A stretch of DNA of 64,000 bases, from contig JAPFBL010001929.1 in the NCBI GenBank assembly GCA_026182355.1, forward strand, positions 868,501 to 932,500. Reading direction: 5' to 3'. Below, in pieces: positions 1 through 64,000 of this stretch. How positions within the stretch are numbered: position 1 is the stretch's first letter; each line of letters opens with the position of its first letter. The DNA comes from Hermatobates lingyangjiaoensis (lineage: Eukaryota; Arthropoda; Insecta; Hemiptera; Hermatobatidae). The notes below the pieces were generated by a model. The model was not told the DNA's origin and made no database searches. It was given only the letters and a program-made list of their open reading frames with translations. The translations under genes were made by a program, and so were the position numbers.

Positions 1-522
1 TGCCCAAGATGTCACGCCAGGCTGGATTATCGCCAGGGCTAATTAGCTATGTTCCACAAGCTTTCCTCGTCACGCACCAATCACTCGGCTTTTTTCTTTT
101 TTTAACATAATTTTTGTTTACTTTTCAATTTAATTCTTCTTTTCCAACATGATTATTTTAACATTTTAACATGATGTAATTTTTATAAATATTTGTTAAA
201 GTATAACAAATACAAGTTATTTGAGTTTAAGTTTATTCAAAAGTGTGTAAGAAAAATGGAGACACAATTATTAAAATTAATCGTAGACAACTTAAATATT
301 TTAGATACAGATGCTGAAAAAGGTATCAGTTATCATTATTAGATCAAGTATTTCACTCTTAACTGGATGGTATACTTTGAAGTTTTCCATCCCACACATA
401 ATATACCAGTAATTTCTGAATAATTTCTGACTCATAAGGCAAGCAAATAGAACTTTAACACTCTAAAGTTTGCGAATATTACCAACATGATATCCTTTTA
501 TTTGAGAAAGTTTAACAGAATA

Positions 523-855
523 TTAGAAATAAATAGTGAAAGTAGTGATAAAATAACTATAAATTCTCGGTAAGCGAATAGAAATGAGTGCAGATGGGAC
601 TTGTCCCAAAGTTATTTGACCTAAATTATTGGTTTCAACAAGTGTCGTTAAAGAAGAACTGTTCTTTTGAAATTCTCTTGAATATACAAATATATATATA
701 TTGTTAAAAGTAGCAGCAGCTTCTGCTCTCACGATTTTTGAGCTGGTGGCCTCGATCTTGCGGGCGATTCTTCTATCTTTTTGTTGGACCTTCCACATCA
801 ATTGTCCAAGGGACATGAATTCATACGAGCTTTCGACCATAATTGCGTTAGTCAT
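523..855 (-). pseudogene. PLE N-terminal ORF fragment
   Basis: The first 48 residues of this minus-strand frame hold a recurring PLE-associated block: MSLGQL, then RRIARKIEATSSKIVRAEAA and TFN. The same block, diverged, recurs near 2.8, 18.4, 27.5, 27.7 and 33.1 kb. The block ends at a short (TA)n run at 688-700, and the remaining frame is probably not element-coded. It is a remnant, not a functional gene. Confidence 0.5.
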
Positions 856-967
856 CGTCAGGTAAAATCTTCTCCTGGAAGGATGCTTATATAAACTTCC
901 TTAGTGGACGTGATCTCTGATTGGTCCAATAAACTTGAGTACAGAGTACTCAATCAGAGTACAGGTT

Positions 968-1342
968 TCAGTTTTCTTTCTTATTCCATTTCATTTTAGG
1001 AATAAAATATGTTATTTTAGGAATAAACTCTATGTTCTTGTTTGTTGGAATGACGAACATTCCTTTCACCTGAAGATTAATTGAGGGGTTTCTTTCTTTT
1101 ATGTATAAAGCCTCTAAAATATGCAGTTTATCAAAATTTTCCTCTCGTTTGATAATACGAGTACCTTGCACAATCATTTCTCTAGTTAATTGTACATTCT
1201 GCTTTTCCTGGGCATATGTCTTTGGAGCGCTAGCAGCTAAATAAAGGGTTAATCTCCTGGAGAGCTTTGTTGTAGTCAACCCGATGTACTTTGAGGGCAG
1301 GTTCTTACATTCACCCGTAGTACAAGTATACTCGTATTCCAA
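968..1342 (-). pseudogene. Penelope-like element endonuclease (GIY-YIG-like) fragment
   Basis: The minus-strand frame has KYIGLTTTKLSRRLTLYLA near residues 18-36, then LTREMIVQGTRII and KLHILEALYIKERNPSINLQ. This order (YIG-type glycine strand, SRRL arginine helix, late catalytic-like Glu in ILEALYI, terminal Asn in PSIN) matches the GIY-YIG endonuclease at the C-terminal side of many PLE proteins. Upstream on the same strand a hammerhead-like motif lies at 1425-1462, so this is probably one truncated element. The reverse transcriptase domain is missing. Confidence 0.6.
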
Positions 1343-1424
1343 GTGACTACTTTGAAGCTCCTGGGTATTCTTTTTTGGGCTGTTTCTTCAAGAAACACGA
1401 ATGAAAAACAGAAACTAGGACTCA

Positions 1425-1462
1425 CATTCAATATTTCGACCCTTTTAACGTTCGTCCTCAGG
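1425..1462 (-). ncRNA. Hammerhead-like ribozyme motif (PLE family E)
   Basis: The minus strand reads CUUUC then CUGAGGA, a single C, an imperfect helix II ending GGGUC, then GAAA, UAU and U before GAAUGUGAG. Helix I is only three pairs (CUU/GAA). Decayed relatives lie at 12652-12700 and 30705-30745. Confidence 0.42.
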
Positions 1463-1499
1463 AAAGCCAACCGTTAAATCGTGGCAAAAAGACGAAAGG

Positions 1500-1501
<2 letters not shown>

Positions 1502-1548
<47 letters not shown>

Positions 1549-1579
1549 TATATATATATTATATATATTATATATATAT
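1502..1579. repeat. (TA)n microsatellite, imperfect
   Basis: Long TA tract with a few breaks, directly abutting the foldback element that starts at 1580. Confidence 0.9.
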
Positions 1580-1772
1580 CAATGAACAAAGCACAATAAG
1601 AAAATGGGAAAACAAGACTAAGATCCTTCAACCGTAGCAAGCGGTCTTCGTCAGAGTCAAAAACCCAACTGACGAAGACCGCTTGTTACGGTTGAAAGAT
1701 CTTAGTCTTGTTTTCCCATTTTCTTATTGTGGTTTGATCATTGATTGTTATTTCACGTGTTTATGTGAGATC
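1580..1772. mobile_element. Hammerhead foldback element, family A
   Basis: This is a near-palindrome. The left arm (CAATGAACAAAGCACAATAAG to AGAGTC, 1580-1658) is the reverse complement of the right arm (CTGACGA to TTGATCATTG, 1669-1750). Each arm carries a hammerhead core, reversed at 1616-1658 and forward at 1669-1706. A terminal tail with TATTTCACGTGTTTATGTGA follows, and the element is flanked by (TA)n on both sides. The same architecture recurs at least ten times in the window. The forward arm has lost the 5' strand of helix I. Confidence 0.8.
1616..1658 (-). ncRNA. Hammerhead ribozyme motif, family A
   Basis: Reading the minus strand: helix I 5' strand GACU, core CUGACGA, one extra A, helix II GACCG...CGGUU with a CUUGCUA loop, GAAGGAUCUU instead of the family GAAAGAUCUU, then AGUC closing helix I. 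The A to G change in GAAA makes this copy probably inactive. Confidence 0.6.
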
Positions 1773-1774
1773 TT

Positions 1775-1779
<5 letters not shown>

Positions 1780-1815
<36 letters not shown>
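1780..1815. repeat. (TA)n microsatellite
   Basis: Tract following the AAATCTT-type tail of the preceding foldback element. Confidence 0.85.
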
Positions 1816-1816
<1 letters not shown>

Positions 1817-2157
1817 TATATGTGTGTGTAGGAGGAGAAAGGGCTATTTACTTTATATTTAAAGAAATATCTAATGATAAAGAACTAATTTTCTTTCTCA
1901 CGGTGAATGCTCAAACTGAATGTTCCATGTAAATTATGATTTGGAATTATAATGAAAGTAGGAATTGAAAACAATATTGTGTAATATTTGATACTAATTG
2001 AAAGTCAGCGATTGAGAGAAGCGAGTTATAAAGGGGAGAGGGGATGGCGGCTGTGGTCACAACAGAGACGAGGTGTTGTACCACAGGTGGGTATCATATG
2101 GCCTCCATGGAAAGGGCTCACTTATCCTGCGCACCATCTTGCAAGATTTATTGTACC

Positions 2158-2200
2158 ATTCTTAGGGTTGACCGGAAGCCAGCCGGCACTAATAACCGTC
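2158..2200. repeat. 43-bp dispersed repeat, copy 1
   Basis: ATTCTTAGGGTTGACCGGA through ACTAATAACCGTC recurs at 5400-5442 with two mismatches. The flanks differ, so this is a short conserved core of an unidentified element. Confidence 0.6.
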
Positions 2201-2587
2201 CCCACATCTCTGTCCTTTCCATATTTCTTTCTTTTGTATAATCTAATTCATAACTTAACAGCTCCGCCCCAAAACCCACCTGCTTTAGGTTTTCAACACT
2301 AGTTTTAAACAGCATTCAAAATACCAGACTATTCACTGATCAATTAATAGAAATTAAAACATGATTTAGTTTAGGCTTGTGGTTTTCTTTTTTCATTGTA
2401 TACTACGTTTGGAAATAGATAGTATGCATTAATTTATACCACACTCAAATTTTTTTTTAAACATCAACCAAAATCAACATTACTTCTCATCCACTTTGCA
2501 TCATGCTCGTACTATCTAGTTTTAAATCACTCTCATATTTGTAAACATCCTTGGAAGAGATACTTAATTAAACATTGACTATAGTTA

Positions 2588-2654
2588 TATATGTGACATT
2601 GTATCGGTTGGTGGAGGCTTTCACGTCTCCACTTTTGTGTTTTCTTCTTGTAAC

Positions 2655-2660
<6 letters not shown>
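2588..2660 (+). repeat. Decayed PLE 3' terminal region
   Basis: TGACATTGTATCGG, a T-rich part and TTTCACGTCTCC, then GTAACTTTAATTATATA, match the 3' region of the element at 4413-4595 in order. The central hammerhead core is deleted. The segment ends in (TA)n at 2661. Confidence 0.5.
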
Positions 2661-2704
<44 letters not shown>

Positions 2705-2709
2705 ATATT
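2661..2709. repeat. (TA)n microsatellite
   Basis: Tract between a PLE 3' end on its left and a minus-strand PLE N-terminal fragment on its right. Confidence 0.9.
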
Positions 2710-2862
2710 GGTATAAATAGGTAGCAGATCCTCTTTTAAACAAGTATCATTAAAATTAACTGCAGTCTCGGCATTCACAATCTTAAGACTGAGAGATTCG
2801 ATCCTACGAACTATACTCCTACTAATAGGGTTCAACAAGAAAAGAAGTTGGCCTAGTGACAT
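2710..2862 (-). pseudogene. PLE N-terminal ORF fragment
   Basis: The minus frame begins MSLGQLLFLL, then RRIESLSLKIVNAETAVNFN and KEDLLPIYTNIY, and runs straight into (TA)n. It matches the fragments at 33028-33213 and 690-855. The break at the Thr-Asn-Ile codons is shared by several other copies. Confidence 0.6.
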
Positions 2863-3359
2863 GTTAAATTAAAATCGATGACACATGCTTAGTCATTGCT
2901 ATAAATAGATTAAAAGGATAGTACAGGTTAATATAAAGAGAAGGTCAAAGGTCAATAATGAACAAGAAACAAGCGGTTAGAATAAAAGAGTTGAAAGGTC
3001 AACGGTATAACTGGACTAATAGAGAATCGATGACTCATGCTTAGTCATGATTCATCATAATATAATATTCATAATATAATATTAACTATATTATATTTAA
3101 TAGCTAAATATATATATATTTATAAATACTATTAAACTTTCAACTCTTTTATTTTGACTGCTTTGTTTTTATCCTTTTCTTGATCTTTATTAATCTTTTA
3201 TTTATTTTAATCTATTTATACTATTGACTATCTCATTGATTTTGATAACATGTCACTTGGCCTGCTTCTTTTCCAGTTAAATCCTGTTAGCAGGAAGTTG
3301 GTTCGTAGAGTAGAATTTCTCAGTCTGAATACCGTATAAATATATATATATGTACATAT

Positions 3360-3600
3360 ATATGTGTGCTCTCTAATCGGGATTCCGTCAATTTTCTAGG
3401 ATAAAAAATCAAACTCTCGGTGCCAACGTTTCAGTTTTATTTAAAACCTTTTTCATAGGCAGAAGTAAGAATTTTCTTAGTTAAAACAATTCTTACTTCC
3501 GCCTATGAAAAAGGTTTTAAATAAAACCGAAACGTTGGCACCGAGAGTTTGATTTTTTATCCTAGAAAATTGACCGAATCCCGATTAGAGAGCACACCTA
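3360..3600. mobile_element. Hammerhead-like foldback element, family B
   Basis: The left arm (GTGTGCTCTCTAATCGGGAT... to CAGAAGTAAGAATT) is the near-perfect reverse complement of the right arm (AATTCTTACTTCCGCC... to GATTAGAGAGCACAC), with only about 20 bases of loop around 3478-3488. Each arm contains an HHR-like motif (3422-3460 reverse, 3501-3539 forward). Both arms are intact to their ends, so the duplication is fairly young. Confidence 0.8.
3501..3539 (+). ncRNA. Degenerate hammerhead-like motif, family B
   Basis: GCC, then UAUGAAAAA, helix II GGUUUU/AAAACC with loop AAAU, GAAA, ACGU closing a two-pair helix III, U, then GGC pairing with the first GCC. The catalytic box CUGANGA is altered to CCUAUGA in most copies, although the copy at 30292-30332 keeps CCGAUGA. 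It is therefore probably inactive but recognisable. Confidence 0.4.
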
Positions 3601-3755
3601 TTCTATCAAACGGTCGATATATTATTGAATCTGATATATATATCCTCAAACAAATCCCCGAGTCTAATTCTCATGTCACCCTTAGAGCTTCTGAAGAGGC
3701 ACTCATATGCCTCCTTGGAGCTCGTTCTTCTCATGGTCTTAACCTCTACCGTTAA
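3601..3755 (+). pseudogene. PLE protein C-terminal fragment
   Basis: The frame carries ESNSHVTLRASEEALICLLG then ARSSHGLNLYR and a stop. The motif L(R/K)ASEEAxIxLLGA followed by GLNL recurs at 4110-4195, 17980-18055 and 44640-44730, always just before a T-rich 3' UTR and a hammerhead. That fixes it as the end of a PLE ORF. It joins the preceding foldback at 3600 without the RT domain, so the element is strongly deleted. Confidence 0.65.
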
Positions 3756-4062
3756 TTTTTTTCCCTCATTGTTTATACTTTTTCTTGTTCAATTTTAGTT
3801 GCATTCTTATTGTTGTCTTCATTATTATTTCGTATTATCTACTTTTTATCTTGTTTTATAAATAAATATTTGAGGGATTTCTATTTTTCCTCTCCTCCGC
3901 TTGGGGGCAGCATTGCGGTGGTTCCATGAGTTACTCTGGAGGCCAGTAGCAGTTTGCTTCTCAACGCGAGTACATCGCACTTCTTTCCGATGACGAAGGA
4001 TGTCGAAATATCGAAGTGAGTTCTTTTGTGACTTTATGTGTTCTTTCCTATGTGTTAAAGTT
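3756..4062 (+). mobile_element. PLE 3' UTR and pLTR with hammerhead, family C
   Basis: After the C-terminal stop come about 150 bases of T-rich UTR and a GC-richer stretch (CTTGGGGGCAGCATTGCGG). The hammerhead follows at 3978-4018, then the tail GTGAGTTCTTTTGTGACTTT and GTGTTAAAGTTTATATATA. The tail matches the foldback at 12372-12555. Confidence 0.6.
3978..4018 (+). ncRNA. Hammerhead ribozyme motif, family C
   Basis: Helix I CACUUC/GAAGUG with a few unpaired bases, core CCGAUGA (U4 changed to C), extra C, helix II GA(A)GGAUGUC, GAAA, UAU, C, then GAAGUG. The core substitution predicts weak or no cleavage. Confidence 0.5.
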
Positions 4063-4109
4063 TATATATATATATATATCAGTATTAAGAAAACTCTCAA
4101 ATGATGACA

Positions 4110-4195
4110 CCCAGACCACTCTAAGGGCTTCTGAGGAAGCCTTCATTTGGTTATTGGGTGCAAGAAATTCCCCTGGTCTAAATTTAATCAGATGA
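4110..4195 (+). pseudogene. PLE protein C-terminal fragment, second copy
   Basis: The frame DTQTTLRASEEAFIWLLG then ARNSPGLNLIR and TGA matches the block at 3601-3755 and 17980-18055. The upstream frame is lost at a (TA)n tract at 4063-4080, so the copy is 5'-truncated. Confidence 0.65.
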
Positions 4196-4584
4196 TTTTT
4201 TTATTTTTTATTTTATTTTTTTATTTTATTTTTATTTTTAATTAATTTTTTATTTATTTATTTATTATTTTTTTCCCCTCGTTTAATTTTAGTTAGTTTT
4301 ATGTTTTTCCCTTTCCTTTCTCTTTTTTACTTTTCTCCTCCCTTTTACTTAAATATCACTTTTATTAACTCACAGTCTACACTGGTTCACGTTGGTAAGG
4401 TGGCTGCACTGCGTGTCATTGTATCGCGCCAGTTTGCATCGGCCAGTGGACGCATTTACGTCTCCGTTCCTTCATTCTTTCTCCTTTTATTTTCTTTCTT
4501 TCTATCTTCCTGAAGACGGCAAGACGCCGAAATTATCGAGATTCGTGAGTGTTCGTCCTTTTTCTTGTGTTCTCTAGCTGTAAC

Positions 4585-4620
<36 letters not shown>
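4196..4620 (+). mobile_element. PLE 3' UTR and pLTR with hammerhead, family D, ending in (TA)n
   Basis: A long T/A low-complexity UTR follows the stop. It is followed by GTTCACGTTGGTAAGGTGGC and GTGTCATTGTATCGCG, the hammerhead at 4507-4541, and GTAACTTTAATTATATATA running into (TA)n at 4590-4620. The same end is seen decayed at 2588-2660. Confidence 0.6.
4507..4541 (+). ncRNA. Hammerhead ribozyme motif, family D
   Basis: UUC then CUGAAGA, extra C, helix II GGC-AAGAC-GCC, GAAA, UUAU, C, GAG. Helix I is three pairs including one G-U. The core is intact (CUGANGA and GAAA). Confidence 0.55.
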
Positions 4621-4621
<1 letters not shown>

Positions 4622-5070
4622 GTAGTAGTAATAATCTTACGAATTTGAATATTGCTAATCTATGTAGATAACATACTCAAAGAAGAGTAGTTCTCAAAAA
4701 ATGACAGTATGAAAAACCAGTGGAGTTAGATGTCACAATGTCTTTTCTCATAGTGAAAAAAAACTAGTATTCATACGTGTTTTTTGATTCCTTATCTATA
4801 TCACTCTTGCGATGGTAAGTAAGTTACCATCTTACTTAAGTTTGTAAATTAGTTGCAAACTTTTAGATTTAGGCTAATATTAAAGAAATTTTACTATTTT
4901 TAGTTTAAATTAAATAAAACATAATGGGCTTGATTAATCTCAAATTACATAGAACTCTTCAACTTGATATGATGGAAAGCTTATTTTTTACTTGGATATA
5001 TAATGGCATATATATAGTTGATGATTTGACTAACGAAAAAAACTTACATAACCATATTTTAGAAAACTAC
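4621..5070. other. No gene or clear repeat seen
   Basis: AT-rich DNA with only short chance frames; I see nothing to annotate. Confidence 0.6.
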
Positions 5071-5084
5071 AATTAGAGTTTGGT

Positions 5085-5235
5085 GACCTAAAGATCGACC
5101 CCTATTTGGGACCTATCCGGCTACTTTATCCGCCTAAACCGAAGGGTATCAAAGTCACAATCATGTGTGTATGTCACATGTATGAGATTTCGGGTCCGGT
5201 GTTATACCAGAATACACATTAAGTACCACTACAGC
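5085..5235 (+). repeat. Unclassified short repeat, copy 1
   Basis: GGTGACCTAAAGATCGACC, CTACTTTATCCGCCTAAACC, ATCAAAGTCACAATC and GTCCGGTGTTATACCAGAATA occur in this order here. They recur diverged at 6460-6600. Size and spread suggest a SINE or MITE; no tRNA boxes are clear. Confidence 0.5.
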
Positions 5236-5399
5236 CAGAGGGAGAAGAATTCGTCTTTTAGAATTCGTCATGTTGGATTTGTTTCTTTTACTCAGGTATG
5301 TTGTGTGCTATAGAGGTTTATCTACCGTCGCGTTTTGATAGGCGCTTATCTTCTTAGAATGTTATTCTAAGTAACAACTGATGGCTATATTATTGTAGC

Positions 5400-5442
5400 A
5401 TTCTTAGGGTTGACCGGAGTCCAGCCGGCACTAATAACCGTC
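5400..5442. repeat. 43-bp dispersed repeat, copy 2
   Basis: Same direction as 2158-2200, two mismatches, followed here by a duplicated GTCTGTGGTA. Confidence 0.6.
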
Positions 5443-6455
5443 TGTGGTATAGTATTGATCCGTCTGTGGTAACATTCCTGTCAGACAGGTATACAGATTA
5501 ACTTGTGGACTATATCTGGGTAACCTAACACTGTAGACCAATAAGTGAATATGCTTAAAAAGATGTTTACTAGTGTTTCAAAACAGCAGATGGTTAGGTC
5601 AACCGGGATTACATTTTGGTAAAGTCACAAAATAATTATTTCAATAAAAAAAAACAAAAGTGCATCTTAATAATAAATGAATGATTATAAAAAAATTAAA
5701 AACAAAAACACTGAACTTAGAGCTTTCATAAGCTATTATGTTAACTGATTATAAATGGCTATAATGTTAATTTCTTTACCCAGAGTTATAACACCGTTAT
5801 AACTTTGCGTTATAATCCTTTGCGTTTATAACACCGGAGTGTTTCAGTAGAAATGGGTCTCTGATATGAAACAGCTTGTTAGAACGTACTCTATAGCGAA
5901 CGGAAACATTCATTGGCCATTACCATCAAATCGAATCATTCTAAAGAAGAACTATCCAGCAAAAATGCTTTGACTTGCATATCATCTTCATTAAGAGCAG
6001 ACATTGTCTTGGTTTTTTTGGGCAGTATAATTTTGAAAATGGCTTAAAGCTCTTGAACAGTAACTTCCCACGCAATGCCTTGATAATAAGTCGGGATTAC
6101 TCAAAAGATTGAAGCTTGGTTTATGGTGCTTTTAAAACAGTTGTGTTTAAGACTTGGGCAGCATGCAATCTAAAAGGTTCAATATGGCTTCTTGGCTTGC
6201 TATCAAATACTTTAATCCTGTTGGATTAGCGAAAGAATATTTCAATGATCTAGTCCACTTTTAATGATGCGAAATTCACAGATTGGGCCAAATGACCATA
6301 ATGTTACAAATATAACCAAAATTGATTTATGCAAGTTAAGGAACAGGACTTTGATTACTTCACAAGCTAATATAAGAAGCAATATATTATGTCGTGTGAC
6401 TCTCTGAGTCGCAAGTCAAATGTGCAATGTCTTAGCTGGAGTTGTGTAGGGATTT
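5443..6455. other. No gene seen; decayed non-coding DNA
   Basis: AT-rich. A short local tandem (TTATAACACCG/TTATAACTTTGCG around 5786-5835) is the only visible structure. Confidence 0.5.
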
Positions 6456-6459
6456 TTGA

Positions 6460-6600
6460 GGAACCAAAGGTCATCACCTATCTTTGTGATCCATCCTACT
6501 TTAGAAGACTAAGCCAAATGGCATCAAAGTCACTTGCGTGTACGTAGATACATTGGGGTCTTTGAGTCCGGTGTTTTACCAGAATAAATTAATCACAATT
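6460..6600 (+). repeat. Unclassified short repeat, copy 2
   Basis: CATCCTACTTTAGAAGAC, GGCATCAAAGTCACTTG and GAGTCCGGTGTTTTACCAGA align in order with 5085-5235. Confidence 0.5.
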
Positions 6601-6879
6601 AGATAAACAATATACTTTATATCCATATGGATATAAAGACTCATATGGAGCTATCCATATGGCTAATTACAAAATACCACTTTAAATAATCACAATAAAA
6701 CTGCAATCCTTATTTACCATTATTTATCAAGCAGACATAACACATGCAACAATAGCACTAATTATAAGAAATAATGGTTTCCATTGTTTACCTCATTTTA
6801 TCAATATAACAAAAACTAAACTAACAAACATGATAAAGTGAATAAAACTGTGCATGTTAGTAAGGGTACACTAACATAT

Positions 6880-8180
6880 CGTAGTGCGAGTCAGCCTATG
6901 AAGTTTATACGAAGCAAAGGGAAGAGTATTCTAAAAAAATAAAACAGTTTTTTATGCGCAGGTTTTATTATTCATTTAATAAATAGCTCTCAAGGTATTC
7001 CACTTAAGGTTCTCTCTCTATACCAATTCCTTTTATATTTTTTTTTTATTTTTGGTTACTTCGACTACAATTTTATGTATTTAGAAGTAATAGTAACATA
7101 ATAAATAAATAATCAAAGAAATGATCACTCAACCCTTAACTATAAAAGCGATGTTGCCAAATTAAACACTACTAATTCTGATTTTGAATTTTTTTTTTTA
7201 TTTTTGGTTACTTCGACTACAGTTTCATGTATTTAGAAGTAATTTTGTTTCAGGGTTTATCCTTTAGCTGTTTGATTTTGTAGTCGGGTGACACATTGGT
7301 GGCACTCCGTAACTATATTTAATCTTTATGACGACAGAAGGTCACGTGGCCATTGCCGTTTTAGTCGTTGTTGCGGGTTTGTGGGGGTTACTAGTAGGGA
7401 GTTCATGAATTGGGCCGAAAGGCCGAGAAACATGACTACAAATCAAAACAGGTTACTAGTAGGGAAAGATTTTGAAAAAGTCGGTTTGGATGAGTTGACA
7501 GTGTACTGTGGAATCGTTTGTAGCGGTCTTTTGCATAGTTGCGAACAAAGGGGACTTTAAGATCTCGGTGAATAATTATGTTTGAAATGTAAAAAGGGAG
7601 ATGTCAGAGTTTTCTAAGTATTTTTGATTGAAAAGGCTTACATAGGGCGAATATTTAAATGTTTAACAGAACCCTAAATTTCCATGGCAAAAGGACAAGA
7701 AGGCTTCAATATCCTTTTACATTAAGATGTATTTTAAATAGAAAAGTATTTTTATTTGTTTTCTTGATTTTGAAATGCTTCTGCTTTGACAGTACATTGG
7801 TGGTAAGAATAAAGTGGTATATTGTAGTGCAAGCCACCCTATGAAGTTTATACGTAGCAAACGGAAGAGTATTCTAAATAATTAAAAACAGTTTTTTATG
7901 CGCAGGTTTAATTATTCATTCAATAAATAAAATGAATCCTGAACTCTCAGGATATTAGACATATAGGTTCTCTTTCTATGAAAATCCTTTTACATTAACA
8001 GGTATTTTATTTAGAAATTTATTTTTATTTTGTTTTTTTTTGTTTTTTTGATTTTGACAAACCTTCTGGTTTGTCAGTACATTGGTGGTAGGAATATCTG
8101 TTATATTGTAGCACGAGACAGCCCAAGAAGTTTATATATAGTAAGAGGAAGAGTATTCTAAATAATTAATAAAAGTTTTT
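6880..8180 (+). repeat. Locally amplified repeat cluster
   Basis: Three diverged units share CCTATGAAGTTTATACG, GAAGAGTATTCTAAA and a TTTTTTATGCGCAGG block (6895-7020, 7830-7975, 8109-8180). The 7690-7975 unit is repeated in order at 7978-8180, including CCTTTTACATTAA and CAGTACATTGGTGGTA. A 60-bp TTTTGGTTACTTCGACTAC segment is also doubled (7048-7100, 7195-7245). Confidence 0.65.
7288..7450 (+). repeat. Possible diverged relative of the 152-bp tandem unit
   Basis: GGCCGAAAGGCCGAGAAACAT then AAATCAAAACAGGTTAC resembles GGCTGAGAGGCCTGGGGACA then AAATCAAAAGAGGTT of the array at 53881-54640. An upstream GTGG...GTTACTAGTAGGG part is also loosely similar. Confidence 0.3.
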
Positions 8181-8329
8181 ATTAATTATATAGAGTTATT
8201 AGTTGTCAGAATCAATTAGTCAGGCGAGGATTTATGTACAGCTGAAATTGATTTCAATAGGATGGTATTTGATGAAGGAAACACAAATGATTTTATTAAT
8301 GATGAATTATACGAGAGAAATGCAAATCG

Positions 8330-8640
8330 TATCTGGTGAAGTAGTTTTATGGGGAAGCGGTAAGGGGGGGTGTCACTGTGTCATCAATCTCCTGATAAGT
8401 GGGAGCTTAAGATAGCCATCTTCCACGCTTTCGCCAGCCTTACCGCGCTGCTTAATAACACCTACAGCGACTTGGAGCAGATGCAACCGCACACTAAATA
8501 GTTTTAACTATATTTCATTTTTACACGCCTTATCCTTTTAGACTTCTTTTGCAAAAAAAAAACACAACAAGGTTTGCCGAAGGGTTAAAGATGATTTTAT
8601 CAGGGCGGCATCTTAACGTTCACCTGCACACCTGCGCACA
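8330..8640. other. GC-richer unclassified insert
   Basis: A stretch such as GGAAGCGGTAAGGGGGGGTG and CAGCCTTACCGCGCTGC stands out from its flanks in composition. No reading frame or known repeat was recognised. Confidence 0.25.
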
Positions 8641-8674
8641 CCTTTCAATCCAACCCAATTAATCTATATTCTGA

Positions 8675-8959
8675 CTATTTTAAAAAGAAACTTTCTTTCA
8701 GTTTTCTTTTCAGTGACTCTACCGACATATGGTCATTGAAGGCAGTAATTATTCTTATCTTCAGCTGGACTAGTGTGTAGCTCAACTTGTCTTCCTCTCT
8801 CCTATCAAATTCCATAATTAACACCAGCAAAAAATCTTCAACAATATCCACTACTTTAATAACTTCAGTACAAAATGATAGATAAGATATATTCGATTGC
8901 TTGAACTTTCTTACAGCATCTTGATCTTCTAATGTTTGAAATCTGGGTCTACCACCCAT
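8675..8959 (-). CDS. Uncharacterised 94-residue frame, possible exon or pseudogene
   Basis: The frame begins MGGRPRFQTLEDQDAVRKF and ends SVESLKRKLKESFFLK. The centre looks like mixed helical protein, with alternating aliphatic and charged residues and few Asn/Ile/Lys runs. On the minus strand an acceptor-like CATAG lies just 5' of the ATG, so the frame could be an internal or terminal exon rather than a complete gene. No homologous family is recognised. No convincing polyadenylation signal follows the stop. Confidence 0.3.
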   Translation of the reverse strand: MGGRPRFQTLEDQDAVRKFKQSNISYLSFCTEVIKVVDIVEDFLLVLIMEFDRREEDKLSYTLVQLKIRIITAFNDHMSVESLKRKLKESFFLK

Positions 8960-9109
8960 GACCTATGTTCAAAATAAATTTGAATCTCATATTTTTAATA
9001 AATATACACAATTTTTTTTTCAAGTAAGATATAGAAAATTATCTGCCGTATTTCCCCTAGAAAATCTATGGAAAAATTTGTTTTTCCTCTGAAGGATATG
9101 TTGTAATCG

Positions 9110-9310
9110 TTGAATATACGATCTTTCTTAAAATGGAGTAAAGAAAACTCTCTACCTTCCAGAATAGAGAACACTCATACCAGTGAGCTATACAAACTAA
9201 AAGATACTTGCTTCAAGCATGTAACATGCGACAAAATCGTACAGCATAATTTATCATCTTGTGCGCTGTTAAATCTCATATTAGATTCCATTTTAAATGT
9301 GAATGATTAA
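9110..9310 (+). CDS. Short uncharacterised frame, weak
   Basis: A 66-codon frame ends DSILNVND with a stop at 9310, and AAAATAAAG follows within 20 bases. The residue mix is plausible, but there is no good acceptor or ATG start, and an in-frame stop lies just upstream. It is listed only because it lies opposite the 8675-8959 frame in a region otherwise poor in repeats. Confidence 0.15.
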   Translation: MNIRSFLKWSKENSLPSRIENTHTSELYKLKDTCFKHVTCDKIVQHNLSSCALLNLILDSILNVND

Positions 9311-9399
9311 TTTCATCTTTATTAAAATAAAGAATTATTTTAATTTTGCATTCATTATTATTTTTATTTAAAAAAATGTTTTTTCTAATCAATTACTAA

Positions 9400-9560
9400 T
9401 ACTAAACTCTGAGTCATCCTCACTGGTGACTATCAGTGCAGGTTTGCAGTAGTGAGGAAAATATATACGTCTTCACCACAAAGAATTTATTCTATCAGGC
9501 GTTTCAAACACTTAGTGTTCATCATCACGCACATCTACAATATAATTTTTTATTTAAGTA
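9400..9560 (-). mobile_element. Hammerhead-bearing repeat, family F, copy 1
   Basis: On the minus strand GAUGA, U, helix II GAACAC-UAA-GUGUUU and GAAACGCC lie at 9498-9530. The same helix II and flanks occur at 63655-63765. The first core base is changed, so the motif is degenerate. Confidence 0.45.
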
Positions 9561-9589
9561 AAGGTATCAAGTTTTTTTTCTTAAGGCCA

Positions 9590-9715
9590 TAGGAATGGTG
9601 GTGAAATGCTTTATGCACCCCTCAGACTGAAGTACCGGGAGTGTCGGACTCCTGGCAAGCCAGTGTACCGACTAAAACACCACCCTAATCCAAAAGCTGC
9701 CCCTTTATTGTGTGC
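9590..9715 (-). repeat. Possible tRNA-like SINE relic
   Basis: The minus strand has a box A-like TTTTAGTCGGTACACTGG and a paired CAGGAGTCC/GACACTCC region in GC-richer DNA. Box B is poor. The call is weak. Confidence 0.25.
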
Positions 9716-10020
9716 TGGGGTCTTTGATGGAAGGGTATGCAGAACCCTGATTGGAGGTAGAGAGTCAATTTGGAAATCCTAACCACAAGGTGATATGCAG
9801 AACCATCAAGTGGTACTGCACAGGGCTACCATCTCGACGTCATAGAGGTGGTAATTGTGTCCGCTGCGCGGGGCAAGCTAACAGTACAGGGCAGGCCGTT
9901 CCAATGCGCGGCTCAGTAGCCCAACCATTGGCAGATTTCTTAATCTTTGCCGGGAGGTTTTCTTAGTAAGGGTTTTGCCCAGCTTGGACCAGTCAGGCGG
10001 TACGGGATGGTTTAGGTTTA
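9716..10020 (+). other. GC-richer unclassified insert
   Basis: Contains repeated TATGCAGAACC phrases (9735, 9797) and GCTGCGCGGGGCAAGC. It is open for only 71 codons. It may be a SINE or retroelement 3' end, but I cannot place it. Confidence 0.25.
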
Positions 10021-10649
10021 TATAAAGGAACCAAAATTTACCTCAAATAAAACAAATGGAGTTCATACATACCTCAGTAGTGGTGTTCACTGATTGAGGA
10101 GTTTGCTCGCTATCATGGATAAATACCACATAGTAACTGCTCGCATAGCTTGTCAGCAGTAGTCATTTTCGTTTTATTTTGTTTTAAGAAATAATTCAAT
10201 AAAGTATTAATTCATGAAATTCTCAAGTGTTTTATTCGTTTAAGTGCAGTTCGAAGTACCTATATTTTAAAACAAGTCGCTACCCAAGGAGTGTTATATT
10301 GTTTTCTCAGTATGTCATTGAAGATATTTCAATATGCTGGAATAACTGGAAAAACGAGATAAAATTGTCCTTGTTTTGATATAAAGTACAATAAACTAAC
10401 TTTTGAATAATTCAGTAATGCTTCCCTAAAAAAAAAATTGGCATTTTCATACCATGGACTATTTATGTGACAAATGTCAGCAAGATTTGCTAAATAGTGG
10501 GACTTGAGGAGTGAATACACAAGCCGGACTAGGGTTAATCCTTCGTGCACCCGCTAGTCGAAAAACATCCAGTCATCATTATCGGTTTGTAGCCGTCCCA
10601 CAAGAGAACACGAGAGAGGCATTTTGTGATATCACAAAATGAACATTTT

Positions 10650-10830
10650 GTTACGAAATCGTAAATTTTGCCTAAATCAAGTGTGTTTAGAATACGGATC
10701 TTTAACAAGTACCTGAAATCGTATGGGCTCGGATCTATCAATTTCAATTTTCATCTGTAGAGGGTCAGAGAAGAAATGGAACCACGGATCCACCAGTCCA
10801 AAAGCATTTAAATAAGTGGGCTACCCTGAT
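10650..10830 (-). mobile_element. tRNA-derived SINE, decayed
   Basis: AAATTTTGCCTAAATCAAGTG, GGATCTTTAACAAGTACCTG and ATCGTATGGGCTCGGA follow the body of the full copies at 38878-39180 and 61590-61887 in order and orientation. The tRNA head at the right end is badly eroded. Confidence 0.6.
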
Positions 10831-10834
10831 ACTG

Positions 10835-12060
10835 TTATCTTTGCCAAAAATGTGAAAAATGGATTCAGCAAACTTTAAAATGTGTAAACCAGTCAAAATC
10901 TCGGAAACAATTTCTTCCATAATCACTATATTTTACTTAATTCAGAGAAATGAAAAAAAAAACGCCTTTGTGTATGATACAAGCGTTATTAGATACGTAA
11001 TAGTGTCATAATTATGCTTTAAATTAATCAGTTGAACTGGTCTTTGAAAAGATGATATTAAAATAAAATATTTAAGCTGATGTTAAATTGCTTTAATTCG
11101 TCTGTATTGATTTGTGTTGCATCGTGGTAAAATAGACGTAAAGAATTATGGACAAGTGCTTCCATGTTGGCTTCTTTCTCAGACATCGCCATCAAATATT
11201 AACCAAGATTTAAATTTATTATGAACCATTTATTTTGTATGTTTGTTTCACATAGATCAATATCTTTAGTTCTAACTTGACCTAAGCAATAATTCTAAAT
11301 GTAAACAAAATTTATACAACTGAATTATTGACTAAACAGATATATTACTTCTACTGCTAATCAGTGTTTAATTAATTTCTGATTAAAATTGTTTAAAATA
11401 ACTAAAAGTCATATTAATTAATAAAAATCATTGTTTTCAAAATTCTATTAATATTTATTTATAAGTTTCTTCATAAGAAGAATGGAATTTATATGTCATA
11501 AATGTTGGAATAAATATGTTTTGACGAATCAGAAATTGATATTGAGGATGCAAAGATATAAATAACATGAACAGAAAATAAAAATGCTAAAAATGCTATA
11601 TATTAAAAAGGTTAAAAAATTTAGTGATAATTTATATTCATTGACAATAACCAATTTGACTAGTAATTATGAGTTGTATAAACCAATACATATTATATTG
11701 TATAAACCTCTCAAGATTATATTAAGGTAATATTAGTAATTGTAATGAAAAATGTATTTTTTGAATGTTTAGTGAAAATCCATTTCCTGCATACTTTAGT
11801 ATTGCCAATATATTATCATCAGCACATTTGTAAGACTACTTTGTCCATACACAGTAATTGCATGTTCATATTTATTACTCTTGAAATGTATTTTTTTCCG
11901 TTTGTAGTAGTTTTTCAAATAACTTTATTTTTGTAAGTTCATGAACTTTTTTGCAATTTACTTAATCTCATTTCCTTTAACGCAATGTGATTATTATCAT
12001 ATTTTCTCTAGAACTATTAATTGTTTTTTAAAATATTTGTTTATTTCCTTTATTTTGTAT
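10835..12060. other. No gene or recognisable repeat seen
   Basis: AT-rich DNA with only chance frames up to about 95 codons, the longest of which runs into (TA)n. Confidence 0.55.
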
Positions 12061-12098
12061 GCTGTGAAAGCTTTCAATATATATATCTATATATATAA

Positions 12099-12125
12099 AG
12101 TTGGGTTTTTGACTCTGACGAAGAC

Positions 12126-12130
<5 letters not shown>
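12099..12130 (+). mobile_element. Truncated family A foldback
   Basis: AGTTGGGTTTTTGACTCTGACGAAGAC retains helix I 5' strand GACU and core CUGACGA. It is then cut by (TA)n inside helix II. Confidence 0.7.

Positions 12131-12181
<51 letters not shown>
12131..12181. repeat. (TA)n microsatellite
   Basis: Perfect tract interrupting a hammerhead element. Confidence 0.95.
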
Positions 12182-12185
<4 letters not shown>

Positions 12186-12279
12186 CATTGAACAACTGAT
12201 CGTATTTCACTGTAGTCAATTTTTGTAGTGGGAACTGACATGTTTCGACTTAATTAATATTCTCCAACGTTTGGATGAA

Positions 12280-12371
12280 AGAAAGAAGAAGGTATTCAGA
12301 AATCTTGAAAAACTAGTGAAGAAAATGACATCAGTGAAAAATGGTCAGTTGTTCAATGAAATATATATATA
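12280..12371 (+). pseudogene. PLE N-terminal ORF fragment
   Basis: The frame RKKVFRNLEKLVKKMTSVKN then GQLFNEIYIYA nearly matches 52045-52130 and is related to 27641-27712. It ends at a short (TA)n run. Confidence 0.55.
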
Positions 12372-12555
12372 TGCACTTAAACACATAGAAAAGAACACAG
12401 AAAGACACTACAGAACTCACTTCGATATTTCGACATCCGTCGTCATCGGGAAGAAGTGCGAAGTACTCGCGTTGAGAAGCAAACTGCTACTCGGAATATC
12501 GAAGTGAGTTCTGTAGTGTCTTTCTGTGTTCTTTTCTATGTGTTAAAGTGTTTAT
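12372..12555. mobile_element. Hammerhead foldback element, family C
   Basis: The left arm (CACTTAAACACATAGAAAAG to GAACTCACTTCGATATT) and right arm (AATATCGAAGTGAGTTC to CTTTTCTATGTGTTAAAGTG) are reverse complements over about 60 bases. One hammerhead (12418-12458, minus) lies in the left arm; the right arm has lost its core. The loop carries GTACTCGCGTTGAGAAGCAA, also found inverted at 3955-3975. Confidence 0.75.
12418..12458 (-). ncRNA. Hammerhead ribozyme motif, family C
   Basis: Minus strand: CACUUC, core CCGAUGA, extra C, helix II GAC-GGAU-GUC, GAAA, UAU, C, GAAGUG. Helix I can form CUUC/GAAG directly at the core. The core again has U4 changed to C. Confidence 0.55.
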
Positions 12556-13119
12556 TGTCCACACGGACCTTTCATTTTATATATATACGAGTATGTATAT
12601 TCGTATATGCATATATATATATTTCGAAAACCTGAAGGATCGCGAATGAAAAACTTGGACTCACAATCAATATTTTAACCCTTTGAACAGTCGTTCTAAG
12701 GTCGTAGGCAAGGTGGTAGAACGCAAAAAGACGAAAGACAATATATATATACAAAATAAGAGATTCTAAGGACATATGTACCAGAGATCACAAAAACTCA
12801 ATACTACATATATTTCAACTGCGAGGACAAGATTGTATTAGGAGCGACACACTTCAGTCTACAAGATGACGAATTTCATTCTGATTAAAACATGCAGATT
12901 TTTTTTTTTGCAATATACTTCTCTATCAGAGAAGTTGCGACCATCATCAGACTTTTTGTTGATGGATTATCCATCCTGAATCTAAATAATCTAGGGTCAT
13001 AACCAAAATGGGGGCTGAAATTTTTAGTTTAATGACTAGACTGTTATGCCTTCTAATTTTTTTATAAAATTAGTTTTCTGATAATCTTTATAAATATATA
13101 TATATATATATATATATAC

Positions 13120-13500
13120 CGGTTGGAAGTAGGGAAGATGGTTTAAAAGGGAAGTTAAGGCTGGCTCATGCAGACACCGTTCCGGGACTGACAGGGCGCC
13201 AAATCATTTTCACGGCAGCCTGTAAAACGACAAAGAAGTGATCTCCCCATAGCGGCTCGAGAATTGATTAGAGTCTGTCGACTGTGGGAGTTCTGCGTCA
13301 CGCCTCTTTAGGCAGTTTACACAGGACAAACAGGCTGAAAGGAAAAAACGTACCACGGTACAGCACCTCCATGCATCACCGATTAGGTGGATGAGACGAT
13401 CGGCAGGCAACCCTCCTGGTGACCACACCAATTAGAGGCATATCATCCTAAATCACCTCCCACTACGAAGCGGCACTCGACATTCCAGCACAGCTACACA
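13120..13500 (-). other. GC-richer unclassified insert
   Basis: About 380 bases clearly richer in GC than the flanks, next to (TA)n at 13094-13117. The minus frame MVWSPGGLPADRLIHLIGD is short and unrecognised. A retroelement fragment is likely, but the family is not identifiable by eye. Confidence 0.25.
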
Positions 13501-13763
13501 GCTAAAATGCATAACTCACATGCATTTAGAGATTAATGGACAAAATGCATATGCGTGCCCTTGCAAATACACCTTTACACCCTCCCCACTCAAAACAAGT
13601 CCGTTCATACACAAAATTAAAAGCTAAAAATCAGAAAGCAAAACTTGCCAAAACCCTCTTCAAGAGAAATGATAATTGTACAAAATTAAAGAAAAGAAGA
13701 TACTTTTTTATTGTTACTGTGGGGAACTCAAAAAGATAACACTTAGAAAACATTACAAAAACG

Positions 13764-13798
13764 CATTTTGATATTTCGACGAATCGTCGTCACCAGAA
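13764..13798 (-). ncRNA. Hammerhead-like motif, family C
   Basis: Minus strand: CUGGUGA (A6 to G), extra C, helix II GACGA..UUCGUC, GAAA, UAU, C. Helix I is poor. Probably inactive. Confidence 0.4.
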
Positions 13799-13856
13799 CC
13801 AAATATGTGACTCCCTTGAGGAGTGAAGTCACACTATATATATATATATAAATGTA

Positions 13857-14090
13857 TTAATGATCAAACCGCAATATGAAATGGGAAAAAAGACTAAGAT
13901 CTTTCAACCGTTACAAGCGCTCTTCTTCAGAGTCAAAAACCCAACGATTGGGTTTTTGTGGGTTTTGGGTTTTTGATTCTGACGAAGATCGCTTCGACCT
14001 TTCTGTTGAAACATCTTAGTCTTTTTTCCCATTTCATATTGTAGTTTGATCATTGATTGTTATTTCACGTGTTTATGTGAAATCTTCATA
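13857..14090. mobile_element. Hammerhead foldback element, family A
   Basis: Reverse arm (TGATCAAACCGCAATATGAA to AGAGTC, with motif 13892-13934) and forward arm (GATTCTGACGAAGATCGC to TTGATCATTG) are separated by an expanded GGGTTTTTG loop. The tail TATTTCACGTGTTTATGTGA lies at 14060-14082. The forward helix II carries an insertion (TCGACCTTTC), so that copy is disrupted. Confidence 0.8.
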
Positions 14091-14097
14091 TATATTA

Positions 14098-14200
14098 ATG
14101 TCTAAATCAGAATAAGAAAGAAGAACAATGACTTAAGATCTTTCAGCAAAAATAACGGTTTTCATAATTTTTCTGAATTTTTGTATGGAAAATACTTGAA
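14098..14200. mobile_element. Left part of a split family A foldback
   Basis: GAACAATGACTTAAGATCTTTCAGC followed by a decayed core resembles the reverse arm. The matching right end appears at 14693-14752, so the intervening 490 bases look inserted. Confidence 0.45.
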
Positions 14201-14289
14201 AAATACCAAATATTGCTAATAAATATTTAACCAAATTGTAGCCATTATGACTATTACAGTATTACTTGAGGAGGAAAGTCATGCTCTTG

Positions 14290-14460
14290 TCCATTATATA
14301 TTTGTATAAACTGGTAGCAGGAATTCATCTAAGCATATATTGTTAAATAGCAGAGCAGATTCTGCGTTCACGATTTTTTTCAGCAATTATAGCAGAATGT
14401 ACATTCACGATTTTTTTTAGCAATTGTAGCAGATTCTACATTCACGAATCTGCTGTTGTG
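14290..14460 (-). pseudogene. Decayed PLE N-terminal fragment with local triplication
   Basis: On the minus strand, phrases like CGTGAATGTAGAATCTGC correspond to the IVNAEA region of better copies. A unit of about 35 bases (ATTCACGATTTTTTTTAGCAATTGTAGC) occurs three times from 14358 to 14450. Confidence 0.4.
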
Positions 14461-14489
14461 TTGTTATTTATCTTTTTTTTACTTTCTTC

Positions 14490-14523
14490 TACCTGAAGAT
14501 GACCTACGAGGTCGAAAGCTTGT
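14490..14523 (+). ncRNA. Hammerhead ribozyme motif, family G
   Basis: UAC, CUGAAGA, extra U, helix II GACC-UACGA-GGUC, GAAA, helix III AG/CU, U, GU. Core and GAAA are intact and helix II is perfect, but helix I is only two pairs here. A relative is at 54993-55025. Confidence 0.55.
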
Positions 14524-14692
14524 TTTTTCCACTATAATTCAGTTATAGTTAGTTCTTAATATATGTTATCAGTTATTGGACTGTGTTATTGCCTCCAGTA
14601 TGTCCATGGGAAATTTGTTATTTTCATTGCTTTTGCAGCATAGAAAAGTGATTAGAAAAAAAGAACAATTGCTGAGAAAAAAACCAAATTCA

Positions 14693-14760
14693 GTCCCATT
14701 TCTTATTGTGGTTTGATCATTGATTGTTATTTCACGTGTTTATGTGAAATCTTGATATAT
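14693..14760 (+). mobile_element. Right end of a split family A foldback
   Basis: TCCCATTTCTTATTGTGGTT then TTGATCATTG and TATTTCACGTGTTTATGTGA, ending at TATATATA. Confidence 0.7.
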
Positions 14761-14825
14761 ATATACCAAACTGAGTTTGAAAATAAATTTTAGTTTTTTT
14801 TCTATTCCACGGTCAATACTTTTAT

Positions 14826-14828
<3 letters not shown>

Positions 14829-14865
<37 letters not shown>
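14829..14865. repeat. (TA)n microsatellite
   Basis: Follows a family B terminal phrase, CCACGGTCAATACTTTTATC. Confidence 0.9.
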
Positions 14866-14866
<1 letters not shown>

Positions 14867-15010
14867 CATTAGAGTTATCATTAGAAAACAAAAAAGGGAG
14901 ACTAACACTTACTATTCTCGATCATTTCGGTGATTTTGCCGTCTTCAGGAGAGGTAGGAAAAGGAAAAGGAAGAGGAACACAATAGTGGAGATGTGAAAG
15001 TGTTAATTTA
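14866..15010 (-). mobile_element. PLE pLTR fragment with hammerhead, family D
   Basis: The minus strand reads as a T-rich leader, a hammerhead (14916-14953), then GTAAGTGTTAGTCTCC. It lies between (TA)n tracts at 14829 and 15009. Confidence 0.6.
14916..14953 (-). ncRNA. Hammerhead ribozyme motif, family D
   Basis: Minus strand: helix I UCUC/GAGA, core CUGAAGA, extra C, helix II GG-CAAAAUCA-CC, GAAA, UGAU, C. Catalytic boxes are intact; helix II has only two pairs plus the flanking base. Confidence 0.58.
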
Positions 15011-15049
15011 TATATATATATATGTATGTATGTATATATCAACGTCTAA

Positions 15050-16680
15050 ACAACATTCATAAATTAAGAAGTGGAATCAATACCTTTCAAGCAAAAAATC
15101 TTAAATAAGTTAACTCTCGTTTCATGTTTTGGTCGACATTTACCATCTTCATTAATTTTTCAGCATTTTGAATAATATTTTTTGAGAAGGGAACTTACAA
15201 GGTGAGAAGGCTTGTGATAGTGTCTTTTGAAGCTTTTACTTTTCCATAGGTGCTTCCAAGAAACATACCAGTATACATAAGATGAAATTATACACAGGGT
15301 TGATGAATTCAAATGCTAGAATAAAATTATTCATAAAAATGAAAAGAGGTAGCGAATATTAGTTAGTGAAAACCTACACCTAGAAAAAAAAAAACAATAA
15401 CTTGTAGGTAACAATCAGAGCAAGTGGTGACGTCATAGTGCAGTAGAATGAATTTACAATAGCCCCCCTAAATGATGAAAAAATCATTCAACTTCCACAC
15501 CAACTAGCTCAACATGCGATACTTGAAGTCAATCTATGGTTTAGGATGGTGAATGGCAAAAAACAAAAAATAATTTCTAAGGCATTAGTTCATGCATTAG
15601 TTAGGTGAATGTTATAAAAATGGATTATTATGATTGATTTTGGTGTTAAATTTGTCTAACTGATACATACCCATCAATTCAATGGAATACTTCAAACAGA
15701 TATATATTCAGGTGCGTGCGGTGACTTTTGTGATTGTCAAAAGTAGAAATTTCATTTAAATGGATATCTTTTATTCTATAGTTACTTTTCAAATATAAAG
15801 ATGGAATAAAAAATTACCCATTTTATTTAAATGTTAGTACAATCTGTCTTTCTTTCTTGGTGGAATTCTCAATAACAACATTGTAGAATGCATTATTTTT
15901 GATATTCTTTAAAAAAAATGATTCTATTCCAATCAGTTCAAGCCTGCTTAATCTTCCTTGTTCCCACGAATTTCATGTATAATTGTGAATTATACTATTC
16001 TATACTATAAATTTTTTTCCAGTATTGTTCAAAATGTATATATTTAAATTGACTTTCTCCGTAATGTTGTGCAATAAGCTGTAGAAATAAATGCTTTTGT
16101 TTCATAAAATATGGTTTATTTTGTTTTTGTACTAAACTATTTTATCTCTGTTCTTTAAAATGTATTTTCACAATATATTTTTATTCCAAATGATTTTTTT
16201 TGTAATTTTTAGGTGATTTATCAATGAAAGAAAACTGAAATCATTTAAATTTGGTGTCTCTGTAACGACATGCAATCGCTTTTCTGGTGGACTACTAGAT
16301 TTATTCCGCTTTGCTATGTGAGTATTGCATGAAAACCACCAATACCAATTTACTAATTCAAAACTCATCAATAAAACCAATTTAGGTGTAATTAATATTA
16401 TTGGTTTTTCTTTATCAGTGCATGCTGCGAAAAAATAGATGTCTTGGCATTTTATAAAAGTAATGTGTTGAATAATTTCATACAGAGGGATTCAATATCC
16501 CTGTTGCTTCCCCTAGGCACAGTGATTCATGCTATCAGTACAGTGGTTGACACGTCAGTATATATTTAGGAAGTAACGGTTGGAAGCATTAAATTATGTA
16601 TAATTTAAACTTTCACAGAATAATGGAAGATCCGTAGAGAAAAATAAATAAAATGCTTTATTGTTGCTTTTCTTGACTGC
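15050..16680. other. No gene seen; AT-rich non-coding DNA
   Basis: Only chance frames up to 70 codons. I see no repeat shared with the rest of the window. Confidence 0.5.
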
Positions 16681-16687
16681 ACATCTA

Positions 16688-16689
<2 letters not shown>

Positions 16690-16725
<36 letters not shown>
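16690..16725. repeat. (TA)n microsatellite
   Basis: Marks the left boundary of the 16726-18360 PLE. Confidence 0.9.
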
Positions 16726-16726
<1 letters not shown>

Positions 16727-16900
16727 AAACTGAAGTTTATGGGGACTCGGTCAGTTCTTCAGGTTCAAGTTAAACCCTCATTGCCAACGTTTCGGTTTTT
16801 ATTTAAAACCTTTTCCATAGGCAGAAGTATAAATTTTGAAAAAGAAAAACTAAGTATTACATTACAAATTATTTTACGAAGAAAAATAGTCTTTAGAGTT
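16726..16900 (-). mobile_element. Inverted pLTR arm, family B, at the left of the PLE
   Basis: Reads as the reverse complement of the 47880-48030 arm: GACTCGGTCAGTTCTTCAGG, CATTGCCAACGTTTCGG, CAGAAGTATAAATTTTG. HHR-like motif at 16782-16822. Its orientation is opposite to the RT that follows, giving the inverted-pLTR layout known for PLEs. Confidence 0.65.
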
Positions 16901-16959
16901 CAGCAACAGTAGTTTGAATTTCAGAAGATAATATTTATCTATAAACCAGAGGTACCGCC

Positions 16960-18055
16960 ATGGGGACGAGAATGGCTCCTTCTTTTGCGAATTTATTTAT
17001 GGCGAAGCTGGAACAAATGTTCCTTGCTTCTTGCCCTCTTACTCCACTATTCTATGTTAGATTTATTGACGACATGTTCCTTGTTTGGCAGCACGGTGAG
17101 CATCTTTTAGAATCATTCATTACATCCTTCGAAGCTTTCTCGACCTCTACATCTTTCACATACCATTCCTCCCCCAACAACATAACTTTCTTAGATGTTG
17201 ACATCACTCTTAACAGTGGGAGCTTCACGACGTCTGTTCATGTTAAGCCCACCAACCCCCAAAGCTACCTGCATCACAAAAGTTGTCATCCTCCTCATAT
17301 CAAAACATCTATCCCGCGGTCTCTTTCTATCCGTCTTCATCGCCTCTGTATAATATCCAAGATCGGGAAACCAATCTTCAAAAACTCAAAGGAAAATTCA
17401 CTCAGCGCGGTTATCCCCCCAATTTAATCAATAGCTGAATCATCCCTGCCAATGTCAAATTTTCCAGCAATAACAGAAGAGACCCCACTACTACGGTATC
17501 GCTCCTTACCAACTATTTCCCTGGTGTCCATAAATTAAGAAAATTTATCAAAGAACTTTACCCTACCCTTTCCTCTTCCCCCTCTACTGTTTCAATTTTT
17601 AACCAGTTACCCTGCATTTCCTTTAGAAGAGCCTCCAATCTCGCAGATTTGTTCTCCCACCGGGCCGGCAAACTTATTCGGAATCCCCAAAGCTGCGGTG
17701 GCCTACAACGTAGTGGACGTCGGAGATGTTGATTCTGGATTTCCATTTACGTCTCAATTTAATCTTAATTCTTACCCTATTCACAGTCTCTCCTCCTGTA
17801 TCTCCACTGACTGTGTTTACCTCTGTCGATGCTGAACCTTCGGATGAATAACCACAGGCTTTCGGTTAGTAAACGCAGCAGTCGCTGCCGCCATTCATGC
17901 TAATTCCCACCACCTCAGCTTTAATGATTGTTTCACAGTCCAAGTTCTCAAACAAGGCTCCCGTGATAACAGAAATATTACTTTAAAAGCTTCTGAGGAA
18001 GCCCACATTTGGCTCCTAGGGGCACGCTCGAAACCTGGCTTGAATTTAAACCGTT
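16960..18055 (+). pseudogene. Penelope-like reverse transcriptase with GIY-YIG region and C-terminus, broken
   Basis: The best PLE body in the window. The open part (16960-17427) starts MGTRMAPSFANLFMAKLE (PLE/telomerase-type RT palm) and carries YVRFIDDMFLVW with the catalytic Asp pair, then NNITFLDVDITL. After a frame break, TTTVSLLTNYFPGVHKL and RRASNLADLFSH continue the RT thumb and linker. NPQSCGG with following Cys residues marks the linker before the GIY-YIG region (decayed, with a stop near 17835). The frame resumes at DNRNITLKASEEAHIWLLG then GLNLNR and TAA at 18055. The N-terminal half of the RT is missing. Several frameshifts and stops make it non-functional. Confidence 0.75.
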
Positions 18056-18361
18056 AATTTTTTTTATATCTTTATTTTATTATTATTATTTTTAAAATAA
18101 TTTTGTATATATTTCCTTTATTTTTGTCTTCATCACCTTTATTCTCCTTTTTAAAAACAATTTTTTTTCTTTGATCTCGACTCCTTAGTTCCTTTTTTAT
18201 TTTCCTCTTTTGCGGCAGCACTGCTTTAGCCTTCACCCAGTGAGTTGACTGTCGTCCCTCCATCAATTCACTTCTTCTCCTGAGGACGACCGCCATTACG
18301 GTCAAAATATTGAAAGTTTGTCTGTGTTATGTTTCTGTCTATGTGTCACAGTTTATTTTAA
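18056..18361 (+). mobile_element. PLE 3' UTR and pLTR with hammerhead
   Basis: T-rich UTR after the PLE stop, then the hammerhead at 18277-18314, then GTCTGTGTTATGTTTCTGTC and GTGTCACAGTTTATT, ending at (TA)n at 18362. Confidence 0.65.
18277..18314 (+). ncRNA. Hammerhead ribozyme motif at the 3' end of the RT-bearing PLE
   Basis: CUC, CUGAGGA, extra C, helix II GACCG-CCAUUA-CGGUC, AAAA in place of GAAA, UAU, U, GAAAG. Helix II is five perfect pairs. The G12 to A change would be expected to abolish activity. Confidence 0.55.
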
Positions 18362-18364
18362 GTT

Positions 18365-18405
<41 letters not shown>
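18362..18405. repeat. (TA)n microsatellite
   Basis: Between a PLE 3' end and a minus-strand PLE N-terminal fragment, as at 2661-2709. Confidence 0.9.
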
Positions 18406-18407
<2 letters not shown>

Positions 18408-18500
18408 TTAAAATTTGCAGCAGCTTCTGCACTCACTAGCTTTGCGCTGGTGGCCTCGATCCTTCGGGCGATACTTCTTTCTTCTGGCTGCAGTTGCCGA
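18406..18500 (-). pseudogene. PLE N-terminal ORF fragment
   Basis: The minus frame ERSIARRIEATSAKLVSAEA then AANFN runs directly into (TA)n. Very close to the 690-855 copy. Confidence 0.55.
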
Positions 18501-18540
18501 GAATTACCTGCAGTTTAAGAGAAGACCTGCTGCCAACGTA

Positions 18541-18615
18541 TTCTAATATATATATATATATACCGATCAGTTTTGGTTTACTCTAAACCAAATATATTGA
18601 AATATTTTGTATATT

Positions 18616-18656
<41 letters not shown>

Positions 18657-18700
18657 TCAGTTTTGGTTTACTCTAAACCAAAATATTGAAATATTTTGAA
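18541..18700. repeat. Tandem duplication flanking (TA)n
   Basis: GATCAGTTTTGGTTTACTC then TAAACCAAA and ATATTGAAATATTTTG occurs twice (18564-18612 and 18655-18700). Each copy follows a (TA)n tract (18545-18562, 18617-18653). The repeat itself contains an inverted GGTTTA/TAAACC. Confidence 0.75.
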
Positions 18701-19735
18701 ATATAAGCCAGTCTTTGACTGTATTTTTCTATGAGTTTTTCAAATGCTTAATGCAATGATGGTTTATTACTTTATTCATATTGAATTATTTGTGTCTGAT
18801 TTGGATCTTCTTATGTTGATAAAGATATATGTGTATATACTAGAAAGACAAAAAACTATCCTGTAAGAAAAATCTCTAGAGAACGGTCCACCTGGCAAAA
18901 ATTAATGAAAAAACCTTTCACTTATTTAGACAATTTGAAATATGACCTACAAATTAATATTAAAAATTGTAAGGAAAATAGACTAAACAAAGATGTTACA
19001 GGAATTGTTTTCTTTTAGTCAAGGTCTACTCCTTGTGATATGAGCCATTGAAAATGGAACTGGCCAGACGTAATTCGGATATAAACAAAATAACAAAAGA
19101 ATAATGAACTAAGAAGCGTAGAGTTGAATACCTTATTAAGAGATAAATCCATTTTTTTTTTGAATAGAACAAATCAGGTAAGCATTATAGTCGATTGTAA
19201 GTGTGGACAATGGGGTATCCAATCGTGTGTGTTTACACAGCTGGTGTCTGTAAACACGCTGGAACAAGTGCTAGAGGTGTAATCACTTGGGTTTTTAAAA
19301 TATGCCAAAAAATATTCCAAACCTATGCTGTTCATGTCCATCAAATTTAGATCATAGAATCACTAACACCTCTGAAGAGGATCTTTAAAGCAGACTCGCT
19401 CTAGTCATGTGTTCATTGATATTTCATTGTTAATGCAATGGATTGTTTACCACATAAAACTATTAAGTAAATAAAATACACCTTCTAATCATAAACTATC
19501 TGCTAGTTCCTGTGTACAACAAGATTTTTCCCAAGCACTTAAAATAAATACAGAAGTAGATTTTACATCTGGAGTCAGTAAAATGTTACATGACTTACGC
19601 TGAGAGAATTTATTTTTCATTCTTCTTTATTTTTAATAAAAAAAAAGTGAAGAATATTTCACAGTTTTCTTTAATATTTATTTAATTAAACTATTATAAA
19701 CTTAAATTAACAGGTATTACAAGTTTAACCTGTGT
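18701..19735. other. No gene seen
   Basis: AT-rich; no protein family or shared repeat recognised apart from a possible decayed CTGAAGAGGATCTTTAAAG near 19372. Confidence 0.5.
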
Positions 19736-19748
19736 GCAACATCTAAGG

Positions 19749-19847
19749 CAGGGGTTCTCAAACTTTTTCTTCCATAGACCCCCTGTAGGAATTTTATTTT
19801 TGTCATAGACCCCCTACCTAAGGAATATATATAAATATAAACATCTA

Positions 19848-19913
<66 letters not shown>

Positions 19914-19914
19914 G

Positions 19915-19948
<34 letters not shown>

Positions 19949-20537
19949 AATGGCTACCACAGACGACTCATTTTAAAACACATAGTAATAGGAAAATGAG
20001 GGGAAATTGTAAAGAAGAAAGAAACTGAAATATCAATAATTATATATATATTTTAAAGTCCATGGAAACCATCATAATAATAAATAAAACAAATAATATT
20101 ACCGTAATTTCAATCGACTAATTCCCAAGTCTAGTAGGTTGTATCGTGGGGGGGTTTTAATTTCGGAATCAAACTCTCATATCAAAACATTGGACATATT
20201 TTATAAGTTATCAAAACATACTTTTACATTACTCATGCTCACTTCCTCCCCAAATCTAGTTTATATTTACTTATTATTTTTATTACAATACGAATACGTT
20301 AATATTCATTTATAAATATTATTTTATTTATTATTATTAATATTATGTTCATTTTATTTATTTATTTATTCATTTATTTTTGTTTTTTATTTATAAATTT
20401 ATTTTTTACTAAAGAGACATCCATAGACCCCCAATCGACCCCTTGGTGATCATAGACCCCCCATGAAGTCCCATAGACCCCCCATGAAGTCTGATAGACC
20501 CCCAGGGGGTCCACATGGACCCCTTTGAGAATAGCTG
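19749..20537. mobile_element. Non-autonomous hAT-type DNA transposon with intact target duplication
   Basis: The element starts CAGGGGTTCTCAAAC and ends TTTGAGAATAGCTG, giving imperfect terminal inverted repeats (CAG....TTCTCAAA). It is bracketed by a perfect 8-bp direct repeat, ATCTAAGG (19741-19748 and 20538-20545), diagnostic of the hAT superfamily. Subterminal CATAGACCCCC motifs occur near both ends and are multiplied at 20416-20505. No transposase frame; a (GT)n tract sits inside. Confidence 0.85.
19849..19946. repeat. (GT)n microsatellite
   Basis: About 98 bases of GT with one TTG interruption, inside the hAT element. Confidence 0.95.
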
Positions 20538-20545
20538 ATCTAAGG

Positions 20546-21115
20546 TTTCATCATTAGTTGACTTATACGCACAAAACATAAAGCAAAATGCGTATTAAGA
20601 AATCATATTAAAAATTAAGAAATGGCAAAAGAAATTATAGTTAATAAATAAACCATAAATAGTTAATTTAATAAAAATTTATATTTTTGGGAAATGATTA
20701 AGTATGGGAGATGATTTAGCACAGAAGATGCAATGTATTATAAAGTGACATGAATATAGTCGATGACCAGCCGGGTTCCCACACCGGAACAATTTGATCC
20801 TATATACAAATAAACTCCACTCTAAACACGTGAAAGAAAAACTAATGTCGAAGAAAGTTAGAAATTTCGAAATAGGACTAATATCTTTCAATAAAGCGAC
20901 TAGTTATCTTTAGAATGACACTGGAGCTGACTCAGTTGGACTGTGACTCTGACCAAGACCAGATGTCATATTTGAATACCTTTCAACTTTCATTTATGAA
21001 TTCCTTAATGGAGATATACGCCTTTGGATTTTATTCACGGGACATACTATACGTAAATAAGTATATTCCATGTACCACCTTATTTCTTATTCTTTTAAAA
21101 ACGATAAGATAACAG
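20546..21115. other. No convincing gene
   Basis: Two opposing short frames (20679-20891 minus, 20915-21112 plus) have ordinary AT-rich composition. A CACGTG...GACTCTGACCAAGACC series at 20828-20955 could be a badly decayed family A foldback. Confidence 0.35.
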
Positions 21116-21118
21116 GAT

Positions 21119-21260
21119 TTCACAAGAAACACTTGAAATAAAAATCAACCTCCAAACCACAGAAAGAAATCAGGAAAAATAGTAGCATCTTCCAACCATA
21201 ACAAACGGTCTTCATGAGAGTCAAATCTCAACTCTTTGGACGTTGAAAGGATAAGATATG
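21119..21260. mobile_element. Decayed family A foldback
   Basis: CACAAGAAACACTTGAAATAAAAATCAACC, then CTTCCAACCATAACAAACGG, TCTTCATGAGAGTC and GTTGAAAGGATAAGAT follow the family A order with many changes. The forward arm is nearly gone. Confidence 0.5.
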
Positions 21261-22260
21261 TTATATTTCATGTGGAATATAGTAAATCGAATAATAGTAT
21301 ATTTTTCAAATTTGTAAACCTGTTTAAAATTTGGCTTTTATTGCTATTTCGTTATTTATTGAGAGAATATGACTTATAACTTATCACCGTACTTTGATAA
21401 TAATAATAATTGATAATTTTTTACTATCCTATTATTAGAAACGAAAAAAAAATAGAATGTTAAATATAAATGGATGGAATATTTGTCCTATAATCAAAGA
21501 GAAAATTGTCAGGAATACAGATGGAGAGCATTTAAAAGGAACTATAATTACAGAGGGAATAGTAAAATGTTATTGAGAAGGTGCTCATGCGACGAGGTGG
21601 ATAGCAGGGATTATGAAAAACGATTAAGAAAACTTGTGAAAGCTACTGCTTTTTTATTATGAAAGCAACTAAAGCAAATCAATTCAAGATTCCTTAGAAT
21701 TGAAGAACGAAAGGACAGTATTTTTGAAAACATACAATTATTTTGACAAGTAGAAGTGGTCACGTAAAGGTCGCTGCTTTGTCTGATCCATTGTAAACTT
21801 TGCATATTAACTTAACATTATTTATTTAGTTCACTAGTCAATTTAATATATATAAAATATGTAGTAGTTACCACATTTTTAAGTCAATTATTGAGAAAAA
21901 TAATTAATAATTTTTTAAAGACTATTTACTATATCCTACAAATTATTGACTTATTTCAGGTGAAACTAATATAACAGATAACTTCAACTTGACATAGAGG
22001 TGTTGATATTCTATTTTTTATGTAAGCACACACACACTACAGTAATGACTAATTACTTACTTCATAACTAATTACTTAATTAATGTCCTTCCGATAGATT
22101 TAAAGTAATTATGAATACATTATATCTACAGAAATTCTGTACAAAATTTTTGAAGGAATTTTGTTGGTAATTTGAAATAATGATGTTTTAGTTATTATAT
22201 TTAGTTAATTATTAGTTAGTTATATTATTTATTTATTTAGTTACACTAGCTGCATCTCTT
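21261..22260. other. No convincing gene
   Basis: A 62-codon frame at 21474-21662 (RRCSCDEVDSRDYEKRLRKL near its end) has a charged helical look but no start, splice or polyadenylation context. Confidence 0.35.
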
Positions 22261-22265
22261 ATAGG

Positions 22266-22608
22266 CTCACCGATGAATATAGAAACGACTTCCTTGTTTC
22301 CAGGATGTAATAAACAGTGTTTTTATGTATTTTATCTCCAATTAGTCTTGAATTCACAAACTGCCTCTAATAATTTTTTTCAGGAAATTATATCGACTTT
22401 TATCAGCACAGATGACAAGACACATAATGTTTATGTCTTCTTTAAATCTACTCATCCCAGAACTACTTTTGTAGTTTTCCTGCTACAGTTTTTTTGCACT
22501 ATCTCAATCAGCTTTGCCATTGCTAATTTCATTCGTGAAAAATTCTCAGCTCTTTCCAATTTCTTCAAGCCAACAAAAGAAAAGCGATCTCAAAAAAAAA
22601 AAGAGTAA
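22266..22608 (+). CDS. Possible terminal exon encoding one transmembrane segment
   Basis: An open frame of about 113 codons follows a possible acceptor (CTCTTATAG at 22265). It reads SPMNIETTSLFPGCNKQC, continues through a charged middle, and has one strong membrane span (FVVFLLQFFCTISISFAIAN) followed by a basic tail ending KEKRSQKKKE and TAA. AATAAA overlaps the stop at 22607. Non-repetitive composition and the clear membrane segment make it better than background frames. No upstream exon was found and no family is recognised, so it may be an exon, a pseudogene or chance. Confidence 0.28.
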
Positions 22609-22619
22609 TAAATTAAAAA

Positions 22620-23430
22620 TGAACGGCACCAACTTGTGTTTTGATTACACATACAAAAAAAAAAAACAACTGATTTACCTTCATTCAAAATTGTTCTATT
22701 TCCCATGACCGATAAACGGTTTCTCAAAGATAACTAATAGGGAACCTTTCATCACGTCTTGAAGGATAATTAGTGGATTTGCATCTAGTTAGGAGTTTGT
22801 TATCAGAACCAAATCGTATTACTGTATTGTTCTACTTATCTCGGGTGGAGTGAAGGCACGGTGAGAATTCTCGCTTCACTAGGCCTCACCAGAGCATGCC
22901 GTGCTAAGAAATCCCCCGTTAGAATAGAAAGCCCAACCTCATTTCAAGTACACAAAACCAAAGTACAAACCTCAATTGTAAGCTAAACTATTGTCTTCAT
23001 TTAAAGAAATTGTATTTATTCATTATTATTACAATTATTCGCCATAATATTAAGCCATTATTTATTGTCGGCACAATTTTGAGTCACTCCAATGATTTTA
23101 TTAGATATCTTAGATAAATAAGTAAGCTCACAGTATGATAAATAGTATACAGTATAGAAATAGTATTTATTCAATATTAGTCCAACCCTAAAAAGTTTTA
23201 CGTATAACATAACGCACACTAATGAAGAATGCCTGAGAAATAATTTTACAATGTATTAAGCTATATTTTAGTATAAATAGAAGTAAACAGGTCTACAATA
23301 TTGCAAAAGTTCAAACATTAATGACTTTGTAAGCTAAAAAATTTGAATTTTATGCTCAACAATTCAAATTTTGATCTTTTTTTGGTGTATTCTTTCTATT
23401 AATTTAGTTTAAATAATACATAAAATATAA
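22620..23430. other. No gene seen
   Basis: A GC-richer patch at 22840-22925 (CACGGTGAGAATTCTCGC, GCATGCCGTGC) may be a repeat relic. The rest is AT-rich. Confidence 0.45.
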
Positions 23431-23437
23431 TATATAT

Positions 23438-23600
23438 ACAAGATTTCACATAAATACGTGAAATAACAATCAATGATCAACCCTCAATAATAATTGGGAA
23501 AAAAAGACGAAGAGTCAGTTGGGTTTTTGACTCTGACGAATACCGCTTGTTACGTTTGAAAGATCTTGGTCCTTTTTTCCTATTTCATATTGTTGTTTGA
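23438..23600. mobile_element. Hammerhead element, family A, with shortened reverse arm
   Basis: The left end CAAGATTTCACATAAATACG is the reverse complement of the family tail. The reverse hammerhead arm is almost deleted (GACGAAGAGTCAG), while the forward arm is complete at 23529-23571. It ends at (TA)n at 23601. Confidence 0.75.
23529..23571 (+). ncRNA. Hammerhead ribozyme motif, family A
   Basis: GACU, CUGACGA, AU, helix II ACCG-CUUGUUA-CGUUU (two defects), GAAA, helix III AG/CU, U, GGUC. Helix I is GACU/GGUC with one wobble. Confidence 0.6.
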
Positions 23601-23628
23601 TAATATATATATATATATATATATATAT
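23601..23628. repeat. (TA)n microsatellite
   Basis: Separates a hammerhead element from the inverted repeat at 23629. Confidence 0.9.
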
Positions 23629-23855
23629 ACATGTGAGATTAAATTTTCTGCCCACTTTTGTCTTTATCAGTGATATTAACATATGGTGAGTTAATACACC
23701 TAGTTCCTAGAGAAATCAATGTAAGACCACGACATTTGGAAAAGAAATCCGGAAAACTGATAAAGACAAAAGTGGGCAGAAAATTTAATCTCACATGTAT
23801 AAATGAAGGACTGTTCCCCAAATATACGAATATATATATATATATATATATTTAA
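23629..23855 (+). pseudogene. PLE N-terminal fragment with a perfect 43-bp inverted flank
   Basis: Positions 23629-23671 are the exact reverse complement of 23756-23798 (ACATGTGAGATTAAATTTTC through TTTATCAGT). The plus frame reads GELIHLVPREINVRPRHLEK, then KTKVGRKFNLTCINEGLFPK and YTNIY, entering (TA)n at 23826. This is a PLE 5' coding piece whose end has been copied back in inverted orientation. Confidence 0.65.
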
Positions 23856-23899
23856 ATGAATAAAGCTGTCCAACAGTCGTGATCTTAAAATCTTCAGAA

Positions 23900-24405
23900 A
23901 AATTCATACCTACCTTCTCCTGTCTTCATTAAATATCAAACAAGTGAAATATCTGAGTTTAATAATTGAGTAGAGTATTGCATGCATACAGCATCTTTCG
24001 ACAGGTTTAAATAATGCCTGATATCAAATGCATATCCTATCATAAGATGAAGATAACTCAGTAGTAATAAAAGACACTATTTATATGGTGGTAATTAGGT
24101 CTATAATGACTTAAAGTTCTTCAGTACTACAGTTCTAAGCAATAAAAGTTATTGATCATAAATGAGGCAGTTCAAAATAAGAGTATTAGCTCTAATTACA
24201 GCTCGGATAACTTGATATGTGAGAAATACAGATATACAAAGGGAGTTTAGGTTGGAGTCAATCGAGGATTTTACAACACTATTAGTAAGCAATGGAGCCT
24301 TAAAACTCTCATTGTCCAAACCAAGTTGTACCAAGCTCTTTTCTTACAACTCCCCTGCCATATCATTTTCGGGATTTGATTCCTTATTAACACTTTATGC
24401 TCTAT
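23900..24405. other. No gene seen
   Basis: AT-rich; two opposite short frames overlap at 24149-24407 and neither has supporting context. Confidence 0.45.
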
Positions 24406-24408
24406 AGC

Positions 24409-24999
24409 AGGGGTTCTTAGCCTTCCTTGGCCTATTCACCCCTCTCGCCATTTCCCACAATGATACCTCCACCCTCCCACCCAATCCCTCTTCTGTACTA
24501 AAGTATGCCAGCAGTTAGCTTCAACGCCTCCAAGAAGCTCAGTACTTTTGCTGGTTCCAGTAGTAAAAGTTTTTCTATGGTTTTGTTGTTGAGTGTCCCA
24601 AAGCACCTACCTCTGTGCAGCAAAGTTGCTTTACAGTCAGTCAGCAGGTTCCACGGTGTTTCTTCCTCTTCTTTGCAGAATCTGCACAAACCATCATTGA
24701 TAATGTCCATTCAGGCTCCCTATGTTTCCGGAGAAAGTAACTTCTTTTCTCCTTCTTCGGGATTGTCTTCTCCGGGTCCCCAGGTGCACTTGTGGGAGGC
24801 TCCCACTAGTTAGCGCTTTTGGACCCTCTGCGCTTCAGGAGGATGGTCTCCAGACTTCCTTCTCCTTACGGGGGAAAATCCCTGAAGCTCTATCGGTGGT
24901 ATTTTGTCCGCTACGGAAGAGCACCGCATACCGGAGTAAGGCTATTTACTCAAGGGAGTAGCCTGGTGCCCTTGAGGCTTCTTTCATAACAGAAACCCC
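24409..24999. mobile_element. Possible hAT-like boundaries around a non-LTR fragment
   Basis: CAGGGGTTCTTAGCC at the left and AACAGAAACCCCTG at the right resemble hAT ends inverted to each other. No 8-bp target duplication is visible (CTCTATAG versus TATCATCC), so the pairing may be accidental. Confidence 0.35.
24498..24760 (-). pseudogene. Non-LTR retrotransposon 3' end with CCHC-like knuckle
   Basis: The minus frame has DGLCRFCKEEEETPWNLLTD then CKATLLHRGRCFG. The pattern CRxCxEExETPxxLLxxC is the zinc-knuckle tail downstream of the RT/RNase H region in Jockey/I-type non-LTR elements. One frame upstream, GSLNGHYQ is the corresponding LTGH-type lead-in, so a frameshift lies near 24712. Only the end of the ORF remains. 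Confidence 0.6.
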
Positions 25000-25240
25000 T
25001 GTATCATCCATCCTTCGGCACGGATCGCATAACACCTTAGATTGGGGCTGGGATAAAAGGAGGGGATTTGGGGATTAGGAAGGATTGGAATCGAAGGTGG
25101 TCAGGCTAGCCCGTGATCACCTTCTCCTCCTCTTTCGTTTTCCCTGCATATAGCAGGTTAACGAAGGCCGAATCCTGCTGAAGGCCGAAAGTCGGAGTTG
25201 AGTGTTAGAGGCTATTAGAGGCGCTTAATCACTCCATTAC
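25000..25240. other. GC-richer unclassified insert
   Basis: Contains CGTTAACGAAGGCCGAATCC and GAAGGCCGAAAGTCGGAG. Probably retroelement-derived, as it continues the GC-rich block starting at 24410. Confidence 0.3.
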
Positions 25241-26150
25241 TACCCCATGAAGTGCTAATTATGATTATTGATGGATGTATAAAATATTTATTCAATCAGA
25301 TTTTGTAATTAATAATTAAGAAGTCCAAACCTATGATAGCTTTCCTCACTCTGTAAACTTACTGTGGACAAAGTTCACACCCTGAAATTACTAATTTCAC
25401 AGTGGAGAATTTCACCTCCATTGAGAACTCCTACTTATAACATGACTACTCTTTCCACGATTGAAAGACTAGAATTCATAAAATCGCTCGGTGTGATTTC
25501 GAGCGTAACGTAAACTAGATGACAGACTAAGTACAATCCGATATTTACTAACATCACAGTTATGTAACAATATTAGGTTAATGACATGAAACTGCATAAA
25601 AAGATTTGTTGGTTGTTAGTCCAAACAAATCGGTTGGCAGATTCAGAGCTCCTATGCCCAGTCTAAATCACAAGTGTCATTTATAACTATTTTCAAAGAT
25701 AAACACAAAGCAAATGAGGAGAAGACATATGAGAATAAGAGATGTGTTCCTGTTTTAGATTCATACGAAAGGTTACTTTTAACATATCAGAGTCTCTGCT
25801 ATTGCATGGTTCATCTAAATGACAGAACATGAATTTCTCCAAACAACATCCAAAACTATATATGTTACAGTTCATGAGTGTCTCATTTGTACATTACGTT
25901 TATTAGAAAATACAAATTTGAAAGAATAAACTAATGCTTACTCCTACAAGAATCTAGAAAAAGTAGAAACAATATGACAATAAACGTGAATTATAAAAGG
26001 TATAAAAAATATGGTAATTTATTTTTTAGGTAGCAATCGTTAAGAGAATTCAATACCTTACTAGAGAAATAGAGAAGATTTAATAGGGAGTACGGTCTGT
26101 TAGCAATGTGGGGAATATTTATACATCAAAACCTTATTTCATTGTTCAAA
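25241..26150. other. No gene seen
   Basis: A region at 25318-25500 (ATGATAGCTTTCCTCAC, TTCACCTCCATTGAGAAC) is loosely repeated at 52405-52600 (ATATAGCTTTCTTC, TTCAACCCCATTGAAATT), suggesting an old interspersed repeat. Confidence 0.4.
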
Positions 26151-26156
26151 TAATTT

Positions 26157-26350
26157 AAAATTTGCTATTGTTAATTGGATAGTCAAATAACAGCAGAGCG
26201 TCTCTTCTCCTTCTTACTATGCTTGGAACAACATTTACAGTCACTACTTTGTAATATAATGTTAATCATAATTTAGATCAGTCATATGCTCCCTTTTGAA
26301 ACAGAGCATCAACATTTTGCTTAACCTTACGGGCAAGGATATCAGTCCTT
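26157..26350 (-). repeat. Arm A' of the interleaved inverted duplication
   Basis: Near-perfect reverse complement of 26745-26942 over about 190 bases, including CAGCAGAGCGTCTCTTCTCC and AACAGAGCATCAACATTTTG. See the 26157-27087 finding. Confidence 0.85.
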
Positions 26351-26575
26351 AGCCACTGTTACATAAAGCTGTTTTTTTTCGATTTAGACCATTTAGTTGT
26401 GAGAAGCCATACTGCATTGAAATAGGCTTGGGAAGTCCATATACCTCATCACCTGTCGAATCCTACATTCTTTATAATGTACTTCTGATTCACAATCAAT
26501 AATTATCAGTAATATAACCAAATCATTATATCTATACCACCATATATTATTAACACACATCCACACACACAATTC

Positions 26576-26577
<2 letters not shown>

Positions 26578-26607
<30 letters not shown>
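26578..26607. repeat. (TA)n microsatellite
   Basis: Left boundary of the B'-A-B element. Confidence 0.9.
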
Positions 26608-26611
<4 letters not shown>

Positions 26612-26663
26612 GAGTTCGAGATTAACAAAGAGCAACACACAAAGTAGGGAAACACACTTACAG

Positions 26664-26695
26664 ACTCAAATTTTCGGGTAATCCGTCTTCAGGAG
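26664..26695 (-). ncRNA. Hammerhead ribozyme motif, family H
   Basis: Minus-strand equivalent of the motif at 27002-27032, same sequence. See that entry. Confidence 0.6.
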
Positions 26696-27001
26696 AAAAG
26701 AGAATGGGAGACCAAGCACGTTGTAGACGCAACGGCAAGTAACTTAAGGGTTACTGATATCTTTACCCGTAAAGTTAAGCAAAATGTTGATGCTCTGTTT
26801 CAAAAGGGAGCATATCACTGATCTAAATTATGATTAACATTATATTACAAAGTAGTAACTGTAAATGTTGTTCCAAGCATAGTAAGAAGGAGAAGAGACG
26901 CTCTGCTGTTATTTGACTATCCAATTAACAATAGCAAATTTTAAGGGTTAAGGGTTACTTGCCGTTGCGTCTACAACGTGCTTGGTCTCCCATTCTCTTT
27001 T

Positions 27002-27032
27002 CTCCTGAAGACGGATTACCCGAAAATTTGAG
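27002..27032 (+). ncRNA. Hammerhead ribozyme motif, family H
   Basis: Helix I CUC/GAG perfect, core CUGAAGA, extra C, helix II GG-AUUAC-CC, GAAA, helix III AA/UU with no real loop, U. Both catalytic boxes intact. Same motif at 43922-43952, and decayed at 32902-32935 (CTGAAGATGAATTTTTCAAAA). Confidence 0.6.
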
Positions 27033-27121
27033 TCTGTAAGTGTGTTTCCCTACTTTGTGTGTTGCTCTTTGTTAATCTCGAACTCGTATTGTGTCCAGTT
27101 TGGATCGTATTTCGTTTTATC

Positions 27122-27165
27122 AGTATATATATATAATATATATATATATAAAATAAAATAAATTC
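27122..27165. repeat. (TA)n microsatellite, imperfect
   Basis: Right of the B arm. Confidence 0.85.
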
Positions 27166-27169
27166 AAAA

Positions 27170-27290
27170 CGAAGGAAACACACAGAAAGACACAGACATA
27201 ACTCACATCGATATTTCGACCATCGTCGTCATCAGGAGGTGCGAAGAGCGAAGAGCGAAGAGTCCCGCAGGAAGACAGGGCGGTACTCAT
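27170..27290 (-). mobile_element. PLE pLTR fragment with hammerhead, family C
   Basis: Reverse of the family C tail (CACACAGAAAGACACAGAC), then the motif at 27204-27241, then a 7-bp tandem GCGAAGA repeated three times and GTCCCGCAGGAAGACAGG. Confidence 0.65.
27204..27241 (-). ncRNA. Best-preserved hammerhead ribozyme motif, family C
   Basis: Minus strand: helix I CACCUC/GAUGUG (five pairs, one mismatch), core CUGAUGA unaltered, extra C, helix II GAC-GAUG-GUC, GAAA, UAU, C at the cleavage position. All invariant bases of a type I hammerhead are present. Cleavage would follow the C before GAUGUG. Confidence 0.68.
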
Positions 27291-27297
27291 ATATATA

Positions 27298-27450
27298 TCA
27301 ATGATCAAACCACAATATGAAAATGAGAAACTCAGTTGGGTTTTTAACTCTGACGAAGACCGCTTGTTACGGTTGAAAGATCTTAGTCTTGTTTTCCTAT
27401 TTTCATACTGTGGTTTGATCATTGGTTGTTATTTCACGTGTTGTGAAATG
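27298..27450 (+). mobile_element. Hammerhead element, family A, one ribozyme arm
   Basis: TCAATGATCAAACCACAATATG starts the left arm, but it jumps straight to CTCAGTTGGGTTTTT, so only the forward hammerhead (27346-27388) remains. The right arm runs to TTGATCATTGGTTGTTATTT and CACGTGTTGTGAAAT. Confidence 0.75.
27346..27388 (+). ncRNA. Hammerhead ribozyme motif, family A
   Basis: AACU, CUGACGA, extra A, helix II GACCG-CUUGUUA-CGGUU, GAAA, helix III AG-AU-CU, U, AGUC. Core intact; helix I has three pairs. Confidence 0.62.
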
Positions 27451-27480
27451 TTTATATATATATATATATATATATATATT
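27447..27480. repeat. (TA)n microsatellite
   Basis: Between the hammerhead element and the PLE inverted fragment. Confidence 0.9.
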
Positions 27481-27730
27481 CGTAAATTTTGGTAGCAGTC
27501 CTTCTTTGACACACACATTATTGAAAATGACACCAAATTTAGCTGATACCTGTTTCTTAACAAGTTTCTCAATTTTTCTAAATATCACTCTCGTTATTTC
27601 GTCTACACAATAAAGTACATCTCCTATGGTCGACAAGATTAGAATATTTAGAAAAATTGAGAAACTTGTTAAGAAACAAGTATCAGCTAAATTTGGTGTC
27701 ATTTTTAATAATATGTATATATATATAAGT
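27481..27730. pseudogene. PLE N-terminal fragment as an inverted pair
   Basis: The left half (27515-27590) is the reverse complement of the right half (27641-27712), nearly perfect over about 70 bases. The coding reading is IFRKIEKLVKKQ then VSAKFGVIFNN, and on the left arm also KEGLLPKFTNIY up to (TA)n. Both copies end at (TA)n. Confidence 0.7.
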
Positions 27731-27766
27731 TTCTTCTCAACCCCTTACCAGATGTTCTCTGCATGA

Positions 27767-27812
27767 GCTTAGTCTTATTTTCCCATTTCATTTTGTGGTT
27801 TTATTCATTCTC
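27767..27812 (+). mobile_element. Family A right-end remnant
   Basis: GCTTAGTCTTATTTTCCCATTTC then TTTTGTGGTTTTATTCATT matches the family A right arm. It abuts the 3' end of the non-LTR element on its right. Confidence 0.6.
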
Positions 27813-27819
27813 CTTGGCA

Positions 27820-28806
27820 TTACGGCCCATTTAGGACCTGAGCCTCCGCTACCAAGGTGCGCCACTGATCTCGATCCAAGGCTGTCCTTCTCCAGCGAGC
27901 CGCACCTAATCTTCGTAGGTCATCCTCCACATCTTGGAGCCATCGAAGTCGTGGTCTACCTCTCCTTCGGTGACCTCCAGGTGTCCATACAGGCTTTTTT
28001 GGGCCCTCTATCCTCGCTCATACGATGCACATGCCCCAACCAACGAATACGCGCAGCTTTGATGGTTGCCACTAGCGATGGCTCTCCATACAGTCTTTTC
28101 AACTCTTCGTTGGTCCTAATGCGCCATATATTTCCATCTCTTTTTGGGCCATATATTTTCCGGAGCACCTTCCGCTCCCAGCGATTGAGAATGCCCTCTT
28201 GGGTTTTGGTCAGTACCCATGCTTCCGATCCGTAAGTAACTATTGGTCGAAGGATGGTTTTATACATGTAACCTTTGCTTTTATGGATATATTTCGGCTT
28301 CTTAATAAACTTAGGAGAGAGAAGTAGCTTTTATTAGCTGTTGCTAATCTCGCCTGTATATCCATATTCACCTGATTATCATGCGTTATTACCGCACCCA
28401 GGTACGTTACCTTCTCTTTTCGATGGAAATGTCTCTCTCCCACTTCCAAAGAAGCATACCTGTTTGGAGTTTTGCTGGTGACCATGTACTCTGTTTTTTC
28501 AGAGCTAACTTTTAGACCCAGTTCATTTGCCTTGTTCTCCATCTCTGTAAAAACTGTTATTAGGGTTTGTTGGTTTCGGGCAAGGACCTCTACATCATCA
28601 GCAAAGGCTAAATGTTGTTCCATTCTATTATATATAGAACCACCTGATTTGTGGATAATCGCTCTTATTGCCCTATCAAGAACAAGGTTAAACAGCACTG
28701 ATGATAGAGGGTCTCCTTGGCGCACTCCTTTTTCTACTTTAAAAGGGGTCGACACAGAATTCTGTACTTTTATCTTGCAGTAGGTATCACTCAGGGTCAT
28801 TTTCAC
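27820..28806 (-). pseudogene. Non-LTR retrotransposon reverse transcriptase, 5'-truncated, two frameshifts
   Basis: The minus strand starts in frame MKMTLSDTYCKIKVQNSV. It carries KGVRQGDPLSSVLFNLVLD (RT motif), HLAFADDVEVLARN (catalytic FADD), KVSSEKTEYM and KVTYLGAVI. Near 28250 the frame shifts to MYKTILRPIVTYGSEAWVLT and RWLGHVHRMSEDRGPKKAC. Near 27960 it shifts again to GRPRLRWLQDVEDDLRRLG and RDQWRTLVAEA, with a stop at 27820. This is the typical C-terminal half of a non-LTR RT. The endonuclease and early RT are lost where (TA)n begins at 28825. A dead copy. Confidence 0.82.
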
Positions 28807-28821
28807 AAGGTTTGTGGTTTT

Positions 28822-28824
<3 letters not shown>

Positions 28825-28856
<32 letters not shown>
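28825..28856. repeat. (TA)n microsatellite
   Basis: Coincides with the 5' truncation point of the minus-strand RT. Confidence 0.9.
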
Positions 28857-28859
<3 letters not shown>

Positions 28860-28861
<2 letters not shown>

Positions 28862-29585
28862 AACGGATGGATTTAAAATAAAAGTCATGCAGCGGAAAAA
28901 AGTTAAATTTTATTATTTGGAAGTGTAAAACTGCAGTCACTTTTCCAGTTTTGAAATGTCTCTGAATGAAAATTTACAAAATTGAGGTATTAAGCAGTCG
29001 TATGGTAGGTTTTTGGTCAATTTTTTATTTGTGGAAATACTTTTTTTCAACGATATCAGTGACAGAAGCATAACAGGGAAGTTGATCGTGGCTTAAACGA
29101 GCCCTTTGTCTTTTTGAAACAACATCACACTATGTATATATCAATTGGTGCCATCTACTGGTATGAGGTCACAAAATATAAAAAAAACTATAAGATGGAT
29201 CACTAGTCAAACGCGTGTGGTATGCACTAACTCAGTCATGCATACTTGTATCTTTTCCATTGAAATATCTGTAAATGACTTGGTGTTCTGTTAACCGTAT
29301 GGCTACCCTGGTGAATTAAGGATAGTGCATACAGTATAGTACAGTAAATACGACTGTACACTTCTACAGGTTGCGCAAATAACCGTCTGATACTTGAGCT
29401 TATAGAATTATGCTGATTTGACTAAATACTGGCCACTACTACTAGAAGTAACACATTTTTACGATGTGTGCATTAACAGATGATCTATCACGGTGGGAGT
29501 GGCTCAGTTTTGACTAGGTATTGTTCACTTTAGAAGTAACAGACTTCCACAAAGTGCACTGACCCTCTGATAATTTAGCGTCATT
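28860..29585. other. No gene seen
   Basis: A local semi-tandem (CACTACTACTAGAAGTAACA..., TTCACTTTAGAAGTAACAGA, 29430-29545) is the only structure noted. Confidence 0.45.
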
Positions 29586-29587
29586 AT

Positions 29588-30232
29588 ATACTGAATCTAC
29601 ATGGGCTGTATATAATGACCAATCTGTGACCTTAACCACACGCTAAAACAAGAACTAGCCTGAAGGTGACTGCAGTAACAGTCGAAACCAGTCGCAGCAA
29701 TAAACTAACGTAAATGCAGCACAATCAGGACCCTCAAGATACTTCTCAAGACCATCATCTCACAGAAAACCCAGTGATCATTAATAGAAGAAAAATATCC
29801 AAAAACCCACAAAATACAACGAAAAACAATGTAAATGAGACCTTACTAGGTAGGAAGGCTAATGTCTATTGCCAGTATCCGTATATACTGAGGGAGTGTG
29901 AGCCCTTTACCTATCCTGCAGGATGACAGAGGCTTCACTGTTTAGTAACCAGTCATAACAGAAATATGGCAATAATGTAGAACAGACCGGGGATCTCAAA
30001 GCACAGAAGCTGATGTTACATGGCAACACTTGGAATTCCTGATGGAGTGTGAGCCCTCCGAATATTTGTCATGATGACTGAAGTAACTCAACGAACGACA
30101 TGTGGAGAGCCAGAGAGGAATAGAACTTCAAGGACGTCTACTCCACACCAAAACATCTAATTCATTTAGTCAGCAAATAGCAAATTAGATATCATATCCA
30201 GACAGCCTATGTAGATTCAGTACCTATATATA
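29588..30232 (+). mobile_element. Hammerhead-bearing element with short terminal inverted repeats
   Basis: CTGAATCTACATGGGCTG (29592) is inverted as CAGCCTATGTAGATTCAG (30204), giving ends about 640 bases apart. A hammerhead-like motif lies at 29658-29697. Inside, GGGAGTGTGAGCCCTTTACC and ATGGAGTGTGAGCCCTCC (29891, 30042) form a diverged internal duplication. The 29714-29926 frame is not recognisable protein. Confidence 0.5.
29658..29697 (+). ncRNA. Hammerhead-like motif
   Basis: GC, CUGAAGG (A9 to G), U, helix II GACUG-CAGUAA-CAGUC perfect, GAAA, ACCAGU, C, GC. The helix II/GAAA geometry matches the other copies; the A9 change predicts inactivity. Confidence 0.48.
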
Positions 30233-30235
30233 TAC

Positions 30236-30700
30236 AAAATAAAAGTTTAGCAGGACTCGGTCAGTTCTTCAGGTTCGAATTAAACTCTCATTGCTAACGT
30301 TGCGGTTTTTATTAAAATCCTTTTTCATCGGCAGAAGTATAAAATTTTTGAAAGAGAAAAACTAAACATTACACTAAAGGTTATTATACAGAGAAAACAA
30401 TTTGTGGATTTCAGAAACAACTGTATCGTTTGAACGAACACGTGACACTTCATTGAATGGACAAGTATCACGTCTTCATTCAAACTAGACATTTCTTTCT
30501 GAAATCCACAAACTGTTTTCTCTGCTAAATTAACTCTAATGTAATAGCTGGTTTTTCTCTTTCAAAAATGTTCTATTTCTGCCTATGAAAAAAGTTTTCA
30601 ATAAAAATCAAAACGTTGGCAATGAGAGTTTAATTTGAACCTGAAGAACTAACTGGGTTCTGATAGATTTTAATTTTGTTTCCACTTCACGGTCGATACT
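30236..30700. mobile_element. Hammerhead-like foldback element, family B, long arms
   Basis: Left arm (GGACTCGGTCAGTTCTTCAG through GTGGATTTCAGAAA) and right arm (TTTCTGAAATCCACAAAC through CTGAAGAACTAACTGGG) are reverse complements over about 170 bases around a loop with CGTGACACTTCATTGAATGG. HHR-like motifs lie at 30292-30332 (minus, core CCGAUGA) and 30581-30620 (plus). Terminal TTTTAATTTTGTTTCCACTT and ACGGTCGATACTTTTAACAA follow. Confidence 0.78.
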
Positions 30701-30834
30701 TTTAACAATATTCTGACCTTTTTAACAGTCATCTTTAGGAGCAGAAGTAGTACGGTCACAATACGAGAGCCAACCCATATACATCAAAATGTTCTTAGCT
30801 TACGACATATATTTAAAACTATTTTTCTTTTCCG

Positions 30835-31015
30835 AGGTTTGGTCCAGCGTAAAACACCTTAAACAAGTACCTTAGTACAGCTTTTTGTCTATATTTCTTG
30901 ACATCTTCAATATTGATATAGCCCTGAAGACATTTAACAGGTATAAGGTAAGTTTGGTGCCGTTTTCAATAATGTATGTCTTAAGGATGGACTGCCACAA
31001 AAATTGATTTTCGTA
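30835..31015 (+). pseudogene. Decayed hammerhead repeat and PLE N-terminal piece
   Basis: CGAGGTTTGGTCCAGCGTAAAACACC (30835) is the inverted counterpart of a phrase at 53268-53285. Then CCCTGAAGACATTTAACAGG, and a frame reading KFGAVFNNVCLKDGLPQKL (30948-31005), which is the PLE N-terminal block seen at 27481-27730. Confidence 0.45.
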
Positions 31016-31442
31016 TATATGTCAAGGTCTAAACTGCTCTAAGAAATTCAGAAATGGGACATTTTTCGATTAAGTAGCAGCCTTCGTCTGAGTAACGAAT
31101 ACTGAGTAGCAGCCTTTGAATTGATCGCCATTGATTTTGGTCCTATTCTGGAATTACTTACTGAGGTTATTTTTTATTTCTCGTATTTGTTGCAAAAACT
31201 TGCTTCCACTGCAAAGAAGTCCACCAAGAAATCCAATCACGATACCGCAAATTTGATGAATCTTTACTCACCAACTTAAACCCTTTAATTCAGCAATTAT
31301 TATCAACCATCAGATTCCTGCCAGCCTTATTAAAAGGCTAAAAAGATGTTGTCTCTTAGATCTACTCATCAATGCTAACTGACAAGACCTATTTCAAGTG
31401 ATCAGAACAATTTATATGGAGTACTACGAATAGGTGTATATA

Positions 31443-31548
31443 TGATCAAACCACAATATGAAATGGGAAAAAAGACCTTAGTATTTTTCATATTGTGGTT
31501 TGATCATTGATTGTTCTTTTACGTGTTTATGTGAAATCTTGTTATATA
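31443..31548. mobile_element. Minimal family A palindrome without ribozyme cores
   Basis: ATGATCAAACCACAATATGAAATG and its inverse CATATTGTGGTTTGATCAT are separated by only about 25 bases (AAAAAAGACCTTAGTATTT). Both hammerhead cores were deleted, leaving the outer arms and the CACGTGTTTATGTG tail. Confidence 0.75.
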
Positions 31549-31557
31549 TATGTAAGT

Positions 31558-31770
31558 ATCAAGATTTCCCATAAACACGTTAAATAACAATCAATAATCA
31601 AACCACAATATGAAATGGGAAAAAAGGGCTAAGATCTTTCAACCAGAAAAAGCGGTCTTCGTCAGAGTCAAAAATCCAACTGGGTTTTTGACTCTGACGA
31701 ATACCGCTTGTTGTGGTGGAAAGATCTTAGTCCTTTTTTCCCATTTCATATTGTGGTTTGATGATTCATA
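31558..31770. mobile_element. Complete hammerhead foldback element, family A
   Basis: The most symmetrical copy. Left outer tail CATAAACACGTTAAATAAC, left arm, reverse motif (31627-31669), loop AAAAATCCAACTGGGTTTTT, forward motif (31690-31732), right arm to TTGTGGTTTGATGATT. The left tail is present here, so the element is palindromic almost end to end. Confidence 0.82.
31690..31732 (+). ncRNA. Hammerhead ribozyme motif, family A
   Basis: Helix I GACU/AGUC perfect, core CUGACGA, AU, helix II ACCG-CUUGUUG-UGGU, GGAAA, helix III AG/CU, U. Core intact; helix II has one wobble. Confidence 0.62.
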
Positions 31771-32840
31771 TGTATAGGTATATAAATACCTATTATTTAA
31801 TGTTTTTATGTAGAATGTATCACTATTACTTGTTATTCCTCTAAGAGTAGTTTTAATATATTAATAAATAAATGATAAAAAAAATAAAAAACAAAGAAGT
31901 AGCTTCAGTATTTATACCAATAATCAACTTTTCACATAAAATTGTGCCTCATTTTTGTTTTTTTTTTCTAGCTGACCCGAAACATGTAATGTTTTTCATT
32001 CCACTGGTAAGTGTACATTGGAGGACTGGAGTTGATATGTGTGTAAATATAATAAGAACTAAGTTTTAAGTAGCTAGTACTAATTCTGATTTTGTGCGGA
32101 ACGAGATGACGGGGACTGCGGCTAGTGACTGACTATGTGTTTTGCAAATCGCCAAGGATGGCTGGCTGCAATGGCCGAATTGGCGTTGGACAAGGTAGTA
32201 ATTTGTGAGACATGCGCGGACATTGGGTAAGAAGAGGCGGTTGTGCTGGCAGGTCACGCACTGTGCTTCGCAGCCCATACACAATACTGTAATACCCACT
32301 CTCCCGGGCTCACTCCGCCCCTTGCTTCAACTAAATACACAGTCTCCCCCCTCTATTGTTTTCTTCCCACATATCTATAGAGAAACCTATGTGCACCCAT
32401 TGCTTCAAATAATCTCCTTTGTTGCTCACTTTTTTTGTTTCATTTTCAAACATATGGTTCACTTGGTATTACTTTTTATTAGCTTCTTTAGAAAGCTCCT
32501 ATAAATATATCCATGTTGACTATAGACTTCAAATATACTTTGTAAGGTGATAATAGATAAATTTTAAATATTCCCTCCTATGAAATTTTACTATTACAAT
32601 ATATAAACATTTAAACGTCATGTGCTAGACTTCTCTTTTTAAAGAATTGTTTAGCTAAAGCATCTCTTAAAGTCGTTTTAGAGTCATTTTATACTCATTT
32701 TTATATGCATATATATTTATTATTTTCAATTTTTTTTATTGTTTAGTTCTACTTCTTAATCAGCTCCGATTTATTTGGATTTGTTTGTTTCTGCCTGCCT
32801 TGTACTCATTTTTTTAATTTTATTTCAAATCCTTTCCTGT
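31771..32840. other. No convincing gene
   Basis: A 35-nt stretch at 31970-32004 lies between a T-rich acceptor (TTTTTTTTCTAG) and GTAAGT, open as DPKHVMFFIPL in one phase; too short to accept alone. A GC-richer patch at 32090-32340 (GACGGGGACTGCGGC) is unclassified. Confidence 0.35.
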
Positions 32841-32859
32841 CCATGATCTGGCAACCTTT

Positions 32860-33035
32860 GCTTGCATCTGCCTGCTTGCTTTTTCTTTTTTTTTGTCTCC
32901 TGAAGATGAATTTTTCAAAACTTAGAGTTAGTAAGTGTGTTTCTATACTCTGTGTGATATTCTTCTTCAGTTTTCAACTTGTTTTGTCTAGTTTGGATGT
33001 TTTTTTTCTGAATGAAAAGTGGATTTCTTATATAT
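32860..33035 (+). mobile_element. Decayed PLE pLTR, family H
   Basis: CTCCTGAAGATGAATTTTTC then AAAACTTAGAGTTAGTAAGTG, and TGTGTTTCTATACTCTGTGTG then TTGTTTTGTCTAGTTTGGATG, follow the 26985-27115 arm in order. Helix II has decayed. Confidence 0.55.
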
Positions 33036-33213
33036 TAGTATAGGTTGGCAGCAAATCTTCTTGGAGGTATATTTTGTTGAAATGTACCGCAGCTTTGGCA
33101 TTTACGACTTTCAAACTAAGCTGTTCCAGTCTCCTAACAGTCTTACAAATAGAAGGTGGTAATTCCCAAATAAGTTGTCCAAAGGACATTGAAACAAGAC
33201 TAAGATCTTCCAA
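33036..33213 (-). pseudogene. PLE N-terminal ORF fragment
   Basis: The minus frame begins MEDLSLVSMSFGQLIWEL, then TVRRLEQLSLKVVNAKAAVH and LQEDLLPTYTNI. Again the coding match ends at Thr-Asn-Ile. It abuts a family A hammerhead at 33190 on its other side. Confidence 0.6.
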
Positions 33214-33335
33214 CTCAGTTGGGTTTTTGACTCTGACGAAGACCGCTTGTTACGGTTGAAAGATCTTAGACTTGTTTTCCCATTTCTTATTGTGGTTTGA
33301 TCATTGATTGTTATTTCACGTGTTTATGTGAAATC
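33190..33335 (+). mobile_element. Hammerhead element, family A, one ribozyme arm
   Basis: AACAAGACTAAGATCTTCCAAC jumps to TCAGTTGGGTTTTTGACT. The forward motif (33229-33272) and full right end with TTGATCATTG and CACGTGTTTATGTGAAATC remain. Same internal jump as in the 27298-27450 copy. Confidence 0.78.
33229..33272 (+). ncRNA. Hammerhead ribozyme motif, family A
   Basis: GACU, CUGACGA, extra A, helix II GACCG-CUUGUUA-CGGUU, GAAA, helix III AG/CU, U, AGAC. One base of the helix I 3' strand is changed. Confidence 0.6.

Positions 33336-33339
<4 letters not shown>

Positions 33340-33371
<32 letters not shown>
33340..33371. repeat. (TA)n microsatellite
   Basis: Directly after the element tail. 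Confidence 0.9.
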
Positions 33372-33373
<2 letters not shown>

Positions 33374-33450
33374 TCATGAAAAATTACATCATATATATAT
33401 ATTCGAATGTTTAGGAAACAGTCCTTCCTTAATACATATTAAGGAATTCG

Positions 33451-33487
33451 ACCATGGAGATGGTCGAAGACGACCGAAACGTCGGAA
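33451..33487 (+). ncRNA. Decayed hammerhead-like motif
   Basis: CC, AUGGAGA in place of CUGANGA, U, helix II GGUC-GAAGAC-GACC perfect, GAAA, helix III AC/GU, C, GG. The core is damaged but helix II, GAAA and helix I fit. Confidence 0.4.
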
Positions 33488-33504
33488 GAAATATAATCAT
33501 TGAA

Positions 33505-33622
33505 AACAAAACGTATGGTGAATTGATGTACCTAGTTCCTCGTGAATTTAAAAGACTCTTAAGGGCTTTGGAAATGTTATCCAAAAAATTAGTTAAAAAA
33601 AACAGTAGGCCGTAAATTCAAT

Positions 33623-33625
<3 letters not shown>
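33505..33625 (+). pseudogene. PLE N-terminal ORF fragment
   Basis: The plus frame ELMYLVPREFKRLLRALEML (with small ambiguity at its start) then SKKLVKK matches the 23690-23790 copy. It ends at a CA/TA microsatellite. Confidence 0.5.

Positions 33626-33691
<66 letters not shown>
33626..33691. repeat. (CA)n(TA)n compound microsatellite
   Basis: About 30 bases CA followed by about 30 bases TA. Confidence 0.9.
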
Positions 33692-33693
<2 letters not shown>

Positions 33694-34544
33694 AAGAAAC
33701 TAAACAGGATCCGATCGGAGTGGTACTGATACTGAATATATACATATCCTGATGTATATAATTCAACATATAAAACAGTCTATTAGAACACTATAGATTC
33801 TTGCTATGGTAGAATTTTTTTTTGCTAAAATATTTCTTCTGATTCTAAAATGACTGAAAGTTACGTTTTCCTTGCTATGCTTTCACGTAATTATAATGCT
33901 AAAACGGATGCTATCAGTTAAATTAGAGTCCAGTTCTAAATTGGTTTCATTATAGATATTTTACTCCAATCAATCTTCACTCAACTGTTAACCTTACTTC
34001 ACAGTTATCTATTTTTCAACTGATACCATTAAATCCCAAGTAGAATTAAATTAAGAGAAATACGATTAAAACTATTGTTAGTAGGTTATACTAAACCATT
34101 TATTTGATTTCTAAAAAAAATAATTGTAGTACTAAACATAAATTATCATTTAGATAACTAAACAGTTTTATGATTAATGTTATATATAATTTGAGAACTG
34201 AAATGCTTCTTTTGTACTAAAAAGAATTTACATCTTTGAAACTAAAATATTTCATAAGCTTAATTTTCTTAATATATTAATTTATTTAAAAATATTTATT
34301 TGTTTTAGAAACCAATGAGTGTTTTCCATGTACCTTACAATGATAGTTCTATTTGCAAAAGAATAAAGTTCTTTGTGATTTCTCTTTCAGGGGTATCCGT
34401 ATTGATTAAAGGTATGCATTGAAATATGGCATGGTATAAAGATTTTACATATTTATGTATATATATATACTTTAACACAAAGGAAAGAAACATAGAAATA
34501 TTAAATATTAATTATTTATATAGATAATATATCAACCGTGAAAT

Positions 34545-34598
34545 AGAAACAAAATTAAAGTTTATCAGAATTCGGTCGATTATATTCCACGGTCGATA

Positions 34599-34600
<2 letters not shown>
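34545..34600 (+). mobile_element. Family B terminal remnant
   Basis: AACAAAATTAAAGTTTATCAG, GAATTCGGTCGA and CCACGGTCGATACTTATATA are outer-end phrases of family B, adjacent to (TA)n. Confidence 0.5.

Positions 34601-34636
<36 letters not shown>
34601..34636. repeat. (TA)n microsatellite
   Basis: Follows a family B end. Confidence 0.9.
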
Positions 34637-34639
<3 letters not shown>

Positions 34640-34640
<1 letters not shown>

Positions 34641-36400
34641 GTTTAATTGATAATGTAAACATTAATTTCCCACTGATTAAAAATATTAGACAATAAATAA
34701 AAAAATTCATTGATCAAATCATGCAATGAAATGATAAAAACAAAAAACCCTTCGTGATGGCTAACATTTCTCCCTGTGATCATACTGTAATGAATATGTT
34801 ATTATTTGTCTTGAGAAAATGAGTAAAGAAACAAGTATTACTGCTGAGCCAAATTTAAGTGGAAAAGAGTAAGAAAAAAAATCAATGGTATAATGAAAAA
34901 TTAAAGTGTCCTTTAAACTAAAATTTCATCCGCAATTTATGAATAGGGAAATTCATATGTAGCTATGTAAATGAGAGGATATGAGGAGGAAGAAGAGAAA
35001 CGTGTACAAGAAACAGTGAGTAATTTCCTGAGTGTTTGGAAAACTCATTTGAGATGTAAACCGTTTTTAGTTTCATATCTTATCGGTGTAATTAATAAGG
35101 GAGGTTGCCAGAGTAGATAAAAATCCAATTTGAAGGAAGAAACAGCGAGGCTTAACAGGAACCATAACTAGGGAACTCATGAAACCGTGATAAATTGGCT
35201 GGGAATATCCATTCTTTTATATGGTAATCCAATCAAAACGGCGTGACCAGGAGTCTCCAAGCAGCCATTTCCCTGTGTTTATGGATGTATTTAAATTTAT
35301 TCTTGGTTTAAGAAGAGTTGTTTTTGAGTTATGAAGGATGGCACTTTGGGTTGGTAAAAGAGGCAAGACAATGGAGATGGTATCTAAAGAGTTTGCGGTC
35401 CTTGGCTTGTTAACCCATCCCTTCGTTGGGTTTCTGGTAAAAAAATAAAAAAAAGTAGAAGGGTTTCAACCGCACTTCCGCCTCCCCCCTTCCATCTCAC
35501 AAACTCAGTTATAATTATGGAGCGTCCATCTTTATACTGGGATATTAAAAAAAAAAAATGGTCCTCCCCCTTTTTCTTGTAAAGTCGATAAATATGAGGG
35601 GTGGTTTTTAATCAGAGGGTGCACGCAGCACCATATGTATCGGTAATTTGGTGGCGATGCGGAAGGGTTGAAAGTAAGCGACCAAAAAAAATTATCATAC
35701 CTATTCAGCATACGGTGTTGAAAGACACCCCTTTATACCACCCTACACCCTAAAACTGCTCCAGCTTTACCTCAACACTGAAAACACTGTATAACGTCTA
35801 CTCTAACTGTTAATATAAATAATATCAGTTGTGAGCAATTGTATATTTTAGTTATATTTTATATATTTTTAGTTACATTAGTTATACTTTATATATTTTA
35901 GTTATATTAGTTATGTATTATATATTTCTAGTTATATTTTTTGTCTATTTATACTAATGGCAACTGAATTCGATACAAAGGTATTGTTTACTTACTATAA
36001 CTAAACCCCCAAGAAACAAATAAAATACAAATTAGAAGATCTGGCAAACATTGATAACTATTAAATTAGAATAATATCGGGGAGAATATATTTTGTATAT
36101 ATCGGGGAGACTGAAATATATAGTTGTGTCTAAATGAATTGAGCTGTTGCCTTAATTCTTATTCAAGTTTCACGTCTTTAGGGCTATATTGTCTCATCGA
36201 AGACTCCAAAAAAATTGAAATTTCTTTCATAAAACATTAGGTAGATATCTTATGTAACATTTTCAAATTCTGTTATTAGTTTATTCAAATATAGGTCAGG
36301 TTAGGCTAGGTTGCAGTGGCAGTCTCACTGGAGAAAATACTTAGCTTGAACATTGGTCCTTTTTGATACCACACGAAAAGTATTCTACATTGGGGGCCCT
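34640..36400. other. No gene seen
   Basis: AT-rich to mixed DNA. A purine-rich patch at 34965-35010 and a GC-richer one at 35590-35760 are unclassified. TTAGTTATATTTTATATATTT forms a small tandem at 35850-35945. Confidence 0.45.
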
Positions 36401-36407
36401 AAATTTT

Positions 36408-36970
36408 CAGTGGCTTAGCAGCTATTTTTGCGGCCGACCTCCCCCCCCCCCGCTTTCGCTAATCTGTTAGCCAAAATTCTAGAAAGTCCTCAAAATATGT
36501 ATTTTTATAGAATTACAATGAAAGGATCTAATTTTAGACTGTTGTTATTAGTCCCAGACTTTCATCTTATTACAGTACTCATATACATATATAGTCGTCA
36601 TCAAAGAAACCAAAGATTTTTCAGAACAAAAACGTATAATTCAAACCATGAAAAAATTGTTAAATTAAATTTACGGGCTATATGCAAACAAACAACATCG
36701 TTAACATTCATCCCCTTTAAAAATTAGTTTTGAAAAATTTAAAATCAATTTATTTTTAATTTGCTAATATTACAGTGGAACAGTTTTAAAATCCGTTTAA
36801 AACAGTATTATACACATAAAACATAAAAACAATTACGATATTAAAAACTCAGTTTGGTATAAATTTTCATATTTTTTGTTAGCTTTTTATAATGTTTTTT
36901 TAGTTTCTATTTTTACGACCCTAGAATGCCACCCCCTGGCACGAGCCGCCCCTCCAAGGCTATGCCACTG
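36408..36970. mobile_element. hAT-like non-autonomous element
   Basis: Starts CAGTGGCTTAGCAGC and ends GGCTATGCCACTG, giving imperfect inverted ends (CAGTGGC-TAGC). Subterminal C-runs (CCCCCCCCCCC at 36440) and GCCACCCCCTGGCACG are typical of old hAT copies. No 8-bp duplication is visible (TAAATTTT versus GAGATATT), so ends may have eroded. Confidence 0.5.
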
Positions 36971-36974
36971 GAGA

Positions 36975-37143
36975 TATTTACTTAGAGACTCGGGATCGAC
37001 GGCTTAACATCTTTTCCAAGGGATAAAGTACTCAGATTTATTCAGCTCTCTCGTGAATAAATGAAGGGTGGTAGTCGGTATGGAGCCACGAGTCTACCAG
37101 CCCTGAGGCAATCACGTTGTCACTGGGCTAACCTGCCCCTTTT
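36975..37143 (-). mobile_element. tRNA-derived SINE, partial
   Basis: CTCGGGATCGACGGCTTAAC, CTCAGATTTATTCAGC and CGTGAATAAATGAAGGG, then a degraded tRNA head ending GGGCTAACCTGCCCC. Same order as the full copies. Confidence 0.7.
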
Positions 37144-37144
37144 A

Positions 37145-37725
37145 TTCAAATATAATATTCGAATACTTCCTCAATTTGCAAAATTTACTACAAAACGCCT
37201 CTTCTTCTTAGAAAAACTGCCAACAACTGTACATCTCAATCGAAACAATTTACGTTAATTTCAGTATTATTAGTCAAACTGTGTGACTAGTATCGTGTTC
37301 ATAAGCTTTCAAATTCAATCAAAGTCATATATTTTACATTTTACATAACTGTCCCTTAATTTTATATAGATGTTATGAAATAGTTTGAGCAAAGGGATTT
37401 CAATGGATCACAAGCCTGCTATATAAGTATTTGTAAAGTTCCACAGCAAGGTTACTAAACAAACAGGTATACCAATTTTTTTATTCGTATTGTAGATACA
37501 AACTTTTGTTTATTTTGCGTCATAATAATTTACCAAAGTTTCGAAACTCTCCCTCAAAAAAAACCCCCTATTTTAAATCGGTACTCTCAATTTAGATTTT
37601 CTTAGCTATTATAATAATTTAAATAAAAACAGAATTTATTTACTTTTTAATGTGAACTCATGTATTGAATACATGAATCATTTTCAATACTTGTAACAGC
37701 AAAACAGAAAATGTAACAGCAAAAA
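37145..37725. other. No gene seen
   Basis: AT-rich with no recognisable repeat. Confidence 0.5.
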
Positions 37726-37726
37726 C

Positions 37727-37729
<3 letters not shown>

Positions 37730-37806
<77 letters not shown>

Positions 37807-37955
37807 AGAAAGAGGAGGAGAGAGTGAGAAAGAAAGGGTGAGAGAGAGGAAGAGAAGGAGAAGAAAAGAGAGAGAGAGAGAGAAAGAGGAAGAGAGGGTG
37901 AGGGAGAAAGAGAGAGAGAGAGAGAGAGGGAGGAAGAAGGAGGGATTCGGTAGTG
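37730..37955. repeat. (GA)n purine tract
   Basis: About 70 bases of perfect GA followed by about 150 bases of degenerate A/G-only sequence. Confidence 0.95.
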
Positions 37956-38039
37956 GTATATAACTAAAATAATTAATTAACTTTCTAGAAAATGTCAATA
38001 TTTTATATATGATATGATATAATGTCATATATACAATAT

Positions 38040-38870
38040 ATGATAAAAGGTAATGAACAAATTAAAATCACGTTTTAAGAAACACTCTTGTGTTTTTTCT
38101 TGTGTGTTTTTTCAAGAATGTGCAAATACGTTCTTCTATCTTTCACTCAGTACTGTTCACATAACAGCAAAACATCAAAGAGTCTACTACTGCATTAAAG
38201 TAAATTGATAAAATAATCTCAAACTTCGCTGCTAAATACATAGGGTGCTAAATATAGTTTTCTGTAAGGAGCGTTACCGGTTTCTGATTTTGCAACAGTA
38301 TTACGAATAGTAAAGTAGATTCAACAAAAATATATTAATAGTTTCTATGTGTTTGTAAAAGGGTTTTATAATTTCTATTGTTGTTTGTTAGATTTATTAA
38401 AACCTATATTAATATGATATATGATTAGAACTTTATACATTGTAAACATGAAGAAAGAATTTTTGAAGTTTATGACTACAGTTTTCAAATTAAAAAAAAC
38501 CCTTAATATTAAACTTATTTCCTTAATTTGTATTAATTTATATTACTTATAAAATCTATGATACATTTGAAACGCTCGGTGAAAATATATTTTTATTGAC
38601 ATATAAAATAATTTTAAATTTTCATTTTTTTTATGCAATAGTTACATAGTAGCAGAGTAAAACCCATGTTTGAGGGAGACACACAAGTTTAAAGTTTTGT
38701 TTTTATAGTTGTATCAAAATGACGGTCATGTCTCGTGATTTTTATACTACGTTAGAGTAGTGTTATCAATTTGAATTACTGGTAACACCATGCATGTCAG
38801 TGCTAATTAATTTACAAAAAATGATCAAGTTTAGATTTCCATGGTTAACTATAGTTTTTGTTTATGTTTT
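38040..38870. other. No gene seen
   Basis: AT-rich; a TTCTTGTGTTTTTTC direct duplication at 38085-38115 only. Confidence 0.5.
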
Positions 38871-38877
38871 GTTTAAA

Positions 38878-39181
38878 CCGATCCCCTAGTGGGTGATAAC
38901 GTCAACCGTTTACCGACTTATTGTTTGATGGGTGAATTCTACAGATTCTCTATTGGAAGTCTAAAATTTTGCTTAACTCAAGTGCATTTCGAGTAGGGAC
39001 CTTTAACGAGTACCTGACATCGCACAGGCTCGGGACCGATGTCTTAATGTCCTGTCCGAGGAACGACGTACTTAGATTTATTTGCCTCCCACGTGAATAA
39101 ATCGAGGGTCAGGTGGGGATCGAACCCCGGACTACCAGGCCAGAGGCGAGTACGTTAACCACTGTGCTAACCTGGCCCCTT
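38878..39181 (-). mobile_element. tRNA-derived SINE, full length
   Basis: On the minus strand it opens GGGGCCAGGTTAGCACAGTGG with a pol III box A (TAGCNNAGTGG), then box B GGTTCGATCCC in the head of about 75 bases. A body follows with GAATAAATCTAAGTACGTCG, CCTGTGCGATGTCAGG, AAAGGTCCCTACTCG and CACTTGAGTTAAGC, and a tail near TGACGTTATCACCC. About 300 bases long. Confidence 0.85.
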
Positions 39182-39184
39182 CTA

Positions 39185-39780
39185 AATTATAGATATAAAT
39201 AGGGAGTATTTTATAGCCCGTTGCGATATAATCATAGTTTCATTAATTATATCGGTTATCTTTTGATAATATAATTTGATAATATAATATAATTGATAGA
39301 TTTAAAGCATATCTTTTGTTATCATACTGTTGAAAATTATTTTGGTTAATCACCATAAAGTACAGTGATTATGAACACAATATTTGCTAATTTTGCATAC
39401 ATATAGGTCACTCAACCCTTTTTGGGGTTGATATGTGTCTGTTGTTGGTTGTATGTGTGAGACACATCTGTGGCTGGGTTGGTTCTTTTGAAAGCGTTCT
39501 AAAAAATCTATTTGTCTCACCATTTGACAAATCTCAATGGTATTGCACAAACAGATTAGTTCTAAGTGTATAAAGTCACAATCGCTTTTAGTTTTTTTGA
39601 AAATATTGAAGCATGGATAAACAGTCTACAGTTTTGAGGTTGTTAAAAATATTGAAGCATGGATAAAATACATTTTTTTATTTTATGTCAAACAGTTAAC
39701 GGTACTAATTTTAATTCTCTCTTCTGTGGATTATAGAAAGTTTAAAGTTCATAATAAGTGTTGTCTTAGGTACAAACGTA
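39185..39780. other. No gene seen
   Basis: AAATATTGAAGCATGGATAAA is tandemly doubled at 39599-39668. No protein is recognised. Confidence 0.5.
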
Positions 39781-39784
39781 ATCC

Positions 39785-40015
39785 ACCCAGGACTCAACCC
39801 AGGACTGGTATATTCGGGTTCGATTCTCACTCTGCCAATCAATTTCTTCAGGTAGTTGGCGAAAAAAAAACTGAAGATGTCGTTCCTCAGAGAAGAGGTG
39901 AAGCAGTGGTTCTAACACTGTAATCTGTTAGGTACTTTTTAACGAACTATACTCTAAATGTACTTGAATTGGGTACAGTTTAAGACTTCCAATGTAGAAA
40001 CATTAGGGAGATGCA
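39785..40015 (+). mobile_element. tRNA-derived SINE, decayed
   Basis: GGGTTCGATTCTCACTCTGCC holds box B. Then TTAACGAACTATACTC, TACTTGAATTGGGTACAG and CTTCCAATGTAGAAACATTAG follow the body order of the full copies. Close to the 42125-42350 copy. Confidence 0.6.
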
Positions 40016-40019
40016 ATAT

Positions 40020-41235
40020 TTCTTTGAGAAATCAGCGTCACTGAACTAGCTTTCTAGAAGACCCTAATTCCAAAAGAAGAACAAAAAACGGACTATCACA
40101 ATATGAATAATAAACTGAGTAAAGGATCACAAATTTTGGGTTGTGATATTATAATTATATAATATCACAACATTTTCTTGATCAATTTTGAATATTGGAA
40201 TGAAGAAATGATCCTAAAGAAAATACATCTTTTATGTTCTATTTGTAGTCACATCTATGATTATGATTTAGCAATAATCACATTTTCGGTATAAATGATA
40301 ACATTCTGACAGGAAAACTATGAATTTAATATGAATGACTTTGACAATATTGTCGCTTTAAATCATTCGGTATTATTAAGTAAACGTTTTGAAATAAAAG
40401 GACAATTTTTAATATATTTACAATTCAACTCAAGAAACAGAACAGAACAAAACACAGTTTGCTTAGCAACAGCACTTCACGTGGTCTTTCTTTAAGAATA
40501 TAAAAATACGCTAAACTATTAAAACACTCTAAATCATTAAAATATAACATTAGAAATAGTTGCTTCGCGTCAATATGTTTACCTATAGTCAAGTTGAGTG
40601 TGGACCTCAAGTGTTTGAAATGTCTTGCTGGAGTTCAGAGAATATTTGACAGAGGTGTTAATGACATGTATTTGACTTTCTACTTTTAATATTTCCTAAG
40701 CCATGGTGATCCCGTTGCTTGTTTGAAATCCTTTCCATTTGTCTGTTTTGAGGTCAGTGAAAGATATTAAATCACCAGCTTTGATATCAAGTTTGAATCA
40801 ATGAGGGCTTTGGGAAGTCCATAGCCATAGTCCTTTCTGTATCTCGCCGGTCTAACGATCTATTGTAAACGCTTAAAGAGATGAATATTCATAACCAGCT
40901 AAAACTAAGGCCCCCTTGGAGAGTCGGCCTAGTTTTGAAGGCTTTCTCACATGCATCATGAGTAGCCCAGTCTCAACGACCTCCCACACAGCGATTAACA
41001 TCAGAAGCAACTTCTAATCATTAAACACATTCCTTTCAAACAAATACTTCTACTTTGGGTATTGATAATAAATAATTCATAGAAACCAGTATATAAAACA
41101 CATATCTCAGTTGAAAAGACAGCCTTACACAAAGCACTCAGTTATTACTGCTTAAATATAGTTATTGGGTTAGTTCCACTGAGGTTAGTAATACTAGAAT
41201 TATAAGTAATAATGTCCGTCATACCTAGTAAAGTT
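40020..41235. other. No gene seen
   Basis: AT-rich; the short minus frame at 40425-40610 has no support. Confidence 0.5.
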
Positions 41236-41300
41236 TTTGTAGAGCTCGACCGGTTTCAAGTCCGTCTGATTCCCATCTTCAAGAGCAACTAACTATTTTA
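41236..41300 (-). ncRNA. Hammerhead-like motif
   Basis: Minus strand at 41244-41286: helix I GCUC/GAGC perfect, UUGAAGA (C3 to U), unclear helix II, GAAA, helix III ACCGGU, C. Both ends fit; helix II has decayed. Confidence 0.42.
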
Positions 41301-41739
41301 TTTTTTCTTGCAACCTACCTAAACTTGTTATCTACATTGTTGAATTAGTGTTGTCTGTATAGTTAAATTTTGGTTTGCATGTTTGTTTAATTGTTAATTT
41401 TTTTTTATTTCTTATTTCATTATCTATTCCCAGTCCTTTGTGTCTTCGTTTGAATGTTAGTAGAGGTTTGTTAAAATATCTGTTTGATCGTGTCTGTTCA
41501 TTTATTATGTTGTCGGTCATTTTATATTTATATATCTCTATTTCGTCTTTTCTATATACATAAATGTTTATTCGTTGTCCCATTTGTCCCATCTGTAGTA
41601 TGTCCATTGTGCTTTCCATGCTGTCTGGGTTATGTCCAAATTTGTTTAGGTGGTGTGCGTAGTTTATTTCTTTATATTATTGGTGTAGTCCTTAATGCGT
41701 TCTTTGAGCCTGTCTTTTAGTGTTCTTCCCATTTTGTCA

Positions 41740-41881
41740 TATGTTATTTTTCTTCGAGAGACAACTAGCTCAGATTTTGTCACTTCCTGCATTAAAACAA
41801 CGAGAACCAGAGTGAATATCCAACCTGGATCTACTAGTTCAGAGGCGAGCATGCAAGCCACAGGGCTACTCTGGTCCCCTT
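41740..41881 (-). mobile_element. tRNA-derived SINE, decayed
   Basis: AACCTGGATCTACTAGTTCAG, AGGCGAGCATGCAAGCCAC and GGGCTACTCTGGTCCCC are the eroded tRNA head in reverse. Confidence 0.6.
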
Positions 41882-42124
41882 ATGTTCACCTTTACTAGTT
41901 ATAAAGAATATTGAAATAAGTTCAAGCACGTGAATTTGACTGGAAACATGTATAAATTGGGACATTTTTTGCATTCTTTAGTTTTACAACATGTTCTACC
42001 AGTCGTAGTATGCCAATCTTGTTAGTAATCAGGAGAGGATTTTGATGTAAATGGATACGATATTGCAGACTAAAGAGTTAAGGAAGCGGAAAACTTTAAA
42101 GTTCGTACTAAATACTGTCTTTGG

Positions 42125-42350
42125 AGCCTTATATCCTCACCTGTGAACTAGAAGATCGGGGTTCAATTCTCACTCTGGTCACCGACTTTTTTACCTGTAA
42201 AGTGAAAAATATCTTAGAATGTTGTCCCTATGAGAAGAATTGAAGTCATGAGTTCCGAGTCTATTTGATGTCAGGAACTTGTGAAAGAACACTACTCCAA
42301 GTGCGCTTGAGTTAGGTGAAATACCTTCCAATGTAGTATCATTAGGGAGA
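42125..42350 (+). mobile_element. tRNA-derived SINE, decayed
   Basis: CCTCACCTGTGAACTAGAAG, then GGGGTTCAATTCTCACTCTGG (box B) and a body with GCGCTTGAGTTAGGTG and CTTCCAATGTAGTATCATTAG. Shares its tail with the 39785-40015 copy. Confidence 0.62.
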
Positions 42351-42359
42351 CACAATATT

Positions 42360-43580
42360 CCCTTGAGAATTAGAGTCAGGGATGTGGCTAATCCACCAAG
42401 TTCTTATTTTCAAAAGAAGAAACATAAGTAGAAGAAAGAAGTACTGTCTTAATTTGAATAAAAGATCACCGAGCAAAGGATAACACATTCTAAATATTTG
42501 TTCTGTACGGTCTGATGGTAATATAAGGGTCACAGTAAAGTTAATTTGGCAGGGATGGATTCTGACTGGAGTACACAAGTCATTCTGTAAAGGAATATCA
42601 TCTAGAAATTCAAAATTTGTATTACTCAAACCATCAGAGCAATAAAAAAAGAGTCAAAGAGGGTGTTTTGTCAATTACCACTAGTCCACACATTTTCTAC
42701 CCCTGCTTCTCTAATGTCCAAGAGCAAAAGCCGTGTTATCATATGTATGTAGATTTCTAAAGAGAAAGCGTTTCATGGCATTAGTTTTCTCTAACATTGG
42801 TTAATAATAAAACAATTATTATGTATCTGTATTTAAAACTAATAGATTAATTAATTACAGACTATATCAAATATTATAATGCTGTTACTTTTTTAAAGGT
42901 TATCACATATATTATTAAAATGTAAACCCATCATCCCCCAGAAATGTCTCCTCTATTCAACCGACTTCGAAACGTGTTCATCATAAAAAAGATCTATTAC
43001 ATTTATTTAAATCAGTCAATCAATACTCTGACGATTAGTGTTAGCATTTGTGTTTTTAAGTTTTCAGTTATTCATATGCTTGTCTCTTCAAATTCTTTAA
43101 ATTTGTTTATTTTTTACGACTTATCAACAGTTTGCTTATTGTGCAGTTAATTTTTTTTTGAATCTTATTATTTTCAATGTTGAACCTCTTAAATAATTTA
43201 ACCTTTTCTTTAAAAAAAAAAAAAAAACAGTCTGCAGACTAACTTGACGAAATTTTGAAGGGAATACAAAATTGTAAATTTTAAGTAAAGCGAATTATAA
43301 AGTAAAAAATCTAATTGATCTTTATGAATAAAAACATATAAATGTAGAGAAACAATAGATAGCAAATTAAAAAAAAATGAAAACGTTACCACTCAAAAGC
43401 GTTTAGGAGCGCTTAATACATATCTTTTAGTACTTTTAATGGTGTTCCGTTAAATATAGGGCCACGTGTGTTATTATAGGGACACGTCGGTATATATACA
43501 TATATGGCTGTTACTTATTCCGTTATTTCTGACAACGTACAATTGGCAGTAAAGTCTATTTATATTTCTGAGAGATTACC
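42360..43580. other. No gene seen
   Basis: AT-rich DNA with chance frames only. Confidence 0.5.
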
Positions 43581-43641
43581 CGTAAAAATTTGAGTTTCAA
43601 AAGTGTGCATCAATTACAAGAATTTTATTATATACTAATAT

Positions 43642-43649
<8 letters not shown>

Positions 43650-43685
<36 letters not shown>
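43650..43685. repeat. (TA)n microsatellite
   Basis: Preceded by a decayed family H phrase, GAGATTACCCGTAAAAATTTG, at 43570. Confidence 0.9.
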
Positions 43686-43691
<6 letters not shown>

Positions 43692-43871
43692 TTCTGAGAA
43701 AAAACAAATAAAGATCCAAAAGACAAATATAGTTCAATTAAAATAAGAAACATAGTAGCCACACTCAAGAAGATGACGACGACTTAAATATCTTTAGTCT
43801 TTTAATTTTCCTCGGTTAATAGACCGTGGCCATTCAGGTTTTGAATATAAAGGAATATATATATATATGGC

Positions 43872-44005
43872 TGGTTACTAGCCGTTGCGTCTACAACGTA
43901 CTTGGCCTCTCTTTCTCTTTTCTCCTGAAGACGGATTACCCGAAAATTTGAGTTTCAAGTGTGTTTCTTTATTTTGTGTGCTACCTATCCTCAATTTTGA
44001 ACTGA
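43872..44005 (+). mobile_element. PLE pLTR fragment with hammerhead, family H
   Basis: TACTAGCCGTTGCGTCTACAACG, CTTGGCCTCTCTTTCTC, motif at 43922-43952, GTGTGTTTCTTTATTTTGTG. Between (TA)n runs at 43857 and 44006. Close to arm B at 26950-27087. Confidence 0.72.
43922..43952 (+). ncRNA. Hammerhead ribozyme motif, family H
   Basis: Identical in core and helices to 27002-27032 (CUC, CUGAAGA, C, GG-AUUAC-CC, GAAA, AUUU, GAG). Confidence 0.6.
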
Positions 44006-44018
44006 TATATATATATAT

Positions 44019-44135
44019 AAACTACATTGACATAAGAACACCCAGAAATGAAACAAAAACTCACTACTATATTTCGATGTCCTCGTCATCAGGAGAATAG
44101 AATCGTGAAATCGTTTAATTGAATTAGTTATATAT
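44019..44135 (-). mobile_element. PLE pLTR fragment with hammerhead-like motif, family C
   Basis: The reverse family C tail is followed by a motif at 44062-44096: CUGAUGA intact, extra C, short helix II, GAAA, UAU, A. Helix I is weak. Confidence 0.5.
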
Positions 44136-44199
44136 ATAGTTTTTTGATGAAAATGCGATCGGAAACGGACCAATATCGTTTAATGTACATAAAGGAACA

Positions 44200-44740
44200 T
44201 AGCAAAATTAAAAGCACCCACTTATACTCGTAGTCTGTAATTTTTTGTTTGAACTGTCTACAGAAGAGATAAGAGAGGAAAACCAAGCGCACTGGTACAG
44301 AGACGGTTGGGTCTCCAACATAAATAAAAGAGATAACTAAAAGTGACTACCATATTCCGACTACCTTGTCATTTGGTAGAAAAATGTGAGTCACTCCGAA
44401 GACAAGTGACGACTGAAGTAAAGTCTAATTAATGAGGCACTCATTCAGGGTAGCCAACATACGAAGAGAGGGGATACAAGGACCAATAAGGTAAATAATA
44501 ACAAAAATAAATAATAAAACAAAAATATTTTAATATAAACATTTAAAAAAGTATTACAAAAATGAACTATAAACGAAATATAAATAAAGTAACAAAATTG
44601 TATAAAAAGATTAAATTAGGAAAAATAAAGAAAAAGTACGACTGAGGTTAAGCCCAGGAGGAGTTTTACTTCCCAGGAGACAAATAAATGCTTCTTCTGA
44701 AGCTCTCAAAATGATATTCGTGGAAGCTTCAGTTCATCAA
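44200..44740 (-). pseudogene. PLE 3' remnant: C-terminal block, UTR and decayed hammerhead
   Basis: The minus frame NIILRASEEAFICLLGSKTP then PGLNLSR (44640-44730) is the PLE C-terminal block. An AT-rich UTR follows, then a decayed motif near 44345-44395 reading CAAAUGACAAGGUAGUCGG. Same gene-to-ribozyme order as in the 3.6, 4.1 and 18.0 kb copies. Confidence 0.65.
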
Positions 44741-44744
44741 TGAA

Positions 44745-45930
44745 CAATTTTTATTTACAACCATATATTTCAACCATCTACCTTGGTATATAATATCTGG
44801 TTTCAACCATCTTTTGGTTACAGTTTTAATAGACAAACTAGAATAAATTAGTACCGATTTTAAAATATGAAGTAGCAATTACTAAACAACTAATGACTGG
44901 AAAAAAGTCATTGATAACAATATTATAGCTTATAGAATAAGCTAAAAGACAAATATGCTTGAAAAAAATTTTCTTTATCTATTCTTTTTATTAAGTTCGC
45001 AAATGTTGAATATTGTAATATTGTGAGTTGAACATTTTGGCAGTTAAATACAGTCTCAAGAGATCAGAAATAGAAACATAAGATTGAATTAACTAATGTT
45101 ATGTTCATTCATAACACAAGTTCTGAGTTTACAAGGTTTCTTTAAGTTAAACACTGCTATTATTACAAAGTTTTGAAAGAGGGTTTTTTATAAACTCATT
45201 AATTTTTTTATTCTCTAAGATAGAGTTCCTTCATTAATACGGTACCATCATTGCAAAGTTATTGCAGCAGGTGTTTGAGGAACTGATTTCTTTTTGTCTC
45301 TGTACTTCAATATATTTTTCCTCGAGCTATACAGCGCCATCATTACTAAGTTATTGGTTGTGAATGTTAAAGAGATTCAAGTTTTTTTATTTTTTTTTTT
45401 TCATTCTATAGCAGATAGTTGTTGTCATATCCCAAGTAGATTCATTATAACAAATTTGTTTGTGGTAGATGCACATTAGAAAGTCACATAGACGCACAAT
45501 ATACTCCACTTTAATAGATAATTTGACTTGAAGGACGGCCAGATATTTTTACCCAACGAATACTATTGTTTAATATTTACTTATGTTATGATTTAGCATG
45601 CGCACAATTTAAACATGTCTTATAAGAAAGCTGAATGTATTATAAAGCAAATATGCCTTGCTAAAGTTGACATGATGTTATTTTTTATAAAAAAAAAATC
45701 AAGAGAATAAAATGTTTTGATCCTTGATTTATAAAATATGAAGGACTGTAAGAGTTTTTCATATAAACAGTTATCATTTAAAGAAGCTAAAACAGAAAGG
45801 GACAACAAAAGACTCGAATGGAAGAGCGACAGCAGATGAAAAACTCAAGCATTCCACTGTTTATCTTAATTTCTTTTCATATTTTTTTCCTCTTTTTGCT
45901 TTCGTCATCCAGAAATACAATAAGAGTAAG
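44745..45930. other. No gene seen
   Basis: AT-rich; chance frames only. Confidence 0.5.
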
Positions 45931-46140
45931 CTTCCTATTGGTGGGAGTTATAAGGGCGCAACCAATGAGAAGACCGGTTTAGGTAATTAGAGGGTTCTGT
46001 AGGCCTTTCATTACCCCCACTGACACGTTCCATAGTCTCAACTGCTCTACTTGCGTGCACTTCTCTCATCGATTCCCGCCTCGTCGAGGACCCAATCGAT
46101 TCTAGTTTCATTTTTAACGACTTCAGATAAGGATATTTTT

Positions 46141-46190
46141 TCCAAACCCCCCCTCCCCCCCTCCCCCCCCCTCCATAACCCACACCATAC
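46141..46190 (-). other. Potential G-quadruplex on the minus strand
   Basis: C-runs of 6, 6, 8 and 6 separated by single T residues on the plus strand give four adjacent G-runs on the minus strand. Confidence 0.6.
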
Positions 46191-46264
46191 CCCCCACCAT
46201 GCCTCCCTCTTCTTCACAACCAGTCACTCCATCTTTATCCTATTTCCTTTGATGCCATTCTAAA

Positions 46265-47730
46265 TGAATACATTAAATAAATGGCTTGCATGACATGGCA
46301 AACTACTGAAGAAATTACCAACAAATTGAGAAATAAAACTCTTTGAACTGTTTTTTGCAAAGGTCATCATGCCTATGTTAGCCACTTAATTTGCCATTTT
46401 GCATTCTTCAACTCAAGTCAAAATTGCACCCAATCAACAATAAAACGGTTGTTTAAATTTACTGTCTTTATTTTTTTTCTCTTTATCTAGAACTTTAAAA
46501 ACAAGTTTTAAAACATGATTTTTTTCACACACATTTTTTTTTAGAAATAACGCATATTATTTAATTTGATAAAAAGTAATAATAACAGTGTGGTTTAAGA
46601 AAATATCAATATACGTAGAATAATCCGCAATTATTATTAATATATACGCTGAAATGATGAAATGTACAAAAAAAGCAACCAAACCACTCAGTCGATCTTA
46701 AGAGAAACATTTGTGAATACAGTTGACCTTCGTTTATTCTAATCTCCTAATCCAGATTTACGTTTCTTTAGATAGTGGGTGGTTAAAAATTTGTATCCAT
46801 AGGGATAAAAATTAGTTCAGAGAACGTGTGCTACAAGTCAAGGCATTAGTAGTACTAAGGGCTCTTAAGGATACTGAGGGAGTTACCAGGAGCAGTATGA
46901 AGTTAACTATCCAAAATAAGTTTATAGAAGATTTCCTCGCTGGTATCTTTTTAAGACGTATTTCATATAATAAGTTTACGTACTAAAATTAACATGTTAA
47001 TCTAATGCAAGTAAATATTTACAGGAAAAATATAGCCGTATGATGAAATAGATCAAGGAAAACAAGTTTTTTGGATTCTGTAAATATTTACAGTAACAAC
47101 TGTCATATTTACAATAAGAGGCTATTTTAATAAGGTAATCAATATCATGCTTCCGTTTTCTTTAATCTTTCAAACATTTTTCCATTTTTTTTGTATTATA
47201 TGCACTAGATTTTTTGTCAGCTAGAAATGTCTAGAACAACCACTTTGTCTGGAAAATAAGTTTCAAGTATTTATATTAATAAAAGACATTATCAATACAA
47301 ATGTTCATTAATATTTCTAATTAAAACTCAATTGTCAATCTCATTTAAAAAAAAAAATGTATAAAAATCTCTTAAAAGAAAACAACTCTGCTTTATCAGT
47401 TGCTAATTTTAAAACTTGTTGATCAAAAACGATTGCTTGCACTTCTTTATTGAGACATTGGCATTAATTCATACTAAGGGTAACTTCTTATATGATAAAT
47501 ATTACTCTATATTGATCTGGAGACCAAATAAATCTGGTGCAAGACGGTGCAGGAAAAAATTCCCTGAGGAAAAAAAACCCCGAGGAAAAAATCCCTCCTC
47601 AAAAAATCCTTACCCCCTTTAAAAAAAAAAAGAAAATAAATATATTTTCTGACTAGAAGTACTATATTAAACCAATACCAAATTACCAAAAACTTTTGGA
47701 AATTCAAAATAATTTTTACAAGTAATTATA
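46265..47730. other. No gene seen
   Basis: AT-rich; a local AAAAAATCC/CCCCGAGGAAAAAA repetition at 47548-47612 is simple sequence. Confidence 0.5.
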
Positions 47731-47739
47731 TTTATTTAA

Positions 47740-48065
47740 ATAGAAACTGGAAAACAGCACAATATAAAAATAGGTCCACAATATAACTAAATATTACATT
47801 AAAGATTATTTTTTTCAAAGAAAAATATAGTCTGTGGATTTTAATAACAACTGTCTAGTTTGAATATTTTTCTTTGAAAAGTAATGTTTAATATAACACT
47901 TAGTTTTTCTGTTTCAAAATTTATACTTCTGTCTATGAAAAAGGTTTTAAATAAAAACCGAAACGTTGGCAATGAGAGTTGAATTTGAACCTGAAGAACT
48001 GACCGAGTCCTGATAACTTTAATTTTGTTTCTATTTCATTGTCAATATTTTCATCAATATTTATA
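47740..48065 (+). mobile_element. Family B pLTR, mostly one arm
   Basis: An internal palindrome (TTTTTTTCAAAGAAAAATATAG / ATATTTTTCTTTGAAAAG) is followed by TTATACTTCTGTCTATG, AAACCGAAACGTTGGC (motif 47930-47970) and CTGAAGAACTGACCGAGTCC. It matches the left part of the RT-bearing PLE (16726-16960) inverted. Confidence 0.65.
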
Positions 48066-48157
48066 TAGATACAGATTGAAAATCATGTGCATTCTTAGAC
48101 TCTAAGGAAATGTAATCCAGTTAATAAATACAAGTATACCATATTAATAAATCAGTT

Positions 48158-48316
48158 AAAAGACTAAGATCTTTCAACTTTAATAAGCAGTCTTCATCAG
48201 AGTCAAATCTCAACTGATGAAAGCTTGTTACAGACGAAAGATCTTAGTCTCTTTTTTTGATTTCTTACTTTTGTTTGAACGTTGATTTGTATTTTTATTG
48301 TGAAATATTGTTATAA
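48158..48316. mobile_element. Decayed family A foldback
   Basis: AAGACTAAGATCTTTCAAC, CAGTCTTCATCAGAGTC, TCAACTGATGAAAGCTTG, GAAAGATCTTAGTC and a remnant of GTTTGATCATTG. Both cores are eroded. Confidence 0.65.
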
Positions 48317-48734
48317 AAATATACATATATGTATAACAAGTATTTCATAGGTAATCTATGCAACATATTAATAAAAACAAAAAAATATTTAATAGAACAG
48401 CAGCCTAATTCATATTTATGCATGACAACATTTGCGATTAAGATATCTTTCAGGCAACAATTAAAAGCGCATCATTAAATCTGATTTAGGGAGGTATTGA
48501 TGAATCATAAGGCTGGCTTTCATGCGGCTTCTAGTTCTTATGTAACAGAAAACACGGGTAGCCTACTGCTATAGTAGTCTTACAGTCCTAGATGAGACAG
48601 ATCGTTTCATGGAAAGAATAATTGTCTAACAAACACATAATAACACAAAAACAACTTCAACTATAAGTTACAAAAAATTTAAGCATTTAACAATTGATGA
48701 AGTACATTATTTTAGAAAATTGAGGAATATGTTG

Positions 48735-49005
48735 GTCACGATGCAAGTACCTATCAGTTCATCACCGACGTTTCGACAATTTTATTGATATTTTCAGGAT
48801 GATAACACCTAAACAATAAAATCAGACAGGCTATAAACAGTATTTAAAATAATTATAATTACCGTCTATTTGGGTTGTTTACTTGAAATTAACATCGAAT
48901 TTACCAACTGTTGTAGTCAACTATTTCACAAATCCGATGTTAATTTCAAGTAACTAAACAAGATTTAAGCTAAATTATAATTATTTGAAATACTGTTTAT
49001 ATTCT
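48735..49005. mobile_element. Hammerhead-bearing element with long inverted repeat
   Basis: TGTTTACTTGAAATTAACATCG (48889) is inverted as CGATGTTAATTTCAAGTA (48933). The outer part TAAACAGTATTTAAAATAATTATAATT is inverted at 48971-49000. The hammerhead at 48758-48805 lies just outside the left arm. Confidence 0.55.
48758..48805 (-). ncRNA. Hammerhead-like ribozyme with extended helix I
   Basis: Minus strand: UAUCAUCC/GGUGAUGA gives eight pairs with wobbles, core CUGAAAA (G8 to A), UAU, helix II CAAU-AAA-AUUG, UC, GAAA, helix III AC/GU, C. Helix I is the longest seen in the window; the core change argues against activity. Confidence 0.5.
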
Positions 49006-49431
49006 GTTAAGATACAATGTATATTTTGAACCCCCACTCCTCTCAAAGTGTACATTCTGAACCCCACCCCCCTCTCCCATATCAAAGACCTAGTGACAAG
49101 TACCTGCTGAATTCCATCCCACACACACTTGATAACACTAACATATTCTGGGTCATATCTGTTTTAGATAAATCACTTCTTGTATTTTTGAACTAACCAT
49201 GAATCTTTTATTCAAATTAACAAGTTAGAGTTAATAAATAAAGGTTAAATTTGTTAAATTATTTTCAGTTGTGCTTAATATATCATTTCTTAATGAAGAC
49301 TCTAGACTGAAAATAGCGTGAGGTTTCTGTTTTTACTTATTGGAGATGAGAAAACCAAGTTGAGTTCAAATAATTCATTTTATCTCGGATGAGAGAGAAG
49401 TAGTAAAGTATTTAGTAGATTCGTTTAAATT

Positions 49432-49746
49432 TCAACAAAGAACGATAGTTACATGCGAACAAAACACCTTTCGAGACCAGTCCTTGAGGCGATTTATATG
49501 CCTAGCACAGTATTCAAGAAAATTTAAATTACTCCACTCCTCTCCCCCTTCCAAGAATCTTGGGTGCTTAACTGCAGGCAAAATGTTGAAACGCTTGAGA
49601 AATGCTAAATTGTTTGCAACATGCATATTGCAGTCGAAGGCAGTGCATGTCGAGAATGCATTCTGCACAATCACGCACCTTGTCTTGGGCAGGTAATCAC
49701 ATAGTGGCACATTGCTTTCCCGCCTACCTTGTTTGCAAAATCTCAA
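49432..49746 (-). CDS. Uncharacterised 104-residue frame, possibly repeat-derived
   Basis: The frame reads MRFCKQGRRESNVPLCDY at its start and has a hydrophilic, Cys/His-rich tail (WSNLNFLEYCARHINRLKDW). Its GC content is higher than its flanks, which often marks an inserted repeat. A 16-base piece of it (49555-49571) recurs on the other strand at 50246-50261. I recognise no domain, and a mobile-element relic is as likely as a gene. Confidence 0.22.
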   Translation of the reverse strand: MRFCKQGRRESNVPLCDYLPKTRCVIVQNAFSTCTAFDCNMHVANNLAFLKRFNILPAVKHPRFLEGGEEWSNLNFLEYCARHINRLKDWSRKVFCSHVTIVLC

Positions 49747-50181
49747 CCAGTGGAAAATCTAACCTGCACCTTACACTTTAAAGAGACTATGCAATTTTCA
49801 TTCGAAATTATTAAAGCTAAAATTAAATTATTTTATCAATGTAAAATTTACTTTAAAAAAATGTGTACCGAAAAAAAATATAATTCCTCATATAATATTT
49901 TAAAAACACCAGTTAAACCTATGATTAAAATGAAAACAATAAAATGTACTAAAAATTAAAAAATATGTAAAATTGGCATTAAAAAACACATTACATTCTT
50001 AAAAAAATAGATCATAATTATGTCATAAAATCTGTTATACATATATAAAAAATCAGTAATACATCAACGTTTGATAGTATAATTTTCTAGGTTTAACAGC
50101 AAACGAGTTTGATCCCAATTATACAAGACATACATAACAATATATATATTCTCGATGTAATATCGAGATGTAATATATATA

Positions 50182-50185
<4 letters not shown>

Positions 50186-50235
<50 letters not shown>
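50186..50235. repeat. (TA)n microsatellite
   Basis: About 50 bases, near-perfect. Confidence 0.92.
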
Positions 50236-50238
<3 letters not shown>

Positions 50239-50644
50239 GCTCGATTAAGCACCCAAGATTGAATTTGTATTTTGAACCTGACCAATCCCCCTCCCCCCAA
50301 AAATAAAACATTAACGATTTGCTTATAAAACTTATAGTTTCAATTTTTTTGTTTAAGTATCATGATGAAGAATAGTGTACTTTACAGTCTAGTGAGTTTG
50401 GCGTCTTTTGTTACTTCTTAAGACGGATAAAATTAAAACCTGGAAACTGTAAATGCCTGTATATTGTGTTATGTTTGTTAGTATTTTTTTAACATTTGTT
50501 TTCCGTTTTTGATCAATTTTCATTTAATAAACAATCAAAATATTATTATTAAAAGAATACATATACTTGTCTTGGTGTTGTTAGTTAGTTAACTTTTTAT
50601 ATTTTTAAGTAACACTTTGGATATTGCTTTGACACGGTGTAACA

Positions 50645-50692
50645 GAGTTCGATATGTTTCTACGGTTCATTCATCATCATCAGATAACATAA
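50645..50692 (-). ncRNA. Hammerhead-like motif, trinucleotide-expanded
   Basis: Minus strand: CUGAUGA, then UGAUGAAUGAACCGUA, GAAA, CAUAU, C, GAAC. Both boxes and the C before helix I are intact, but helix II does not pair well after a TGA/ATG repeat expansion. Confidence 0.38.
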
Positions 50693-51222
50693 CTGTCTAT
50701 TTCTGTTCCTCATTCATAAATCTAATGAAGACCTCATGACAAGGCTTAAGCTGATACCTACGCCAGTTTGTAATTCCATTAGGTCTAAAGAGTCTCCCGG
50801 GTTACTTAACAAGTTTCTCACCGACCTTGAAAATAACAGTTTTAAAATCTTCTCACTGTATTCCAACTGAATGCTTTTATTTTTCAAATTTCTATTTTCT
50901 ACAATTTTCAGATAACAATGAACTTTTTTCTTCTATTAATTATTAAATATCCTATAAATAATTATATAGTTAACTTCACTTAAGTGAGGCCACTCACTAG
51001 GACTGCAGGTAAAATGTTTCAGTAGCTATTGAGAAAATATGTACTGACATAAATTCAGTGTATATTTATATCAGTGAAGTATAAAACTAGCAGAAAAAGT
51101 AAAATAATCAAATAAATGCTTTAAGGCCTTTCACTTTATGTCAACAGACAGCAAAGAAAACATTAAATTACTTTGGGTTGTCTCTGATGATATAAAATGA
51201 AAGGCCTCACAGCATTTATTAA

Positions 51223-51285
51223 TATTGTGGTTTTATATTTCATTGATTGAATCACGTGTTATTGTGATTCTTCTGCATATCAGTA
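51223..51285 (+). mobile_element. Family A right-end remnant
   Basis: ATTGTGGTTTTATATTTCATTG then ATCACGTGTTATTGTG follow the family A tail order. Confidence 0.45.
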
Positions 51286-51479
51286 AATATATATTTAATA
51301 CATTTATTTCAGCAAATTCAGTAAAATTTTCCAATATTTTCTTTCCTCTGTTTCTTTACTCTGTTGTGTCCACTTTGACAGATTTATCTAAGAATAACTT
51401 AAAAAAGAGTTAAAATATTTTTTATTACTTATACTATTTTCATTAACAAATCGTGATTATTATTATACAAGTTAACATC

Positions 51480-51605
51480 AACAGTAAAACACCTTTAAGC
51501 CAATATTTCTGCTATATGTTCGTTAAATTGTCTCTAAGAGTAGCACTGTAGTTTCATTTAAATACAACGTTCACGTAAAGTTTTTGCAATAGAAAAATAC
51601 TAAGG
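51480..51605 (+). repeat. Interspersed repeat R5, copy 1
   Basis: CAGTAAAACACCTTTAAGCC through CTCTAAGAGTAGCACTGTAG and AATAGAAAAATACTAAGGTA is repeated at 53005-53140 in the same direction with few changes. Confidence 0.75.
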
Positions 51606-51796
51606 TATATATATATATATATATATCTGATTGGTTGATGCAGGACCAAATAAGCTTGACTCATTTTTTTGCTTGCTGTTTTCAAAGTTGAAGGCTTCTA
51701 GCTGTGATCGAAGTCACGTACAGTGGTTCTTCTCTTCCAATCTACCAATCAGATATTAGAACCAGACCCCTCATGTAGATTTCAATATATATATAT

Positions 51797-52020
51797 GTAT
51801 ATATCAATGATCAAACCACAATATGAAATGGGGAAAAAAGACTAAGATCTTTCAACCGTAACAAGCGGTCTTCGACAGAGTCAAAACCATAAACCTCTAG
51901 TTCGGTTTTGACACTGACGAAGACCGCTTGTATCTTAGTATCTTAGTATTTTTTCTCCATTTCATATTGTGGTTTGATCATTGATTGTTATTTCACGTGT
52001 TTATGTGAAATCTTGTTTTA
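51797..52020. mobile_element. Hammerhead foldback element, family A
   Basis: Both outer arms are intact (ATCAATGATCAAACCACAATATG and CATATTGTGGTTTGATCATTGAT). The reverse motif lies at 51840-51882 (core CUGUCGA); the forward arm has lost part of helix II and GAAA. The tail CACGTGTTTATGTGAAATC leads into (TA)n. Confidence 0.8.
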
Positions 52021-52044
52021 TATATATATATATATTATATATAT

Positions 52045-52130
52045 ATTCAGGAAGGTATTCAGAAACCTTGAAAAACTAGTGAAGAAAATGACATCAGCGA
52101 AATACGGTCAGCTGTTCAACGAAATATATA
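52045..52130 (+). pseudogene. PLE N-terminal ORF fragment
   Basis: The frame RKVFRNLEKLVKKMTSAKYG then QLFNEIYI is almost the same as 12280-12371. Flanked by (TA)n on both sides. Confidence 0.55.
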
Positions 52131-52138
52131 TATTATAT

Positions 52139-52169
<31 letters not shown>

Positions 52170-52175
52170 TATAGA
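52120..52175. repeat. (TA)n microsatellite, imperfect
   Basis: TA tract after the PLE fragment. Confidence 0.88.
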
Positions 52176-52179
52176 TTTA

Positions 52180-52980
52180 CAAAACTTACATGGATTGTGG
52201 AATATGATATAGTTTTACAAATTACATGCTAATTGAAAATATATAAAACTGTATATATAAAATATTAATTAAATTTAAATAGTATTTTTAATTAAATTAA
52301 TATTATTTTAATATTAATAATAATACTTATTATTATTTATATTAATAATTATAATACATTTAATATTAATTTTATTAAAAATTAGTATTTTTGATTTATA
52401 ATTAAGAGGTCATAGCCTATAATATAGCTTTCTTCTTTCTGATAACTTACTATTGTCAAGATTCACCCATGAGGGTGAATTTCAACCCCATTGAAATTTC
52501 TGAGCAATGCTTATAAGTTAAAGATTATAGCTACTGGAACACTACTAGAGGCTTCCATCGGTTGAAAACTGAAGAGTGTTGTCACTTGTGAATGTTTGAT
52601 AAGAAATCAGCGCATTCATATTGCTCCGATGAATAATTCACATTAAGAATACAGTATTAATACAATAGAGTTGTTTTTGGGAGAAAACTAAAAGGTACAA
52701 AACTGTAGCATAACAGCTGTGGAAAAGCCGCAGAACTGAAGAGTGATGTTAGATGAAGCGACGATAGAGTGCAGCAGTAGCAATACCTGGGAAAGTCACC
52801 TCTACTTTGAGGATCTGTTTGTGGTTTCATGATGTGAACATCGCAGTCCAGCATATACTACCATATTCATCATTTCCAGCAGAACCCAGTTGATTCTTTC
52901 AGATTTGATAGAAACATTTATATACAGTTTTCAATGTTTTTCTTATATCGACTAAATATATTGAATACTATTTTTCTTTC
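52180..52980. other. No gene seen
   Basis: Very AT-rich to 52400 (runs of TAATATTAA type), then unclassified DNA with a small minus frame at 52657-52854 lacking support. Confidence 0.5.
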
Positions 52981-52984
52981 TTTA

Positions 52985-53295
52985 CAGATCTTTGATCTAG
53001 CGTCAAACAGTAAGAACACCTTTAAGCCAACGCTTCGTCTATATGTTCCTCAAACCGTCTCTAAGAGTAGCACTGTAGTTTGATTTGAATAGAACACTCA
53101 CGTAAAGTTTTTTTCCAATAGAAAAATACTAAGGTAATAATGTATATTCATATAAATAATGTAAGTAATATAGTTTTTTTCATGTTAGTGTAGTTAATTT
53201 CTGTATGGAAGTAGCCCTGAAGATGTCTACAAGTATAGATTAAACATTCGCTTAATTATTGTTTGACGCTAGACCAAACCTCGATAAAGAAAGAA
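52985..53295. mobile_element. Element with R5 repeat, hammerhead-like motif and inverted ends
   Basis: GATCTAGCGTCAAAC (52993) is inverted as GTTTGACGCTAGACC (53262). Between them lie R5 copy 2 (53005-53140) and CUGAAGA, U, helix II GUCUA-CAAGUA-UAGAU, UAAA at 53220-53246, a hammerhead-like core with GAAA changed to UAAA. Confidence 0.55.
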
Positions 53296-53880
53296 AAATA
53301 GTATACAATTTTCATTTTCATTTACCCATAAATCTGAATGACGTATACTCTCTAAACCACAGTAAAAAACGCTGTTATAAGACGACGATCATTTACCAAA
53401 CATACATGGTTCTGGTCAGAAACTCTCAAGATGTATTGATTGAGGAGAGAGGTAACAAGGGTGCAACAACTTCAGTAGTTAAATTGAACAAAGCAGTAGC
53501 TTATTTTAGCAAATAAATAATAAAAATCATTACATAAACTAAACAGTTAAGATTACCGCGTATAAAAAATCGGATTGTTAAACACATTACCAAGTCTTCA
53601 TTAATAAAATGAATAAGTATTAAATGAATAAATACTAATATATAAATTATACTATTAGTGATGATTTATCAAATTACACTTACTATTAACGAGATCAGTA
53701 GTATTGAGTTACCAGGTTAACAGTAATTTTTCGATTTCTTTAACTTGGATACGTTTTAAACACCTTTTTTACATCTTTTCTCTTTCAGAACTACATCACT
53801 AGTAAAAGTACACTACATGTCGCTTTTTTTTTTGTTAGGCTTAAGTAAGACTCTGACAAGAACTAGTTATTTTGGTTAAA

Positions 53881-54640
53881 AGATCTTATAGCATCGTGCG
53901 GGCGCACCTTCGCGTGGTCAAGTGGGGCACTAGTGGCTACAGAGGCAGCACGTTGAACTAGTCGGCCTGATATGATTTTGGTGGTAATGGCTGAGAGGCC
54001 TGGGGACACATATAAAATCAAAAGAGGTTAACAGATCTTATAGCATCGTGCGAGCTCGCCTTCGCGTGGTCAAGTGGGGCACTAGTGGCTAAAGAGGCAG
54101 CACGTTGAACTAGTCGGCCTGATATGATTTTGGTGGTAATGGCTGAGAGGCCTAGGGACACATATAAAATCAAAAGAGGTTAAAAGATCTTATAGCATCG
54201 TGCGGGCTCGCCTTCGCGTGGTCAAGTGGGGCACTAGTGGCTAAAGAGGCAGCACGTTGAACTAGTCGGCCTGATATGATTTTGGTGGTAATGGCTGAGA
54301 GGCCTAGGGACACATATAAAATCAAAAGAGGTTAAAAGATCTTATAGCATCGTGCGGGCTCGCCTTCGCGTGGTCAAGTGGGGCACTAGTGGCTAAAGAG
54401 GCAGCACGTTGAACTAGTCGGCCTGATATGATTTTGGTGGTAATGGCTGAGAGGCCTGGGGACACATATAAAATCAAAAGAGGTTAAAAGATCTTATAGC
54501 ATCGTGCGGGCTCGCCTTCGCGTGGTCAAGTGGGGCACTAGTGGCTAAAGAGGCAGCACGTTGAACTAGTCGGCCTGATATGATTTTGGTGGTAATGGCT
54601 GAGAGGCCTGGGGACACATATAAAATCAAAAGAGGTTAAA
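53881..54640 (+). repeat. Tandem array, five units of 152 bp
   Basis: The AGATCTTATAGCATCGTGCG phrase starts at 53881, 54033, 54185, 54337 and 54489, and AGATCAT closes at 54641, giving five exact 152-bp steps. Units differ by only a few substitutions (CGGGCGCACC, CGAGCTCGCC, CGGGCTCGCC). The unit is far richer in GC than the flanks and holds a box A-like TGGTCAAGTGG and a CGTTGAACTAGTC stretch about 45 bases on. Confidence 0.95.
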
Positions 54641-54819
54641 AGATCATGGTTACATTTCTCAAGTTCTAACTGCTGCACAAACGTTAACTTTTATTTCGCC
54701 TTTTTTTTTTTTTGTGAAATTTTGTAATGGAAGTATCGTATTTAGGTCCCAACTATAATATGGGGTATTCAAACTGCATACACATTTTAAGATTTCCTGA
54801 TTCCATTAAAATATGTTTT

Positions 54820-55080
54820 GCAAATTTCCTTTGAATTTGTGTGTTTGCATGTGTTTGTGCCTGTCTTTATGTATGAGTGTTGGTTGTATGTATGTCAGTA
54901 TATGTGTATGTATGGATGTGTATGCATTTGTACAGTTTGAATCAGTTGCTGTTTGCCAGCCGACCAGAACTCATCCTCATCTTCTTCTCCTTTTCCTGAA
55001 AACGACGAGGTCGAAAGACTGTAGTGAATTGTATATTGTTTCTACATGTTCTTTTTTTGTAATCGTTTTAATATGATTCC
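54820..55080 (+). mobile_element. PLE pLTR fragment with hammerhead-like motif, family G
   Basis: A T/G-rich leader (GTATGTATG runs), then CTCCTTTTCCTGAAAACGACG, AGGTCGAAAGACTG at 54993-55025, and GTATATTGTTTCTACATG. Resembles 14460-14560. Confidence 0.5.
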
Positions 55081-55084
55081 TAAC

Positions 55085-56260
55085 TGACTATTTCATGCTT
55101 TATATATAAATATATAAGTTATATGAATTAATTTTTATGTCATATGAATTTCGAGTATGTTCCTCAATTAATTACTTAAGAGTATTTGTAAAGTAAACAA
55201 TTAAAGAAAGTAATCGTAATCATACACTAATTATTGTGTAGTTGAAGTAATATTTCTTCAGATGTATTTAAAAAAAATGTGTGGTAAATGCTAAGAGAAG
55301 ATTATATCTTAACAAAATCTTAACAATGTTATTATAGATCGTAGAGAAGATTTTTTGTTAATTTAGTGAAGATGAGAGCAGATTATCCCAATAAAAAGTA
55401 TTTTTAGGGTTTTGTGAAGAAGAAAAAGTCATAGAAGTTTTAACAAGTAGGCTTAGAGATGATGAAAAATTATAAGTTACTTATAGTGAAGTTGAAGAAG
55501 ATCACTGGAGATTTATAAAGCATTATTCGGGGTGCGTGAAGAAGGGAAGGTCATGCAAATCTTTGCAAGCAGGCGACCTAGAGAAGATCACAAATTAAAG
55601 AAAATAAGCGGTAGTTAGAGTGTATGGAAGTGAATACAGAATTGTATCCGTCAATTAGGCTAATGACAAGTGGAAGCCAAGGCTATGGGGTGTTCAGGGC
55701 TGTCCACCTTCTGCCAAGACGGCTCCAATTAAGACTGCCGACACATCGCTGCGCTTAATTATACTTTATCACTTCCCACGTATCTACATCATTTACATTC
55801 TAAAGAGGATCTTGATAGGGCGGCTAGTAAAAGTGTCGACAAAAGTGTGGAAAGATAACACAGAGAATTATGATTTCCATATTTCATATTCTTTACAAGC
55901 GTGCTGTTCACGTGTCTGCAGACGGGTAATAAGTCATCAGTAGTGAAGCAGCTTATTTCTTAGTCGTGAATTTTGTGACAACAATTCCTCTCTATCTGTG
56001 TTACCTATCTTGCTGTCCTCCCCTTCTCTACTCTGCTACTCCTCTTCAATCTAGATCACTCTCTTTTCCTCTCTCTCCACATCTAAATCGTCTATATTCC
56101 CTGCCATCTCATTTTTACATCATCAAAATCATTTTCTTCCACCAATCACTTTCTCGTACTGCCATCACTTTTCAATTACATAATATTTTATCTCTTCTAA
56201 ACAATCTTGTTCTATATCTTCGACCACTCTTCTTTTTATCTCTCGTTATCTTTCTTATCC
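55085..56260. other. No gene seen
   Basis: AT-rich; a pair of GTGAAGAAG..AGTCATAGAAG / GTGAAGAAGGGAAGGTCATGC phrases (55416, 55532) is an old local duplication. The 55966-56304 frame is a low-complexity pyrimidine stretch. Confidence 0.45.
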
Positions 56261-56267
56261 CAAGTTT

Positions 56268-56547
56268 AAACCAATCCCCTAGCGGCTTTTTGTTTGATCG
56301 GTGATTCTACAGATTCTACATTGAGAGTCCTAAATTTTGCTTAACTCAAGTGCATTTTGAGTAGGGATCTTTAACGAGTACCTGACATCGTACAGGCTCG
56401 GGATGGACGGTGCAACATCCTTTCCGAGGGACGACGTGTTCAGATTTATTCACCTTCCGCGTGATTAAATCGAGAGCCAGGTGGGGATCGAACCCTGGAC
56501 TACCAGCCCAGAGGCGAGTAAGTTAACCACTGAGCTAACCTGACCCC
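56268..56547 (-). mobile_element. tRNA-derived SINE, near full length
   Basis: AACCAATCCCCTAGCGGC, CTACATTGAGAGTCC, CTTAACTCAAGTGC, GGGATCTTTAACGAGTACC and CATCGTACAGGCTCGGG, then the reverse tRNA head (GGGATCGAACCCTGG, TGAGCTAACCTGACCCC). Box B GGTTCGATCCC is intact on the minus strand. Confidence 0.85.
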
Positions 56548-56929
56548 CTTCTCTTTCCCTTACTTTCTTCTCTCTCTCCAATCACTTACAAACAGCAAGA
56601 GATGCTTTATAAGACCTAAAACTATTTTCTTTTAGCTTCACTATAAGAAACTATATTCTATTCTTGGCTAGTTACTCTATTTGTCAGTATTTAAATTTTA
56701 TCTTTTGTACCTCAAGATATAATAGTCTTGTGAAGTGTGAATGAATAGTGAAATGAATAGTCCTTAGTTCATGAATGAATGTAGGCAAAGAATATAAATT
56801 AGGGGCATATTGAAAAATCTGTAACATATGAAAAACTAAGAAAATTATAAATCCATATTCTTTCGTTTTACCTATGTGTTGTATGGGTGTTCTTAAAGCT
56901 ATACTATCATATAAGGGATCGTTTATTTA

Positions 56930-58050
56930 GTTAAAACTAATATAACTCCCCTTGGTAATTTGACTCCGGAATTAAGTGAAAAATATATTGCGTTGTTTCC
57001 GACGGCCACACTTCTAGGCTTTCACCTTTCGTATTATTTTGAGAGCAGTAAGTTGGGCTCATTTCTTTGTTATTTTTTACTCATTTCAAAGTTGAGGTAA
57101 CAAACTATTATAAGGAGGTTTGTGGAGTCGATCTTGTCAACTTCATAGAGCAAGTATTTCTCACATGCTGCTATATTTAAAGGAAAGCCTAAGTGACCAT
57201 TCTAAACAAGGGCTTTGCATCAGGTCATAACAAAGACTTCAATGACATTAGTTATGAATGAGTTAATCAATGAGTATAATTAGTAAGGTTAATATTTTGA
57301 CTAGTATATATACTCATGGATATAAAAAAATAGGTATTTCGAGAGATATAATTGATTGTATGTTAGATATAATAAGATATTCGTAAATTTTTATTACTTT
57401 GCTCTTTTAGGTGTAGGCTTCATTCGGTCATTTGTTCTTTCGCTATGTTGATACGGTATTGGCACTTCATGATTATATTATCAGTAGAACTAGCTGTTAC
57501 GTCTTTCTACAAAGCGAGTTATGTGATAACCCCGTGAAAAAAGTTTAAGTTACTCCCCGGTAATTTGAAATCGGCAATTACCCTCAGGGGTGTATGAACT
57601 CGATTTCATATTATCTCTTTTCCGCTTTATAGTAATGTTGGAATAATAATCAGCTTAAATTAAGTAGAGCTAGGGAATGGAGGGAGAAACAGTGGTAGAG
57701 TGGGAGAAGGGAGGAAGGAGGGATAGAAGGAGAGGGAGGAATATGGTGGTTATTTACCAACTATTTACTAATAAATACTAATGAGGAAGGAAGGGTGAAA
57801 AACAAAGATAGAAAGTGAGAGGTATCGAAGCTTCTAATTAAGTATAATAAGAGAAAGGCAAGAAAGCGATTAGAAGACTTCAGAATCATTTGTTCTTGAA
57901 TGATGTACTAGGAATACAAGTCAGAACAGGAGGCCTGTGGAGTCGATCTTGTCAACTTCATAGAGTAAGTACTTCTCACATGTTGTGCTGCTGCTATATG
58001 CAAAGGAAAGCCCAAGTGGCCGTTCTAAACAAGGGCTTTGCATTAGGTCG
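56930..58050 (+). repeat. Diverged duplication of about 300 bp
   Basis: TTTGTGGAGTCGATCTTGTC then AACTTCATAGAG and TTCTAAACAAGGGCTTTGC occurs at 57120-57225 and 57935-58045. Upstream TACTCCCCGGTAATTTGA-like phrases also pair (56945, 57552). The second copy is split by a purine-rich insert at 57660-57830. Confidence 0.65.
57664..57755 (+). other. G-rich purine tract
   Basis: Nearly all A/G with repeated GGGA, GGAGGG, GAAGGGAGG phrases; potential triplex or G-quadruplex former. Confidence 0.5.
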
Positions 58051-58274
58051 TAAGAAAAACTTTGTCGAATGTTACCAGCTGGGAAACATCAGTCTATTTG
58101 TCTGGAGCATTCCGTCCAGACTCGCTCGGCAAGATCTATTTAATTCTTGGTCGACCTTAGAAACTGTCGGAAGCAATGTCTTACATGTTTTGCGTGTACA
58201 CCGGCTTTATTGTACCAGCAAGTCTTAACTTTATTCTACGTGTCAACTGCAACATCATATATATTAGTCTATTA

Positions 58275-58615
58275 CAGAGGTTCCGAACTTTTATTTGTCT
58301 GTGGACCCCCTAAAAACTGTGGACCCACAATGACCTATAAAACCATAGCTATACGTATGTAAATACGCAAAAAATGATTTGTGTATATATAAAATATATA
58401 ACAGATTCCATTATATTCACATCTTTAATTCCAAAACTAAGCACCAATATTTTTCTAAAGTGCTTGTCTTAAATTGCATTTTTAAACCAATTTAAAGAAT
58501 GCTTTAAAAGTAATAAAAACTAATATCATATTATTTGATTGGACGTTTATTGCTCCCCGTAAAATATCATTTCACACCCTCGGCGGGTGTGAGAACTCCA
58601 GGTTGGGAACCCCTA
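58275..58615. mobile_element. hAT-like non-autonomous element next to an exon
   Basis: Starts CAGAGGTTCCGAACTTTTA and ends CCAGGTTGGGAACCCCTA, giving inverted ends of about 14 bases. GTGGACCCCC subterminal motifs resemble those of 19749-20537. The flanking 8 bases do not match, so the target duplication has eroded. Confidence 0.6.
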
Positions 58616-58639
58616 CTCGAAAGTTCCTTTCCTGAAAAG

Positions 58640-58817
58640 GAAAGTGTTACCTATCTCACAGACTTTGATAAAGGAGTATATAGAATGAATAATTCAAAAT
58701 ATGGTATTAAATCAATTCGAGAAGGGTTTTATAAAGTGTTCCCAGTGTCAGAAGCCGAGGCTTTTGTAACAAACGATTATGAGTTTCCTTACACACTGAA
58801 GAGGATAATGACACAAG
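58640..58817 (+). CDS. Exon 1 of 4 visible: 3' part of an unrecognised host gene
   Basis: This is the first visible exon of a plus-strand gene. It is 178 nt, open in phase 0, and encodes 59 residues beginning ESVTYLTDFDKGVYRM and ending TLKRIMTQ. The acceptor is a pyrimidine-rich stretch ending GAAAAG before GAA AGT GTT; the donor is CAAG|GTAATG. Composition is ordinary globular protein (mixed charged, aromatic and aliphatic residues, no low complexity), unlike the surrounding noise frames. An hAT-like remnant ends only 24 bases upstream, so it lies within the preceding intron. The exon ends in phase 1, which matches the next exon at 62019. I do not recognise the family. Upstream exons were not found and probably lie outside the window or beyond a long intron. 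Confidence 0.62.
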
Positions 58818-58934
58818 GTAATGATATGGCTTAGGCAGGAAAATATGCAATCCTCTGTTATAATATTACTAACCCATAATCACTTAGTTAATTAATCCGC
58901 AAATATATATTAAAGAACAATATAGGCAGCAGAA

Positions 58935-59075
58935 GGCCTGGTTAGCTCAGTGGTTAACGTACTCGCCTCTGGGCTGGTAGTCCGAGGTTCGATCCCCACC
59001 TGGCCCTCGATTTATAAACGCGGGAGGTGAATAAATCTTAGTACGTCGTCCCTCGAAGACGTCAGTCAACAAAAT
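58935..59075 (+). mobile_element. tRNA-derived SINE, 5' part
   Basis: Head GGCCTGGTTAGCTCAGTGG (box A), TACTCGCCTCTGGGCTGG, GAGGTTCGATCCCC (box B), then GGAGGTGAATAAATCTTAG and TACGTCGTCCCTCGAAG. The 3' body is absent. The head is the best conserved of all copies and lies in the intron of the 58640-63178 gene. Confidence 0.88.
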
Positions 59076-59414
59076 AATTACTCCCAGAATCAGAACAGTC
59101 AGTTGCGGGATAAAACAAACAAAAAAACTGGCATTATTTAAGGTTGAATGTTTACAAAATCATGGTGTGTGAATTCGGAGTGTATATTTAATTGTTACAG
59201 TAATAAAAAAAATAACACAATTACTGCTGATACTCAGGTGTCTAAAGTTGAAATCTACTAGTTGTTTACAAAATGGATCTTAATTTGTTAAATTATTTAA
59301 ATGTATGTATAATTTAAAGGGATATGCATATTTTAGTAGCTATTGGTCATATAACAACTTTTTTTTATTTTGTTGTTCTTATTTTGAAATAAACACAAGG
59401 ACGCAATATCTCCT

Positions 59415-59640
59415 TGCGTACGCCCATTGTTTGGCGCTGATTGTTTTTAGTTCTGAAGATTACAGGTTCAAATCTTGGTTTAAACCCTAAATTTTTTATG
59501 CGAGATGTGGGTAATGCTGTGCACGAGTGAACACCAAACAGTCAGCCCCCCAAACTTGTACGATATGAGCTCGTCATACAATATCCCTGCTGAAATAAAC
59601 TTGAGTGTAGTGAAATATGTTTTCCGATGTAGAATCAACA
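59415..59640 (+). mobile_element. tRNA-derived SINE, decayed
   Basis: ACAGGTTCAAATCTTGG (box B-like), GCGAGATGTGGGTAATGC, AAACTTGAGTGTAGTG and TTTCCGATGTAGAATCAAC keep the order of the family body. Confidence 0.5.
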
Positions 59641-60439
59641 CGGTAATGTAGTTCGTTCGTTATCAAAGTGAGTGACAACTAATGAATGAGCCATAATTTG
59701 TGTCTCTAGAACAACACTAAAAACTGAAAGCTTATTAGTGTAGGTGCTTGAAGGGAACGAAAAACACAAATTAAATGCAGTTACAATTTTTAGAAGAAAT
59801 AAAGAAATCAGTAGTGCCTTAACCTTAACTAGTGACATAGACGAGTACAGAAAAAAAATCTTGTAGTGGTCTACACTCAACTTTACTTTAAAAATAGGCA
59901 TTACCAGAAATCAGTTTAATTGAATGAATGCAGGGCCAGTCGAAAGTTAACAGGCAGTAGACTGTTTCTTTGTACTGAAGATGACAGGTTTAGATATAGG
60001 AAATGACGCAAAGTTCTTCATATACGGGATGGAGAACTCTCTGAGAGGACAGGTAAAGCTGGTAGTCCCGGACGAGTGCAATGTCAGTACTCATGAAATA
60101 TCTCCCTACATCAATACATTTAAAATTTAAAAATATCAATTTTAGAAGAAAGACAGTTGTCTGGTTCAGCCGTAGTTAAAGGAGGTGCCAAATATTATAT
60201 GAGTCACACTGGAAGCAAACATTAATTGATTTTATTATCAATTAGACTCAGCAGAGTTTGTAATGTAGATTATAATATCAAATTATTCTGTTTGTCACTT
60301 AAAGACTATTAATAGATAATAAGTAAATTGAAGAATTATATACAGATACTATACTGGTTTAAATACCACACAATTATGGATTGCACAACTAATGACTTAA
60401 AGACTCTACATATTCATTGATATGATATTCACATACACT

Positions 60440-60602
60440 ATATCAATGATCAAACCACAATATGAAATGAAAAAAAAAACTAAGATCTTTCAATCGTAAC
60501 AAGCGGTCTTCGTCAGAGTCAAAAATCCAACTTTTTTCCCACTTCATATCGTGGTTTGATCATTGATTGTTATTTCACGTGTTTGTATGAAATCTTGTTA
60601 TC
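60440..60602. mobile_element. Hammerhead element, family A, reverse ribozyme arm only
   Basis: TATCAATGATCAAACCACAATATG, motif 60478-60520 on the minus strand, AAAAATCCAAC, then a direct jump to TTTTTTCCCACTTCATATCG and TTTGATCATTGATTGTTATT. The forward core is deleted. Located in the intron of the 58640-63178 gene. Confidence 0.78.
60478..60520 (-). ncRNA. Hammerhead ribozyme motif, family A
   Basis: Minus strand: GACU, CUGACGA, extra A, helix II GACCG-CUUGUUA-CGAUU, GAAA, helix III AG/CU, U, AGUU. Core intact; one mismatch in helix II. Confidence 0.6.
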
Positions 60603-61589
60603 GTTCTATGTATATCATAAATGATATATCATATGATATGCATATGGTTCCTTTTCAAATAGGCTATTAAAATTATTTAAACAATTCTGGATTGAAACCT
60701 GTATTAGTAATATAAACAAATAAAATCATAAATTTCTTTAAAAAAAACTACATGAGAAAGAGATCCTTCGAAAATTTATAATAAATGAACTACAAATATA
60801 ATGCAAAATTACGTTAATTGATAAAATGTTATTGTTATATGTTATATAAATATATGTTATAAAACCAAAGATTTTTAAACCATTTTATTACTATATATAC
60901 CGACTTGCTTAGTGGGCTGCAACGGATTAAACTTTCGAGGAAAGACAGAAAATTTTTATACTATTTCCTTTCACAGTACACTTTATACTTTATATTTTTA
61001 CAGTATACTTCATTGTACATGATGTGAATGGTTATGTAACTTTTGAAATTATTTTCTCTAAATTCGAATACTTTTAATTATTAATTACCATTAATTATTA
61101 TCGTAAGATTTAAAAGATATTTATATCTAATCCTTATTTTGGAATCCAAGATTTGAGAAAATTAAGGTTAGTAAATATGAAAAATCACTCCAGATGGAAC
61201 TTCACAGTAGTTTTAAGCGTTATATTAACTTTTGCAGTAATTCATAAATTCTTAATATTTTTATAATGCAATCTCATTAAAATAATCAGTAGAGTGGGCA
61301 AAAATTGTTAGCTATTTTATTTAACAATTTAATAGAAATCTTAGCTACTTAATAGAAACGATAATAAGCAAAAAAGGACCTTTTTAATGATGAAATATGA
61401 ACCAAAGATAATAGATTGGTTAGTATTAATGTTAATAAATATTAATTATTTGTCAATGTTAGTGTTAAGTGTTAATCAAATATCAGTTAATGTCAATGTT
61501 AATATCAATGACTAAATAAATGTAAACTTTCATTATGTTCACGCATTCCAATCTATGCCCATACTGATTTTTTTTCTGTTTGGTTTTAT

Positions 61590-61887
61590 TTAAACCGATT
61601 CTTTAGCGGGTGATAACGTCAGCCCTTTAACGTCTTTTTGTTTGATCGGTGATTCTACATTGAGAGCCCTAAATTTTGCCTAACTCAAGTGCATTTCAAG
61701 CAGGGATCTTTAACGAGTACCTGGCATCGTACAGGCTAGGGACTGACGGCTTAACGTCCTTTTCAAGGGACGACGGACTAAGATTTATTCACCTCCTGCG
61801 TGAATAAATCGATGGCCAGGTGGGGTTGAACCCCGGACTACCAGCCCAGAGGCGAGTACGTAAACCACTGAGCTAACCTGGCCCCTT
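61590..61887 (-). mobile_element. tRNA-derived SINE, full length
   Basis: Minus strand: GGGGCCAGGTTAGCTCAGTGG, box B changed to GGTTCAACCCC, body with TGAATAAATCTTAGTCCG, GTACGATGCCAGGTACTC, CACTTGAGTTAGGC and CTCTCAATGTAGAATCACC, then TGACGTTATCACCC and an A/T-rich tail near TTTAAATAAAA. About 300 bases. Confidence 0.87.
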
Positions 61888-62018
61888 TGCAACACTGATA
61901 TATAATAAAAATACCAAAAATACATTCTGAAAACTTATAAATAATTATATAAATTCTTTGAACAGATTTCCTGCGGGGTAACTATATAAAATCTGAATAT
62001 AGATTTTTTTCATGGTAG

Positions 62019-62159
62019 CAATACTTATTTCACAGGAAAATGGTTGCCCTGATGATGGAATGTCCTATGAGACTGTGGAAAGGTGTCACTCACAGACGAG
62101 ATATATGATAGAAAAGAAAGGAAAATCATTTAACAGAAAGCTCAACAAGTCACTTTACA
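62019..62159 (+). CDS. Exon 2 of the unrecognised host gene
   Basis: This is a 141-nt exon between a T-rich tract ending GGTAG and a strong GTAAGT donor. It starts in phase 1, completing the codon left by the 58640-58817 exon, and stays open through ISQENGCPDDGMSYET and then ERCHSQTRYMIEKK. It ends in phase 1. A second acceptor, TTTCACAG at 62035, lies in the same frame but would need a different upstream phase, so the 62019 start is preferred. Two cysteines fall in a short charged stretch. No domain is recognised. Confidence 0.62.
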
Positions 62160-62816
62160 GTAAGTAATACATTACAGTTTTACATTGTAATTCTACCAAC
62201 ATAAATAATATCATTACAAGTAAATTTGTTTTACCTCCAACAGAAATAATCCAAACCTTCCTTACATCGGTTTTATTTTTAATTTCGAAAATTAATCAAA
62301 AATTTATTTATTAATTTTGTTCATTAATTTCCATTTATCTATTTACGTTTAAAGGAAGAGAATTACCTGATAAGTTAGCTAAAATAAACTATTATTTGTT
62401 AGGAATAGTGGCTTTGTTTTGAGGTGTCTCATGAGCATTTTGGTACATACGGTGTGCAAAGTTAACCACATTAAGTTTGGCGAGTTTTTAAATAAAATAT
62501 TAAAACACAATTTGCTTTTAAAATAAAAAATAATTAAATTTTTTATTCCAAAACAAAACTTGGAACTATTGGGAATCTATTATATATAATTATTTTCACA
62601 AAGTTAGGTTAATATAATATTAAGTTTAAAAACCATGCAGAATAATATTGATAAAAACATTTAAGAAATTACTTTTCTTAATGATATGAGACTGTTTTTC
62701 AACATTAGGGTGTTTTCTTACGTTTTCTTCTGTTAAATCATTTTTTTTGTGTACTCCTCTTGTAACATCCTCATTCTAGGATAATTGTACTTAATGACTT
62801 ATGGTATCAATTCCAG

Positions 62817-62913
62817 CAGAAGAACACCTTATAGTCAACACAAAACAGATAAAGAATTGGAAACACTTCTTCAACGTACACAAATTATATAACAGATACC
62901 AATACACTGAGAG
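62817..62913 (+). CDS. Exon 3 of the unrecognised host gene
   Basis: This is a 97-nt exon with acceptor TTCCAG|CAG and donor GAGAG|GTACAA. It starts by completing the phase-1 codon of the previous exon and ends in phase 2. The encoded stretch, HLIVNTKQIKNWKHFF then NVHKLYNRYQYTE, is basic and aromatic. The only way to keep the frame open is the phase predicted by its neighbours, which is good support for real splicing. No domain is recognised. Confidence 0.6.
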
Positions 62914-63117
62914 GTACAAATTAATTTGAAAAAAAAAATATTGAAAAATATAATCAAGGGTTATTAAAATGCAAAAATAGTAACTATGAACTAAATATAA
63001 TTAATATTTAAGAAAGTACCATTATTAACAGTCTATTTTAAGGGAAATAATCGTGAAAACAGGGGCTCTATACTGAAGGAAACAAACATGGTGTAGGAAT
63101 ACAAATATAATCACAGG

Positions 63118-63178
63118 AACTGTGAAACCCGCCGAGACTGGGGCATTGAGGTGACTACATCTTATCCTTTGATATAAC
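63118..63178 (+). CDS. Exon 4, probable terminal exon with stop
   Basis: The acceptor AATCACAG precedes a 1-nt phase completion, then NCETRRDWGIEVTTSYPLI and a TAA stop at 63176-63178. An AATAAA sits at 63282-63287, about 105 bases after the stop, fitting a short 3' UTR. An internal GAG|GTGACT could instead act as a donor at 63152, in which case the gene continues. Joined to the three previous exons the frame is open for 158 codons. The visible part has no C-terminal membrane segment or anchor signal. Confidence 0.5.
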
Positions 63179-63281
63179 TAGAGTGTACATAAGAACTGGA
63201 GGACAGAAAGACTGGAGGAGAGTCAACACACGATTTCAGATATTAAAATGTATAATGATTTAAGGTTATAATAAAAAATAA

Positions 63282-63287
63282 AATAAA
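63282..63287 (+). promoter_or_regulatory. Candidate polyadenylation signal AATAAA
   Basis: AATAAA lies about 105 bases downstream of the TAA that closes the spliced frame of the 58640-63178 gene. The hexamer is common by chance in AT-rich DNA, so only its position gives support. Confidence 0.35.
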
Positions 63288-63523
63288 TATATAATGTTCA
63301 CTAGGTGGAAGCTTTGGATTTACTTACTAAAATGGCAGTGGAAAGGTCGAGGTAGGGTAGCAAAACGTTGGTCAATGCAGAGGTTTTTGCAAATTTTGAT
63401 CTTATTTGTTTAAGAGAAGAACTACTCACTACTTATATATTTATATATTTAATCGAGTAAATATTTTGTAAAACGAAAACGGTTACAAAATATTAGCATA
63501 GGCTTTTCATATATATATATATT

Positions 63524-63588
63524 CACTGTTTCGTTATTGAGGGCTAGGTCAAATGAGGGCTACCTCAATAACGAAACAGTGAATAGAA
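63524..63588. repeat. Perfect hairpin between two (TA)n tracts
   Basis: ATTCACTGTTTCGTTATTGAG is followed after about 23 bases by its exact reverse complement. (TA)n lies on both sides (63508-63522, 63618-63645). The layout matches the hammerhead foldbacks, but no core is visible. Confidence 0.75.
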
Positions 63589-63613
63589 TAGAAGAGGTCA
63601 ATAACAATTTTTG

Positions 63614-63617
<4 letters not shown>

Positions 63618-63645
<28 letters not shown>
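63618..63645. repeat. (TA)n microsatellite
   Basis: Right of the hairpin and left of the family F element. Confidence 0.88.
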
Positions 63646-63654
63646 CTCATGATT

Positions 63655-63765
63655 AGAGAGGAATTGAAGCACTGAGTCTTCTCAAAAAAAAAAAATTAAT
63701 TATACAACGCGTTTCAAACACTTAGTGTTCACTATCAGGTTACATCTAAAATACAAACAATAATA
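63655..63765 (-). mobile_element. Hammerhead-bearing repeat, family F, copy 2
   Basis: Minus strand: ACCUGAUAGU, helix II GAACAC-UAA-GUGUUU, GAAA, helix III AC-GC-GU, U, GU (63704-63744). Box 1 reads CUGAUAG rather than CUGANGA. Homologous to 9400-9560. Confidence 0.5.
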
Positions 63766-64000
63766 TCTATAAAAACACATGGTATAGCAAGAGAGATGGA
63801 ACAATGTGAATCAAAGAGACAAATGTTTTTAAATATAAATCCCCAAAAAAAATTGTTGGTTTTTTTTCACAAAAATGAGATATTAACATATCTTAATAAT
63901 CACCTTAAAAATTTGAATATAAAGTTTCAACAATGCTAATGAAGTTTAAGCACTTAAAAAAAAAATCAATATTGTAATAATTTTTTTTTTGTATTCTAGC

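Follow-up and report, generated by a model that had tools for sequence, protein, structure and literature searches.

The palindromic repeats of family A, which recur across a 64,000-nucleotide stretch of the Hermatobates lingyangjiaoensis genome (the window), are probably insertions of a Penelope-like element (PLE) in which the 3' end of the PLE RNA was copied into cDNA twice and the two copies were joined head to head, a reading to which we give a probability of roughly 0.7. What we observe is the anatomy of the palindromes, a tail at one end only, TA flanks, concordance of the two arms, variable arms between fixed outer ends, and relatives of PLE type. Such insertion also explains the mirrored hammerhead-like motifs of the arms as a by-product, with no new regulatory device. 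Below, w with a coordinate denotes a window copy and L with a number a fetched genomic locus.

An earlier note had listed four palindromes in the window with a hammerhead in each arm, and inverted arms are real at all four. Inverted-repeat comparison gave near-perfect arms at 1578-1745 (95%) and 31590-31769 (91%), and likewise at 13856-14057 (92% over a 53-nt stretch) and 51803-51985 (96% over a 46-nt stretch). A covariance model, tolerant of core damage that our strict descriptor rejects, detected both arms' motifs at all four, the weakest being 51908+ (E=0.019), but both arms are free of core defects only at 31557-31769. The one-motif copies at 27297, 33190, and 60442 were confirmed, as was the copy at 31442-31545 that has lost both motifs and retained its outer arms. 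Overlooked in that listing were an asymmetric 3' tail of ~31 nt, together with copies or fragments at 20823-20960, 21109, 23438, 48158, 14694, and 12099 (Table 1); weaker matches at 27765 and 51219 were left out of the family A count.

Table 1. Family A copies and elements of other families in the window.
Feature	Coordinates	Strand	Description
Family A copy	1578..1774	+	Left arm 1578-1669, right arm 1669-1745, tail 1746-1774
Motifs of 1578 copy	1615-1660(-), 1663-1708(+)		One defect each: left, A15.1 to G; right passes descriptor, stem I lost at loop
Family A fragment	12099..12128	+	Starts at AGTTGGG, directly 3' of TA-rich DNA
Another family	12369..12590	.	Left arm with motif 12417-12455(-); right arm begins near predicted cleavage site; tail only on right
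Family A copy	13856..14086	+	Two arms and tail; motifs 13891-13936(-), 13973-14022(+), helix II damaged in both
Lone hammerhead-like motif, another family	14487..14528	+	Descriptor and model
Family A copy, 5'-truncated	14694..14758	+	Right outer arm and tail
Decayed old family A copy	20823..20960	-	Two arms
Old family A copy	21109..21234	-	Single arm with tail
Family A copy, overlooked earlier	23438..23604	-	Left arm full with motif 23527-23572(+); right outer part and tail
Unrelated PLE-like family	26608..27124	+	136-nt arms 100% identical, 210-nt spacer; tail only on right; TA repeats both sides
Motifs of 26608 element	26662(-), 26999(+)		By eye; weak in model (E=0.26 each)
Lone hammerhead-like motif	27203..27241	-	Descriptor and model
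Family A copy	27297..27452	+	Left arm short (34 nt), right arm full, tail; intact motif 27344-27389(+)
Family A copy	31442..31545	+	Only outer arms and tail; motifs absent
Family A copy	31557..31769	-	Tail 31560-31589, at low end; sole listed double with both motifs (31620-, 31684+) passing strict descriptor
Family A copy	33191..33335	+	Left fragment 33191-33214, right arm full with motif 33227-33272(+), tail
Older family A copy	48158..48314	+	Two arms, ~70% identity to consensus; left motif 48161-48206(-) retains helix II through double change, C-G to T-A
Family A copy	51803..52017	+	Two arms and tail; left core A6 to T; GAA missing from right motif (model E=0.019)
Family A copy	60442..60601	+	Left arm full with motif 60477-60522(-); right is outer 37 nt and tail

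Minimal or dimeric hammerheads of PLEs were reportedly described by Lunse, Weinberg, and Breaker in 2017. The strict descriptor (CTGANGA, one extra base, helix II, GAA, a self-complementary stem III, and H17, with stem I optional), although composed after the motif had been seen, gave nine exact-core matches in the window, three of them nonetheless in unrelated families (816-, 14483+, 27199-), against a mean of 0.15 and a maximum of 1 in 20 order-2 Markov sequences. All nine have the extra base between A9 and helix II, and a descriptor omitting it gave no exact-core match in the window. Helix II covariation across 13 sequences was 0.426, versus 0.168 when shuffled and at most 0.144 when slid; the outcome of a shared-state test hinged on gap placement. 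The excess over chance and the helix II covariation uphold the earlier hammerhead reading and support the motif as hammerhead ribozyme-like, of type I with a minimal helix III, for which self-cleavage is predicted. Rfam hammerhead models gave no match at E<=10 in the window and three short stretches, and no close copies of the motif were found in viral contigs. In the available text of PMC6155905 and PMC7229834, PLE minimal hammerheads have the core CTGANGA...GAAA and a helix III of 4-6 self-complementary nt; the family A motif has the same core and reduced helix III and may differ in the extra base. A peak of inner arm ends at the predicted ribozyme cleavage site was also considered and rejected as too loose, the several ends concerned lying at ~46-60 along the arm, where the cut is predicted at 50/51.

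Family A itself is non-coding. Three longer relatives (L009, L026, and L036) have family A arms with PLE sequence between them, and these show, at the level of sequence, that each arm corresponds to the putative 3' end of a PLE with a reverse transcriptase (RT) and a GIY-YIG endonuclease. The suggested link to PLEs is thereby upheld, and the foldback elements proposed in the same note lose their independent standing. L036 has RVT_1 (E=5.6e-7) and GIY-YIG (E=6.6e-5) matches in separate frames, both just above Pfam's cut-off, and inverted arms of 943 nt, 100% complementary to each other and separated by 939 nt. Its outer arms are 97.5-97.9% identical to family A, and the covariance model matches at 452-497(-) and 3167-3212(+), placing the hammerhead motif in the pLTR. 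Arm lengths are intermediate in L009 (348/275 nt) and L026 (~265/75 nt), whose outer ends are the same as in family A. Both subfamily G (L009, L036) and subfamily T (L026) are represented among the longer relatives.

Wherever both ends of a two-arm copy could be scored (22 copies), the PLE tail of ~31 nt was at one end only, as judged by eye, counting as another fragment a second, separate tail piece at L028, 48 nt beyond the left arm across a TA repeat. One tail per copy was also seen in 4/4 other-family cases examined, and the family of the 27203 motif is represented at L028:4168-4258 and L036:172-337 by palindromes with two motifs and one tail. TA runs flank both sides of 7/8 window copies with a full left end, versus 2.1% of random positions; because of these repeats, no target-site duplication is readable. 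Among arms of the window and random loci that reach AGTTGGG, 21/24 end there or within ~3 nt, in a list found by a pattern starting at AGTTGGG, so that earlier-ending arms are not among the 24 and L036, whose arms extend further, stands outside it.

The two-arm form is not peculiar to the window. The assembly searched (909,949,117 bases, 1629 contigs) was sampled by 27 stretches, each 10 kb long and placed at round coordinates, for a total of 270 kb; a single contig (C84) supplied 20 of the stretches. Two arms were present in 14/18 copies scorable by eye, a count that omits a tail-only piece and two copies interrupted where a stretch ended, and outer ends were constant where kept. Single-arm copies of random loci retained the tail end; tail states and arm classes were both assigned by eye. 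The 21 copies and pieces in 270 kb suggest ~7x10^4 copies, a rough figure because the sample is small and 20/27 stretches come from one contig. The alternative that the earlier note had entertained, of mostly single-arm copies and local inversions, is at odds with this genome-wide two-arm form; yet inner joints do vary between copies of the window and random loci, and arm lengths vary while outer ends stay fixed. Many doubles therefore look made at insertion.

The two arms of a copy usually belong together. Both were of one subfamily in 18/21 copies (permuted mean 6.8, P about 1e-5), where w33190 and w48158 were dropped from 23 two-arm copies for weak scores, L034 was scored concordant on a tie, and subfamily templates were written after the arms were seen; the three discordant copies are w23438, w31442, and L029. 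Own arms were also more alike than with right arms permuted (P=0.0003, n=13), with the own right arm the best match for only 4/13 left arms. There was also a slight effect of side, left versus right (identity differing by 0.003, P=0.003), such as inheritance of some palindromes as whole units would produce.

We propose that the RNA carries, in order, AGTTGGG (the probable transcription start), the hammerhead-like motif, about 40 nt, an inner RT start, the 31-nt tail, and an outer RT start. The PLE nuclease would cut both strands of a (TA)n site, and both would serve as primers: one DNA end would prime at the outer start and yield the arm with the tail, and the opposite end would prime at the inner start and yield the tailless arm. 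Both cDNAs would extend toward the RNA 5' end and their far ends would then be joined, in several copies apparently via short shared letters. Short 90-nt arms would derive from RNAs beginning at AGTTGGG and longer arms from longer RNAs. Because the RT starts sit just downstream of the ribozyme, double insertions that are long enough would carry two mirrored ribozymes.

One-tailed palindromes in TA-rich DNA fit such head-to-head insertion primed on both strands from two adjacent RT starts, by analogy with PAc of Anolis carolinensis. In the available text of PMC11167929, this PLE, like that of family A, combines GIY-YIG and RT with a hammerhead just upstream of the RT starts; both strands are cut at AT-rich DNA and extended in vitro, and the two internal sites where RT begins are adjacent, the tail being the interval between them. 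PAc loci are tandem, unlike family A, and head-to-head double insertions are not discussed in that portion of the account.

As to inner ends, those of both arms match within 2 nt in seven copies (w31557, w13856, w51803, L013, L018c, L028, and L035), some with 2-20 extra bases between them. Dual priming does not predict such matching.

It is possible, though we hold this only tentatively, that a dimeric PLE enzyme holds a single RNA and copies it twice per event, from the outer and inner starts at opposite ends, and that the product might propagate in a self-sustaining way as a two-faced, SINE-like element. Copying one RNA twice would explain exactly one tail and the mostly shared subfamily and variants of the arms, and two-faced spread is suggested because intact short copies carry AGTTGGG starts facing outward from the center. 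If true, this would be a SINE-like element re-formed as a palindrome at each insertion.

It is unlikely that the short palindrome is instead the replicating unit, a palindromic RNA being copied by PLE proteins and its arms kept alike by hairpin-mediated DNA repair. Its constant outer ends, the two arms of old copies (~70% identity), and first-look candidates numbering 6879 for the short form versus 417 for an interior query would suit such a unit, but the differing inner joints of window and random loci, the longer relatives of both subfamilies, and the same build in other families argue against it, and arm concordance at several sites would need repeated conversion. The joint CCCAGTTGGG of w31557 is common to L002-L008 and could mean a replicating palindrome; of the loci fetched, these seven resemble w31557 most, and a shared joint is expected because similarity to the query determined the ranking of matches. 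Having been chosen in this way, they were excluded from the tallies and used in one arm-permutation analysis only. A single-origin reading, first favored from the constant left end, was weakened by two left-end variants 4 nt apart and by the differing arm lengths.

Somewhat less probable still is self-priming, in which PLE cDNA or antisense RNA folds back to be copied, a mechanism put forward in 2013 for rotifer Penelope elements (PMC3846280, in its available text). The seven copies with matching inner ends and the mostly single-subfamily arms would be consistent with it. However, in L036 the 943-nt left copy adjoins a right part of ~1.9 kb, so that the fold-back point is no symmetric tip, and in more than half of short two-arm copies the arms are unequal, with inner ends at 1/16, 1/47, 1/54, 58/1, etc. 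Self-priming also fails to account for termination of the left copy at either of two neighboring points with TA-rich DNA beyond.

The inverted pair had also been proposed as a built-in switch, and a regulatory device in which the antisense arm gates ribozyme activity now appears very improbable. In folding, the full hairpin was favored over the ribozyme fold by 44-56 kcal/mol, compared to a gap of 3-10 in separate arms, which would suit gating; but, as read from the sequence, the antisense arm is transcribed first in both directions, and with a hairpin so strongly favored the ribozyme is therefore most simply off. By these folding models the mirrored ribozymes probably pair and silence each other in the full hairpin. 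In addition, the motifs decay (both arms have undamaged cores in only 1/4 listed doubles), and ribozyme mutants of the Anolis PLE leave in vitro insertion unchanged in the available text of PMC11167929. The proposed switch thus finds no positive support.

A MITE or foldback derivative of a DNA transposon inserting at TA would account for inverted arms and TA flanks but is extremely improbable, as the ends are not equal terminal inverted repeats (the extra ~31-nt tail is at the right end alone), single-arm copies of random loci retain the tail end, and PLE coding sequence lies between the L036 arms. L036 thus already speaks against such a transposon, barring a relative that has both ends and a transposase. 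Retrozymes were likewise considered and rejected. Animal retrozymes, in the available text of PMC7229834, are tandem repeats of 150-450 bp with canonical type I hammerheads; family A resembles them as a small non-autonomous retroelement with very many type I hammerheads. However, the tandem or LTR-flanked monomers of retrozymes were not seen: among 15 pairs of neighboring motifs <=700 nt apart (40 matches in random loci), 10 were divergent, 4 convergent, and 1 on the same strand.

The closest precedent for head-to-head PLE insertion is in rotifers (Adineta vaga Pen2a etc.). In the available text of PMC3846280, inverted pLTRs occur beside direct ones, head-to-head most frequently, with a 31-bp tail on one inverted pLTR, the inverted one 37 bp shorter, and AT-rich targets. 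Inverted arms, one tail, head-to-head order, and AT-rich target are all shared with family A. Rotifer PLEs differ in their low copy number, target-site duplications readable in some copies, and a self-priming explanation, and that text contains no occurrence of the word ribozyme; family A is a ~120-nt unit of ~7x10^4 copies with arms mostly of one subfamily. The inverted-pair form, put forward as possibly undescribed, is thus known as an inverted pLTR with one tail. Newer are the short unit at roughly 7x10^4 copies, the arm concordance, and the evidence against self-priming as sole route.

Taken together, these results bear on the debate over PLE replication between self-priming, possibly on an antisense template, as proposed in 2013 (PMC3846280), and dual-strand extension, the 2024 in vitro work having both strands cut and extended from two internal start sites (PMC11167929), as far as the available text of each goes. 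Small insertions apparently number in the tens of thousands in this genome, and in our sample the majority are head-to-head; each of their arms is a record of RT start and stop points. The one-tail rule, concordant arms, and variable arm lengths are direct tests of both models, and the puzzling PLE tail would be linked to two start sites used on opposite strands.

To judge from its sequence relationships, family A, the short palindromic element, is the 3' end of a Penelope-like element (PLE), present mostly as head-to-head pairs. Two loci elsewhere in the assembly (L009:1202-1917 and L026:3360-3747) have ends as in family A and longer arms, and an interior query retrieved an inverted pair on contig C377, within a fetched stretch termed L036 (see the table). 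The left arm of this pair repeats, on the minus strand, the GIY-YIG frame of the right arm, and the outer arms of the pair are 97.5-97.9% identical to family A; L036 itself is a broken element. Because these arms match family A and the pair carries RVT_1 and GIY-YIG coding sequence, they identify family A as a PLE 3' end, bearing out the PLE link that the earlier note had drawn for the palindromes. The window also contains two unlike reverse transcriptase (RT) fragments, at 28240-28872 (-) (RVT_1, E=1.5e-18) and 16945-17427 (+) (E=5.4e-6).

Palindromes and PLE parts in the window and in L036
Feature	Location	Length	Content
Long palindromes, another family	window 3360-3601, 30234-30679	arms 120 and 217 nt	AAACGTTGGC-type sequence within
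Relatives of AAACGTTGGC-type palindromes	window 16739-16835, 47918-48014		
L036 left arm	420-1362		
L036 spacer		939 nt	RVT_1
L036 right arm	2302-3244		100% complementary to left arm; GIY-YIG; then tail, TA repeat

Fourteen copies or fragments of family A were found in the window by blastn and then aligned; the query was a consensus typed from the copies listed in the earlier note, and weaker matches at 27765 and 51219 were left out of this count. A complete copy runs from (TA)n through the left arm ATCAATGATC... and a loop into the right arm ...GATCATTGAT, followed by an unpaired tail of ~31 nt and by (TA)n again. Inverted arm complementarity is 91-96% over the palindrome stretches reported, and the left outer arm, kept in eight copies, shares its start base in six and starts 4 nt inward in two. 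No target-site duplication was readable, the flanks being TA repeats. Across the assembly (909,949,117 bases), a double-arm query gave 6879 first-look candidates, the best 40 of which, ranked by likeness to that query, match it on both strands. Twenty-seven 10-kb stretches (20 on contig C84), classed by eye, held 14 two-arm, 4 one-arm, and 1 tail-only copies, plus 2 cut by stretch ends; extrapolation from these stretches gives, roughly, ~7x10^4 copies per genome.

The tail was one-sided, by eye, in 22/22 two-arm copies with both ends scorable; the family A copy in locus L028 has a separate tail piece 48 nt outside its left arm, counted apart. Other families also have it on one side (window 26608-27124 and 12369-12590, L036:122-387, and L028:4100-4330). 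After two weak-scoring copies were dropped, both arms belonged to one subfamily (of four) in 18 of 21 scored copies, against a permuted mean of 6.8 (P about 1e-5). The discordant copies were those at 23438 (decayed right arm) and 31442 (shortened right arm) and in L029 (composite). Arm identity within a copy also exceeded the permuted level (13 copies, P=0.0003), with the own right arm being the best match for only 4 of 13 left arms, as did non-majority states common to both arms (nine window copies, P=0.0013).

Outer ends are constant, and arm lengths are about 943/1915, 348/275, 265/75, 90/90, 90/37, and 34/90 nt (the right values 1915 and 275 include the tail). Twenty-four arms from the window and random loci reach AGTTGGG: 21 of them stop at that point or no more than about 3 nt away, and three run on into PLE sequence, as both L036 arms do. 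The L036 context, GTGTTC/AGTTGG, is one that we take to resemble an arthropod initiator, and we infer that transcription would start at its AGTTGG. The preceding TC is retained in several of the 21 arms; it could be template or letters common to both sides of the joint, the inner junction of the arms.

According to a study of the Anolis PLE enzyme, both strands are cut and extended, AT-rich DNA is preferred, and RT begins at two adjacent sites within the RNA, the interval between them being the tail (PMC11167929). A one-tailed pair would form if one DNA end primed at the outer site and the other at the inner site, and this published biochemistry would account for the one-tail regularity. Alternatively, some palindromes may replicate as palindromes: the joint CCCAGTTGGG of the copy at 31557 is common to L002-L008, its fetched best matches, and left and right arms differ slightly by side (identity difference 0.003, P=0.003), which counts against priming at two sites. 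Self-priming was proposed in an earlier rotifer study of inverted pseudo-LTRs (pLTRs), one of which bears a 31-bp tail (PMC3846280). As the only route it is argued against by the arms of L036, which are long and unequal, and by short copies with unequal arms; inner ends match in seven copies, a pattern compatible with self-priming or with tip loss after insertion. With regard to priming at two sites, L008:1997-2251 has a tail-less arm followed by PLE interior, with no right arm matched within the fetched stretch, and is possibly an insertion using the inner start only.

In the hammerhead-like motif of the arms, CTGACGA is followed by an extra base, by helix II (GACC/GGTT), GAA, and a self-complementary AGATCT, and lastly by T/AGTC, which pairs with a GACT lying ahead of the core. 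A descriptor gave nine exact-core matches, where 20 order-2 Markov sequences averaged 0.15; without the extra base it gave zero in the window. Three of the nine are from unrelated families, not family A. A covariance model built from nine motif sequences had 24 window matches at E<0.01, 15 of them outside the training set. Helix II covariation (13 sequences, 3 from family A) was 0.426, versus 0.168 when shuffled and <=0.144 when slid. Rfam hammerhead models had no match in the window and short stretches searched. The motif is consistent with the minimal, helix III-less PLE hammerheads described in PMC6155905 and PMC7229834. More single motifs from other families, aligned with the extra base after A9, lie at window 820, 3981, 4505, 13763, 18274, 44061, and 54990. 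The 27 stretches have 40 motif matches at E<=0.05, with neighboring pairs (<=700 nt) divergent in 10 cases, convergent in 4, and same-strand in 1. Motifs at L030:4286(+) and 4426(-), 140 nt apart, are convergent, the reverse of the usual divergent order.

Four double-ribozyme copies had been proposed, starting at 1578, 13856, 31557, and 51803. The covariance model scores both arms in all four, but the strict descriptor passes only 31557-31769 (motifs at 31620- and 31684+), the remaining three having one defect in each arm. Unconstrained two-arm copies fold as a long hairpin; with both strands folded, a check named in the earlier note, this beats the fold constrained to the ribozyme, by 56.0 and 55.4 kcal/mol for the copy at 31557, and the gap is 44.2 kcal/mol at 1578. 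It is only 3.2, 9.5, and 3.6 kcal/mol for separate arms, and 7.0 (27297), 20.2 (33190), 14.7 (23438), and 15.2 (60442) kcal/mol for one-motif copies. The loopless stem III was left free, and pairing was within single molecules.

Other families contain foldbacks as well. In the palindrome at 3360-3601, too, the right end is unequal and the flanks are TA. A second PLE family (L028:4168-4258 and L036:122-387) has two mirrored motifs and a tail on one side, in which a GTCC-GGAC stem-loop is like the small hairpin in the tail at window 12560-12580. The spacer of the palindrome at 26608-27089 recurs, inverted and 97% identical, at window 26155-26346, which implies a larger nested inverted structure in this region. 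Microrna-precursor scores at 27533-27696 (MIR530, E=2.3e-8) and 3436-3525 (MIR9563, E=1.2e-5) are under Rfam gathering scores, and both are probably just foldback repeats.

Among the literature matches listed, which cover the field in part, there was no report of PLE palindromes with hammerheads in inverted pairs, nor of PLE replication being tested through the concordance of arms. Head-to-head one-tailed pLTRs and hammerheads in PLE pLTRs are both already known, and the mirrored hammerheads of family A would exist because these two features combine.
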